Shown here one piece after another: positions 1 through 64,000 of a stretch of DNA of 64,000 nt. The DNA is from Narthecium ossifragum. Lineage: Eukaryota; Streptophyta; Magnoliopsida; Dioscoreales; Nartheciaceae. The number at the start of each line of letters is the position of its first letter. Positions within the stretch are counted from its first letter, which is position 1. The stretch is from contig OY986967.1 of the NCBI GenBank assembly GCA_963920575.1, forward strand, positions 9,294,061 through 9,358,060. Reading direction: 5' to 3'. Position numbers and translations under genes: made by a program. Below the pieces are notes generated by a model that had not been told where the DNA came from, did not search any database, and saw only the letters and a program-made list of their open reading frames with translations.

Positions 1-746
1 AGCTTGTCTCCCTCCGACATGTTCTTGATGCTCAACATCAATGAACTGAACTCCTTCACATAATCTATAATTGGCCCGGTTTCCTTCAAGGAACGAAGAG
101 CTTCTCTTGCAACCCAAGCCGTGTTTCATGGCAAGAACTGACCCCGTAGCTCTTTGCATAGCTCCTCGCATATCTTGATGTCAGGGCGATCCGTGACTCT
201 GTCATCCTCCAGCATGGACCGCCACCATAACTTGGCGTCCTAAACCAAGTACATTGCAGTCATCGTTAACTTCTCCTCTGAAGTCACCCCTACGGCTACG
301 AAGTATTGCTCCATGTCCCATAAGAAGTTTTCAATCTCATTCTCATTTCGAACACCGTCGAAAGGTTTCAGATCAAGAACCTTCCTACGCTTTGGTTGAT
401 CAACAACCCCTCTGATGTGAATCGCATGCTTGAGTACCATCAACTCGTACTCAAGTCGATCCGTGATTTGTTCGACAAGAGTGCCTAGGGTCCTTGAAGT
501 TTTCGTCGCTTCTCGGGTCCTTCTATCAAACTCTCTATTGCGCGCTTCAATTATCTGCTTCAACTCTTACATCTCATCCTCTCGAGTTGCAAGTGTCGCC
601 CTCACCTCCTCAAGTGGGACCATGGTCTCCTCCAAGCGAGCGAAGACTGAAGTCCACACCCCATCCGCTAGCTGTCCCACCAACGCGATCAGTTGCGTCA
701 AGCGATCAACACCTCCTCCGCTCTGCGGTCCTTCGCTTGTTGCCAT
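1..746 (-). pseudogene. Degraded Ty3/gypsy gag (5' part)
   Basis: Retrotransposon capsid (gag) gene read leftward from an ATG at 746 and running off the left edge. The frame holds the Retrotrans_gag signature: a block around FLWDMEQYF, then MYLV, a WW-containing stretch and a DYVKEFSSLML segment before position 1. It is broken by in-frame stops at about 573-575 (TAA), 240-242 (TAG) and near 129 (TGA), so it cannot make full-length Gag. It starts about 8 bp downstream of a tRNA-iMet-like primer site, which is the expected start for gag. The family looks chromovirus-like, but pol is outside the window, so the lineage is not fixed. Confidence 0.75.
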
Positions 747-753
747 GGCTCAA

Positions 754-769
754 CCTGGCTCTGGTACCA
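754..769 (-). other. Primer binding site, tRNA-iMet type
   Basis: Read on the minus strand, TGGTACCAGAGCCAGG lies 2 bp after the LTR end. It matches the plant initiator-Met primer site (TGGTATCAGAGC) except for one base. It fixes the LTR/internal boundary at 772 and the element's orientation. Confidence 0.75.
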
Positions 770-2804
770 ATTGTCACAGGGCTATAAGGGGGTAAATTTT
801 CGCCTTACTTTTGCCTGATGATGGCGCCAACAGACCCCCACATAGAGCTGCACATCGCCGCAGCGCGCTCGCACGTCGCTTATGCTCCGCTCGCACGTCG
901 TCTGCACGCCGTCTATGCAATGCCTATGCACTCCGCCTAGCAGCCCGATTGCCTCTTGACCATCCCTCTTTCTTCCTTGCACAATCACATACACACACGA
1001 ATAAGGGTAAAGGGATGGGATCCCAACTCCTTTATTGACCAATGATTATAAGAGCACTCTTCTCTCTCCCCCAACCCCTTGGAGTACTGTCACACCCCGA
1101 CCCAGGAAACCCATTAGGTCCGGGGTGTGAGAGTTCCTACTACTACTCACTTCTATTCTGGCGCGATACATTACGGAATTCAGAGTTAATTTAAACATTT
1201 GACTTCCAATTGCAAAACTGTAATTCTAACAAGCAGCTAACAATTGAAACTTGAGGATAGAAGAAACATGATTCTGTTAAATTAACATCAAGTTGTACTA
1301 TTTAGATATCAGATACAGTTTTATCAAAATTCCTCAAAGAGGGAAATTATACATTTAAAAAAATCCTCAAGGGATGGCTATATACAAAATCTATTGAGAG
1401 TACAACAGGTGTCCCACAAAAACCTCAAGTGCCTCTGGAAGTCGTCCCGTAGTCAAAAGCTTATCCAGCTGGTACTACTGAAGAAGAGATGGCGCATGCA
1501 TCTGGAAAACGCAGCCCAGGTAGGAGTGAGTAATAAGCTCAGTAGGGTTCTACTCTACGTCACACTGAAAGGGAGAAAATCAACTGTGCTGTCTCACTGC
1601 CTAAGCCTAAGGTATGTCAAGGGTCCCATAACCCTATCGATGTCCCAATGGCTCCTGTCATAAAACCTCTCTCTTGACCATGTTAGCAAGAGGCATCGGA
1701 ACAGTAAAATGTAGGATCACCTTTACCCAAGCAGGATTTCCATGCTTGGGGACTCGCGTTGGGAACACATCGACAACCATCCTTAGCACTTAGCCTTGGA
1801 GACACAACACGACCTCTAAACCTCAATAACAATATGATAGTAGCCAACTAGACAAATATCCTTGATAACATGAAGATTCCAATAAACATAATCACACCCT
1901 ATACCTGCTACCCAACATCGGTCCTAAAGATAGATCCGAACTACCCGGGAGTTTCGGATCGGCGATTGACCCATCGCCCACGCCTAACCTGATATGCCTC
2001 TAATGCATACAGTGCATGAACGTATACAAGCATCTAGCCTAAATGTTACTATATGCCACATCATCATAAGAGTTCACAAGTTAAGCTACAATATTATACA
2101 TAATCCAACATGATTCTTTAACAACACTCGGTAACGCCGTTATACAATAGCCTTCAGTGCACTCCGACACCCGACAGGCTAAGGTTCCACAATTATCCCG
2201 TGGATAACTGATCTACAAATACAACGATAAATCTACCAATCAAGTTACCCAACATTCAAGCAATCAATGAAACAACTATTTTACACTACTACCCTCGGCG
2301 CACACCAGTAATAAGTTGGGCTATACTAAAGCAATAGGGCACACCTTCGGCCCATTTATTCTACACATTTCCGAGGGGCATGACTCCCCCGGTTGATCCA
2401 CAAAGAAAAATAGAAACAGGTACACCGCGGGCCCTAGGCATTTATTCTAAGCATACAAGATACGCAAATAAATCTTACAACGGAAAACCTAAACATAAAA
2501 CCTTTCCAAGAATCCATCAAATCTATAGACGGTCAATGGTCTGTCCTAAGCATGCATCAACATGATATACTAAGGTATCGAGTCGATCAGGAAACAATTG
2601 ATCGACAAAATCGGAGAAATCGAATAAAATCGATAAACACATAAACTCTCTCAAAAATATGTGTCTCCAATCAAATCCATTGAAATCTCAAGTAAAACAT
2701 CATACTCGTCGCAAAACATCGTTTGGACGGATATGCAAGAGATCCGGTTTGAAAAGAAATCAAAATCATAAAAATCAAAATCATACATAACAATCAGCAT
2801 ATAA

Positions 2805-3082
2805 GAGATCGATTTTCTTACCCAAGAAGATCGATATTCTATCTACGTGCACTCTGTCAAGGAAGAGATCGATCTTCCCTCATAAGACGATTGATCTTCC
2901 TTAAGAGAGCATTCTGTCTAGGGAAAAAGGGGATCAATCTTCCTTCTCAAGAAGATCGATCTTCCCCAAGAGAGCGATCTATCTGGGGAAAAAGGGATCA
3001 GTCTTCCAGCGTCCTCTATCAAGGAAGAGATCGATCTTCTTCAGACGAGGCTAAACACCAACAAACAAGAGATTGATCTTTC
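2805..3082. repeat. Palindrome array, GAAGATCGATCTTC dialect
   Basis: About ten copies of a palindrome with core GATCGATC and mostly AAG/CTT flanks. Several show single transitions in the CpG (GATTGATC, GATCAATC), the expected decay of methylated CpG. The array lies downstream of the LTR's TATA box in the element's transcription direction, so in R/U5. Links between units repeat phrases such as CAAGAGAG and CAAGGAAGAG. Confidence 0.85.
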
Positions 3083-3530
3083 ATACTTCCGCTGATACAA
3101 TGAATAGTGCTGAAAATCAAATTTGTTGGATTCGATCTATCAAACCAATTCAAATCAAACCAAACTTTGGAGGGATGTGTAATGGATAGTGGGGAACCAA
3201 ATGACACTAAGAAATCCAAGTTCCGACGAGTAAATTTCAGATCCAAGCTAAAATAGCCGAAAATTGATGAAAATCGACGAGAAATACATAACACTCCAAT
3301 AAATATAAACACATCAAAACCATATAAAACCAATTCTAGGTAAACCAATCCGTAGGAATTGGGTAGAAACACCTACAAGTATGGACGTGGAGGCGATGTA
3401 CAAGATTGTCCACTCCGATCGTAGCAGATCCGGGCCAAAACACCGCAACCCAAGCAGCAACTAGCAGTCAAGGGGAGAGAGAGAAAGAGAGAAAAAGAAA
3501 GAGAAGGGAAGAGAGAGAAAAGAGAAAGGG

Positions 3531-3540
3531 TATTTATAGA
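3531..3540 (-). promoter_or_regulatory. TATA box of LTR A
   Basis: TCTATAAATA on the minus strand, about 285 bp inside the LTR start. A long purine tract on the plus strand (pyrimidine-rich in the transcript) follows, as is common just after the start site of plant LTRs. Confidence 0.6.
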
Positions 3541-4774
3541 GATCTGAAACGATCTCAGCTGTCTGATTCGATCTTTCCCGATTGAGCTCCAATCTTCCTA
3601 TCAGAAGCACCCCTAAGGTTCTAATCAATTACATTCATCAATCCAATGTAGTGTGTGTATAACGCGGGTGTAAAACTGACCATTAAGGCGTAATTTTACC
3701 AAATTGCTCCTATAGTCCAAAATGCCAATACGATCACCCAATCGTACCCGACGCGGAACCAAACCAACAAGAAAATGACTTTCGACCTACGCGGTCGAGC
3801 CAGGTTAGAGGAGCGGGTCCTCACAAGTACAATCAATCTCAATACAAGAAACTCTCAACCCAAAACCCAGATTTCAATCTCTCCCAGATCCCTCCTGGTC
3901 CGCACATCTGGCCGGCCTCCTCCTTATATAGAGTAGAAGTCCGGATCTTCCTTGATAGGGAAGTTTCCTTGTCCAACTCCAACTCTGAGACCTTGATTGA
4001 CTCCATGTTGATCGGGACTCTGACTTTGGTCAATCATGAAGCTGCCCACTTCATCTGGACTCCTTGTTGTGCTTAGACTTGCCTTGGATAGCACTTGCCA
4101 AAATCCACCAAGACTACTTGACATGAAATAGGTCTCCTTTCTTTTTCCGCGCGTCAAATCCGGAATCTTCCGTGCCATCTTCCATCTTTGCCTCATCATG
4201 TCTTGCCAAAGATCTAAACCAAGTGGAAGTTGATCATTTGCACTCTCGGATTGGCCCCTATGGGCAACCACGTCATCCTGGTCGCGTCATGGTGAGCCGA
4301 GTCTAGTTCGAATAGGACTTCTAGTGCAACTCGAATTTCGTCGGTGCCAAAACTCTTTATCTCCCATGCCATGACATATAGAGTCATAGTGGAGCAAGGA
4401 ATTGGAGTCCTAGTAGAACTCGGGCTCCTAGTGGCAATCGGACTTCCGTCAACACCATGTTGTGTCGAACGCCATGTGCCTTGGCGCGCGCGTCTCGCCG
4501 GCAAGCGCGCGTGTGCGCCCGCCTAGCGCGTCGTGCTCCGCGTGCCGCTCACCTGACCCGTGCCATGGCGCATCAAGTGTCGATTTTGGCCTGGTCCTCT
4601 GTGCCATCTTCTTGCCTTTTCACGCCATCTCCAAAATTCACCGCACCAAGTTGGTGATGATGCGTGCCGCTCCTGTTTGGCTTGCTATCTTGAGACCTCT
4701 TAATCTCTCATGACCCCAAGGCGCCGACCCCGCGCGCCAAGGCCTGTGTCATGGGCTCAAGGCGTTCACACTTA

Positions 4775-5603
4775 GAGCATCTACATCAGAGTCTGTAAAA
4801 GAGCTATATCCTGTATTTTAGACTAGCTACAGTAGCAATGTGTCAAAAAAAACCAACTCCATCTGCTCTTGCTAGGATACTGTATTTTACATATTTGCTA
4901 CAGTGATATTCTACATGTGGAATATTGTTGTAGTAATTGTAAACTAATTTTTAATAATAAAAAACTGACTTTGCTCTTATTATCTTATCCCATGCCTTTT
5001 ATTTCTTCTCCTCCATAGTGGCTGCTCTCCTCCCTACCCATCTTCTCCAAAACCGTGGCTGCCCTCCTCCCTGCCCAAGAGTCAACCATCACCTCAGGTT
5101 CCTATCCGCCTCCATCTCTAACGAAGTTCAACCATGTGAGCCATTCTCGTCCCCCTCACTCTCTCTCCCCTTTTGCCGACAACCACTATTGCACACACCG
5201 CCATTGCACACACCGGTAGCCACTATCGCACACATGACCGTTTGAAAAATGATGGTTGCTAAAATGGCCCGTGATTTTGCCGTTGGAATATCACCATGAG
5301 TTAAGGTTTATTATATTATGATTTTCAAATGTTAATATTTTTAAAAGTAATACATTACTATTATGTAATTAATGCAATATATTACTGTTGTTGTCAAGTA
5401 TATTTATCAACGTATAATATGACCCATGAATAAGAAATAGAAAATATAAAGAAAGAATGAAGATATTAATATTTAAGTCTTATAGAGAATGATTTAGATT
5501 ATATGATGCAGAGTGTTGTTGGATAGAGAATATGTAAATTAGAGAAATTATTATTTTTATTGTATTTTAAAGAATCTGTTAAGAAGAGATGATGCGGATG
5601 CTC
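4775..5603. mobile_element. PIF/Harbinger-like MITE
   Basis: An AT-rich, non-coding 829-bp unit with terminal inverted repeats GAGCATCTACATCA and, inverted at the right, GAGCATCCGCATCA (12 of 14 match). It is flanked by TTA at 4772-4774 and 5604-5606. A 3-bp TTA duplication and GAGCATC ends are typical of PIF/Harbinger non-autonomous elements. No transposase reading frame is present. It landed 1 bp outside the gypsy LTR end at 4770. Confidence 0.75.
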
Positions 5604-5606
5604 TTA

Positions 5607-6943
5607 GGTAGAACCCCTAAACACAATGATATGTTGACTAGATCTTATATGATCCATCTATAAACAATTCAGAGATTGAGAGTAATTAATATGTGTAGTG
5701 CCCTACTTTAATCAGGATGAAATGTTTAGGTGCTAAAGATAAGGTATTGTTTGATTATAGAATTTACTATTGTATATTTTTGCATCTATATTCCCATTAT
5801 AGCTATATACTTGTTTCTTTTTGTTGTTAAGAGGTCAATTACATGGGCTGTTTGCTCTTGCCTTTCCTTCTAAAACAAGCCACAAACGGAAACTTCTCTT
5901 CTAACAAATCAAAGTTTTTGATGAAACTATTTTCTTTTAATTTGAAGTATATGGACAATCGTGATAATTACAAGCAAAAACATAGGTCTTCTAAATGATT
6001 CATACAACGCGACAGTTGGAGACAATTAGAACAATGACAACTTTGATAATTGCTAGATTACAATAATCTGATCTCACCATACTAATTTCATCTAAAGTCA
6101 AACTTTGCCCTTGTGATGATAGGATCGAACTGTTCTCCTTTAAGAACCTAGCTAGTCTTTCTTATTTTTAAATTCTGATGTCCTTGTTTCTTAGTTTATA
6201 TGAATTAACTATCAACTCTGAACTACAATATTGGCTAAGCATCAATATATGATTTCTTTGGATATGTATTCATATAAAGAGTCTTCTGTCACCTAACTTT
6301 GAAAACAAAGTTGGTTGGCCTTTTCGTTCTTCATCGTTATATCACGATCCATGCTGCTCAATGCAACATCTAAAATGTTATCAGGTGAGGTGATGTGTTA
6401 GCTAAATGTTATCATGCTCCAACATGCATACTTCCCATTATTAAATCGACCTTCTTTAACCATTAATTGTAGGATAAATTGTATTTTGATAACTTCAAGT
6501 TTCAAAAAATGGCATATGGCATCTTCAAAAATTTGATTCTCATATGCCTTCAAGTTTTGAAACAACGCTATTCAGTACCAAATCTGAGATGTCGTTACAT
6601 GTACTAAGGACACGGTATAATTTTTGACCATTTAAATTCTAATTTTGACTTTTTTGACCAATGAGTGATCTACATTTGGCGGAGAGAAGAGAGGGAGAGA
6701 GAGAGAGAACTTGAGAGGAAGAGGAGAGAGATAGAAAGAGCCGGGAGTGGAAGAGAGAAAGGAAGAGAGAGAGGGTGAATTCACACACCCACCGCAGGCC
6801 AGGCACCGCATCTCCGGTGCGCTCCACTCCGATCGTGCCCTCGAGCTCCTCCTCGCTGTGGTGGGCTGGGATCGTGAGACGAAGCTATGATGGGTTGCCG
6901 GATACGAGAAGGAAGGACTCCTTGGAGGTGGCACAACGGCGAG
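5607..6943. other. Unassigned AT-rich DNA with GA tract
   Basis: No credible coding region. The stretch is AT-rich up to about 6650. A strongly purine-biased tract of GA repeats occupies about 6680-6775, and a short GC-rich piece leads to the LTR C insertion at 6944. The text around 6478-6600 (locally repeated phrases on 'cttcaagttt') could be a transposon terminal region, but no paired end was found. The sequence resumes after LTR C at 11636. Confidence 0.4.
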
Positions 6944-7220
6944 TGTGGGGACCTGTTCCTCTAACCTGGCTCGACCGCATAGGTCGGGTCCGTGTCATGT
7001 TGGCTTGTTTCCGCGTCGAGCGCGATCTGGTTAATCACATTGCTTCTTTTGAACCCCATGGGAAATTTGGAAAAAAGCACCTTGACGGTTGGTTTGACAC
7101 CTACTTAGTGCACACACAACTATATGATTGATATTTGTGCTTATTAGAACCTTAGGCGAACTTGGGATCGAAATATCTAAGTTCGGGCGTGCGGAAGCTG
7201 TCTTTAGGACAGCTGTAAGC

Positions 7221-7325
7221 CCAGACCGATCGATCGCTCCTGGGACCGACCCGCCTCTGATGTGTCCGGATAAGGACACTGAACCGACATAGACCGATCG
7301 ACCGCTTGGGAAGCGACCGATCGGA
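7221..7325. repeat. Palindrome cluster upstream of the LTR C TATA box
   Basis: Copies of ACCGATCGATCGCT, ACCGATCGACCGCT and GACCGATCGGAC, all sharing a CCGATCG core. They lie within about 110 bp upstream of the TATAAG at 7335, so in U3. The dialect differs from that of LTR A. Confidence 0.75.
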
Positions 7326-7334
7326 CTCGGTGTC

Positions 7335-7340
7335 TATAAG
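7335..7340 (+). promoter_or_regulatory. TATA box of LTR C
   Basis: TATAAG in the context GTGTCTATAAGAGACC, about 390 bp into the LTR. It matches the TATA position in the related LTR J, where the TATATA lies about 290 bp inside the LTR start. Confidence 0.5.
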
Positions 7341-10206
7341 AGACCCACGACCCTCCCCTGTTTTCCTTTTTCTTCTTCCTTCTTCTTTTCTCCTTTGATT
7401 TGTGAAGTGGAGCTGTTGTAGAGGCTTGGGAGGCTTGCCAAGAGGTAGGGGAGCTCATCTACACAGTTTAATTGAAAATTAAACGTGGATTTATTTTAGT
7501 AAGGTAGGATTTGTTATTAAGCTTGCTTTTGATGTTCTATGTTGATTACTTTCTTTTTTTTCAATTAAAGTATGCTAGCTGATGTGTTTTAGGTTTCTTA
7601 ACACCAGATTGGTGTTTGGTAGGATTTGGCTTTGAATTGATATGGATTTAAGCAAGTTTTGATCATGTTAATTTTTGGATTTCTGGTTTAATTCGAAGAG
7701 TATTGTTCTAACATGATTTCCGAGCTATACGTACATGATCTCAGTTGATTTTCTATATGAAAGTTGTATATCTCTGAGTTATCTTTTAACTACAACTGGT
7801 TTCATGATTTTTGGGTCTATGTACGCATTTTGGTGAATTAAATGGGCAGTCTGTGCTAAAACAGGATAGTTGGTTTAATTTGTGAAATTAATTGGTTTTT
7901 AGTTATTTACTTGAGTTGATTTTTTGCTGAGATGATCCTAGCGATATTTAGGTGTGATCTGTAGAGTTTATTTTCAATCCAAGTTATTTTCCAAAGGATT
8001 TTGATCGGTGTATAAAATCTGGATTTTTACCGAAATTGTAGTTTTTCATCTACTCCTGTCAATATGATCGATCCAATTTTTGGATATGTGATTCGGGCTA
8101 TGCCATTCAGTGGGCATATAAAGTTTCATATCGATTGTACGGCTAGATTGAAAGATATGATTTTTCGAGCTTAGTAATCTAATTGGTTTGATTTTGATAA
8201 ATCGATTAGTTTTAATCTTATTTCAGATATATGTTATTTTATCTGTGTAAGCTCGTGTGTAGCTTGTGGTTGAACCAGGGGAGTCACGGCCCCCTAGGAT
8301 ATTCAGAATAAACGAGCCTTAAGTATGCCCTCAGCTTTGATTAAAATATTATTATATTACTGTCACAGCTGTTTGATCGTTTAGCCGGGGTTGTATCATG
8401 TGTTGTAGGCCTGAGTACCTATTTATCTGCTTTATCTAGACCCTTGCTATGTGCACCCTTGGTGAGCTGTGTGTTGTACCTAGTCCTGTATAATACTTGG
8501 CATATTGTTGCATGCCTGAACTCTTATATGTGCACATGATCATACATGAATTGTTTGCACTAGATGCATTCCTAGGTTAGGCGTGGGCGATGGGTTAATC
8601 GTCGATTTGGGGACTCGGGCAACTCAGATCTAGCCTTAGGATCGAGGTTGGGTAGCAAGGTCTAGGATTTAATCTGTTGTAATAAATACGATGATTTGAG
8701 GTTAATGTCTAGTCGGCTGCAGTTATATTGATTGAGGTGTATAGGTCGTCCTAGGTTCTAGGCTCAGTCTCAATTTCTTCGTTAGAGGGAATTACGTATC
8801 GCTCTGGGTTCTATCCCTGTTGTTTCAGCGCCGGTGCGATTCGTAGAGAGGGACGACTGTTGATGGTACCAGAGGTCATCAGCGTGCGTGCCCTGGGGTA
8901 GGTGGTGTACGTGTCGCGCCCTGACCCGCAAAAGCCCAATCGGGCCGGGCGACGCGAACCGAAACCTAACAAAAGGAGGAAAATTTTGGCGAGGGTTCCC
9001 TCTAACCTATTGGTCTCCCTAAACAGTTCATCAAAACACCCTCAACTTAAAAAACTATAATTTAACAAAACCTCGAACCCAAGATTAACAAGTCCAAAAG
9101 AATTTAATATACATATCATCGGAGAGGGGAAGATCAAGTACAACATTATACTCTCATAGGAGGCTAACTAAGAAAGGTTTAAAGCAGTAAAGGATCGCCA
9201 CTTCTCAGACTCCGCCTGGCACCGCCGACCAACTGCCCGGTAGGGGCCACCGAAGAGGAGCTACCGCCTGCATTTGCAAAACGCAGCCCGGGTAGGAGTT
9301 AGCAACTAAGCTCAACAGGGAAACTACACTATGACACACAGAAGGAAGAGGGAAACGCAACAGTGTCTCCCTCAAGTAGGACCTGGGTGTATACAGAGGT
9401 TCCACAACCCCATCGCATGTCCCTGAGGTCCACGATCATAGTCTTCCAGAAGAACTGGTCACATGATGGGTCACACTCAGTAAGCAGGAACCAACAATGC
9501 TGACTCACAAGCAGGGAACCGGCACTGCTGGCGGGAAATGGCACCGATGAACAGACAACCCCTCTACTCAAGAGTCATCACAGTGGGACACCGGCTATAC
9601 CTCAGAATCCGACTCGAGGCCGACACGACCTCTATAATCATCAAGCAACAGGTGTACCAGTCATCTAGGCCTATCATCGAATTTGACTGTACACCACAAT
9701 TCAAACCTGGTCCAAACGAGCCGACCCCAGTCCTAGGGCTAAATCCGAGCTTCCAAGCCTTGGGACGGTGACCCACAGATCGCCCACGCCCTAACCATGC
9801 AACTAATGCACAATAGAGATGCATGCGATGAACATGCACATATATGCAGTTAAGCATGCAGCAGGATGTGAACATCTATTTAAGGTCTGGAACTGCTGTA
9901 GTGGTACACCACCAATTGCTAGCTAGTTCACCAGCAACCTGTATCGGGAAGCAGCCCCGCAAACAACAGGAGACAAACCACACAGGTATAGGCCCTCAAC
10001 GCACACCGGCATGCAAGGCTATTGAAAGCAGTAGGGCTACTCGCCCACTTATTCTAAACATCCCAGGAGTCATCACTCTCTTGGTTCACTACTACTCCTA
10101 ATATGGGGCTAGCATTCTTGCTTAAGGATATGTACAAGGTATAAAGCTGTAAGAAATATGTACATACAAAGCCTCGCGGGCAAAGCCAATAGAAAACTCC
10201 TCTCTG

Positions 10207-10476
10207 CCACTAAAGGATCAATCTTTTCCTCCAAGTAACAGAGAGGCCCCCTTCCTGTCGAGCCAAAAAAGATCGATCTTTCCTCCCAGGAAGATCGATC
10301 ATCCTCGCGACAGAGGACACCCTACTCGTAGCGCCAAGGAAGATCGATCCTCCTCGCGACAAGGGCATCCATGCTATCCAAGAACAAAGATCGATCATCT
10401 TCACCAGATGATCGATCATGCTCGGGCTCAGCATGACCAACAATGAAGGATCGATCTTTCTCCAGGAAAGAACGAT
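10207..10476. repeat. Palindrome array in LTR B, transcribed side
   Basis: About nine GATCGATC units with AAG/CTT or ATC/GAT flanks (for example AAGATCGATCTTTCC and AGATGATCGATCATGC), separated by CCTCGCGACA-like links. It lies downstream of the TATA box on the minus strand. Confidence 0.85.
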
Positions 10477-10820
10477 CTTGTTGGGCTCTCCGGCGAACCG
10501 CCGACGAGAAATACCGTCGAAAAACTCTACCAAATCCCACAAAACCTTGGGATTTGGTAGTATGAAGGACCACGAGTCCAAAATCGGTAATAATACAACA
10601 AACTAACCGACATGCATCAAGATCTAAGCAAAAGAAGATCACAAACAACTCAAACTCACAAAACCGAAAAGAAAAACATAGGTAGGATCCCTACCTAGCC
10701 TAGAGCAGCTTCAATCTCAGCTGCAAGGCCATGGATCGTCCCAAATCTCTTCAAAATCCGGCAACTCTGAGCTCAAGAACGCGGATTTCAAAAGGGATTC
10801 AAGGAAGAGAGTTATGTCCG

Positions 10821-10830
10821 TTTTATAGAC
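10821..10830 (-). promoter_or_regulatory. TATA box of LTR B
   Basis: GTCTATAAAA on the minus strand, between the two palindrome arrays of this LTR. Confidence 0.55.
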
Positions 10831-10849
10831 AAATGAACCATCCTATGAA

Positions 10850-10950
10850 TGATCGATCTTTGCCCTGAGGAAAGATCGATCTTTCATGACGATCGCGCCT
10901 TGACTTTCTGCCATTAAAAGATCGATCTTCTAGCAAGAAAAGATCGATCC
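10850..10950. repeat. Second palindrome cluster in LTR B (U3)
   Basis: Two pairs: AATGATCGATCTTTG / AAAGATCGATCTTTC and AAAAGATCGATCTTC / AAAAGATCGATCCC. Units within a pair are about 20-22 bp apart. The cluster lies immediately upstream of the TATA box on the minus strand. Confidence 0.8.
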
Positions 10951-11835
10951 CTTAGGTGCAGAAAACTAGACTTGGGCTAAAACTCAAGCCCAAGCCCGGA
11001 TCTTTCGATTCTGGGTCCACCTAACCTTTCTAATCAAACACTAACACAAACATGGTCAGTGTGTGCACACGCGGGTGTGAAACAAACCAACAAGGCACAA
11101 TTTACCAAATTGCCCTTGCGGTCTACAATGAGTCACAGGGGTAGAGGGACAGGTCCTCACAGTACGTAACGTGTGTTTCCCCTAGAGATGAGATGGAACC
11201 TCAGAATTTACTGTTTGGCTTCTTTTGTGAGTGTCATAGTATAGAATCATGCTGAGCTTATCGTTTACTCCTACCCCGGCTGTGTTTTGCAGGTGTGGGC
11301 GGCAACTCTTCTTCTGTAGCACTTGCTGGACAGACACAAGGTGACACATCCGCTTTTGGAGGAGCTTGAGGACTTGGAGTCCAGTTACTTCTTCTTGGGA
11401 TGATAAATATATAATTTCCTTCTGCAAGGAATTTCAGATAGTTATAATATGATATTTTTGAGGTTTAGTCTTGTACTAGAATCCTGAATTATATTAGAAA
11501 TTTTAATTTTTACCCCAGATCAATTGTTCACTTAGATTTCTTTTTATTATAAATGCGTCTTTGATCGATTGAATAGATTAGGAACCCTCACACCTCAAAC
11601 CGGATAAGTTTTATGAGTCGGGGTGTGACAACGAGATTATGCTCAGTGGTAGGGCTTGAGTATGAGGATGGGATGAGATGGAGCTGGATGAGGAGGAACG
11701 TTGTCTTGTAGAGGTTGTACACGAAGTTTTTATATCCTTTGTTTGATGGAAATTTTGTAACTAAGACAAAATTGTCACGAAATCATCATTGTCTTTTGAC
11801 TCTGATATGGTTAGAGCATTTTGGCCATATCTTTC

Positions 11836-13239
11836 TGATGTGTTTGCAATGTGTCATTAAAACATTGCAAACTCAATCATATATTAAAGTTATAATCTCT
11901 ATTCAATCACTACACTACTAGGTAGAGTAGCGGTGAAGTCCAGAGTCGAATCATAGGGAATATAGCATGAAAGATTGAAATCAATTCTCAAAACTCTAAA
12001 CCTAAGCAAAAGAAGCATTGATAAGTTTGAATTAACCTAAAACTATCTAAGAAAAGTAATTAAAGATGATCAATTCGAATCAATGGATAGGTGACTTAGG
12101 AATTACTCAATCCGTCCTAATTTCACCTTCAATCTTCTCTACTTATCCTTTTGTTCTCTTGTCTAAACATTATGGATCCATAGTTTCTTAAGCTTACATG
12201 TATCCCTAAAACAATGTAAGTGTTTTCCAAACACATACTTTATCTTCGATTAGCATAGCTTGTCTCCGGGGTAACCTTAGCAAAACCTATCGTCACTAAG
12301 CATAAAGTATCTCATTGGTTATTCACAAACCACATGAAAATTATCTTATAGATCTCTACCATCAATCACCGAAATCAAGCAGGCCTAAAAATACGTCAAG
12401 GAACTCTGTTCCCTCAACTCTATTAACAATAAAATCGTATCTATAAGATCATATCTCAAGAGTCAAACCAAAGAAAGATAGAAAACTAGGCTAGGGTTTC
12501 ATGAATAATGCTAAGTACAATAATTAGCAACTCATCTTTTGGATGAACACTATCGGCTTGGAATATGAAGCTGTCACCATCCACATCCTCGCCGTCTTCT
12601 TTTTCCTTCTCCAAAGATAGTCAAAAAGATGAGAAATTCGGATTGAATAACCCTATTTATAAGAGAACTCCTGAAATTAGAGTTTGAGTTCAGTTGGACT
12701 TCTATTACAACTCGGACTTCCTGAATTAATTCTGACAGTATTATTCTTAGCGCAACTGGGACCAATCATTTCGAAATCTGAAATCTTGTCCAACACAAAA
12801 GTTGTAGCTTAGGAAGTCCTCTGTCATATGTCGAATATTTCATAATATTTGGACTTACCGGAATATTTGAAGAATATTCTTCTAAACGTCGACGGACTAG
12901 TTTTCCAGCAGCTATATATCTTTATCTTCTTCAAAACTGGTGTCATCCATCATGAGTATCGCAAACTATCCAACATGAAAGTTGTATCTTTTGAAGTCTT
13001 CTATCACATACTAAATTTCTACAATATTTGGACTTATACAGAATTTTCGGAGAATATTCTTCTGACAGGCAATGAAGTAGTCTTTATCACATAACTTCAT
13101 CTTTTTAACTGAATTTCTTGTATTTCTTCTCAAATCATGATTAAACTTTAAATCAACTAACAAACTATTAAATACAACTACTCTAGCCTAACAAAGGTAA
13201 ATTAAAGGGGTATAATTATGAATAATTCATGACTCATCA
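11836..13239 (-). repeat. 3' LTR of E1
   Basis: A 1404-bp LTR with minus-strand ends TGATGAGTCA...CACATCA. It aligns with 17851-18160 and with both E2 LTRs (19130-20571 and 24021-25462). The base composition is AT-rich and no GATCGATC array lies inside the LTR. Confidence 0.8.
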
Positions 13240-13252
13240 CACCCCCAACTTA
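13240..13252 (-). other. Polypurine tract of E1
   Basis: On the minus strand AAGTTGGGGGTG directly precedes the LTR start TGATGAGTCA. This matches the PPT of the full Athila element (60669-60679) and marks plus-strand DNA priming. Confidence 0.75.
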
Positions 13253-16234
13253 CACTTTGCTAGTCCTCGACCAAAGAAAAAATAAATAAGAAAGTAATAA
13301 ATCTAACTAGCCACTTTCGTAGGTCTCATGATTGCACTTAGCATGTGCAACAAGCCTTTAAACCCTGGCTTACCCCAGTGGAGGACTTATAGTCTCCTGA
13401 GAGTTTTCAGGGATGACACCCAGAAACATCTATACAACCATTGAATATATCATTAAAAATCAATCACAATATTCATCAACTCCAATGCATAAAATAGAAA
13501 TCATACCCATGAATTTATTCTTCTATCGATAGCAAGATAAAACAATAGCAAATCAATGGATGCCAAATACATTTCCAACACTTCAACATATTTAACCACA
13601 ATTAAGAACAACTTTAACACCCATGTGTGTGAATAAGATTTAACATGCTCTAGAGCATCAATTATATCTAAACACTTCAACTATTGAAGAATACGAACTT
13701 GGCCAAGTACATGTTTTCATTCACCACTTTGCAATCTTTTTTTTCTCTTTTTTTTCATATATGACATGTGCAACGTTATGATTTCTTAAGTTTTCTTTAT
13801 GGTCCATGTAACGAGGATTCCCAAACCAGACGGCTTTAGGATACTAAGTGTAGAACACTTTTCAGACTCTGATGCTCAAACTATGAAGGATACAAATCAT
13901 AACTAGTAATTTTTTCAGAAATTTCAACTGTTTTACGCGAATAACACACCTTGTTAGGCACCTTACCCATTTACTAAGTATGAAACCCTTTTTGCATATA
14001 AAGCTCTTTTTTTTCAATTGCATACTTTCATGTAACATATCATAAGATCATAAATCTATCATAGTATTCTGCTTAGAATCTAATCTCAACTCATCAACAT
14101 GTGGAAGTGAACATATCCATTAGGATATGTCAAGTTATCCTTAATTCATGACAAAAGTGTTGAAGTATAGATCAATGTCATGCATAGCAAAAATTTAGCT
14201 ATTTCTTATATCACATATGAGAATCAGAGTAAATCATAAAATATATTTCTAAATTAAACATCTTTCATTAATAAATATCATAATTTCATTCTCATGACAT
14301 AGCTCAAGGATGCATAATATCGGTTATCAGAAAAAATAAATATAAGCATGAATTCCTAGAATTCTACCCCCAACTTAAATGTAATTGTCCTTAATTACAC
14401 TAAGTCATAAAAATAAATTGAGGAATAAAGGGTAGAGATAACCATAATGAATGCCCAAAAATTGATTTCTCTCTCTGGCATTAAATATGTTAAACACCGT
14501 CATAATAGAATAAATACCTCCCTCCCAACCATATCCTGCTATAGAAATATGTACATTTCCAAAAGATCAAGTATATATCACAGAATATAGCAAATAAAAG
14601 CCCAAAAAGGTACACAAATCAAAGAAAATTTTGGCAGAGCCTCGTTTTTATTTTCATGATATATCAATCATGTACAAGCATTCATCCCATAAAGCAAAAT
14701 AATAAATGCACAGGAGACTGGAAAGGAGATATCATTATGATTATCACATATATCATCGCAACACCAAGTATCAATAAAGACCAACAAAGACCAAAACAAC
14801 CAAAGATTCCCCTAGCATTGGCTAATCTTCATTAGAATCCCTAGAATCAGGCTGTCAAGTGGAAGTAGAGGGGTGGGCCTACTAAGATGGCTAATCTAGC
14901 AAAGCCATGGCGAACCTCTGCCGTCAAGTCATCCGTCGTAGAGTCATTAGCATCTGAAAGTGCAAAAATCAACATAAAGACAGGTCCGGGCTGGTAAAAC
15001 TGGCTCAAGGCTGTGGAACACTACAGTGCAGAGGACTCGTAGACTCCTACCATGAATGCTTCCTAAAGACTACTAATCCTAGGACTCAACGAAAATAGCA
15101 AACAACAACCTTGGATGTAGTAGATGAGATCTGAATAGTCTGGCGACGTACGTGAGTGTGGTCCTGATTGAAAATCTAAACTGCCAGATTCAAAATCGGA
15201 ACTTTGCAGCACCTGGATCCTGATCTGAGAGCAATTGTACGGCTGAAAACTTGCTGGCGATGGATCGACAGTGAAACTTCATCTCCGGAGGACGGAACCG
15301 GTAGGGATAGAGTTGTGGGAGGCCAAGGAGTCTATCTATAAGGTCTGATCCGTGAGTTGTGGTCTCCAGATGGCGGAACGGCGGTGGACGGCTTGGAGGA
15401 AGATGGCCGGAGTTGGAATCCGACGGTCGGAGCTTCAATCGAGGTTGGAAAGGATCGAGGAATGATCGTGAAGGCCTAAGGAACTCACCTACGTTATTTA
15501 ATTACAGAATTGGAGTTCCAGAAGGCGGATAGAAGATGTCCGGTGCAGTGGAGGATCGTCGAAAGTGGAATCCGGCGATCTTAGCTGCAAGCTTGAGTGT
15601 TGAGGATGGAAAAAACATCATGACGGCCAGAGGAAGGTGCTGGAGGTGGCTAGGGGCGGTGGGAGGCAGTGGAAGAGGTGATCAAAGATAGCGAATGAAA
15701 CAGGGGAGGCTTACCGACATCGGAGGAGGTGATTTTAAGGGAAGACGAGGGTTTGAGGAGGTACAAGAGAAAATGACGGTGATGTAGGTGTTGGTTTGGA
15801 GGGACGGGGATGGCCGGAGAGGTGGCGACGGGCGGTGGTCGATGACGAGGGAGGAAGAAGCTGTTGGTATGATCGACCGTGGGAGCGGGGTTTCGTGAGA
15901 AAATAAGCTCACGGTCGATCGCTCGATCGACCGCGAAAAACGTGATTTGTTGAAGAAGGTGACGGTTGATCGACACATCGACCTTGAGAAGCCTTTTAGG
16001 TGACAAAGCCTCATGGACAATCTGGCAGTCGATGGGACGATCGACCGTGGTCCAAAAATTTTCAATTTTTCTAAATATTATGATTATTATCATAGGAAAA
16101 TAAAGGAAAAATATAGGAAAAATAAAAACAAATTCAAAGAAAACTCCTAAAAATTAAAGAAAAATTCTAAGAAGCTAAGAAAAAATCATAAAATTGGGTT
16201 GCCTCCCAGGAAGTGCAAAATTTTACGTCTTTCA
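13253..16234 (-). other. Long 3' UTR of E1, no gene
   Basis: About 3 kb between the ORF stop and the PPT. It has an AT-rich half (13253-15150) and a GC-rich half (about 15190-15870), both recognisable in E2 and in the full Athila element. It contains a hairpin plus second PPT-like tract (14366-14399), an ACGGTCGATC-type array (15885-16045), and the box AGCGAAAGACGTAA just past the ORF stop. I see no env-like reading frame. Confidence 0.6.
15885..16045. repeat. Palindrome array in the E1 3' UTR
   Basis: Inverted half-site pairs CGGTCGATCGCTCGATCGACCG, GACGGTTGATCGACACATCGACC and CAGTCGATGGGACGATCGACCG. It lies just past the ORF, in the position of the 58147-58380 array of the full Athila element, with the same GGTCGA/TCGACC dialect. 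Confidence 0.8.
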
Positions 16235-17453
16235 CTAGACGCTCCCGAAACAAGATTTAGGAGGCCTATGGTTCCATGTGAAGAAATACATGGCCCGAAT
16301 CATGGTGAATGTATGTAGACATGATTCATCAAAGAATAAAAAGAAGTACTTAGTAAACAAAATATGCATAGAACTGGAAATTTTGATACGATCTTTGATG
16401 AATGGACGATAGGAATTGACATGGTCTTCATTCGTAACAAGGTTCTCTTCCTCACAACATTCAACTAATGGGGATGATATTAAAGGTAGAATCTCAAACT
16501 GAGGCTGTAGACAAGGAATATTTCTAACACCCTCATCCTTATTATGTTTATCACTAATAGGCACATCATCATCATTCAACTCATCATGTAGAAGTTCAAC
16601 TTAAGGTTCCCGACAGGGGGTCTCACTAATATGCCCATCCTCATTATGATCATCGTAAATAGACATATTATCATCATCCAACTCATCATGAACCAGAGGC
16701 AATTTAGCATAACGACTCTCATCATCACTATCATAAAAAAGACTTGCTTCATAAGAATAACTGAAATGCATATAAGGCCCATAATGTAAAACCGGGTAGC
16801 ATTCATCAATTTTATATTTAGCAGCCGGCAAAACATTATGAATAGCATCATGAACTGGAAAAGCATCACAAGCATTAGAGCATGCATCAACATCATTAGA
16901 AAGATAAGCGTCACAAGCATTGTTATCACAAACAGGAGGAACATAATCATTCACATAATCATCATATGAATCCACCAGACAAGCTAATTGTCCAATTTGT
17001 GTCTCTAGTTTAGCAATGGATTGGGTATTAGAATTACACTGGTTCTCTATTCTCGACACATTATGCATTTTGGAAATATCACTTTTTAGGTCACTTCTCA
17101 TTCCACTAAAATTTTCATTTATGGCAAAAAGGATGGAACTCAAAGTGGGTGGTTTGGGCCGGGGGGGTTGAAGTTGTATTCTGTGGATAACATGGAGGAT
17201 ATTGCTGTTCAAAACTATGTGCAGAATTTTGGGATGGTATTTTTATATTCCATGGTTGAACGTTAGGAGGTTGATAATCTTCGAATTGCCAACTAGGGTA
17301 TGTATAGTCTCTAAAATCCGGATTATAAGAATATGAATGTGAATTATATGCTGGATTTGAGAAACCATATGGATTATTATTATAAGTGGGCCCATAACCA
17401 AAGTGCAAATCGTCATTCGACATGGCATCCGGTGGCATATAAAAATTAGCCAT
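16235..17453 (-). pseudogene. E1 gag-derived ORF with conserved C-terminal domain
   Basis: Starting at an ATG at 17453 (MANFYMPPDAM), the frame has an Asn/Tyr/Pro-rich segment and then a coiled-coil-like stretch (RIENQCNSNTQSIAKLE). That stretch is nearly identical to the post-zinc-knuckle region of the Athila Gag at 53692-53740. Acidic repeats follow, then a C-terminal block containing RPFIKDRIK and HTFTMIRAMYFFTWNHRPP. A frameshift lies at the G7 run near 17160-17166, and one in-frame TAA at 16601-16603. The acidic and C-terminal parts match the E2 ORF, so it is a shared gene of this non-autonomous family. Function unknown. Confidence 0.7.
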
Positions 17454-17593
17454 GCATGCAAAATCACACACAAAAAAGAAAAATAAAACAGAAGATTTGG
17501 AGGAGAAGAGAAAACCATAGAATATCACAGCTGAATGAAAAGTTGTAGGTTAGGAGACTTACGTGACAAGTGGATGATGGATTGGCTGGAAAG

Positions 17594-17645
17594 CCGATCG
17601 ATCGGTCGTCAAGCGATTGATCGGTGCTATGGGCGATCGATCGTC
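17594..17645. repeat. Palindrome cluster in the E1 5' UTR
   Basis: Three units CCGATCGATCGG, GCGATTGATCGG and GCGATCGATCGT spaced 19-20 bp, between the PBS and the ORF. Together with 15885-16045 they flank the coding region on both sides. Confidence 0.8.
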
Positions 17646-17832
17646 CGTCGAGGCTGGGCATGGGTTCTATTCCGAGAAAATTCAACTACAAGCTGCAATA
17701 ATTCCCAGAATTGGAAAATAAATCCTAAAAAGTGTAAAATAAAGAAAAGGAAAAATAAGAAAGATAAAACCCTAGCTAGGTAAAGAAAAAGAGTCAAGAG
17801 AAAATCAATCAATCTACCAAAAGTAATTCCTC

Positions 17833-17850
17833 GGCAATGGCGCCAAAAAT
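17833..17850 (-). other. Primer binding site of E1, tRNA-Asp type
   Basis: Minus strand TGGCGCCATTGCCGAGG, a slightly mutated copy of the Athila-type tRNA-Asp primer site TGGCGCCGTTGCCGGGG, directly next to the LTR end ACACATCA. Confidence 0.75.
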
Positions 17851-18160
17851 TGATGTGTTGCCAACGTGTAGTTAAAACGTTGCAAACTCAATCAAATATT
17901 ACATTTATAATCCCTATTCAATCACTACACTACTAGGTATAATAACGGTAAAGCTCAGAGTCGAACCACAAGGAAATTACCAGGAAAGATTGAAATCAAT
18001 TCTCAAAACTCTAAACCTAAGCAAAAGAAGAATTGATAAGTTTGAATTAACCTAAAACTATCTAAGGAAAGCAATTAGAGATGATCAATTGGAATCAATG
18101 AATAGGTGACTTAGGAATTGCTCAATCCACCCTAGTTTCGCCTTCAATCTTCTCTAGTTA

Positions 18161-18469
18161 TGTGAGGACCTGCCCCTCCATCCCAGTGGCTTGCTGTTTA
18201 CCCCAAGGGCAATTTGGGAAATTGCGCCTTGGCGGTCGTTTCACACTGGGTGTGCACACACAGACCTTGTTTGGTGCTTGTGTTGTTAGAAAGGTTAGGT
18301 GGACCCTGGTTCGGTAGTCCTGTGCTTGGGCTTGTGTCTCAGCCCAAGGTTTCCGTTTTGGGCAAGGGAGATCGATCTCCATGGGGATGAAGATCGATCT
18401 CTCTGTGCCTAGTGGTCGCCGTTCTGGGCAGGGGAGATCGATCTCCATGGTCATGAAGATCGATCTCTC
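18161..18469 (+). mobile_element. Tekay-type LTR start, truncated by assembly gap
   Basis: Begins TGTGAGGACCTGCCCCTCC and carries the typical family text for 200 bp, then two copies of a 66-bp unit each holding a GGAGATCGATCTCC / GAAGATCGATCTCTC pair 22 bp apart. It ends at the N run. The bases before it (AGTTA) would be its TSD, but the far end is not visible. It interrupts the E1 5' LTR. Confidence 0.7.
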
Positions 18470-18669
18470 NNNNNNNNNNNNNNNNNNNNNNNNNNNNNNN
18501 NNNNNNNNNNNNNNNNNNNNNNNNNNNNNNNNNNNNNNNNNNNNNNNNNNNNNNNNNNNNNNNNNNNNNNNNNNNNNNNNNNNNNNNNNNNNNNNNNNNN
18601 NNNNNNNNNNNNNNNNNNNNNNNNNNNNNNNNNNNNNNNNNNNNNNNNNNNNNNNNNNNNNNNNNNNNN
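18470..18669. other. Assembly gap, exactly 200 N
   Basis: A run of 200 N, a round number that suggests a placeholder. It begins inside a palindromic tandem array and ends in LINE sequence, so the true distance and even the adjacency of the two sides are not established. Confidence 0.95.
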
Positions 18670-19129
18670 AGTGAGGCTAATCTGAAGAAAGATAACACAG
18701 CTTTAGTAACCTCACCTTCTACCGAATGCCAATTCTTTGTGTAGAATTATGTAGGTATCCCATCTGGCCCTGAACATTTTTGCTTACCCAAACTAAAAAC
18801 TGCTTATTTGACTTCCAACTCCGACACCTCCCTAGCCAGCCGTTCACCTTGTTTCTGGAGGATGCAGGGAAAGTCAGGCATCTGTTCAATCATGTACACA
18901 TCACCATCCGACCATAGCTCTGTAAAGTGTCGTGCAAAAATTTCTCCTATTTCCTTCGGTTGGGTTACAGCCTCCCCTGTATCATTGACAAGCTCCTTCA
19001 CTCTTGACCGATACATTCTTGAAGATACCAATTTATGAGAAAGTGCAGAGTTGCGATCCCCTGCAGCAACCCACTCCTTCCTAAGCTTCCGTGCCACTAA
19101 ACTCTCCTGTAGAGTCACAATTGGTGCAT
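18670..19129 (-). pseudogene. LINE (L1-type) ORF2 fragment, linker and RT start
   Basis: The minus-strand frame encodes the linker between endonuclease and reverse transcriptase: KEWVAAGDRNSALSHKLV, then an EIGEIFARHFTELW segment, then the RT entry motif CSGPDGIP close to 18745. Two in-frame TAA stops break it. It is continuous in frame with 25463-26395 once E2 and one TSD are ignored. The RT core is lost in the gap or beyond. Confidence 0.75.
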
Positions 19130-20571
19130 TGATCGCTCACAAACGTCGTCGTTAAAACGTTGGAAACTCAATCAAATATTGAATTTCTAATCCTTATTCA
19201 ATCACTACACTACAAGGTAGAAATAGCGGTGAAGTCGAGAGTCGATCCACAGGGAAAACGTTGGAAACTGAAATCAATTCTCGAAACCCTAAAACTAAGG
19301 AAAAGAATCAAAGATAGAAATAGATTAAACTAATGAAGAAAAGAAATGAAAGGTTGACCAATTTGAATCAATGGATAAGTGACTTAGGAATTACTCAATC
19401 CGCCCTAGTTTCGCCTTCAATCTTCTCTAGTTATCCTCTTGTTCTCTTCTCTCAACATTATGGATCATATGGCTACAAGCTCACATGAATCCCTAAAATA
19501 AGATTTATGTTTCTAACGGCATAGCCTATCTTTCTTGGCATAGATTGTCTTCGGTCTTACGATTACTTTAAGTTATACTACTCCTAATGACCATGGCACA
19601 ACCTATCCTAGCTTAGCATAGCCTATCTCACTAGCAAACCATAAATCACATGAAAACCATCCTATGAATCTCTACAATCAATCACAGAAATCATGTAGGA
19701 CAGAAAATACGTCAAGGAACTCTGTTCCCTCAACTTTATTAACAATAAAAAGCAAATTCATAGGATCATGTCTTGAGAAGAATACAAGATTCAAACCAAA
19801 GAAGATAGAAAACTATGCTAGGGTTTCATGAATAATCCTAATTACAATAACTAGCAACTCATCTTTTGGATGAACGCTATCGGCTTGGAATAGGAAGCTG
19901 TCACCATCCACATCCTCGCTGTCTTCTCCTTAAATCCCTCAACAAAGATTGTCATAAATATGATTATTTTCGACCAGCCAACAGCTTCTTATAGGTGTAT
20001 TCCTGGAATTAGGGTTTTGGCTAAGTTGGACTTCTAGTACAACTCGGATTTCCTGAATTAATCCTGACAGCCTATGCCGAGCGCAACTGGCCTCAATCAA
20101 GACAGAATCGGAAAACGTGGTCAACACAAACATTGTAGATTAGGAAGTATTCTATCAGCTCTCGAAGATTTGATAAAATTATGACTTATCTGGAACATTT
20201 GGCGAATATTCTCCTGGACGTCGATGGACCAATTTCCAGCATCTATATATCTTTATCGTTTCCAAAACTGGTATTCATCTGTCAGGAATCTCGCAAAGTG
20301 TCCAACATGAAAGTTGTACCTCTTGAAGTCGTATTGCATCTTCCAGAATATCAGAATATTTAGAGTTTTGTAACATTTCTGGTGATTTATTTCCAAGCAG
20401 TCGACGAAACAGTCTTTTTGCAGAATTTAGTGATTTTTGGCCGAATTTCTTGTATTCCTTCTCAAATCATTCTTAAACCTGAAATCAAACATTAAGATAT
20501 CAAATACAACTACTCTAAGCCTAACAAAGGTAATTTAAGGGGTTTAATTGTGTATAATTCATGTCTCATCA
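19130..20571 (-). repeat. 3' LTR of E2
   Basis: A 1442-bp LTR, minus ends TGATGAGACA...GAGCGATCA. The GAGCGATCA end is the same as in the full Athila LTR (51716-51724). Confidence 0.85.
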
Positions 20572-20586
20572 CACCCCCCAACTTAC
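20572..20586 (-). other. Polypurine tract of E2
   Basis: Minus strand AAGTTGGGGGGTG directly before the LTR, identical in core to the PPT of the Athila element at 60669-60679. Confidence 0.75.
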
Positions 20587-23144
20587 ACTTTACTAGTCCT
20601 CGAGCATAGAAAATATAAAAGAATGTAATAAATCTAACTAGCCACTTTCGTAGGTCTCACGATTGCACTTAGCATGTGCAAAAAGCCTTTAAACCCATGG
20701 GTTACCCCAGTGGAGGAGTTATAGTCTCCTGAGGGTTTTCAGGGATGACACCCACAAACATCTATACATTCCCTTGAATATATCATTTGAAATCAATTAT
20801 AATAGTCATCAACTCTAATGCATGAAATAGAACTAATATCCATAAATATACCCTTCAACTCAGAATCACATAAAAACATAGTAAATCAAAACATGTCATA
20901 ACATATTTCCAACACTTCAACATATTTAATCATGATTAAAAATAACTTTAACACTCCTGTGTGTGAATGGGGTTCAACATGCTTCAGAATATCAATTATA
21001 TCTAAACACTTCAACTATTTAAGATCACAATCCTATCCAAGCACATATCTTCTACTTATCACATAGCAATATCTGTTTTTTTTCTCTCTTTCTTTTCGTA
21101 GGAATTTCAACTATTTTACGTGCACACCACGCTGGCTAGGCACGCTGTCCGGTTACTAAGTTGAAAATCCTCTTTTTTTTCTTTCTTTTTTTTCAGGAAA
21201 TTCAACCGTTTTACGCAAACACCACGCTGGCTAGGCACACTGCCCGGTTACTAAGTTGAAAATCCTTTTTTTTTTTACGTAGACTCAGATAATTGCTTGT
21301 GTTCATGTATTTTCTGTGTCATGACATAAAATTGTCAACCTATCCCAGTATCATGCTTAGAATCTAATATCAACCCCTTAACATGTAGAAGTGAACATGT
21401 GCATTAGTATATGTCAAGCTATCCTTAGATCATGGTAAAAGTGTTAAAGTATAGAAATAATATCATGTATAGCAAAAATTTACTATCCCTTATATGGCAT
21501 ACAAGTCTCAGAAAAATTCATAAGATAAATTTCTGAAACATGCACTTTTGTCAAATCATATCATAATTTCATTCTATTGACATAATTCAAGGGATGTATA
21601 ATATTTGGTTACTATAAAAAAAAATATGAGCATGGAATTTATGAATGCTACCCCCAACTTAAATGTAATTGTCCCCAATTACACTAATTCATAAAAATAA
21701 ATCAAAGAATAAATGGTAGAGATAACCATAATGAACCCTTCAGAAATAGATTTCTCTCTTTTCCTATTTTAGTTTAGGCACCACCATCATAGTATAAATA
21801 CTTCCTTCCCCACCATAACCTGTCACAGAAATATATACCTTTCCAAAAAGATCAAATATTACAAATAAAAGTTCAAAAAGGTATTAGAATCATAGAAAAT
21901 TTCGCCATAGTCTCCTTTGTATTTTCATGATATATTAATCTGTACAAACATTCATCACATAAAAATATAACATGTACAGATAAATAGTAAAGGAGATAAT
22001 ACATCAAAAATAATCTTCTAGACATCACAGATAAGGAAATAAAGGACAAAAATATCAAAGCAAGGCAACCATCAGTTAGCATCTGCATAAAACATCATCA
22101 CACACACGGCGATCGTCCGCGGCGAGATCAGAAATAAAATCGGCGAAAATAAGGAGAATTTAACACCGGAGGTTGCTCTAGGACGTCTAGAAGATGAAAG
22201 AATGCTCAACATGGTCTTGATTGAAGATCTATACCGTCCAATCGAAAATCAAAACATTGTAGCGACTAGATCGTGTCAAGCTGCCATCGGACGGCTGAAA
22301 GTTCACCAGCGATAGATCGATGGTGAAACCTCGTCGCCGGAGGACGGGACTGGTGGGGATAGAATCGTGAAAGGTCAAGGAATGTGTTGGTGAGGTATGA
22401 TCGAAGATTCATGGCCTCCATGCGGCGGAATGTCGGTGAATGGCACGAAGGATGATGGCGGCCGGAATTGGATTCCGATGATTGAAGTGCCAATCAAGGA
22501 CGTGGACGATAGAGATAGGATCGTTGAAGGCAAAGGAACTGTCCTATGGTGTCCGATTGAAGAATTGGGCTTTCAGGTGGCGGATTGAAGGTAGTCGGAG
22601 AGGTTGAGACCGCCGGAGGTGAAGCCGATGATTCAACCATCAAAGAATGGTTTTGATGGTGGAGGAAGCTTCACGGTGATGGGAGGAAGGTTCTGGACGA
22701 ATTAATGGGTGATGGGAGGCACGGGATGAGGAGATTGGAGATGGCCGGTAAAAGCAGGGGGGCTCACCGGCGTCGGAAGAGAGGTTTCTGAGGGAAGAAG
22801 AGACTGTGGATGAAGAGGTAAGAGGATGGCGGAGGTTTTGGTGAAGGTTTGGAGGGTTGGGGGTGGCTGGAGAGGTGGCGACGGGCGGCAATGGGTAATG
22901 GCTCGGGGACGAGCCGGTGAAGCCAGTCAAGCCGAGACGATGAGGAACAGTGGGGGAGGAGAGAGAAAATCCAGCGGAAAATAAGGAAAAATAGGAAGAA
23001 GGTGGAGAAAAATTTCAGGAAACTATGGAAAAAATCCTAAAAATCAAGGGAAAATCGTAAAAATGAAATGAAATTCTAAAAAGCTAAGAAAAAATCCTAA
23101 AAACTGGGTTGCCTCCCAGAAAGCGCGTAAGTTTACGTCTTTCG
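20587..23144 (-). other. Long 3' UTR of E2, no gene
   Basis: Homologous to the E1 and Athila 3' UTRs. It includes two tandem copies (21100-21172 and 21196-21267) of a segment with CCACGCTGGCTAGGCAC, a hairpin next to a PPT-like tract (21648-21683), and a GC-rich half (about 22260-22930). Short open frames here are compositional and I do not call them genes. Confidence 0.6.
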
Positions 23145-23948
23145 CTAGACGCTCCCGAAACAAGATTTAGGAGGCCGATGATTCCATGTGAAGAAATACA
23201 TGGCCCGAATCATGGTGAAGGTATGCAGGCATCCTTCATCAAGAAAAATAGGAATACCCATAACAAACAAAGTGTGCACAAGAAGAGAAGATTTGATACG
23301 ATTTTTGATGAAGGGACGATAGAAATTAACATGGTCTTCACTCATGTTAGGTTTCTCCTTCTCACAACGTTCAACTAATATGGATAGTGCAGAATGTAGA
23401 GGCTCAATTTGAGGTTTCTGACAGGGAATCTCACTAAAGAGCGTATCCACATTACCATCAATGCAAATAGATACTACATCGTCATCCAACACATCATGTA
23501 AAACCGGCAATTCATCACAACAATTCTCATCATCACTAAAAAAAATAGCTTCTAAAGCATGATCAACATACATATAAGGTCCAGTTTCATTAGGTATGCA
23601 TTCAGGAATATTATTTTTAGGGGCCGGCAAAATTTTGTCACTAGTTGTATAATTCGGCAAAGTATTAGAACACATATCAAAATGGCATACATCATTCTCA
23701 TTATAAACATAAGCTTCACCAACATTGTCATCACAAACAGCCGGAACAGAATTATTTGCATAGTCTTCATTCTCATAATATAAATAAACTCTGTGGGCTA
23801 GTTGTTCTATTTGTGTCTCTATTTTTTTAATTGATTGATCATTAAAGTTAACATCGTTTTTTATCATAGTCATTTCGCTCTTATGCTCAGTCTTAAGCTT
23901 AGCCAAGCTAGCAGTAATGTTTGCATTCATGTTTGCTAGTGCACTCAT
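23145..23948 (-). CDS. E2 ORF: Athila gag-derived protein of unknown function
   Basis: An intact 267-codon frame from the ATG at 23948 (MSALANMNANI); the frame stays open upstream through the PBS. The N-terminal third is coiled-coil-like (KIETQIEQLAHR), as in the Gag segment after the zinc knuckle. The middle is acidic with repeated D/E runs. The C-terminus contains RPFIKNRIK and a block CLHTFTMIRAMYFFTWNHRP that is nearly unchanged in E1. There is no zinc knuckle, protease or RT. It ends just before the box AGCGAAAGACGTAA. It may be a retained packaging or accessory protein; that is inference. The start codon is uncertain. Confidence 0.7.
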   Translation of the reverse strand: MSALANMNANITASLAKLKTEHKSEMTMIKNDVNFNDQSIKKIETQIEQLAHRVYLYYENEDYANNSVPAVCDDNVGEAYVYNENDVCHFDMCSNTLPNYTTSDKILPAPKNNIPECIPNETGPYMYVDHALEAIFFSDDENCCDELPVLHDVLDDDVVSICIDGNVDTLFSEIPCQKPQIEPLHSALSILVERCEKEKPNMSEDHVNFYRPFIKNRIKSSLLVHTLFVMGIPIFLDEGCLHTFTMIRAMYFFTWNHRPPKSCFGSV

Positions 23949-23999
23949 AAGTTTGTTCAAAGTCGGGTCAGAGGATATTTGTGGAGGAGGATATTTGTC

Positions 24000-24020
24000 C
24001 CCGTCAACGGCGCAAAAAAT
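24000..24020 (-). other. Primer binding site of E2 (mutated)
   Basis: Minus strand TTTGCGCCGTTGACGGGG next to the LTR end GAGCGATCA. It differs from the tRNA-Asp site TGGCGCCGTTGCCGGGG at two positions, so priming may be impaired. Confidence 0.7.
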
Positions 24021-25462
24021 TGATCGCTCACAAATGTCGTCGTTAAAACGTTGCAAACTCAATCAAATATTAAATTTATAATCCTTATTCAATCACTACA
24101 CTACTAGGTAGAAATAGCGGTGAAGTCGGGAGTCGATCCACAGGGAAAACGTTGGAAACTGAAATCAATTCTCGAAACCCTAAAACTAAGGAAAAGAATC
24201 AAAGATAGAAATAGATTAAACTAATGAAGAAAAGAAATAAAAGGTTGATCAATTTGAATCAATGGATAAGTGACTTAGGAATTACTCAATCTGCCCTAGT
24301 TTCGCCTTCAATCTTCTCTAGTTATCCTCTTGTTCTCTTCTCTCAACATTATGGATCATATGGCTACAAGCTCACATGAATCTCTAAAATAAGATTTTTG
24401 TTTCTAACGGCATAGCCTATCTTTCTTGGCATAGATTGTCTTCGGTCCTACGATTACTTTAAGTTATACTACTCCTAATGACCTTGGCACAACCTATCCT
24501 AGCTTAGCATAACCTATCTCACTAGCAAACCATACATCACATGAAAACCATCCTATGAATCTCTACAATCAATCACAGAAATCATGTAGGATTGAAAATA
24601 CGTCAAGGAACTCTGTTTCCTCAACTCTATTAACAATAAAAAACAAATTCATAGGATCATGTCTTAAGAAGAATACAAGATTCAAACCAAAGAAGATAGA
24701 AAACTATCCTAGGGTTTCATGAATAATCCTAAGTACAATAACTAGCAACTCATCTTTTGGATGAACGCCATCAGCTTGGAATAGGAAGCTGTCACCATCC
24801 ACATCCTCGCTGTCTTCTCCTTAATTCCCTCTCCAAAGATTGTCAAAAAGATGATTATTTTCGGCCAGCCAACACCTTCTTATAGGTGTATTCCCGGAAT
24901 TAGGGTTTTGGCTAAGTTGGACTTCTAGTGCAACTCGGATTTCCTGAATCAATCATGACAGCCTATTTCGAGCACAACTGGGCTCAATCAAGCCAGAATA
25001 AAAAAACGTGGTCAACACAAACATTGTAGATTTGGAAGTCTTCTATCAGCTCTCGAAGATTTGATAAAATTCTGACTTATCTGGAATATTTGACGAATAT
25101 TCTCCTGGACGTCGATGGACCAGTTTCTAGCATCTATATATCTTTATCGTTTCCAAAACTGGTATTCATCTGTCAGGAATCTCGCAAAGTGTCCAAGATG
25201 AAAGTTGTACCTCTTGAAGTCATATTTCATCTCACCGAATTTCAGAATATGTAGAGTTTTGTAGCATTTCTGATGATTTATTTCCAAACAGTCGACGAAA
25301 CAGTCTTTTTGCAGAATTTAGTGATTTTTGGCCGAATTTCTTGTATTCCTTCTCAAATCATTCTTAAACCTGAAATCAAACATTAAGATATCAAATACAA
25401 CTACTCTAAGCCTAACAAAGGTAATTTAAGGGGTTTAATTGTGCATAATTCATGTCTCATGA
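24021..25462 (-). repeat. 5' LTR of E2
   Basis: A 1442-bp partner of 19130-20571; about six differences in the first 170 bp compared by eye. It ends next to the TGCAT duplication at 25463. Confidence 0.85.
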
Positions 25463-26395
25463 TGCATGTTGTTTCTCCAGTGTCGGCAGCTCCAACTCCT
25501 CCGCAAGTGTAAACTTTGTCTCTCCTCTTTCAAATATATCTTAAGAATGGCATTCTACAATTTCTTCCCATGCCTAAAAGGATCGCAGTCCTCTTTAGAG
25601 TTCCAGACCCTCACCACCTCTTTGAGCTCTAGAATTCTAGTGGCCATGTTATATTGATGGGAGCCCCGTTGCCTCCTACTCCAAATTCGTCTAACAAGGG
25701 CCTTAAACCTTGGTTCATCCATCCAATGCTGATGCAAATGGACTAAACCTGCTCCATCTGTGCACCTTTGTTCACTACCTGCAGTAAACACCAAAGGGCA
25801 ATGATCGAAACCTTGCCTACTAAGATGCCTAGCCTCCAACCAACCAAGTTCATCTTTGGCCGATGGAGTACATAGAACCCGATTCAGATGCTCAGAAATT
25901 TTCCTGTTGCCCGGCAGACCATTACACCAAGTGAAAGTACTCCCTACGAATCCAGCGTCCATCAAACCAATGGATGTAATAAACTCCAAAAAGTCTTTAG
26001 AAGAAGAGGCTAATTTGAAAGGCCTTCCTCCTAGTTTTTCATAAGGTGCAACGATAGCATTAAAATCTCCCATTAGGACATGAGGTATCCCAGTGTCATT
26101 TACTTTAGTTGCATATGCCAAAGCATCCTTCTCATTCGCACAATCCATGCGCCATAGACAATGGAGAAGAAGACTTGAGGTCCTCCCTTCACTATAGTTA
26201 AACCATGTAATGCTTGATGGATACCATAGGTCATAGAAACATGCCCGAGTGCCCGCCTCTACACAGCCATAATACCACCTCGCCTTCCATCAGCCGGGAT
26301 AAGGAGCAAATCCTACCTCCTACCCAGCCGTTGTTTGACATGCAACCCACCATCCTCGGATATCACTGTGTCAATTATGAATATGATATCTGGGG
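25463..26395 (-). pseudogene. LINE (L1-type) endonuclease region
   Basis: The minus-strand frame encodes an apurinic-type endonuclease domain: MGDFNAI, an EKLGG motif, GSTFTWCNG, HLNRVL and a C-terminal HCPLVF (usual SDHCPL, here FDHCPL). The N-terminal part toward 26395 is broken by stops (for example before LLLIPADGRRGG). The 3' side is cut at 25463 by E2 and continues at 19129. No poly(A) tail is visible because the 3' part is missing. Confidence 0.75.
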
Positions 26396-26412
26396 ATAGT
26401 TCCCTCATCAGT

Positions 26413-27015
26413 TGATGAGTCACTAATTATTCATAATTAAACCCCTTAAATTACCTTTGTTAGACTAAGAGTAGGTGTATTTGATATCTTATTCTTTGAT
26501 TTCAGGTTTAAGTAGGATTTGAGAAGAAATACAAGAAATTCGGCCAAACAATCACTAAATTCTGCAAAAAGACTACTTCGTTGACTGTTTGGAAATAAAT
26601 CACCAGAAATTCTACAGATTTCTAAATATTCTGAAATTAGGGGATACGAAAGAGGACATCAAGTTCTACAACTTTCCTGTTGAACATGTTGTGATATTCA
26701 CTATAGATTGGCGCCAGTTGTGAAGCAAATTTGGATCTATGAAAGCTAGAATTTGAGAAAGGCTGAAATTAATTAATGACGTGGCAGTAGAGACCCAGTC
26801 AAACCGACTGGAGAGATAGATCGGTTTTGAGTCCGATCAGTCGCTCGAATGACATCAGCAACACAGAATTTAGGAAAACTAGAGTTTAAGTTCAGATATA
26901 ACTCCTAATTCCGAGGTTAATGGTTTTTATTATATAAAGTGGTTATTCCAGTCGAAAATAATCATCTTTTTGACAATCTTTGAAGAAGGAAGGAGAAGAC
27001 GGCGAGGATGCGGAT
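26413..27015 (+). mobile_element. Truncated LTR of the E1/E2 family
   Basis: Starts TGATGAGTCACTAATTATTC and follows the reverse complement of the E2 LTR for about 600 bp, up to GAGGATGCGGATGG, where the match stops. The remaining 800 bp or so of LTR is missing. Confidence 0.65.
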
Positions 27016-27104
27016 GGATAGTTATATATTACCCCTCTATAATTCATTTTCCTAAATAGTCTTAAGCTAATTAGCCACCTACTTCATTTAATGCATCTTT
27101 ATAC

Positions 27105-27187
27105 CCTAAATTCCTAATCTACATCTATCATATCCTTTCTAGATGATTCTCTCACCTATCTATCCTAAATTCCTAATCTACATCTAT
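27105..27187. repeat. Short direct repeat
   Basis: A 24-bp phrase beginning CCTAAATTCCTAATCTAC occurs at 27105-27128 and again at 27164-27187, 59 bp apart, in AT-rich DNA of unknown origin (27016-27263). Confidence 0.8.
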
Positions 27188-27263
27188 TATTTAGTTTTGT
27201 TTGGATTGCTTTTTAAGATGATAACTCTTTAGTGTGTTATTAGATATAATGTATTCAATGTGT

Positions 27264-27421
27264 CAAAAAATTTTGGGGCGGGGTTCAGGTGTACGGGGCG
27301 GGGTCGGGGTCCGGGTGCAGTTACTATCGGGGTGCGCGGGGTCGTGTCTTAGGTTAGGTTGCGGGGTCGAGGTCGGGGGAAGGTGGACCCTGCCCCACTC
27401 TTCCCCGTTGCCATCCCTATA
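27264..27421. mobile_element. G-rich hAT-like transposon end
   Basis: The right edge reads ATAGGGATGGCAACGGGG on the minus strand, the terminal form of many plant hAT elements (TAGGGATGGCAA). Inside it is a dense run of GGGG/GGGGCGGGG blocks (27274-27375). No matching left end or transposase was found, so it is a fragment or a very short element. Confidence 0.45.
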
Positions 27422-28330
27422 ATGTGACTCGTACTCTATACAAAAAAAATAGCTATAGACTTAATAAGAGAATTGGGTTGCACCAAATTTTGATTCAACA
27501 TCAACAATCTCCACCTTGACTCAAAAATGCTCTTCTTTAAAACTTTGACTTGGATTCTCTGCAAATCACACCCCCTCTCTCTGGAGCCTTCATCAACTAG
27601 TACTGTTGTATGTGGGCTAAGTTAAGGCAGTTCTTGAACTTCTCCCTAGATAATGGCTTGGTCATCATGTCAGCAATATTCTTTTCTGTAGGAATTTTCT
27701 TCAACTGTATGTCACCATATGCAACAAAATCTCTGAGCCTGTGATACCTCATATCTATGAGCTTCATCCTGGTATGGTACACTGGGTCCTTTACTAGACA
27801 TAGAGCACTTTGGTTGTCGCAATATAAAGTAACACTGTTCTGTCCTATACCAAGCTCATTTATCAAACCTCTTAACCAAACGGCTTCCTTGGCTGCCTCA
27901 ATTGCTGCCATGTACTCTACTTCTGTAGTTGATAAAGCCACTATGTTCTGTAATATGTACACCTCCAGCTAATGGGGCCTCCACCTAGAGTAAAGATATA
28001 CCCTGTAGTGGACTTTCGTCTGTCTAGATTTCCTGCATAATCTGAATATTTATAGTCCACAACCATAACCTTTCCAATGCCTTTCTAAAACAATAATCTT
28101 GTATCTGGTGTACTTTTCAAATACCGCAAAATCCACTTTAGAGCATTCCAATGCTCTTTCCCTAGATTTGCCATATATTTGCTCACGACATTGATCACAT
28201 GATATAGATCCAATCTCGTGCATACCATAGCGTACATCAAGCATCCAACCACACTAGCATATGGTACTCTGAGCATGTCTTAATTTTCTTCCTCTGTCTT
28301 CGGGCATTGTTGAAGAGATAACTTGAAGTG
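27422..28330 (-). pseudogene. Copia (Tork-like) RT/RNase H fragment
   Basis: The minus-strand frame contains the end of a copia polyprotein: VPYASVVGCLMYAMVCTR, then ALSTTEVEYMAA, YCDNQSALCL and a TEKNIADMMTKPL block, i.e. the RNase H domain in canonical order. Stops and frameshifts at about 28085-28090 and 27962-28050 break it. The left flank (AATCTCCACCTTGACTC) is typical of the 3' end of such elements. The catalytic RT core is missing. Confidence 0.75.
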
Positions 28331-28532
28331 CTGAGCTAGTGGCATGCTAAGAAGTATAAGCATGCAACATGATGCCAAGTCATAATATACAGGGCTAGGC
28401 GCATCGCATAGCTCACCAAGGGGTAAACATAGGAAGGGTCTAAAGAGGTAAATAGACACGCAGGACTACAATTCTCAACGAGACTAAGCAACCAATCTAG
28501 ATTAACAATCAAGATTAATCTACACATGGGAT
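28331..28532. other. Unassigned 200 bp
   Basis: I see no coding frame or recognisable repeat between the copia fragment and LTR L. Confidence 0.3.
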
Positions 28533-28900
28533 TGATGTGTGCATGAAATTGCACTATGAACAGCCTTATCACCACTCCAATTGCTAGATTCTTCATCCTT
28601 AATTAGCCTCTTTAGTATTGTTTGACACTTATATGATACTTCACAAAGCTTGTTGAAAAATGCAGGAAATAGGAGTCAAAAGGAGCAAAGAAGATGAAAT
28701 GATTATATGGGTAAACTTCAAAGATTAAACTGTATCTCCTTATGATGAACCAGATGATGTGCCATATATTATTCGAAAGCTCTGGAAGTGTAGTTTCTGG
28801 AGAATATTACGGTTTGTGATTCTTAGTTTCCTTGAGGTAGTTATGGCATTTTTAGTACCAATGACGTAGTATTGAGAAAGAAGTTGAAATTTTAGAATTA

Positions 28901-29265
28901 AAAGATCGATCTTCTTTGCATTAAAATATCAATCTTCTATGCGCCAGAGATGACAGAGAGCAATGTTTGAGAAGATCGATCTTCTCCATTAAAAAGATCG
29001 ATCTTTATGTTGACAGAGAGCTATGTTTGCGAAGATATATCTTCTCCTTTAAGAAGATTGATCTCTTCTAAAGCTGAAATGATATTTGAGACAAAAAGAT
29101 CGATCTTCCTGTCTAAGAAGATCGATGTTTTATGTGGCTGAAGCAGACAAAGTGTATTATTTCAAACGATCGATCTTCTTCGGGTGTAGGCAATTATACG
29201 GGACTAAAAGATCGATCTTTTAGTAAAGATCGATCTTCACCCCTAACAGATCGATCTTTTGTTTG
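28901..29265. repeat. Palindrome array in LTR L (U3), AAGATCGATCTT dialect
   Basis: About twelve units, mostly AAAGATCGATCTTT or GAAGATCGATCTTC, arranged in pairs 22 bp apart (GATC starts 28904/28926, 28974/28996, 29034/29056). Pairs repeat every 60-70 bp with links such as GACAGAGAGC. Some units carry CpG-type transitions. It ends about 60 bp upstream of the TATA box. Confidence 0.85.
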
Positions 29266-29320
29266 ACGGTAGATAAAATTAAAGGTGCAGATCTAATCCA
29301 AGTGGGACTCTTTTGGAGGC

Positions 29321-29330
29321 TATAAATAGG
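29321..29330 (+). promoter_or_regulatory. TATA box of LTR L
   Basis: TATAAATAGG at about 790 bp into the LTR. It corresponds to CTATAAATAGG of LTR K (39013-39023, minus). Confidence 0.6.
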
Positions 29331-29899
29331 GGACTTAGGGTTATTCAAATGGGACTTTTTGGCAACAGTTCAAGAGTAGTTGGAGGCGAAGGGTAGAGGA
29401 GAAATTTCATCTCCATGACCGAGTAAATCTTCAAGGCATGGCGGAAGGATGACTGAGCAAAGACGAGGGTTTCTTCTTCATCGATGGTTCATGTTTTGAT
29501 CTTTATTGTTTAAACTCTTTACTTGTATTGGATCTTTACAGATTGCTATATGGTTGAACATTATTATAAATCTAGTCATGTTTCTTTTATTATATTGCAA
29601 TCCCATAGTCATCTCCTTTGTTTTCTACCTAGTCTCGTGAAACCTTTATTATGCATTGCCAGTGGTGACAGTCGGTATTGCATACTCTTAGGGATATGGT
29701 AAGACAAGGTTAGGGTTTTATCCCGTGAAACCCCTGCTGTACGTTGCCTGTATTGGCAACCGATACCGTGTATTCTTAGGTTCTAGTAGGATGGAGTTAG
29801 TGATGTAACGATGAAGAACCGAACATAGGAAGAGACACTCATATTCTGCTAGGTGCATAATTCAATATCTTCCAGTTGAGGTGATTGGGATGTGAATCC

Positions 29900-30003
29900 T
29901 GTTGATCCTAACCATGTTTTGATGATGCCAAAAAACATTAAATGATAAAATATATGTTTAGTATTAATTTGCCCTTTAATTGGAAGCCTTAAATTTCATA
30001 TTT
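29900..30003 (+). repeat. 5' LTR remnant of the Sirevirus-like element
   Basis: About 104 bp aligning with 44904-45013 (shared phrase TGATGATGCCAAAAAACATT) up to TTCATATTT. It then jumps directly into RT coding sequence, the mark of an internal deletion. Confidence 0.7.
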
Positions 30004-31100
30004 GAACAACCCCCCAGTTTTGAGGATCACAAGTTAGGGGATCATGTATTCAAACTCATTAAAGCCTTGTATGGTTTGAAACAAACTCCTAGAGCTTGGC
30101 ATGAAAGGCTTAGCATTCTTGATGGATAATGATTTTTTTAGAGGAAAGATTGATACTACTCCTTTTACAAAATCAAAAGGAGAGGTCCTTTTATTAGTTC
30201 AAATTTATGTGGATGATATCATCTTTGGATCTTCTAATGAAAAGCTTTGTGAAGAATTTGCCTCTTGCATGCAAAGTGAATTTGAAATGAGCTTGATGGG
30301 TGAACTAAATTATTTCCTTGGTTTACAAATCATGCAAACTCGAGAAGGGATCTTTATTAGTCAAGCCTAATACACTAGAGACCTACTCAAGAAGTATGAC
30401 TTTAACCAATCCAAAATTTATAGAACCCCTATGAGTACAACACGCAAATTAGATAAGAATAAAGATAGGAAACCCGTTGATCAAACACTTTATAGAGGGA
30501 TGATTGGTTCCTTATTCTATTTGACTGCAAGTAGACCGGACATCATGTTTAGTGTTTGCCTTTGTGCTAGATATCAATCTTTTCCTAAGGAATCTCATTT
30601 GGTTGCGGTAAATAGGATCTTTAGGTATCTAACAGGAACCCAAAACTATGGTTTGTGGTATCCTAGAAGATCATCTTTTGATCTAATTGGCTACTCCGAT
30701 GCGGATTTTGTAGGACATACACTTGATAGAAAAAGCACAAGTGAAACATGTCATTTTCTTGGTTATGCACTTGTTTCTTTGTTCTCCAAGAAGCTAAATT
30801 TAGTTGCCTTATCCTCCACCGAAGCGGAATACATCGCGACGGGTAGTTGTTGTGCACAATTACTTTGGATGGAAACTGCAATTAGTAAATTACAACATGC
30901 ATGTAGGCAAAATGCCTATTAGTTGTAACAACACTAGTGCCAGTAGCCTATCCAAGAATCCCATCCAACACTCTAGAATAAAGCACATAGAAATTTGACA
31001 CCATTTCCTTCGCGATCACACACAAAAAGGTGATATTATACTTGAATTTATTAACACTGAATATCAAATTGCAGATATCCTAACCAAACCCTTTAAGTGA
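30004..31100 (+). pseudogene. Sirevirus-type copia pol remnant (RT and RNase H)
   Basis: Encodes the late part of reverse transcriptase and RNase [17 protein letters not shown], the YVDD catalytic box (30206-30217, IYVDDIIFGSS), GELNYFLGLQ, SRPDIMFSVCLCARYQ, LSSTEAEYIATG, and SKNPIQHSRIKHIEI near 30950-31000. Frameshifts occur around 30112-30120 and 30915, with stops at 30368-30370 and later. The N-terminal RT, integrase, protease and gag are missing. The wording of the RNase H end is typical of Sireviruses. Confidence 0.8.
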
Positions 31101-31574
31101 AGACAAGTTTTTATATCTACTAAGGGATTTTGGGATGTCAAATGAATGACCAAAATAAATGGACTAAAAGCAAAAGGTATAGCCACTTGTTTATCTGCTA
31201 TTTCATGCCATGTCCAAATTGAATGCTAAATTTTGATTTATTGAGCAATTTTGATGTTTGATGAGAAGTTTTAACTCATAATATTCAGTTACATGTGTAT
31301 ACAAAGTTTTGTGATGTTTTGATTTAAAAATAAATTTAAATTTAATTTCAATTTTCATTTTCTAGGACTGACGGTCGATCCAGACTTCCTTATAGTTGAA
31401 CGTGAGTACATTTTTTTGTATTCACATAACGCGCTTGACGGTCAACCGCTAACTTCTAAGGGTCGACTGCCACGGATCGTGACTCACATAAGTGAGGGCT
31501 TTTTGGTCATTTTTCACATCTCCCCTTATATACACCTACCCCGATCAAACCGTATTCTTCTCCCCGTTTGACCA
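31101..31574 (+). other. Sirevirus spacer with palindrome half-sites and TATA-like site
   Basis: AT-rich first, then GACGGTCGATCC, GACGGTCAACCG and GGGTCGACTGCC between 31370 and 31475, then TATATA at 31527-31532 about 40 bp before the LTR F insertion. Once F and J are ignored, it leads straight to the ORF at 42322, so it could act as that ORF's promoter region. This is inference. Confidence 0.5.
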
Positions 31575-33692
31575 TGTCGCGCCCCGACCCGCGAAAGCCC
31601 AACCGGGCCGGGCGACGCGAACCGGATCCTAACGAAACACGGAAAATATTGACGAGGGTTCCCTCTAACCTATTGGTTTCCCTAACAGTTCATCATAAAC
31701 ACCCTCAATTTAAAAGACATAATTCAAGTACAACATTTTCCACCTGTAAAAGATCGAACAACATCGAACCCAAGATTACAAAACCCAAGTGAATTTAATA
31801 TACATATTCACGGAGAGGGGAAGATTCAAATACAACATTTAAACACTCCCGTAGGAGACTAACGAACATAGGTTTAAAGCTGTAAAAGATCGCCACATCT
31901 CAAACACCGCCTGGCGTCGCCGCACCGCCGACCAACTGCCCGGTAGGGGCCACCGAAGAGGAACTAACGCCTGCACCTGCAAAAAGCAGCCCGGGTAGGA
32001 GTGAGCACTAAGCTCAGTAGGGTTCTACACTACGACATACAGAAGGAAGAGGGAAACGCAACAGTGTCGCCCTCAAGTAGGACATGGGTGTATACAGGGG
32101 CCCCATAACCCCACCACATGTCCCTGAGGCCCACGATCATGGTCTTCCAAAAGAACTGGTCACATTTCTGATCACACTCAGTAAGCAGGACTAACACTAC
32201 TGGCCCACAAGCAGGGAACGACACTGCAGGCGGGAAAAAGCACCGCTAAGTTGTCAACCTCTCTACTCAAGGGTCAACACAGTGGGACACCGACTACACC
32301 TCAGCATCCTACTCGAGGATGAAACGACCTCTGCAATCATCAAGCAACAGGTGTACTAGTCATCTAAGCATTTCATGAAGTTTGACTGGACACAACAATT
32401 CGAACTGGATCCAAACTACCAAACCTCGGTCCTAGGGCTAAATCCGAGCTTCCAGCCTCGGGACGGCGACCCATAGATCACCCACGCCCTAACCATGCAA
32501 CTAATGCACAACAGAGAATGCATGCAATGAACATACACATTAAGAGGTAAGCATGCAACAGTATGATAAGACAACATACAAGTCCAACTGGATCGTTGCA
32601 GTGGTACTACCAACCGTTGCCAGCCAATTCGCAGCGGGTCTCGACATTACGACAGTACTGCGACCATCAACCACGGACTCCTTCAATGGGAAGCAACCCC
32701 GAAAACTCTGATGAACAGGAAAAATATAATATTATATGTTCCGTCATATAATATTATTAAATCACCAAAAATCCTCTACTTAGAAGCTAATTGACCCCGT
32801 CAATCCGACGTCCAAACAACGTCGGATTCGAGATCCAACTTAGACATCAGTAGATCAACATGCTGGGATCAACATATCCACAATCGGAAAACATCAAACG
32901 GCTCGATTAACAGGAAAACATTGATCAAAACCGTTAATCTCACTAACTTACCATTACTTGCTGCAACGCAGCCCACCCGTACAAACTTCATAACAAATCA
33001 TAGGAAAATAAAAAAATTATGAAATCAGTTGGGTCTGAGAGTAGATTCAAAGATCAACAACTCTTATGTTCATCATAACCCAAGAAAATGCACGTACCGA
33101 CCGGAACACGCGCCGTAAACCGGCTATTCTTCAAGAACAGCAGAAACCGGAAAATCCAAGATTAAACATGCTTAAATCCTACTAAAATCTCAACCAAATC
33201 TTATGAAACTTACAACAGAAATTAGACTAAGCAAGAGGCATCCTAAAAAACAAAGAACAACAAGATCTAACGGCTAGATCAAGAGAAAACCCCTAAACTA
33301 ACTCAAATAGGTAGAAACCTACCGGAAATGCAATCCTCGATTGATTCCCCGCTAAATAGTCACCAACCCAGCTTCAAACCACACTAAAGATCTTTCTCTC
33401 GTTGCCACGAATCCAACGAGCCTTCAAACGCCCAAAACGGTGGCCGAAGGAGGGAGAACGGAGGGAAAGAAGGGGCTGCCAAAAATAGGGGAAGCAGAAC
33501 CACGGGAAGAAGAAGGAAGAAGAAGGAGAAGGAGAAGAAGAAGAAGGGGAAGAGAAAAAGCCAGGAAAGGGGGAGAGGATAAGGATGAGGGAGAGGAGAG
33601 GAGAAAAAGTCCTCTCTCCCTCTGACAGTGGAGAGCGACGGCCAATGACGGCCATCCTCTCAAAATTCACCGTCAAGACTTTCTTGCATAGG

Positions 33693-33772
33693 AAGATCGA
33701 TTTTCTTATCAAGGAAGATCGATCTCCTTAGCAAGGAAGATCGATATCCTTAGCAAGAAAGATCGATCTCCT
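33693..33772. repeat. Palindrome array in LTR F, 21-23 bp period
   Basis: Four consecutive GGAAGATCGATNTCC-type units with GATC starts at 33695, 33718, 33739 and 33761 (steps 23, 21, 22), linked by TTAGCAA. It is the most regular short array in the window. Confidence 0.9.
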
Positions 33773-35020
33773 TTGTCCTGAAACTCAATCTTGGGCTAAA
33801 AGACAAGCCCAAGCTCGGATCTTCCGATCCCGGGTCCACCTAACCATTCTAATCAAACTGATGTGCTGTCGTAGGCACTCAAAAATAAAACCAATACTCC
33901 TTAAGATAAATGTAGTAGTGCGAGTACGAGTCGATCCCACGAAGAGTGTTTAGCCTAGTTTTGTGCTTAGTGAACAAAGATGGGGGGTTTTAAACGTAAG
34001 GAAAATAGTAAAGAAATAATTTAAAGCGAAGAATTGAATTAAATCAAGAGAACAAACCTTGGTCTGAGTCAACATCCACCATCGGAATCCTTATAACTGA
34101 TCATAGATGCAAGTATCAATCAATTCATACCATGAATATTCACCGTTCGAATGAAATTCGAATCTCTCGTCGATCATAGTTGATTAGAAACAAGCGATCT
34201 AATCAACCCTAACTACTAAACAACCTAAGACAGGTGCTGTAGATTTAATCTAGTAGCAGCGTTAAGAATAGGAAGATCGATGAAGCTAAACAACACAAGC
34301 ACAAGCGGTTGCATTTAATCTAGTCGAATATTCTTCCTAAGATCTATTAATCTCTGAAACGCAGTAAATCAATAGATCCTAGTTGCTTCGCAGATTAGAG
34401 GGATCAAACAATTACGGATTTGATATCCAACCTAGCATTAGATCATAATGAATAATAAACTAGTAGGCCTCCTAGCAATTAGACAAAACAATAATGAAGA
34501 TTTAATCACAGAAGAACATCCAATACTCACGTATAAACTGAACAATAAATATAAATTAGATCTCACAGTTTCATGGATTCTGAGTGTCGCGCCCCGGCCC
34601 AGAAAACCCATCTCGGATCGGGACACGAGGGGGGGGACCTACATCTACTGACAACCAACAGCGGAGACAGTTACAATAAACAAAAGGCGGAAGAAAAGTT
34701 AACATCTACTATAATAAAACATTAAAGTACATCAGAGTTAAACAAAGTTTACAACATTTAAAATTTATCAAAAAGAAATTACATCTTCCGGGGTCTCCGC
34801 AAAAACGCAACACAAGCCCTCCTGGCCCTCAAACATGGTCTGCTGGCGACGCGCTGCCACAGGACGAACACCGGGGGCCCACAGGAGGAGCGCTGGCACC
34901 TGTACCCGCAAATGACACGGTCCAGGTAGGAATGGCCAAAGCTCAGCAGGGTTCTACTCTACGACACTCACAAGGAAGGTGGCTCCAACCGTACTAACTC
35001 CGTGCCAAGTGCTGAGGCCT

Positions 35021-35420
35021 GCCAAGGACCCCATAAATCCCGTCAATAACCCGAAGGGTACCTGTCCAAAGTACGTCCCTCCGACGGCCACTGCTCAGGG
35101 GTGGGCTTTCTCCGACAGTCCCTGACACAGGGTGGACAATGACGCTACCCGTAGGACACCCCTCTCCAAGCGGGATCTCCACACTTGGCGGAACAACTGT
35201 GGTTACGACATCCATCTCCCAGCACTCAAAGCACAGAGTCAATACACCCCTAAACTTCAAATCAAGAGCTAAGTCCTACCAGGGATCCCACACACCCCAT
35301 CAATACCCCCAGGGCTCCTGTCCATAGTACGTCCTCCGATGCCACTGTTCAAGGATTGGGCTTTCTCCGATGATCCCCTACACAGGGTGGACAATGACGG
35401 TACCAGTAGGACACCCATGC
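35021..35420. repeat. Internal duplication in LTR G
   Basis: The phrases CCTGTCCA.AGTACGTCC, CCACTG.TCA.GG.TGGGCTTTC and CAGGGTGGACAATGACG occur in the same order at about 35061-35145 and 35316-35400, roughly 255 bp apart. This indicates a degenerate tandem duplication. Confidence 0.65.
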
Positions 35421-35990
35421 CGGGGTAACGGCGGCCAACACTTAGCTATTGATACTGGAGTCCTAGGGACAACCCCAAACCCACGACAAGCCTATCATGC
35501 CTATAATGCACAGGAAAGCAAAACAACACAGCAATAACAACAGGCAAATATAAAGCAGTAAAGAAGGCAACTAATAACAACATAAACAAACATAGCAATA
35601 ACACTAACAGGTAGATATAAAATAGAATAAACAAGCATCAAGCAGGGGAACACCTTCGGCCCATTTATACTAACCACTCCCGAGGGTCAGGACTCCCTCG
35701 GTTCACCACAAAGCAGTAAAGAAGCATGTAGATAATCATAAGCAGTAAGGGCATACATGGCAAAGGGCATACAAGGTATCATAAGTAAACTACACAATCC
35801 CGGGAGTCACCACTCTCTCGGTTCAACCACAAAGCAATAAACAACAACAGTTAATGACTATGCTAGCAAACATGTCAGAACGCGGTAAGCAAAGCCAAGT
35901 TAACAAGCTCCGCGGGCAAAACCGCTAAAATCGCATGCATACGAAGCCCCGCGGGCAAAACAGCCTTAAACAGGCGATTTGGGGTAAGTT

Positions 35991-36300
35991 GGATCGATCC
36001 AACACCTTTGGATCGATCCGACTTGCCCTCGGATCGATCCAACTCACCCTTGGATCGATCCGACCAGGGCAACCAGGAAAACCAACAAGGTCGATTGATC
36101 CAGGTCGGCCTTCGATCCGGCTAACCTTGGGATCGATCCAACTAAGAAAAACCAAGAAAACAGAACAAGGCCGATCCATCCAGCGCGGCCTTCGGATCGA
36201 TCCAACTAACCTTGGGATCGATCCAACTAGCCCCTGGATCGATCCGGCTCCCACAAATGAACTGGCACGGATCGACCCAACGAATGTTGGATCGATCCCA
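35991..36300. repeat. GGATCGATCC array in LTR G, 21-bp period
   Basis: GGATCGATCC starts at 35991, 36010, 36031, 36052, 36130, 36194, 36215 and 36236, so the steps within runs are 19, 21, 21 and 21, 21. Links are AACTNACCNTT-like. Because the step is 21, the array stays open in all frames of one phase and reads as a 7-residue repeat. Confidence 0.9.
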
Positions 36301-36679
36301 CCCAGCCCTCCGACCAGCTTTCGACGACAAATACGGCCGGAGAACTGATCCAAACCTCACCAAACTTGGTGAGTTGGTAGAGCCGGAGCTCACAAAGCTG
36401 CTCATGGCTTCAAAACCAAAAAACACCGCTTAAGCAAGAAGATCTACGCAAAACACTTCGGAAAATCCGGCGAGAACGACGATGAACAGAGCCAAACCCA
36501 ACGAATGCCATAGGTAGGAACCCTACCTCACAAGAGCTGCTTCAATCCCCGAAGCAACGCCTGGATCTTCCTCTCCTCTTCCGAGAAATCGCCGGGAACG
36601 AGCTCGGACGCGACGAGATCGGGAAAAGAGAGGAGAAGAAGTCCGGTGTCCGCTCTTGTACAGATGCTTAGTGCGATTC

Positions 36680-36780
36680 GGATCGATCCGAACTCCACCT
36701 CGGATCGATCCGAGTCCCACTGGCGACAGCACTTACCTAGTGCGAGTCGGATCGATCCGAAGTGGAGTTCGGATCGATCC
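36680..36780. repeat. Second GGATCGATCC cluster in LTR G
   Basis: Two pairs, CGGATCGATCCG at 36680/36702 and at 36749/36771. The units are 22 bp apart and the pairs 69 bp apart. Same dialect as the first array of this LTR. Confidence 0.9.
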
Positions 36781-37233
36781 AACCTGCGCTGGGAAGGGAA
36801 ATTGGGCCCGGTTTAAGCCCAATCTCCGATATCTCGATCCCGGGGTCCACCTAACCATTCTACTCAAACACATACACCAAACAAGGCCTGTGTGTGCACA
36901 CGCGGGTGAGAAATAAACCAACAAGGCGCAATTCACCAAATTGCCCTTGCGGTCAACAACGAGCCACAGGAATAGAGGAGCGGGTCCTCACACCGAGGCT
37001 TCAGTTTCCTCGACCAAGAATTAAGGTTTAGCCACACAAGGCCATCAAGAACAATCCAATCCTTTTTTTAAAGAAGAAAGAAAAACCCTAGAAATATCAA
37101 AGAGATAGAGAAGAGCAGCCAAAAGTGTCTAGCAATCCCCTCAATAATCTCCCAAAGAAGTCCATTTATGGGCTTCTATGAAACCCTAACTCGGATTAGA
37201 TCTCAGCCCTTGATTTTTCCCGTAGAACCAAAA

Positions 37234-37585
37234 GGGATCGATCCCCCTTTAAAAGAGATTGATCTTCTTTCTTCCGTGAACTCAGGATTTGGATTTTGCC
37301 CGACCAAGATCGATCTCCTTTCAAAAGGGATCTATCTTTTTTCTACGGATGACTGGCGCTTCCAGGTTCGGATCGATCCCTTTCCAAAGGGGATCGATCT
37401 CTTTATTCCGGATTTTAACTTTCTCCTCACGGTCGATCCTCCCATTGTCCGTGAGAGCGTATATTTTTGACAAAGGCTGACGGTCGATGTGGCGGTCGAT
37501 CTGACGGTCGACCTGACGGTCGACCGTGGATCTCTTCATCTCTGGGTGCATAAGGGATCGATCTCTTTTGGAAAGAGGATCGATC
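37234..37585. repeat. Palindrome array in LTR H, GGGATCGATCCC dialect plus ACGGTCGA units
   Basis: Pairs at 37236/37258, 37308/37329 and 37371/37392 (spacing 21-22) with A/G-rich flanks. A block of ACGGTCGA half-sites follows (37430-37530), then another GGGATCGATCTC/AGGATCGATCTT pair. Two dialects coexist in one LTR. Confidence 0.85.
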
Positions 37586-38188
37586 TTCTTGTTCTCTGCA
37601 TATTCTTCTTCTGTTCTGCTCTGCGCTGGTTGTAGTAAAAGCACTGTAACTTTCTCTAAAAAGCTCCAAATCATGAACCGTAAAATTCACCAGAATCTAG
37701 ACTTCAAGAGCTTTCCAACTATATATGACACATCATCTGATTCTTCATCAGCAGGTACAGATTAATCTTTAAAGTTCATACATATACTCTTTTCAGCTTC
37801 ATTTCGACTTAAGGACTTCAAATGAATCCTAAATCCAAATATAAGAATAATGAGTGTATTTAGGTACCAAATAAGCACAGGAGACTAAGTATTAAGGGAT
37901 AAAAATATAACATTATGCATCATCATCACAAACACTAACATAAAACACGGTTAGTGTGTGCACACGCGGGTGTGAAACAAACCAACAAGGCGCAATTTAC
38001 CAAATTGCTCTTGCGGTCCAAAAAACAATGCGATCCACAGGATCGTGCGCTCGACGCGAAACAATCAAATGAGCCATGGGTCCGACCAAGCTGGTCGATC
38101 CAGGAGTAGAGGGACAGGTCCTCACAGACCATGTGTCACACCCCGACCCAGAAAACCCATCCTGGACGGGACGTGAGGGTTCCTATCT

Positions 38189-39858
38189 GATGAATAAATT
38201 TTATATCTCGCAAGTATACGAATCGGTGCAATCAGTATAGTAGCAAGACGAGTATCGTACCCACAGAGATTTGTAAAGATTATTAGAGTGAAACGCTAAA
38301 GAACAGAAAAGAAAGAAAATAAGAAAGGGAAAATAAGAGATATGAAGTATTGAGAATAGAAGATCTAATAACGAAATAAGAAAACGATAGAAATATGATG
38401 GATGGATACTAAGGTTCCGATTTCACCATAACATCCTCATTCTATGCATTGAATCAATAAAGATTTCAGTTTAATTCCAAGGGCTCGTTCTTCCGGTATG
38501 ATGATCCGTTCGGCCGCGGTCTTCACCAAGTACCCTCAATTAACCCTAGCTAATGAACCCATAACTAAGTGTTAACCAAGAATTCGTTAAGCTCTGAAGA
38601 ACAATTATGAACCAAGAATACTCTTAGCTTGAACCCGGCCTCGACATAAACTCATTCATTCATAGATCCTGCAAGATTAAGGAATGAACCCTCGCCCAAT
38701 CTCACATAAAACAATCTATAATACTTTTATTGGCCAGATAAAGGTATTTAAGATCTCAGTTATAATAATGAATAAATCAAGGAAAATAAACTGATAAAAT
38801 AATCATGATCCAATAACATAGAATGATTCAGTTAGGGCTACATCGGTACCTTAGAGAAGAAACTAGCCACTCATGTTCATCATGAGGGCAACAAAACTAA
38901 TGAAGAAATAAAGAAGAAATAAGAAAAGAAAATCAAGCCTGGAACCCTTCTCCTCGCCTCAAAACGCTGCCAAAAAGTCCTCCAAAAGTCCCCTTTTGAT
39001 AACCCTAAGTATCCTATTTATAGGCCTAAACTCGGGTTAAATCAAAATCGTTGATTTAATTCACTGGAAACGTCCGATCGATCCTCCTCGGGATGTTGGA
39101 TCGATCGGTCTCATTGAAATCTCCAACTTCTATTTACGCCCGAGCCCGATCGATCGGACTAAGGGAGTCGGATCGATCGACTTCGTAAAAATTCTTCATC
39201 TCTGGCTCTTCCCGAGTTCGATCGATGGTCCGATCGATTGAATTGTGTTCCTCTAAAAAGCATACGTTCTGTCACCCTTTAATTCCCAAGTCCGATCGAT
39301 CGAATTATGAGTGTTGGATCGATCGATTGAATAAAAATCCGCTGTTTTTGACTTTTTCCGAGCCAGATCGATCAGACCATTGGTGTCGGATCGATCGGAC
39401 CCCATAAGAGCGATGGAGGGATCGATCGGATGTGTTGTGGCTGAAAAACACATGTTCTGTCACGTTTTTGCGTGGTCCAATCGATCGGACCTTCGCTCGG
39501 ACGTCGAGCTTATTTTCCTTTCTGCCATTCAGACTGCGCATCGGTACTGAAATTGCCGTAACTTCCTCTAGGAAACTCGGAATCACGAACTGTAAAATTC
39601 TCCAGAATCTAGACTTCAAGAGCTTTCCAACCATGTATGGCACATCCTCTGGTTCTTCATAAGCAGGTACAGATAAATCTTTAAATTTGATCCATGCACT
39701 CTTTTCAGCTTCTTTTCTCCTTTTTCCTGCATTTTCCAAACAACCATGTGAAGCACATATAGATATAAAAATAGTAATAAAGATGCTGATTAAGGATAAT
39801 AATCTAGCAATTGAGATGGTTATAAGGTTGTTCAGAGTGCACTTTCATGCACTCATCA
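38189..39858 (-). mobile_element. Solo LTR K (Athila-like, L/H family)
   Basis: A 1670-bp LTR with minus ends TGATGAGTGCATG...ATTCATCA and a perfect duplication CTATC (38184-38188 and 39859-39863) in LTR J. It aligns with LTR L at its start and with LTR H over 39600-39680. TATA box CTATAAATAGG at 39013-39023 (minus). Confidence 0.9.
39074..39495. repeat. Palindrome array in LTR K, CCGATCGATCGG dialect
   Basis: Pairs of units with GATC starts 39076/39099 and 39148/39171, then further pairs near 39217/39229, 39291/39314 and 39364/39387. Pair period is about 73 bp. The first pair is a perfect inverted repeat, CCGATCGATCC then GGATCGATCGG. It lies directly upstream of the TATA box on the minus strand. 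Confidence 0.9.
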
Positions 39859-41061
39859 CTATCACTATTCATCTTCAATTGGCGCGATACAAAGCGGAAA
39901 AGACGGATAATTTAAACAATTGTATTCCAGAGGTGAACAGATATTCAATTTATATAACATCAAGTTGTACAGTTACAAAATTCCATTCTAATACTTCCAA
40001 GGTAAAGGTATAATATATAATCCCAAAAGTCCTCGAAAGTTTACAACGTATATATATCAAAAAGGTACAACAGATAATACTCCAGCAACCTCAAACGCCT
40101 CTGGATGTACTCGCGCCGCCAAAGGCCGATCCTGCCGGCTCCATGGAAGAAGAACTGTCGCCTGCACCTGCAAACGCAGCCCGGGTAGGAGTGAGCGATA
40201 AGCTCAGTAGGGTTCTACTCTACGGCACACAGAGGGAGGAAAACAACAACAGTGTTGTCTCCCAGCTCAAGTCTAACGGATGCCACGGGTCCCACAACCC
40301 TGTCAACTCCCCAAGGGATCCTACTCTTCTCAACCGATCACGCTGGGAACATCAACCAACACGCTGGGAGGAAAAGAACCGGAACCAGTAGGATCACCAT
40401 TACCCACCAGGAAACCACTGCCTGGGGACCATGTCAGGGACGTCGACACCCATCCTTAAGACTTAGCTTCGGAAGACAACACGACCTCTAAACCTCAAAC
40501 ACTGATCAGAGTCAACTATCGCAAATCCTCAATAACAAGAGATTCAGATTAAACAATCACACCCTAAGCTTGACTACCCAGCCACGACCCTAAGGCTAGA
40601 TCCGAGCTACCCGAGAGCCTCGGATCGGCGACCCAAACTATCGCCCGCCTAACCTCAAATACCTCTAATGCACACAATGCATGAGCCTAGGCAAACATCT
40701 ATCCTAGATGTCTCTACATGTCACATCATTAGTTATAAGTTCCACAGATATACAATAGCCCTCGGCACTCGCCGGCAAGAGGCTAAGGTTCCACAATTCC
40801 TCATTAGCTAGCACTCATAGCTAGTTAATGGTTAGGCAATCAACTAAGCATTCAACTACAATCAAACGTGTATTAAATGTAAGTGAAACCATAGATTTGT
40901 CCAAACAGGGGAATTACTCGAATCGATCCTCAAACCCGATGGAAATCCTTTCAAAACCCCATAAAATCCACATACATACTTCCCAACATGTTTAGATACT
41001 AATCACAAATCAAATCCATCCAAGAAAGGCCAGAAAACCAAGTTCAGGGGCCCACGGATGA

Positions 41062-41420
41062 TGTCACGGTCGATCCGGCGATCGACCGTGAGGCCACGAA
41101 CGATGTCACGGTCGATCCGGCGATCGACCGTGAGACCAAGGCAAAGAAAACCAAGGGGCGACGGTCGATCCACTCATCGACCCTGGGAAGCCCAAAACCA
41201 AACAGCGCATGACGGTCGATGGGACGGTCGATCCGACGGTCGACCGTCAGGTGGGATGAAATAGGGAGAGAGCCCGCGGTCGATCGATCCATCGACCGTG
41301 GGAGTCCAAAATCCCGACAGAGCCCGACGGTCGATGCGACGGTCGGTCCGACGGTCGACCGTCAGGCCCAGAAAGCGCAAAACAATACTTGACGGTCGAT
41401 GCACCGATCGACCGTCGAGC
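41062..41420. repeat. Inverted half-site array in LTR J, ACGGTCGAT/ATCGACCGT dialect
   Basis: Repeated dyads such as CACGGTCGATC-CGGC-GATCGACCGTG (twice, 42 bp apart), then variants with one to three half-sites. TCGA-to-TCGA distance within the tight dyads is 12 bp. It lies in the transcribed part of the LTR, so the RNA could form hairpins. Confidence 0.9.
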
Positions 41421-41948
41421 CTTGGGCACAATTCATCAGAACAGTGCTGAAAATCCATTTCTTTGGATTTCAAGGATCAAATCAAGTTGGAAAGCAATGA
41501 GATTTTGCAAACAAGTATAATTCTCGATGGGGAATCCAATGGTATACAGAAATCACATTTTTGACGGTTAAATCTCCTATCTAGGTTCAAATGGACGAAA
41601 ACCGACAAAACGGCGATAATACGGAAACCAACCATTAGAATACTGAATTTGCAACGTAGGAATGTAGAAAAGGAACTACATCACATGTGGAAGGAGCTAC
41701 AAAGCATTCTAACATGTATTCGTACGGCGAAAGCACATAAAACCTATCCTAGGAGAACCCGATCTTAAGATCGAGGTAGAAACACCTACTTGAGCAAGTA
41801 GGGTAGCTCCTCCACGTGTCCAACCAGTCAAGCCACCAAGATCCGCGCTCCGAAAGCCACGTCTCCGAGCCCTAGCTCAGCCAAAGGAGAGAGAGAATGA
41901 GAGAAAACGACAGGAGAAGAGAAGGAAAGAGAAAGAAAGGGACAGGGC

Positions 41949-41956
41949 TTATATAG
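41949..41956 (-). promoter_or_regulatory. TATA box of LTR J
   Basis: CTATATAA on the minus strand, about 290 bp inside the LTR start, followed by a GA-rich tract on the plus strand as in LTR A. Confidence 0.55.
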
Positions 41957-42321
41957 AAAATCCAGATCTATCTCAGCCGTCCGATTCGATCTTTCCCGAT
42001 CGAGCTCCGATATTCCGATCGGACGCACCCTAGAGATTCTAATCAAACACATACATCAATCCAAGGCCGTGGGTGCAACACGAGTGTGAAACCGACCACC
42101 AGAGGGCATATTTACCAAAATGCCCCCGGAGTCCAAACCGCCACACGATCGCCCGATCGTGCCCGACGCGGAACCAAACCAACAGAAAACCGGCTCTCGA
42201 CCCACGCGGTCGAGCCAGGTCAGAGGGACGGGCCCTCACACCATGCCTTAGCTCTCAGACTCTCCCCTTTATCCGTCGCTCTTCACCACAGTCACCTTCA
42301 ACCCTAAAAAGCCTCGCTATC

Positions 42322-44440
42322 ATGCCTCGCACCAAGAATGTGGCACCTACTCCACCCGAGGAACCAAGCCAAGCCAGGAAAAGGAAGAAGCAAGTCACAA
42401 CGAAGAGAGGAACGAAGAAAATCAAAGAGTCTCTTGAAGGATCAACATCTATGATACGAGGTCGAACTGAGCCATCCCAAGAAGGGACCCACGTCCTTGC
42501 TTGGGTGGGCCCATGCCAAGGAGTTGGCTGCAACCAGGTCACTTTGGGCGTCCTAAGCCCAACCAGCCAAAAGGATTCTTATTCCCTAGCTGGTTTGCTT
42601 ACTTAGTTGATTTCCTAGTTAGTAGTTATCTTGATTGAGTCAGTTTCCTAAATTGAGTTCAGTTTATGATTTGCTTAAATTAGTTCCTATTATGAGTCCT
42701 TGTTATTAGGAAGTTGAGATAAGATTGAGTCTTATTAGGAAAATCTGGTTACTTGCTGATTAAAGCAAGGTAGTATTCAGGTTGTAGTAGAACTCTCTTG
42801 AGGCCTCTATAAAAGGACCTCCATAGCTTATAATTATGCATGACGAATTATGAGAATAAAATAGAGTTATTAGTAGGATAATTTTGGAGTAGCTGTAAAC
42901 CTAGGAGTAGCTGTAACCTAGTTTCCTCATAATCCACCAGCTACCTTCGTCTCTCTCTACAGCTGGTCCTTTTCCATCACCGGTCTCCTTCTCTGCTGCC
43001 GTCCACTCATCTGCGACCATCATCACCACTACCAGCCATCACCCACATTCTCCAAGGCTTGGATCTCCAAGAGAAGCCAGCCAACCATTGAGGAAGCTGC
43101 AAGGTAATCCTCTTCCTCATCTGTCTCTCTCCTACGGTTTTCAGCCTTCCTTGTCGAATACCTAGGGTGCTTCTCCTAAAACCCTAAAGGTATATCTTGA
43201 CCTAGCCATAGCTTTGGCTAAGGAGGAGCCGAGATTAGGCAAGAGACAAGATACGAAAGCCCTAGAGAAGGTGTATCGTATCATATTCCAAGTTTTGATC
43301 AATACTTCTTCCTAAACAAGGATAAGTACAACTTTTGGCCTAATTTTAAGGACAAATTAGTGGTTTCGGGTAGAGCCCTTAAGATGTCTGAAGGAAAGGA
43401 ATTTGTTTTTGAAAGATTTTTTACAAAAATGGGATGGAAGTATTTCCTAGAGTTGCCGAAATTCATGTATCCTGATATGGTCCGCTATTTTTATTGCAAT
43501 ATCATTGAGGACATTGATGATGAAGGAAATGTGGCCATTAATAGTTATGTTTATGGCAATGAACTCAAGATCACAGTTGAAAGGTTGAATGAGATACTCA
43601 ATGCACCAAATCAAGGAGAGTGCACCTATTTTACTTCATTTGAGGATCTCCAAAAACTTGATAGGGATACACGAGGTTGAAGGGCCATACTTAGACCTAG
43701 TCGAGTTGACAAAATCCCCATAGAATTAATTGACCTAAATCAAAATTATCGGGAGCTTGTCCACTTCCTACGAACAAATTTATTTCCCAAGGTTGGCCAC
43801 CGTGATCACTTGAAGCATATTCATGCATATATCCTTTCTTGCATGGTTAGAGAGAAGCCTCAAAACTTAGGCTATATCATCATCAAAAAGATGCTTAACC
43901 TTACGGCCAGGCAATCCCTACCATTTGGAGGACTTCTAACCAAAATCTTCTAAGCCCTTACCCTCCACCTTGTCGTTGATTGAAGAAGATCTCTTGCTCA
44001 ACCCTTCAGTAAATCCACCTATAAGAGGATGTTGAAAACCAAGCAAGCCTTAGGATTTATTGTTCATGGCCATATAAGTAGTGATGAGGAAGAAGCAAAT
44101 CAAGGAGAGCGTGATGAGGAAAACTCAGGGGAAGAGGAAGGAGAGCCTAGATTTCAAGGACATCAAGGTGAGTCCTCTGATAGCCACGCTCGTCGCACCA
44201 CAACATAACAACCTGATGAGCTAGAAGCAAGACTAGGAAGGATGGAAGTAAGTTAAGCCCAACAGTTTGATGAAATCAATACTGAGTTCAAGGCAAATCA
44301 AGAGAAGGTATACAAGCAACTTGAAAACATCTTCACCTATTTCAAGGACAAATTTCATCTACTCCTCCCACACCTCCACTTGATTGATCCTAATCCCCAC
44401 CCTTGTTTCTTTTTTATGATGCCAAAGGGGGAGAAAAAGT
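42322..44440 (+). pseudogene. Second ORF of the Sirevirus-like element (plant transposon protein domain-like)
   Basis: Starts MPRTKNVAPTPPEEPSQARK with a basic, Lys/Arg-rich N-terminus, is interrupted near 42515, and resumes about 43260. The core has the layout of the 'putative plant transposon protein' domain: a FWPNFKDK lead, then FTKMGWKYFLELPKFMYPDM, a YFYCNI stretch and a V.GNELKITVERLNEIL segment. A coiled-coil-like acidic C-terminus follows (ELEARLGRMEV). In-frame stops at 43678-43680, near 43951, 43980 and others make it a pseudogene. It sits between pol and the PPT, the place where some Sireviruses carry an env-like ORF. Function unknown; family match by eye only. Confidence 0.55.
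42515..43260 (+). mobile_element. Probable LTR-like insertion in the second ORF
   Basis: The ORF text stops and a non-coding 0.7-kb segment follows with TATAAAAG (42808-42815), AATAAAAT 45 bp later, and a pyrimidine-rich stretch, i.e. a compact promoter plus poly(A) layout. I could not find matching 5-bp flanks, so the borders are approximate. An intron/UTR reading (GTAATCC at 43106, TTTTCAG at 43140) is an alternative. Confidence 0.35.
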
Positions 44441-44891
44441 TGTGATGAATGATGAAAGAAAATGCCCTACACTTTCATATTTTGACTCTTGTATTTTGTA
44501 TTTTGAAAATCCAGTTTTGGAAAGAAGGTTTTGTAATTGAAAGTTGTTGGAATGAAAGTTTTTTTAATAATGAAAAGTGGTTGGATTGTATTGAATGATG
44601 TTATTACAATGCAAAGTTGTTGGATCTTATTAGTTATAATGTTTACCTAAATTTTCTTATGATTCACTTCATGAAAACTGAAATGTACATGTTTTAAAAA
44701 AGTGAACATGCTAAAATCCAAGTTGTCTTATCATCATATCTTAAATTGAACATTTCATATTATTTTAGGGATATATGACTTGTATCCATCTTGAGAATTC
44801 ACTTTAGAACACATTCCTTGAAAGAAATGGATGCATAGATTAAGAGGGAGCCGAAACATTTTATCATAACATTTAAAAGGGTTGTCATCAA

Positions 44892-44903
44892 CAAAAAGGG
44901 GGA
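44892..44903 (+). other. Polypurine tract of the Sirevirus-like element
   Basis: CAAAAAGGGGGA directly before the 3' LTR. Confidence 0.7.
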
Positions 44904-45021
44904 CATTGATGATCATATCCTTGTTTTGATGATGCCAAAAAACATTAAATTATAAAATATATGTTTAATATTAATTTTTCCTTTAATTGGAAGCCTTAAA
45001 TTTCATATTTCAAATATTTTA

Positions 45022-45490
45022 GTACTGCCGGTCGTTGAATGGATCGACCTCGGGAATGCGACGGTCGATCCATGGATCGACCATGGGGTTACACGGTGGA
45101 TGCACCAAACTTGGGCAAATCAAATGTTGGCTCGCGGTCGATTTAGGCATCGACCTAGCCTCACGGTCGTTGCGGCGGTCGATGCACGGATCGACTGTGG
45201 AGTTTGTTTGTGATCTATATACTTTGGCTAAGTGTTGGCTTGAAGGGTAATTGTTTTTAATTATTGTATGCTCACTGACGATCTGGTGGTCGATGCATGG
45301 ATCGACCGCGAACAATGTTGACTCAAGTGAAGAAGCGACGGTCGATCGGAGCATCGACCCTGAGAAGCATTTTTCACAACAGAGGCTCATGGTCGATCTG
45401 GCAGTCGATGGGTGGATCGACCGCATCTCAAGAAGCCTGAGTTTTGAACCTGGTAGTCGATGTGGCGGACGATGCATGGATCAACTGTCA
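45022..45490. repeat. Inverted half-site array in the Sirevirus LTR (U3)
   Basis: At least seven dyads of the form GGTCGAT(CC/GC)ATGGATCGACC, CGGTCGATTTAGGCATCGACC and CGGTCGATGCACGGATCGACTG, with TCGA-to-TCGA spacing of 13 bp or more. The dialect matches LTR J and the Athila UTRs although the element is copia, not gypsy. Confidence 0.85.
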
Positions 45491-45865
45491 GCAACACGTA
45501 GAGTAACAAAAGTATCAATTGGAGAGTTACAGGGAGCCGTTGGAGCTGATCTTTGAGCTGGTTGAAGGCCAAGTATAAGTTGTTTTCTTGTGTAAAGTTA
45601 CCATAACAATTATTGATATTTCTAAGATCATTTGTGCAAGTTTTAGAAAACGTTTGTACTCATTTGTCTTGAGCTACAACCTTTTTAAACCTTCTTCGAG
45701 TGTTAAGAAGTACGTTGTGAGGCATCCAACAGCTATTGGAAGTGATTGTAAGGTTACCAAGGACCCGAAAGCTTTGAGAAAAAGCTTGTAAGGATTTGCA
45801 AGCAGTGGAACCTCAAGGAGGACCTTGAGAGAAGTGGAGGTAGACCAAGAGTTTGGGCGAACCAC

Positions 45866-45873
45866 TATAAAAT
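45866..45873 (+). promoter_or_regulatory. TATA box of the Sirevirus LTR
   Basis: TATAAAAT after GAACCAC, about 375 bp downstream of the last palindrome of the array. Confidence 0.6.
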
Positions 45874-46305
45874 CGGTGCAATCTCTCTAACTTCCCTTTC
45901 ATATATTCTTGCATGCTGTTTTATATTTATTTCATATCATTTATAAGCACTTTAAGGTGTTAGATGTCTTCTACCTGGTTTTTTCCATTGATCTAGTTTT
46001 TCAAAAAGAGTCCAATTTACTGCCCCTCTTAGACCTTCAAATCTCTCAACTGAGTATTGCATGTACCATTGATAAGAGAAGAACCCCAGTCTGAGCGAGG
46101 GATTCCTGAAGCCTAGCCTCTTCCAAATCCTGATTTCATTTGTTAATCTCGCATCATCATTAAATCTTCGATCTAAATTTCTTAACTTTTACGCTCTTGA
46201 TCGTTATCAATATATTGTTATCTGTGTTTCTGGATCCTTTCTTCTTGTCTCTTTGTAGGATCGATCTCCCTTATGCTGTACTACACCGTGACCGCTGTGT
46301 GTGAC

Positions 46306-46325
46306 ACATTGGGGTCGTTTCCAGA
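46306..46325 (+). other. Degenerate tRNA-Asp PBS of the L element
   Basis: ATTGGGGTCGTTTCCAGAGA aligns with the Athila site TTGGCGCCGTTGCCGGGGA at most positions and lies between the LTR L end and gag. Confidence 0.5.
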
Positions 46326-46453
46326 GAGACAGTTCAAATAAGCGCTAGAATCATCAGACTCCGATTGACGATATCAAGACGGTAAATTCGTTCTCTTCCT
46401 TATTCTTTGTTTCCTTTTTCTTATTTCTGTTTTGATTGCGTGTTTGCCGGTGT

Positions 46454-47842
46454 ATGCCTCGGTATAGAGACGAATTAGGCAGATTCGCTAGACGTCCCGA
46501 GGGTGATTTTGATACCTCTGATAGTGACATACACATTGCTGACCTCTCTGACGCATACTCACAGACTTCACAACATACTTTGATTATGGCTGAGCACGAG
46601 GGACAACAAGCTCCTAGGAGTCCACAGGAGTATATACATCCCACACGCACTGCTACATTTTCATGCATCATGTTTCCACCCAATGCACCACATGTAGACT
46701 TTAAACTTGACATGATTTATTTGCTTCCTACTTTTCATGGGTTGGAAAATGAAATTCCATATGTGCATTTTAGGGAGTTTTAGGAGGTAGTAGCGACCTT
46801 TCATGGCCAACCAAGTGCACTATACATGATCCGACTTAAGTTCTTCCCCTTCTCACTGAAGGATAAGGCGAAGAGTTGGTTATATTCCTTGAGGCTACGA
46901 TCGGTAGGATCTTGAGCTGAAATGACACATATATTTTTCAACAAGTATTTCCCACAACACAAGACCATTGTACTTAAGAGACAAATCTCGACCTTCGCAC
47001 AAAAGGACAGCGAGACTCTGTATCAAGCGTGGGAACGGTTTAAATACATGTTCAACTTGTGTTCTCACCACAGGTATGAGAGTTGGCTACTTGTTAGTTA
47101 TTTTTATGATGGATTAATTGTTAAAGAATGCCAATTCGTTGAAATGATTTGTAATGGTGAATTTCTGCAAAAAGATCATGATGCAGCTATTGAATATTTG
47201 ATAGAGCTCGCTGAGAAAGCTCATACATGGACTGGGCCGAGCGTAACAGATAGTACCAGTAGAGCCAGACCATCATCGCAACAACAGGGTGGAGGAATAT
47301 ATCAGCTGCACGAGGAGGATGCACTAAAGGACAAAGTGGAGAGCCCAACAATGGAGCTGGAGGTACTAAAGACCAAGAACATGATGATTGCCCGGACCTC
47401 TCCATACAACAAACCTCCAAGACCGGCTATGCCTTGTGTGATTTGTTAGGGCGTGGACCACCAGATTGATAATTGCCCCACTTATGCTGAGATGAGGGAT
47501 GTGTACGACGACAAGTGCAACGCCATGGGCACATTCAGGAAGACGTACAATCCCTATTCATAGACGTGTAATCTAGGATGTCGAGAGCATCCAAACTTCA
47601 GCTGGAAATTGAACGCTCCACAAAGCAACGAGCATCATCAACCGCCACCAAATAAACCTTTTTCTAACCCTCCTTATAATGCATCAATTTTTCCAAGGCC
47701 TACATTTACTGATAATTTGCAGGAACTAAAATCTATGATTGTGCATGAAGCTAAGGAAAGAAAGGAGGATGTTCAAGAGATCAAAAGCCAGATCACGAAG
47801 CTGATCAACTCCTTGAGCGTGCATGAACAAAGGAAGTTCCCA
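46454..47842 (+). pseudogene. Athila-like gag of the L element, cut by the Tekay insertion
   Basis: One reading frame from ATG 46454 (MPRYRDELGRFARRP) to the Tekay insertion at 47842. It has the capsid signature FFPFSLKDKAKSWLYSL and FFNKYFPQHKT, then ELAEKAHTWTGP, a CCHC zinc knuckle around 47435-47475 (CVIC...H...C) and YNPYS...HPNFSW. Four in-frame stops break it (46781-46783, 46913-46915, 47447-47449 inside the zinc knuckle, 47561-47563). The rest of the element lies past the right edge of the window, beyond the Tekay element. Confidence 0.8.
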
Positions 47843-48593
47843 TGTCGCACCCCGACCCGCGAAAGCCCAACCGAGCCGGGCGACGCGAACTGAAACCTAA
47901 CGAAATGCGGAAAAAGCTGGAAAGGGTTCCCTCTAACCTATTGGTCTCCCTAACAATTCACCAAAAGCACCCTCAATTAAAAGACATTAATTTAATGAAA
48001 AATCGAATCACAGATTTACAAACCCAAAAAGATTTAATATACATATCCTCGGAGAGGGGAAGATTCAAATACAACATTTATACTCCCGTAGGAGGCTATC
48101 TAACAAAGGATAAAAGCAGTAGATGATCACCACCTCTCAGACTCCGCCTGGCGCCGCCGCACTGCCGACCAACTGCCCGGTAGGGGCCACAGAAGAAGAA
48201 CTGATGCCTGCATCTGCAAAACGCAGCCCGGGTAGGAGTGAGCATAAAGCTCAGTAGGGTTCTATACTACGCCACACAGAAGGAAGAGGAAAACGCAACA
48301 GTGTCGCCCTCAAGCAAAGGCTGAGTGTACACAGAGGCCCCATAACCCCACCGCGTGTCCCTGTAGGGAGGCCTCAGTCATGTCTCCCAGTCGAACTCGT
48401 AACATACTGGGTCGCCCTCAGTGAGGCAGGAAACCAGCACTGCCATCTCACTAGAAGGAAACCAACACTGCTAGGCGGGCAACCAACACCACTGAGTAGG
48501 CACACCCTCTACCCAAGAGACAGTGAACCGGACACCGGCTACACCTCAACACTCGGCTCGAGGCTGACACGACCTCTATAATCACCAAACAAC

Positions 48594-48882
48594 ATGTGTA
48601 CCAGTCATCTAAGCCTATCATCGAGTCGATTGGACACCATAATTCGAACCGGGTCCAAACTACCCAACCCCGGTCCTAGGTCTAAGTCCGAGCTTCCAGC
48701 CTCGGGTCGGTGACCCACAGATCACCCACGCCCTAACCATGTGTACCAGTCATCTAAGCCTATCATCAAGTCGATTGGACACCATAATTCGAACCGGGTC
48801 CAAACTACCCAACCCCGGTCCTAGGTCTAAGTCCGAGCTTCCAGCCTCGGGTCGGTGACCCACAGATCACCCACCCCTAACC
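48594..48882. repeat. 145-bp tandem duplication in LTR D
   Basis: The segment starting ATGTGTACCAGTCATC at 48594 is repeated at 48739 with only a few changes (CATCGAGTC against CATCAAGTC). LTRs B and F have one copy. Confidence 0.9.
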
Positions 48883-50290
48883 ATGCAACTAATGCACAAA
48901 TCAACAATGCATGCTATGAACAAACATAAATAGGAGATAGACATGCAATAGTATGATAAGGCATCGTATAAGTCAACCGGATCGCTGCAGCGGTACTACC
49001 GACCGCTGCCAGCCGATTCGCAGCGGGTCCCGGCATTACGACGGTACCATGACCGTCAATCGCGGACTCCCGCAACAGGAAACAACCCCGAAAACGATGA
49101 TGAACAGTAAAAAATATAATATTATAATCCGACATATAATATTATATTTAAAACACCAAAAGTTCTCTACTAGAGGTTAATTGACCCGTCAATCCGACGT
49201 CGGATTCGAGATCCAACTTAGCCACGAGTAGACCTATATGCCGGGATCAACATATCCAAAATCCAGAAACATCCAACGGCTAGATTAACGAGAAAACACT
49301 AATCAAAACCGCTAATCAAAACTAACTTACCACCTCTTTGCTGCCAGTGCGCAAATCATAACACTTCGTAGGAAAATCGGAAAAATATGACATCAGTTCG
49401 GTTTGAGAGTAGATTCAAAGATCTACACCTCTTAAGTTCATTACAACCCAAGATCATGCACGTACAGGCCGGAAAACTTACCGCGAGCCGACTGTTCTTC
49501 AAGAACAGCAGAAACCGAAAAATCCGAGATTAATCATGCATACATCCTACTTAAATCCCAACCAAAGTTCATGAAACTTATAAACGAAATTATACTAAGC
49601 AAGATGCATCCAACAAGACAAAGATCAACAAGATCCAACGGCTAGATTAAGAGAAACCCATTAAACAACTCTCTTAGGTAGAAAACCTACCGAACTGCGC
49701 TAATCCTCGGCTGATTCCCCGCAAGTCAGTCACCAACAAGGTTCCAAACCACTTCAAGGATCTTCCTCTCGCCGTCACGGATCCAACGAGCTTTGGAACA
49801 CCCAAAACGGTGGCCGGAGGAGGGAGAACGGAGGAGAAGAAGATCGCTGCCGGGAAGAACAGAGGAAAAACAAAACAGCGAGAAGAAGAAAGAAGAAGGA
49901 AGAAGAAGGAAGAAGAAGGAAGACGAAGGGGAAGGAGAAGAGGAAGGAAAAGAGAAGGAGAAAGCCGGGGAAGGTGGGTAAAAGGGGAAGGAGGGGAGGG
50001 AAAGTCCTCCCCATCTGACAGAGGAGAGTGACGGCCAACGGCGGCCGTCCTCGCGAAGGGAAACCCACCGACTCGCTCATGAGTCCGATCGATCGCTACT
50101 AAGAGCGATAGATCGCTCACGGGCCGCCAGCTGCCCAAAAATAAGCTTCTGCGCATCCAAGCTGGGATCTTCCGATCCCGGATCCACCTAACCATTCTAA
50201 TCAAGCACTAACACAAACAAGGTCAGTGTGTGCACACGCGGGTGTGAAACAAACCAACAAGGCGCAATTTACCAAATTGCCCTTGCGGTC

Positions 50291-51724
50291 TGATAAGTCA
50301 CTAAATGTTCATGATTCAACCTCTTAACTTAGCTTTGTTAGGCCTAGAGTGTTTGTATTTGATAGCTTGTTAGTTGATTTCAGGTTTAATCATGCTTTGA
50401 GGAGAAATGCAACAAATTCGGTTAATATGCTGAAATACACTGCTCTGTCGACTGTTAGCATAATATTCACCAGATATTATGCTTATCTTCAAATATTCTG
50501 AAATTTGAATGCCAGCTAATAGACATCAAGACGTACAACTTTCATGTTGAATACTTTCATAGATTCCAGATGGATTGATAGCAGTTTTGGAAAAGATGAA
50601 GATAATTAGCTGTTGGAAGACTGGTCCGTCGACGCCTGGGAGAATATTCGTCAAATATTCTAGTTAAGTCCAAATATTGCAAACTCTTCGGGAGAGGACA
50701 TAGGACTTCCAGAGCTACATCCTTTGTGTTGGACTCATTCTCAAATTCTGAACCGTTTGAGTCCAGTCGCGATTGGAAGGAGCTGTCAGGGTTGGACCAG
50801 GAATTCCGAGTTGTACTTGAGGTCTAACTTAACCCTAAAACCCTAATCCGGGAATTAAGATATAAAAAGGGTTTTGTGGCTGGAAAACGGGAGGCCTCCA
50901 TAGAGAAAAACAGAGGAATTCAGATTGGAGAAGAAGACGGAGATGTGGTTTAGATCTCAAGCTTTCTTCATCGAATACATGGCCTTCATCCCAAAGATGA
51001 GTGGCTAATCTTCTAGATCTAGGGATCTCATGAAACTCTAGTATAACTTTCTGTATTTTCTAGTTGATTCTTGTATTCCTTTCTCATAGACATGATCTTA
51101 TGGATTTGAATTTATTGATAATAGAGTTGATGGAAGTATTTCCCTTGACGTATTTTGTGTCCTACTTGATTGCTGTGCTTGATGGTAGAGTTCCATAAGA
51201 TGATTTTCATGTGGTTTTTGATATGCTTTTGAGATAATCTATGATAAATAAAGATAGATTGTACTCATGTTAAGTCCGAAGACAATCTATGCTACACGAA
51301 GATAGGTTATGCCTTAGGTAGTCATCAACTTTCTTTTAGGGTTTCATTTGAGCTTAAGAAGCCATGATTGCATAATGTCTAGAGAAGAAGCAAGATGATA
51401 ATTAGAGAATACAGGAAGTGAAGCTAGAGTGGATTGAGGGTTCCCTAGGTTGTTTCTCTCATTGATCTATTTCAACCTCTTTAATTGCTTTCGTAATTAG
51501 TTTTAATTAATTAGTTTCCAAAATCCAAATCAACCTTTCATTGCTTTAGGATTAGAGTTTTGAGTTTCAATTTCACCTTTGTTATTCAAGTCAAAGTTTT
51601 CCCTGAGGATCGACCCAGTATTTCATCATTATACTATCGTTTGAATTTAATATTGAAATAAGGGTTTATAAATTTCTAAATTGCGTTTTGCGTACGATTT
51701 AACGACACCGTTCGTGAGCGATCA
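50291..51724 (+). repeat. 5' LTR of the Athila element
   Basis: 1434 bp, ends TGATAAGTCA...GAGCGATCA. TATA box at 50861-50868. No GATCGATC array within the LTR; the arrays are in the UTRs. Confidence 0.95.
50861..50868 (+). promoter_or_regulatory. TATA box of the Athila 5' LTR
   Basis: TATAAAAA, about 570 bp into the LTR. About 30 bp upstream is AACCCTAAAACCCTAA, a telo-box-like motif. Confidence 0.65.
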
Positions 51725-51729
51725 ATTTT

Positions 51730-51747
51730 TGGCGCCGTTGCCGGGGA
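51730..51747 (+). other. Primer binding site, tRNA-Asp type
   Basis: TGGCGCCGTTGCCGGGGA, an exact match to the Athila-type primer site, 5 bp after the LTR end. Confidence 0.9.
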
Positions 51748-51910
51748 AATTTTCTTGATTTACAACGGAGTATCGATTTAATCTTCTTTTAACTCTTTTT
51801 GTGAGCGTAGTTTAATTTTTATTTCTATTTACGTTATTTTACATTTTTAGGATTTTTCTGATAATCATCTGGAATTTTCGCAGTGCTGGAACGATCTTAC
51901 GTTGAAGACC

Positions 51911-52135
51911 ATTGACGGTCGACCGCGACATCGACCGCCAGATCGACCGTCGCCCTCTACGATAGCCACGGTCGACCGCGACATCGACCGCGACATCGTC
52001 CGTGCGTCTCTGTCAAAAATAAAGCCTCCCACGGTCGATACGAGGATCGACCGTCACATGTTCAAAGAAGGTTGCACAGTTCCACGGTCGACCGCGAGCC
52101 ATCCACGGTCGATCGCGAGATCGACCGTGAGCGCA
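51911..52135. repeat. Palindrome array in the Athila 5' UTR
   Basis: Units such as GACGGTCGACCGCGACATCG, CACGGTCGATACGAGGATCGACCGTC and CACGGTCGATCGCGAGATCGACCGTG between PBS and gag. It shares the phrase GTCTCTGTCAAAAATAAA with the 3' UTR array. Confidence 0.9.
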
Positions 52136-52245
52136 TTCAGGTTAGTTTTATTGTTTTAAATTTCTCTCCTTTCAATCTTTGTTTTCCGAATTTTCTCCTC
52201 CTCCGAACATTCTGTTTTCTTTTTCTCTTTATGCTTTGATCTTGC

Positions 52246-55200
52246 ATGCAAGGTAGACGATCCCTGAATAATCCGTTGGAACCTTTGGATCTAGAAATAG
52301 AGACCACACTTCGAACCGCTAGAACCTTAGCACAAAAGTCTCTAAGTAATTACCAGGAAGCCATAACCACCTTGAAATCCTTAATGGCTGAACACGAGGA
52401 ACATGTCATTGATCCTAATAATAATATGGGTAGGGGTGAACATGATCACAATAATAGGGAAGTCCCAATTAGGAATCACTTCCTATCTGGACCTTATACC
52501 TATGCTTCTTGTATCAACCCACCGACCATTAATGCTACCCATTATGAGATTAAGCCTAACTGGATTACAGCCTTACCTTCTTTCTATGGGCGTGAGAATG
52601 AGGACCCTTATGGACACATTGCTAGCTTTCTTGAAATCCTTTCCATGTTCAAACTTCAGCATTTTAATGATGATGCCTTTCGACTCAAGCTCTTCCCTTT
52701 TTCTTTGAAAGACAAGGCTAAACATTGGCTCCAAACTTTAGCGCCAAATTCGATTTCAACATGGGACCAACTTCAGGATGCCTTCCTTAAGAAATACTTC
52801 CCGATCATTAAAACTCAAAATTATCGAACCATGATTATCTCTTTCAAGCAAAATGAAGATGAGATGTTTCATGAAGCTCGGGAAAGATTTAAGGATCTTC
52901 TTAGAGAGTGTCCCCATCATGAGGTACCTGAGTGGCAGTTAGCCCATTTATTTTATAATGGTCTTAATGATCGTTATAGGACAATGGTCGAAGCTTGCTG
53001 CGGAGGTGTTGTTCTTAGTAAGCCATGGACCGCCCTTTGGGAAATGTATGATAATCTTGCTGAAAATTCACAACACAATGCCTCAGTCTCTAGGAGTCGG
53101 TCTACCACTGTTCGTAATTCTCGGGGAATTCATGAAATTTCTGAAGTCCAAAGTCTATCCGCACAAGTAGCCCTCCTAACTAAAGACTTAAACCAGTTGA
53201 AAACAGGCCAATCTCTTGCTCAACAAGCGTCGAATACTTCTCGTGAAATCTGTGCCCTTTGCCTTAATTCTGATCACCATATTACCGATTGTCATCTGGC
53301 CCCCAATTTCCCTGACTTTGTTCAGGAACAAGTTAATGCAACCTATGGTTTTTCCAAACCTCAAAATAACCCTTATTCGAATACCTATAATCCAGGTTGG
53401 AGAAATCATCCTAATTTTAGTTGGAAGCCACAACAATCGAGTAATTTTTCAGGGCAAAGCAACACAACTAACCCTTCTGCTTTTAAGTACCCACCTAAAC
53501 CTTCTGCAAATCCAAATCCTGGGTACCCTCCGCAATCAACTTTAGCCTCTCAAACCCAATCCTCTTCTGAACCAACTTTAAGTGCCCTCCTTTCAGCTAT
53601 GACTGCCATGAATGACAACATCAACTCAAACATTAGTGGCATAAGAAGTGATTTGACAAGTGAAGTCTCTAAAATTCAGAACTATGTTTCTAGAATAGAG
53701 AACCAGTGTAATTCCAATACCCAATCCATTAGTAAACTTGAGAACTCACTGGGCCAACTGTCTAACACTATAGCCAAAAGAGAGGAAGGTCATTTGCCAA
53801 GTCAATCGGTCACAAACCCCAGAGGCCAGCACTATGTAGAAAGCCAAAACTTCGAGAGTGCCAAAGCCGTTGTGACCCTTAGAAGTGGAAAAATAGTAGA
53901 TAACCAAATAGGTGAACCTGTCAATCTGGATGATCAAACACCCGATCCGACAACCAAGCATCCAGCCCAAGATAATTCTCATTTTTCTTCTAATATTGAC
54001 ACATCTGATTCTAGAGAGCCTGATTCAGATAAATATATCCCTAAAGTTCCTTTTCCAGCAGCTCTTAAGGACCCTTCTTCAACCATCAAAGCCCGAAAAA
54101 CTGCCGAAGAAATCCTTGAAACTTTTAAGCAAGTCAACATCAACATTCCGCTGCTTGATGCCATTAGACAGATTCCTTCTTATGCCAAATTTCTTAAGGA
54201 TCTGTGCACCCATAAACGCCAGGCTAAATCCAAAGTGTCTAAAAAGATCTTCCTCACTGAACAGGTTAGTTCTATCTTAAAACATGATACACCTCCCAAA
54301 CTAAAAGATCCTGGTACCCCTACAATACCTTGTTATATAGGAGACTACCATATTGATGGTGCCCTTCTTGATTTAGGTGCCAGTGTGAACCTTATGCCCT
54401 ATTACCTTTATAAAGAGTTTGGGATGGGAGAACTTAAACAGACGCCTGTGATTTTGCAATTAGCTGATAGGTCAATTAAGACACCTAGAGGTATTTTAGA
54501 AGATGTTTTAGTCAAAGTGGATAATTTCTTCTTTCCTGTGGACTTTGTTGTCTTAGACATGGAACCTGCGATCCACTGCAAAAAGACTGTACCTATTATT
54601 CTAGGATGTCCCTTTTTGGCCACAGCTAATGCGTGCATAAATTGTAGAACTGGGGTGATGGATGTTTCCTTTGGACATATGCATGTTAAATTGAATATTT
54701 TTAAAACTGCATGCTTGCCTGAGCCTGACGATGATGAATGCTTTAATGTTGACATTTTAACTGAATGTATTGATGATAGATCACATGCCATGATTTTTGA
54801 TAAATTATCTGGTGGTTTGCATGATTATGACTCTGACAGTGATGATGATGTTAATTTAGAAATTGCACAATCGAAAGATGACATCACAACAAACATCACA
54901 GATACACCGATCGATAGGTTAGATGACCGATCAATCGACCTGGACACAACGAAGCTTGAAACTGTCTCTTGGATGATTGAACCTCTTCCATCTCTCTCAT
55001 CAACTCCTGCGCCGACCTCATTGGAGTCACCACCTGAACTTGAACTTAAACCACTACCTAAAACTCTAAAATATGCTTTCCTTGGACTAAACTCTACTCT
55101 TCCCATTATGATTTCGTCATCCTTGTCTTCTGATAAAGAGAGTCAACTTATTAATGTTCTTAAGGATCATAAGAAAGCAATAGGTTGGACGGTCGCTGAT

Positions 55201-56817
55201 TTGAAAGGTATTGATCCTTCGATTTGTATGCATAAAATTCACTTAGAGGACGAGTCTAAAACTGTTAGGGAAATGCAACGTCGTCTGAATCCGAATATGA
55301 AAGAGGTAGTGAAGAAAGAAGTGGTGAAACTTTTAGATGCCGGTATTATTTATCCAATTTCTGATAGCCAATGGGTCAGTCCTACGCAGGTAGTACCTAA
55401 GAAATCTGGTCTAATCGTAGTAGAAAATGACAAAGGAGAGCAAATCCCGATGCGCCAAACTACGGGATGGCGTGTTTGTATTGACTATCGGAAACTTAAT
55501 GCTCTAACTAGAAAAGATCACTTCCCTCTTCCTTTCATTGATCAAATCTTAGAAAGACTTTCCGGCCAGAGCTATTATTGTTTTCTAGATGGATATTCAG
55601 GGTATAACCAAGTTGCAGTTGATCCTCAAGATCAGGAGAAGACTACTTTTACTTGTCCTTTCAGTACTTTTGCTTATCGTAGGATGCCTTTTGGTCTTTG
55701 TAATGCACCGGCGACATTCCAAAGGCGTATGATGGCCATCTTCTCTGACATGATCGATAAATTTCTTGAAGTCTTTATGGATGATTTTTCGGTGTTTGGA
55801 AATTCTTTTGAATCGTGCTTAGACAATCTCTCTAAAGTTCTTGATCGATGCATTGAAACCAATCTTGTTCTTAGTTGGGAAAAGAGTCACTTCATGGTTC
55901 AAGAAGGAATCGTGTTGGGGCACATTGTTTCCAAACATGGTATAGAGGTCGATAGGGCTAAAGTTGAGTTAATTTCTAAATTACCTCCACCGACTTCTGT
56001 GCGTCAAATCCGCTCTTTTCTAGGTCATGCTGGATTTTACCGCCGCTTCATCAAAGATTTTTCGAAAATTTCTCGACCCTTATGTGAATTACTGGCAAAG
56101 GATGTCCCTTTTGTCTTCAATGATGCGTGTTTGACTGCTTTCAAGACTATTCGTGATTTACTGTCTACCGCACCTATCGTTCACTCACCTGATTATTCCC
56201 TACCTTTTGAGTTAATGTGTGACGCCTCTGATTCAGCTATAGGAGATGTGTTAGGACAGCGAGTAAATAAAGTTTCGCATGTGATTTATTATGCTAGTAA
56301 GACCCTCTCTGAATCGCAATTAAATTATACAACTACTGAGAAGGAGTTATTAGCAGTCATCTTTGCGTTGGAAAAGTTCCGGTCTTATCTCCTAGGTTCT
56401 AAAATCCTTATCTATACTGATCATGCCGCTCTGCGATATCTTTTAGCCAAAAAGGATGCCAAACCTAGACTGATTCGTTGGATCTTGCTTTTGCAAGAAT
56501 TTGATCTAGAAATTAGGGATAAGAAGGGTTCAGAAAATGTAGTTGCTGACCACTTGTCTCGCCTACCCTTGGAACATATTCTTGATGGAACTCCTGTTGA
56601 CACGTCCTTTCCCGATGAGCATCTCTTCCATGTGAACCGTCTTTCGTTGCCTTGGTATGCACATATAGTTAATTTTCTTGTTTCCGACAAGCTTCCTGAT
56701 TCTTGGTCTAAAAATGCCAAAGATAGATTCTTTTCTCAGATCAAATATTATATATGGGAAGACCCTGAGTTATTTAAGCACTGCTCTGATCAAGTTATCC
56801 GTAGGTGTGTGCCCTAG
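52246..56817 (+). CDS. Athila Gag-Pol polyprotein (Gag, protease, RT, RNase H), ends at a premature TAG
   Basis: 1523 codons from ATG 52246. Order: capsid domain (about residues 100-260, HWLQTLAPNSISTWDQLQDA), CCHC zinc knuckle CALCLNSDHHITDC (336-349), a coiled-coil-like stretch (about 460-510), aspartic protease with DLGAS (D709), a linker of about 200 residues, reverse transcriptase with FMDD (D1179, D1180), and RNase H (D1326, E1365, D1392). The FMDD form is usual in Athila. The first start codon lies 110 bp after the 5' UTR array. The frame continues past the TAG at 56815-56817 into integrase, so the stop looks like a single CAG-to-TAG change. The protease-RT linker holds two palindrome units (54908-54940). 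Confidence 0.93.
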   Translation: MQGRRSLNNPLEPLDLEIETTLRTARTLAQKSLSNYQEAITTLKSLMAEHEEHVIDPNNNMGRGEHDHNNREVPIRNHFLSGPYTYASCINPPTINATHYEIKPNWITALPSFYGRENEDPYGHIASFLEILSMFKLQHFNDDAFRLKLFPFSLKDKAKHWLQTLAPNSISTWDQLQDAFLKKYFPIIKTQNYRTMIISFKQNEDEMFHEARERFKDLLRECPHHEVPEWQLAHLFYNGLNDRYRTMVEACCGGVVLSKPWTALWEMYDNLAENSQHNASVSRSRSTTVRNSRGIHEISEVQSLSAQVALLTKDLNQLKTGQSLAQQASNTSREICALCLNSDHHITDCHLAPNFPDFVQEQVNATYGFSKPQNNPYSNTYNPGWRNHPNFSWKPQQSSNFSGQSNTTNPSAFKYPPKPSANPNPGYPPQSTLASQTQSSSEPTLSALLSAMTAMNDNINSNISGIRSDLTSEVSKIQNYVSRIENQCNSNTQSISKLENSLGQLSNTIAKREEGHLPSQSVTNPRGQHYVESQNFESAKAVVTLRSGKIVDNQIGEPVNLDDQTPDPTTKHPAQDNSHFSSNIDTSDSREPDSDKYIPKVPFPAALKDPSSTIKARKTAEEILETFKQVNINIPLLDAIRQIPSYAKFLKDLCTHKRQAKSKVSKKIFLTEQVSSILKHDTPPKLKDPGTPTIPCYIGDYHIDGALLDLGASVNLMPYYLYKEFGMGELKQTPVILQLADRSIKTPRGILEDVLVKVDNFFFPVDFVVLDMEPAIHCKKTVPIILGCPFLATANACINCRTGVMDVSFGHMHVKLNIFKTACLPEPDDDECFNVDILTECIDDRSHAMIFDKLSGGLHDYDSDSDDDVNLEIAQSKDDITTNITDTPIDRLDDRSIDLDTTKLETVSWMIEPLPSLSSTPAPTSLESPPELELKPLPKTLKYAFLGLNSTLPIMISSSLSSDKESQLINVLKDHKKAIGWTVADLKGIDPSICMHKIHLEDESKTVREMQRRLNPNMKEVVKKEVVKLLDAGIIYPISDSQWVSPTQVVPKKSGLIVVENDKGEQIPMRQTTGWRVCIDYRKLNALTRKDHFPLPFIDQILERLSGQSYYCFLDGYSGYNQVAVDPQDQEKTTFTCPFSTFAYRRMPFGLCNAPATFQRRMMAIFSDMIDKFLEVFMDDFSVFGNSFESCLDNLSKVLDRCIETNLVLSWEKSHFMVQEGIVLGHIVSKHGIEVDRAKVELISKLPPPTSVRQIRSFLGHAGFYRRFIKDFSKISRPLCELLAKDVPFVFNDACLTAFKTIRDLLSTAPIVHSPDYSLPFELMCDASDSAIGDVLGQRVNKVSHVIYYASKTLSESQLNYTTTEKELLAVIFALEKFRSYLLGSKILIYTDHAALRYLLAKKDAKPRLIRWILLLQEFDLEIRDKKGSENVVADHLSRLPLEHILDGTPVDTSFPDEHLFHVNRLSLPWYAHIVNFLVSDKLPDSWSKNAKDRFFSQIKYYIWEDPELFKHCSDQVIRRCVP
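54908..54940. repeat. Palindrome pair inside the gag-pol coding region
   Basis: ACCGATCGATAGG and GACCGATCAATCGACC, about 21 bp apart, within the linker between protease and RT; translated as PIDRLDDRSIDL. The dialect and spacing match the non-coding arrays. Confidence 0.75.
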
Positions 56818-57948
56818 TCTGAAGTCCATGATATTCTCACTTTCTGTCATACTCATGCATGTGGTGGTCATTTCTCAGGAAAGAACACTGCTGCAAAGGT
56901 TTTACAAAGTGGATTCTATTGGCCTACGATTTTTAAGGATGCTCATAATTTTTGCCAATCTTGTATTAGGTGTCAAAAGACTGGAAATATCTCTCGTAGG
57001 AATGAGATGCCGCAAACGCCGATCTTAGTTGCCGATATTTTTGACATTTGGGGCATTGATTTCATGGGTCCGTTTCCACCTTCTTTTGGTTTTCAGTATA
57101 TCCTTGTAGCTGTTGACTACGTGTCTAAATGGGTAGAAGCTATAGCAACCAAGTCGAATGATCATAAAGTTGTGGTTAAATTTCTGCAAAGTAATATCTT
57201 TTCTCGATTTGGGTGCTCTCGTGCAATTATTAGTGATGGTGGTTCTCATTTCAATAATCAACATTTTGCTTCCCTTCTTAGAAAGTACTCTATTACTCAT
57301 AAGATAGCCACCCCTTATCATCCTCAGACCAGTAGTCAAGTAGAACTTTCTAATAGGGAAATAAAGCGTATTTTAGAGAAAACCGTTCGCATTGACCGCA
57401 CAGATTGGGCCATAAAGCTAGATGATGCACTGTGGGCTTACAGGACTGCTTATAAAACGCCTATCGGTATGTCCCCATATCGATTAGTTTTTGGTAAGCC
57501 TTGTCATTTACCTGTTGAATTGGAGCATCGGGCTATGTGGGCCATTAAAAAGCTTAATACTGATATCAATGCCGCCACAACACATAGGAAGCTTAGTTTA
57601 TGTGAACTTGAGGAAATTCGTAATGATGCATATTTGAATTCCAAGACCTATAAAGACAAAACAAAAGCTTTTCATGATAAACACATTTCGAGAAGGACTT
57701 TTGTTGTGGGGCAGAAAGTGTGGCTTTTCAATGCCAAATTATGCCTTTTTCCTGGTAAATTACGGTCTAGATGGTCCGGGCCTTTTATCATAAATAACGT
57801 ATTCACGCATGGTGCAGTAGAAATCCGCAATCCACACACGAATGAGATTTTCACTGTTAATGGGCACAGATCAAAGCATTATGTCGAGGACATCGTTCAT
57901 GGTGAGGTTATCCAGTCCGTCGAGTTGACGGATCCATGCTTTAAGTGA
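56818..57948 (+). pseudogene. Athila integrase, separated from Gag-Pol by one stop
   Basis: 377 codons in the same frame as Gag-Pol, downstream of the TAG at 56815. It has the HHCC zinc-binding module (H near 56848, CQSC...CQ before 57000) and a DDE core with D in GIDFMG (57058-57060), D in IISDGG (57235-57237) and E in VELSNRE (57343-57345); 35 residues separate the second D and the E. A C-terminal domain ends at VELTDPCFK. All catalytic residues are present. It is functional only if the stop is bypassed or supplied in trans. No chromodomain. Confidence 0.9.
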
Positions 57949-58146
57949 TCCTTTTATGGACGTCGAGCGAAAGACGTAAAATTACGCGCTTTTTAGGAGG
58001 CAACCCAGTTTTATAATTTTTCCTTAGCTTTTTAGAATTGTTTTGATTTCTAGGAATTTTTCCATGATTTTTTCAATTTTTCCTTTATTTTCCGTGATTT
58101 TTCTTTAAGAATAATCATAATATCTATAAAATCAAATTTCCTGGAG

Positions 58147-58380
58147 GACGGTCGACCGCCACATCGACCGCCAGAGCGTCCGTGCGGCTCTGTCAAAAAT
58201 AAATCTTCTCAGGGTCGATAGAAGGATCGACCGTCAGCTCCTCAAACACGTAACGTGGGTCACGGTCGATCGATCGATCGACCGTCCGTTTATTTTTTCC
58301 AAATTGCTTGGTTGACGGTCGATCGATCGATCGACCGTCTGATTTTGTTCTCAAGTCACCCGCGCCCACGGTCGATCCGA
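58147..58380. repeat. Palindrome array in the Athila 3' UTR
   Basis: Includes a 24-bp perfect palindrome at 58262-58285 and a 26-bp perfect palindrome at 58314-58339, both ACGGTC(GATC)nGACCGT in form, plus half-site dyads. It repeats the phrase GGCTCTGTCAAAAATAAA from the 5' UTR array. Confidence 0.95.
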
Positions 58381-59563
58381 CTTCATCTTCTTCCTTCCCC
58401 ATCACCGACCGCCGGCCATCTTCACCTCTCCGGCCGCTCCCCGCCCTCCAACCCACCTCCAACACCATCGCAATCTTCCCCTCTACCTCCTCCCGGCCTC
58501 TTCTCCCCCCAATTTCGTCTCTTCCAACGCCGGCGAACGTCCCCTGTTCCTACCGCCATCTCCGATCACCTCTTCCACTGCGTCCCACCGTCCCTAATCA
58601 CCTCCAGCACCTTCCTCTGGCCGTCACGACTCTTTTGCAACCTTCAAAACTCAAACTTGTAGCTCGGTTGGCCAGATTCCACCTCCGATGATCCTCCACC
58701 GCGCCGGCCATCTTCTATCCGCCTCTTGGCCCTCTGATTCTATAATTAAATCACCTAGGTGCGTTCTCAGGCCTTCTGCGATGCTTCCTTGCTCCTTACT
58801 CACCTCGATTGAAGCTCCGGCCGCCGGATTCTAACTCCGACCATCTTCCTCCGCGCCGTCCACCGTCGTTCCGCCGCCTGGCGACCACCAGTCACAGATC
58901 AGACGACGTAGATAGACTCCTTGGCCTCCTACGATGCCATCCCCACTGGTCCCATCCTCCGGCGACGACGTTTCACCGTTGATCGTCGCCGGCGAGCTCT
59001 CAGCCGTCCGTTGGCTGATGGACGAGCTCTATAGGTCTTGACCTTTAACCGGGATCATGATATGGATACTGCTAATTTGTGTGCTGTATATGGATGGTTT
59101 ACTGTAGTTTATTATTTTAATATCTATATTTTTAATCATGTGAATGAATGGTTGTACATGCTACATATTCAAGAAATACAAAGGGGATTCTGCCGAAATT
59201 TTGAACAATTCTCATGCCTTTTTACTATTATTGATATATATTTCATTCTATTCTATTTGATCTTTTGGAAAGGTATTTTTTTTATGACAGGTGGCCTTTG
59301 GCACTCATTGAGGGGCGCATGTTGCAAATCTTATATAGATCAATTAGGGGTTATTCTTCAAGTCTTTACCTATGTCTCTAACGTTTTATGGTGATTTCTA
59401 TGGTTTTATTCTTTTAATCTCTTCTAGAGACATAAATTCATTCAAGGATAACGTGTTCTTCTTATGGGCGGTGTGGTGATCGTCTTTTATGCGAGCCAAC
59501 TACTTATAGCGCGATATTTACGGTGATCTCTACCCTTTTCCTTGCTGTATTTTTCTGACTTAG

Positions 59564-59599
59564 TGTAATTGGGGACAATTACATTCAAGTTGGGGGGTT
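59564..59599 (+). other. Hairpin plus internal PPT-like tract
   Basis: Stem TGTAATT, loop GGGGAC, stem AATTACA, then CAAGTTGGGGGGTTG. The tract copies the core of the real PPT about 1.1 kb upstream of it. The same arrangement is present in E1 (14366-14399) and E2 (21648-21683). Confidence 0.7.
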
Positions 59600-60668
59600 G
59601 ATTGTAGGAATTTAATTTTTATACATCCCTTGAATTATGTCAAAAGAATGAAATTATGATATGATTTGACAAAGGTGCAGGTTTTAGAAATTTATTTTAT
59701 GGATTATTCTGAGATTTGTATGTCATATAAGGGATGGTAAATTTTACTATGCATGACACTATTTCTATACTTTAACACTTTTACCATGATTTAAGGATAA
59801 CTTGACATATCCTAATGCACATGTTCACTTCCACATGTTAAGAGGTTGATACTAGATTCTAAGCATGATACTAGGATAGATTTACAATTTTATGTCATGA
59901 CACAGAAAATACATGAACACATGCAAGTATCTGAGTATGCGAAAAAAAAAGGATCTTCAACTTAGTAACCGGGCAGTGTGCCTAGCCAGCGTGGTGTTCG
60001 GGTAAAACGGTTGAATTTTCTAAGAAAAAGTTCTGGAGCTTGATAAAGCTGTGCCTAAACAAAACTATTAAGTGTTTTGCTAAGTAACCGGGTCTCTGCG
60101 CCTCAAGAAGCGGAGAGTGCTCGCGTAAAAAGGCAAAGTGTCTGATAGTTGAGAAAAAATTATGGAAAAAAAAAACAGATATTGCTATGTGATAAGTGGA
60201 AAATATGTGCTGGGATAGGATTGTGATCTTGAATAGTTGAAGTGTTTAGATATAATTGACGCTCTGAAGCATGTGGAACCCCAATCACACACAGGAGTGT
60301 TAAAGTTGTTTTTAATCAAGATTAAATATGTTGAAGTGTTGGAAATATGTTATGACATGTTTTGATTTACTATATTTTTATGTGACTGTGAGTTGAAGGA
60401 TGTATTCATAGATATTATTTCTATTTCACGCATTAGAGTTGATGAATATTATAATTGATTTCTGATGATATATTTAAGGGATGTATAGATGTTTGTGGGT
60501 GTCATCCCTGAAAACCCTCAGGAGACTATAACTCCTCCACTGGGGTAACCCAGGGGTTTAAAGGCTTGTTGCACATGTTAAGTGCAAGCGTGAGACCTAC
60601 GAAAGTGGCTAGTTTGATTTATTGCTTTCTTTTTATATTTTCTTTGCTCGAGGACTAGCAAAGTGTAA

Positions 60669-60679
60669 GTTGGGGGGTG
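60669..60679 (+). other. Polypurine tract of the Athila element
   Basis: GTTGGGGGGTG directly before the 3' LTR start at 60680. Confidence 0.85.
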
Positions 60680-62102
60680 TGATAAGTCACTAAATGTTCA
60701 TGATTCAACCTCTTAACTTAGCTTTGTTAGGCCTAGAGTGTTTGTATTTGATAGCTTGTTAGTTGATTTCAGGTTTAATCATGCTTTGAGGAGAAATGCA
60801 AGAAATTCGGTTAATATGCTGAAATACACTGCTCTGTCGACTGTTAGCATAATATTCACCAGATATTATGCTTATCTTACAATATTCTGAAATTTGAATG
60901 ACAGCTAAGAGACATCAAGACGTACAACTTTCATGTTGAACACTTTCATAGATTCCAGATGGATTGATAGCAGTTTTGGAAAAGATGAAGATAATTAGCT
61001 GTTGGAAGACTGGTCCGTCGATGCCTGGGCGAATATTCTAGTTAAGTCCAAATATTGCAAACTCTTCGGGAGAGGACAGAGGCCTTCCAGAGCTACATCT
61101 TTTGTGTTGGACTCATTCTCAAATTCTGAACCGGTTGAGTCCAGTCGCGATTGGAAGGAGCTGTCAGGGTTGGACCAGGAATTCCGAGTTGTACTTGAGG
61201 TCTAACTTAACCCTAAAACCCTAATCCGGGAATTAAGATATAAAAAGGGTTTTGTGGCTGGAAAACGGGAGGCCTCCATAGAGAAAAATAGAGGAATTCA
61301 GATTGGAGAAGAAGACGGAGATGTGGTGTAGATCTCAAGCTTTTTTCATCGAATACATGGCCTTCATCCCAAAGATGAGTGGCTAATCTTCTAGATCTAG
61401 GGATCTCATGAAACTCTAGTATAACTTTCTGTATTTTCTAGTTGATTCTTGTATTCCTTTCTCATAGACATGATCTTATGGATTTGAATTTATTGATAAT
61501 AGAGTTGATGGAAGTATTTCCCTTGACGTATTTTGTGTCCTACTTGATTGTTGTGCTTGATGGTAGAGTTCCATAAGATGGTTTTCATGTGGTTTTTGAT
61601 ATGCTTTTGAGATAATCTATGCTAAGTAAAGATAGATTGTACTCAGGTTAAGTCCGAAGACAATCTATGCTACACGAAGATAGGTTATGCCTTAGGTAGT
61701 CATCAACTTTCTTTTAGGGTTTCATGTGAGCTTAAGAAGCCATGATTCCATAATGTCTAGAGAAGAAGCAAGATGATAATTAGAGAATACAGGAAGTGAA
61801 GCTAGAGTGGATTGAGGGTTCCCTAGGTTGTTTCTCTCATTGATCTATTTCAACCTCTTTAATTGCTTTCGTAATTAGTTTTAATTAATTAGTTTCCAAA
61901 ATCCAAATCAACCTTTCATTGCTTTAGGATTAGAGTTTTGAGTTTCAATTTCACCTTCGTTATTCAAGTCAAAGTTTTCCCTGAGGATCGACCCCGTATT
62001 TCATCATTATACTATCGTTTGAATTTAATATTGAAATAAGGGTTTATAAATTTCTAAATTGCGTTTTGTGTACGATTTAACGACACCGTTCGTGAGCGAT
62101 CA
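60680..62102 (+). repeat. 3' LTR of the Athila element
   Basis: 1423 bp, partner of 50291-51724; TATA box at 61239-61246; followed by the TSD CGGTC. Confidence 0.95.
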
Positions 62103-62145
62103 CGGTCTACAACAAGCTACAGGGGTAAAGGGACAGGTCCTCTCA

Positions 62146-62160
62146 TCCTAATACCCTTAA
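62146..62160 (-). other. Polypurine tract region of the Tekay element
   Basis: Minus strand AAGGGTATTAGGA directly before the LTR start TGAGAGGACC. Just upstream is AATCTCGGGACGAGATT, a near-palindrome that is common at this position in Tekay-type elements. Confidence 0.6.
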
Positions 62161-62219
62161 AGGAAATCTCGTCCCGAGATTCGATAAAGGTAGGGTTCGG
62201 AAACAACAAAACAGCTGCA

Positions 62220-64000
62220 CTAGAAGACGTGAAAAGAGGTACCTTGAGAAGAAAACAGCTGCAGAAACTCCTGCCGCATGCACGCCTCGCGCTCCCAGGT
62301 CACCTCCTCGGTGCCACTGTGCCTCCATAGTATCTTGACCAAGGGAATCGTCTTGCCTCGCAAGACCGGATCCCTCCGGTCAAGTACCCGAACCGGCTGC
62401 TCAACAAAGCTCGTGTCTGCCTCAAGCTCAGTGTCATCCACCCTGATGACATGAGACGGGTCTGGGTGATACTTCCTCAGCATCGATACGTGGAAAGTCG
62501 GGTGCACAGCAGACATGTGCTGAGGAAGATCCAGGCGGTAAGCTACCTCACCGACCCTCTCTAGGATCTCGAACGGCCCGACGAACCTCGGCGCCAACTT
62601 GTCACCTGTGCCAAACCTGACGGATCCTCTGTACGGCGATGCTCGCAAGAACACTTGGTTGCCGACTACAAACTCTAACGGTCATCGCCTCTGATCTGCA
62701 TAACGCTTCTGCCGGCTCTGAGCCGTCAGAAGTCTCTGCCTGATCTGCACTAACCTCTCTGACGACCGCCTGACGATGTCTGGACCGGTGAGTGAAGCCT
62801 CTCCAACCTCTGTCCACCATACTGGGGAACGACACAGCCTACCGTATAACGCCTCGAAAGGTGCTACTCCAAGACTCTACTGGTAGCTGTTATTGTAGGC
62901 GAACTCCACCAAGGGAACGTGCTCCTCCCAGCTGCCTCCTGCGTCGAGCACACATCCTCTCAGCATGTCCTCCAAGATCTGGATCGTCCGCTCTGACTGC
63001 CCGTCTGTCTGCGGATGGAAAGCCGTACTGAAAGTCAGGAGTGTGCCAACTGCCTCCTGAAAGCCTCGCCAGAACCTGCTGGTGAACCTGGGGTCACGGT
63101 CTGACACGATAGAAACTGAAACTCCGTGTAGTCTGACCACCTCTCTGACGTACAAGCTGCCCAACCTGTCCGTCGAGTCTGTCGTCCGCATAGGCAGGAA
63201 GTGCACCGATTTGGTCAATCGATCAACGATGACCCAAATCGCGTCATTCCCCCTAGGAGATCTCGGTAGCCTGGTCACGAAGTCTATCGTGATGTGCTCC
63301 CACTTCCACTCAGTTAGTGGAAGTGGCTGAAGTAACCCCGGAGTCCGCTGGTGCTCTGGCTTGACCTTCTGACAGGTAAGGCAGCGCGATACGAACTCCA
63401 TCACTGCCCTCTTCATCCCGCGCCACCAGAACTGTCGCCGAAGATCCTGGTACATCTTGGTGCCGCCGGGATGAACTGTAAAGCGAGAGTGGTGGAACTC
63501 TCGTAGGACGTCATCTCGAAGAACAGGATCTGCTGGGACTACTTCTCTGCCTCGGAACCGTAGCCCTCCGTCTGGCGATACTGTCCAGTCCTCGTCCGCG
63601 CCCACCGTGCCCGTCGATGTGCGCAACTCCTCGAGCTCTGCGTCACTGCGCTGTGCCTCTAACACTTTGGCTAGAACCACTGGCATGCTCTGCACTGTGT
63701 AGAGGAAGCTGCTGGATCTCTGATCCTCAAACTCGAGCCCCAACTGGCCCGCCGTCTCTAGAGCCTACCACTGCCACGCTGACAACCCTGCAACTGCTGC
63801 TCTGGTGTCTCTCACCTGTCAGCTCAGCGCGTTTCCTACGACGTTTGCCTTACCATGATGGTAATACAACACAAAGTCGTAGTCCTCCAGTAGCTCCATC
63901 CAGCGTCGCTGCCTCAGGTTGAGGTCACGTTGGGTGAAAACGTGCCTCAAACTCTTATGGTCCGAGAAGACAGAAAACTTCTCGCCATAGAAATAATGAC
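62220..64000 (-). pseudogene. Tekay-type pol: RNase H end, integrase and chromodomain-like tail
   Basis: One minus-strand frame from the right edge to 62220. The order is RNase H end ([20 protein letters not shown] near 63960-63900), integrase zinc finger (CLTCQKVKPEHQ), DDE core (HITIDFVTRLP, SIVSDRDPRF, HPQTDGQSERT), a [14 protein letters not shown] block, and the tail [19 protein letters not shown], which is chromodomain-like. Stops at 63819-63821, 63765-63767, 62877-62879 and 62682-62684 break it, so the copy is dead, although its frame is otherwise intact. It ends about 75 bp before the 3' LTR. Confidence 0.9.

Follow-up and report, generated by a model that had tools for sequence, protein, structure and literature searches.

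The closest described counterparts of the arrays reported here are the repeated motifs (RMs) of Sirevirus retrotransposons. In Bousios et al. 2010 (PMC2829016), these palindromic arrays lie upstream of TATA and ENV with 8-32 copies per element, and are termed Sirevirus-specific as compared to classic retrotransposons. The preliminary description, which knew of no described element feature of such a kind, is corrected by these published arrays. The present arrays resemble the RMs of that text in comprising a short palindrome in several copies, and in position: the RM placement in the LTR before TATA and/or before ENV is matched by the Sirevirus-like element L020 and, before TATA, also by the LTRs H, L and T1. 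The Vitis RM CGGTCGACCG is a palindrome of the GGTCGA type seen here, and Tnd-1 ACAATCGATTGT has the core ATCGAT in common with the GATCGATC-type palindromes. The CGG-CCG signature of the RMs is present in the GGTCGA type (CGGTCGACCG) but absent from many GATCGATC-type arrays, Tnd-1 being the published exception. Unlike the RMs as presented in that text, the arrays here also occur in Ty3/gypsy chromovirus and Athila-like elements, and combine a second motif with preferred spacings and a superfamily-crossing cassette.

Two other systems are comparable, as far as the available portions of the respective papers go. The maize Sirevirus palindrome CACCGGACNNNGTCCGGTG (PMC10760457) is likewise hairpin-forming and common to unrelated elements (copia, Helitron) of one genome; it differs in sequence, and Ty3 elements there are mostly without an obvious structured-region peak. 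The VANC targets of VANDAL elements (PMC5735166) are similarly dense, short, non-coding motifs with tandem-repeat turnover, but have a single motif orientation and a TE-encoded reader, VANC21 motifs being dense only in VANDAL21. The palindromic array as a kind is already known, whereas its spread to Ty3/gypsy, the composite grammar and the cross-superfamily cassette look new; a literature search, with subscription papers mostly outside reach, gave no paper on such arrays in Ty3/gypsy elements among the matches listed.

The palindromic arrays are genuine and genome-wide. In the window (the whole stretch of DNA analysed, 64,000 nucleotides long), GATCGATC occurs 66 times as compared to 1.19 expected from a Markov-1 background, TCGATCGA 12 times (0.91 expected) and GGTCGACC 8 times (0.41 expected). 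The 379-Mb genome holds 202,613 GATCGATC sites versus 8,576 of the reversed word CTAGCTAG, and 77,976 GATCGATC doublets (18-26 bp apart) versus 24 for the control; chance as their origin is ruled out by these window, genome and doublet counts. A sample of contig C1 (20 stretches of 10 kb at 1.1-Mb spacing, 200 kb) gave 74 copies versus 2.83 expected, with at least one core in 13 of the 20 stretches, and among 8-letter palindromes of the sample the AT repeats TATATATA and ATATATAT alone rank near GATCGATC. The enrichment over background expected in the preliminary description is strong in window, sample and genome. When similarity around the sampled cores was scored with the palindromes masked, 58 of the 74 lay in, or at most 400 bp from, stretches with LTR/UTR similarity to the window families or to L020, which is itself part of the sample and assigns one core by its own sequence; such stretches make up 29% of the sample. 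The remaining 16 of the 74 cores were left without an assignment. As to relatives, the PPR gene L010 is 53% identical to its best match (Stephania) and 51-59% identical to two matches from Kingdonia, while at least 120 gag matches show 36-53% identity, those with names coming from many plants; this similarity indicates no more than a flowering plant, perhaps near Ranunculales.

Between positions 2807 and 58378 there are eighteen clusters, each made up of five or more words out of TCGATC, GATCGA, GGTCGA and TCGACC, confirming the array locations first described. Arrays are situated in chromovirus LTRs, in a second LTR family, in Sirevirus-like copia elements (LTR and before the PF20167 ORF), and in the leader and post-pol regions of Athila-like elements (Table 1). 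The elements labelled Tekay-type in the preliminary description are classed here at the chromovirus level, and no place was found for its E1. The array-bearing chromoviruses carry INT, SH3_Tf2-1 and a weak chromodomain, as in L022 (SH3_Tf2-1, E 1.1e-23; Chromo, E 0.0013, weaker than its cut-off). The LTRs H, K and L belong to one family; their earlier label as Athila-like is not retained, as no coding region tying them to Athila was found. The arrays ascribed to Athila UTRs were seen in the Athila-like element of Table 1, which sits inserted inside the chromovirus LTR T3 and bears gag, protease-like, RT (RVT_1), RNaseH and INT domains. Those ascribed to a copia Sirevirus LTR were seen in the LTR starting at 44907. 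Its putative Sirevirus-type label follows from its resemblance to two sequences that adjoin copia RT, L020 and 29900-30006. In L020 the LTR array is followed by CTATAAAAGG, and another array precedes the PF20167 ORF, the position of which is taken to be that of ENV.

Table 1. Palindromic arrays and the elements bearing them, in window coordinates
Position	Strand	Feature	Basis
2807..3037		GATCGATC-type array, AAGATCGATCTT arms, some copies decayed	word clusters
8912..11161	-	Chromovirus LTR T1, start at 11161 with TGTGAGGACC; 8912 not a defined LTR end	similarity and structure
10851..10950	-	T1 U3 array, two doublets, cores at 31/53/99/122 of segment read	
10271..10457	-	T1 second array, ~370 bp 3' of TATA, one GACAGAG inside	
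15837..16047	-	GGTCGA-type array and cassette, post-pol region of Athila-like copy	
18161..18469	+	Chromovirus LTR start, U3 array GGAGATCGATCTCC (two doublets), then N run	
28533..29340	+	LTR H	
28904-29257	+	LTR H array upstream of TATA (CTATAAATA at 29320)	
33695..33769	-	Chromovirus LTR T2, U3 array	
35992..36298	-	GGATCGATCC array, many steps ~21 bp, downstream part of chromovirus LTR starting 36992	
36681..36779	-	U3 array TTCGGATCGATCCGAA/CTCGGATCGATCCGAG of chromovirus LTR starting 36992	
37236..37586	-	LTR K: GGTCGA-type cassette (37421-37522) flanked by GATCGATC cores	
39076..39487	-	LTR L: GATCGATCGG-type doublets upstream of TATA (CCTATAAATA)	
41048..41435	-	GGTCGA-type array, two cassettes, 3' of TATA-like word, chromovirus-like LTR starting ~42171	
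44907..46300	+	Putative Sirevirus-type copia LTR, right end approximate, arrays 45042-45195 and 45288-45423	
50287..62102	+	Athila-like Ty3/gypsy element, LTRs 50287-51747 and 60676-62102 (97.4%), TSD CGGTC	
51917..52127	+	Leader array of Athila-like element, GGTCGA type, CTCTGTC within	
58150..58378	+	Post-pol array of Athila-like element, GGTCGA type, two perfect 20-bp palindromes	
62103..63764	-	Interrupted chromovirus: integrase and SH3_Tf2-1 region, then first bases of 3' LTR	

The core spacings fall near helical multiples. Gaps between doublets cluster at 39-42, 47-51, 59-64 and 69-72, and for 61 gap values, each counted once per family, a periodicity of R = 0.45 was recorded at 10.5 bp (0.42-0.45 across 10 to 11), which none of 3,000 uniform draws reached. 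A second motif accompanies the palindromes. TCTGTCA is the 7-letter inter-palindrome word shared by the largest number of families (9 of 32 versus 1.3 expected), and no word unrelated to GACAGAG was present in more than 6 of the 32 array families scanned. Of the ACAGAGAG sites, 17 have a palindrome no more than 60 bp away and 2 do not; in LTR H, GACAGAG stands at 28952 and 29012. Genome-wide, GACAGAG followed by GATCGATC after 0-30 letters was found 6,083 times as compared to 32 for the control (3.0% versus 0.37% of cores), and the gap is 14-15 or 24-27 in 39 of 49 distinct matches picked by hand. These preferred gaps are 11-12 bp apart, their concentration of 0.71 at 10.5 rising to 0.80 at a 12-bp period, and GGTCGA-type arrays follow a 12-bp grid; thus neither step is a clean helical turn.

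Arrays clearly precede TATA in the LTRs H, L, T1 and L020, the last core of the T1 U3 array starting 31 bp upstream of TATA (TCTATAAAAC). The five chromovirus LTR matches extending to a common query end (T1, L015, L021, L024 and L026) keep their cores at 31-32, 53-55, 99-100 and 120-122, although not all of them have the full set, and four of the five have TATA at 151-153; between homologous chromovirus LTRs the arms differ, on both sides, while core positions persist. Among 21 chromovirus LTR-start matches, 5 are without a core in the segment read, and 5 of the 16 core-bearing ones show a TATA word there. Certain arrays lie hundreds of bases 3' of TATA. Strict promoter proximity was rejected as a general rule, as TATAAA stands 15-45 bp from the core, on either strand, for 2.75% of GATCGATC sites versus 3.9% of the reversed control; many of the GATCGATC-TATAAA matches listed come from a single promoter type, in which the gap is 23. 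The preliminary claim of arrays just upstream of TATA is borne out in the four LTRs named, but not as a per-core enrichment.

Judged from sequence features, the best reading of the arrays is that they are composite promoter/enhancer platforms for one or more dimeric DNA-binding proteins and a GACAGAG-binding partner, to which we assign a probability of about 0.5. What was observed of such a platform is the enrichment, the geometry, the second motif, the cassette sharing and, in some LTRs, the conserved positions. Each palindrome, with its core GATCGATC or its paired half-sites GGTCGAT...ATCGACC, is a candidate site for a dimeric protein; GATCGATC palindromes would be read as doublets about two helical turns apart, with a second protein bound to GACAGAG between palindromes. 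An array before TATA would drive LTR transcription, and those in R/U5, leader and pre-ENV regions may act as downstream or internal enhancers. Binding and activation are postulated, as is the host origin of the factors. The dimeric-protein array suggested earlier gains indirect support from the dyad symmetry, the near-helical core spacing, the GACAGAG offsets and the register in five chromovirus LTRs. A literature search on GATCGATC and transcription factors gave nothing relevant among the matches listed, and the binding protein stays putative. The arms outside the core covary so that symmetry holds, which counts against the platform, since one protein of fixed specificity has no need of it. 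The better pairing across doublets, the 11-12-bp steps, the lack of a per-core TATA enrichment, the LTR starts without a core or a TATA word and the arrays far 3' of TATA speak against it too.

Such covariation, with facing arms pairing best, is in favour of arrays of hairpins in RNA (or single-strand DNA) of LTR, leader and pre-ENV transcripts, a role also raised in the preliminary description and graded here as an unlikely rival. In the folding model, each doublet would form a stem (8 + 4-5 bp) closed by a loop of ~4 nt. Such hairpins might help to process the RNA or to dimerise genomic RNA, or they might carry the cost of giving rise to small RNAs; in maize, small RNAs are drawn to Sirevirus palindromes, as related in PMC10760457. 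The best 110-nt stretch per array is predicted to fold much more stably than its shuffled versions, at a mean z of -5.3 versus -1.3 in control stretches; z was below -3 in 45 of 50 arrays versus 6 of 50 controls, and energies below -40 kcal/mol were obtained for 38 and 2 of them, respectively. At positions 3-4, in cases of conflict between own and cross pairing, the facing arm of the doublet is the better partner (62:33 and 63:31). However, stem formation needs no palindromic core, and hairpins do not predict the near-helical doublet spacing, the GACAGAG offsets or the core-to-TATA register; the GGTCGAT/ATCGACC cassette stem, judged by eye, exceeds 7 bp in 2 of 14 labelled rows.

Less probable still, by analogy with VANC on VANDAL, a TE-encoded or host protein might bind the dense non-coding motifs as an anti-silencing factor and cause hypomethylation. 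Dense, fast-turnover, tandem-evolving non-coding arrays are the VANC target pattern in the available portions of PMC5735166, and a single element here bears arrays in several non-coding regions; but the VANC21 motif array is described there as VANDAL21-specific, whereas one core here spans several lineages, and the one extra ORF type beside arrays matches PF20167, a family without known function. An origin mainly by mutation, in which tandem duplication spreads the units, hairpin template switching perfects imperfect palindromes and symmetry is a by-product without selection, agrees with the way both arms vary from one homologous LTR to another and with the better fit of facing-arm pairing; it is improbable, leaving unexplained why one core exceeds the other 8-letter palindromes (AT repeats aside), as well as the core spacing, GACAGAG and the kept non-palindromic cassette blocks. 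The insertion of one satellite-like unit in many elements is highly improbable: the GGTCGA cassette is homologous between lineages, but 51 palindrome-masked arrays fall into 32 sequence families, hence no single unit covers all, and the derivation of every array from one satellite, the outcome that the preliminary description held would overturn it, is rejected.

Under the platform reading, unrelated retrotransposons would have converged on one code, with the GGTCGA type also exchanged, possibly by recombination or template switching. A cassette of ~85 bp is common to copia and Ty3/gypsy elements; where arrays of the GGTCGA type in copia, in Athila-like and in chromovirus elements share it, the similarity extends outside the palindromes. 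Its blocks CTCTGTC and TCYCAGGGTCGAT lie at most 30 bp apart in 1,263 matches versus 0 for the control, with a gap of 12 in all but one of the matches listed and variable gap letters. The earlier statement that the lineages share no other LTR sequence does not wholly hold, failing for the GGTCGA-type arrays. A motif moving between elements is supported for the GGTCGA type, the support being confined to it and not extending to the GATCGATC type. We suggest tentatively that copia and Ty3/gypsy elements share one cis-regulatory code of doublets and GACAGAG, that common host factors maintain it, and that the cassette was passed between superfamilies; a single regulator may then reach some 200,000 sites of the genome simultaneously. 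Should the arrays prove regulatory, a single code, and perhaps one host protein set, would control several unrelated retrotransposon lineages, which would offer a handle on how distinct elements get expressed in the same cells and bear on the transfer of regulatory modules between copia and gypsy, and on why silencing-prone palindromes persist. With motifs, distances and positions named, each step is open to testing. In Sirevirus-like LTRs the cassette is oriented opposite to the element, and in Athila-like elements it has the element's own direction, as may be expected of an orientation-free enhancer.

The palindrome arrays are a real and very abundant feature of this genome. Dinucleotide composition predicts 1.19 copies of the core GATCGATC in the window and 66 are present, the highest rank among 8-letter palindromes there; the whole genome (379.4 Mb, 150 contigs; the window lies on contig C5) has 202,613 against 8,576 for the reversed word, which bears out the arrays noted in the preliminary description. 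Core pairs 18-26 bp apart number 77,976 genome-wide, as compared to 24 for the control. Several of the counts below are based on one contig or on stretches chosen for holding arrays. A random sample made up of twenty 10-kb stretches at intervals on contig C1 contains 74 cores against 2.83 expected, a ratio second to that of the AT repeat TATATATA. Of these, 58 lie within, or no more than 400 bp from, palindrome-masked similarity to LTR or UTR families of the window or of L020, a Sirevirus-like copia stretch that is itself part of the sample; such similar stretches make up 29% of the sample, and 16 cores fall outside the assignment.

Nested LTR retrotransposons are plentiful in the window; a PPR gene and part of a gag, both lying outside the window, have only distant matches among flowering plants. 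The Athila-like element, with gag, RT, RNaseH and integrase domains and a second copy in another stretch (L014), interrupts a chromovirus on the minus strand, within its 3' LTR. Over 147 bp, the interrupted LTR (from 50301 downward) and the LTR start at 11161 are 90% identical; the latter is also similar to those at 36992 (84%), 18161 (79%) and others. In stretch L022, such a chromovirus LTR is directly preceded by this integrase again, together with SH3_Tf2-1 and a weak match to a chromodomain. The two chromovirus LTRs adjoining integrase carry single GATCGATC cores only, the dense arrays being found in related LTRs. The names Tekay, Athila and Sirevirus are presumptive, being based on the preliminary description and on domains.

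Principal features of the nested elements in the window
Feature	Position	Strand	Remarks
Athila-like element	50287-62102		LTRs 97.4% alike; target duplication CGGTC
Interrupted chromovirus, integrase and SH3_Tf2-1 region	62223-63764	minus

One LTR family is common to the array-bearing window LTRs H, K and L, its lineage being unproven. In L020, the reverse transcriptase is of copia type (RVT_2, E 3e-60) and is followed by an array and then by a PF20167 ORF (E 2e-20), and the upstream LTR carries an array and then CTATAAAAGG. The window LTR at 44907 is similar to the L020 LTR, and 29900-30006 is the same LTR start, adjoining a copia RT fragment. ORFs of PF20167 (Transposase_32, putative plant transposon protein) stand beside copia/Sirevirus parts at 43222-43950 of the window and at L020:4876-6048; the latter, just past the array, may be the ENV-position ORF.

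Masking the palindromes leaves 32 sequence families among 51 arrays, which come from the window, from the random sample and from 13 stretches chosen for holding arrays. In the G type, GATCGATC forms doublets whose two starts are separated by 18-23 bp (mostly 21-22) and which often recur at ~72 bp. The C type is built of the half-sites GGTCGA and TCGACC. Among their 153 inverted pairs within 80 bp, start-to-start spacings include 14 bp (44 pairs), 2 bp (26 pairs) and 26 bp (12 pairs), which puts TCGA on a 12-bp grid.

The most likely reading, at a probability of about 0.52, is that the arrays form a putative regulatory platform, in which promoter or enhancer sites would bind one or more dimeric proteins together with a GACAGAG-binding partner. 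Distances between pairs of cores show peaks near 22, 41, 50, 61, 72, 93, 112, 122, 132-135 and 142-143. As tandem units repeat distances, the spacing test was redone with gaps counted once per family; the 61 values cluster at 39-42, 47-51, 59-64 and 69-72, giving R = 0.45 at 10.5 bp (broad optimum 10-11), a value reached by none of 3,000 uniform draws, though the test is optimistic because families may share ancestry. When 21 chromovirus LTR-start matches were followed downstream, 16 had one core or more within the 330 bp examined, five of these with a TATA word. Five matches reaching the same query end, hence comparable base for base (T1, the window LTR at 8912-11161, and those in L015, L021, L024 and L026), have retained cores at 31-32, 53-55, 99-100 and 120-122, not all in each, and four have TATA at 151-153. 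Registers differ in other chromovirus copies (L031, 40/61/83/105; L020, 61/81/152/172 with TATA at 191), and in H and L the last core centre lies ~56-67 bp upstream of TATA. Genome-wide, TATAAA lies 15-45 bp downstream of 2.75% of cores against 3.9% of the reversed control words; this absence of enrichment speaks against the platform. A box like GTCGGTTCGTTTGCC stands directly before TATAAA in many matches listed (e.g. G000:C1:213439-213475), with GATCGATC preceding TATAAA by 23 bp in those.

A second motif, GACAGAG, accompanies the palindromes at preferred distances. Between palindromes, TCTGTCA is the most widely shared 7-letter word (9 of 32 families vs 1.3 expected), followed by CTCTGTC (8 of 32). 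ACAGAGAG has 17 sites within 60 bp of palindromes and 2 elsewhere in the same sequence; GACAGAG has 30 and 29, respectively, a 7.7-fold excess by length. GACAGAG followed by GATCGATC within 30 bp numbers 6,083 against 32 for the reversed pattern (genome, both strands), and 3.0% of cores have GACAGAG within 30 bp as compared to 0.37% of the control. In G-type arrays the distance from GACAGAG to the centre of the next core is often 21.5-22.5 bp, and 31.5-33.5 in others. Among 49 distinct hand-picked matches listed, the gap to the core is 14-15 in 25 and 24-27 in 14. These modes lie 11-12 bp apart and the concentration rises from 0.71 at a 10.5 period to 0.80 at 12, which indicates a preferred distance rather than a clean helical turn. 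Steps of 11-12 bp, seen for both GACAGAG and the C type, misfit one helical turn and speak against the platform; the GACAGAG step weakens that reading and strengthens those of hairpins and of mutation.

Hairpin arrays are an unlikely but the best-surviving alternative. The two bases directly flanking GATCGATC can pair with each other in 46 of the 66 window cores, where the margins predict 20.9, and A-T, G-C and C-G are all common combinations. With one doublet drawn from each of the 22 families having such doublets, complementarity at positions 1-5 is 0.67, 0.60, 0.42, 0.49 and 0.38 for a core's own arms (vs 0.25-0.31), and 0.74, 0.65, 0.62, 0.57 and 0.39 for the facing arms (vs 0.27-0.34). 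Where own- and cross-doublet pairing conflict, the latter is ahead at positions 3 and 4 (62:33 and 63:31 over all 109 doublets; 13.9:5.5 and 11.8:8.1 per family draw), has a slight lead at 1-2 and is roughly even at 5-6. Since the arms are quite different among homologous chromovirus LTRs (e.g. AAGATCGATCTT, GGAGATCGATCTCC, TTCGGATCGATCCGAA), symmetry is kept while the sequence is replaced, which favours hairpins over a single protein of fixed specificity. The best 110-nt stretch per array (50 arrays, one containing N being omitted) folds with a mean z of -5.3 against dinucleotide shuffles, 45 having z < -3 and 38 lying below -40 kcal/mol; for 50 random stretches without the words, treated alike, the mean z is -1.3, with 6 and 2, respectively. 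That the arrays serve against silencing is doubtful to a somewhat greater degree; VANC target arrays are described in the excerpted texts of PMC5735166 and PMC10398659. A mutational origin, with palindromes perfected by template switching, is improbable, even if replaced arms of kept symmetry favour it too over a single fixed-specificity protein.

C-type arrays of the Athila-like leader and post-pol region, of K, of the chromovirus-like LTR at 41 kb and of Sirevirus-like LTRs align over ~85-100 bp. The 16 stretches of this cassette were all retrieved through their resemblance to the leader of the Athila-like element, and the alignment is gapless in all but one, which has a 3-base insertion. 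Columns were counted on 14 lineage-labelled rows (the insertion row and one L019 row dropped; two L013 rows labelled by similarity only). Outside the palindromes and CTCTGTC, lineages share an identity of 0.38-0.49, where shuffled columns give 0.24-0.26 (z 2.8 to 7.1), and TCNCA is identical in all 14 amid variable segments of constant length. CTCTGTC and TCYCAGGGTCGAT within 30 bp number 1,263 genome-wide against 0 for the control, the gap being 12, with varied letters, in all but one match among those listed (on C1). In the window, similarity among the Athila-like, K and Sirevirus-like arrays stops at the array edge. These alignments are best fitted by descent in which elements exchanged the cassette and the blocks were under constraint. 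Convergence alone leaves the shared letters outside the sites unexplained. The cassette runs along the element direction in four Athila-like rows, K and four direction-known chromovirus rows, and against it in three Sirevirus-like rows; one dropped L024 row is in the opposite direction. The Athila-like leader array (51917-52127) and post-pol array (58150-58378) match each other at 87.6% across 89 bp, as though the cassette had been duplicated inside the element.

Palindrome arrays in LTRs are already known. The excerpted text of PMC2829016 describes palindromic repeated motifs before TATA in 13 Sirevirus families, and before ENV in nine, proposes a regulatory role, calls them Sirevirus-specific and gives CGGTCGACCG for Vitis and ACAATCGATTGT for Tnd-1. 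In the excerpts of PMC10760457, one palindrome is common to maize copia and Helitron elements, a small-RNA excess over such structures is recounted, and Ty3 elements have no obvious peak. In contrast, the present arrays spread to Ty3/gypsy lineages, have a composite grammar with preferred distances, and include a cassette common to copia and gypsy.

Palindromes are reported as frequent insertion points of LTR retrotransposons in the excerpt of PMC6911290. The element at 19128-25460 has LTRs 95.6% alike (19128-20569, 24019-25460) with only ~3.4 kb between; a Pfam search of its two internal ORFs (22640-23014, 23145-24062) gave no match, and it is probably non-autonomous or deleted. A tandem duplication of ~149 bp, 98.7% alike, lies at 48593-48885 within T3, the interrupted chromovirus LTR. 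One chromovirus U3 array is directly followed by a run of 200 N (18470-18669), which looks like a break of the assembly at the repeat.
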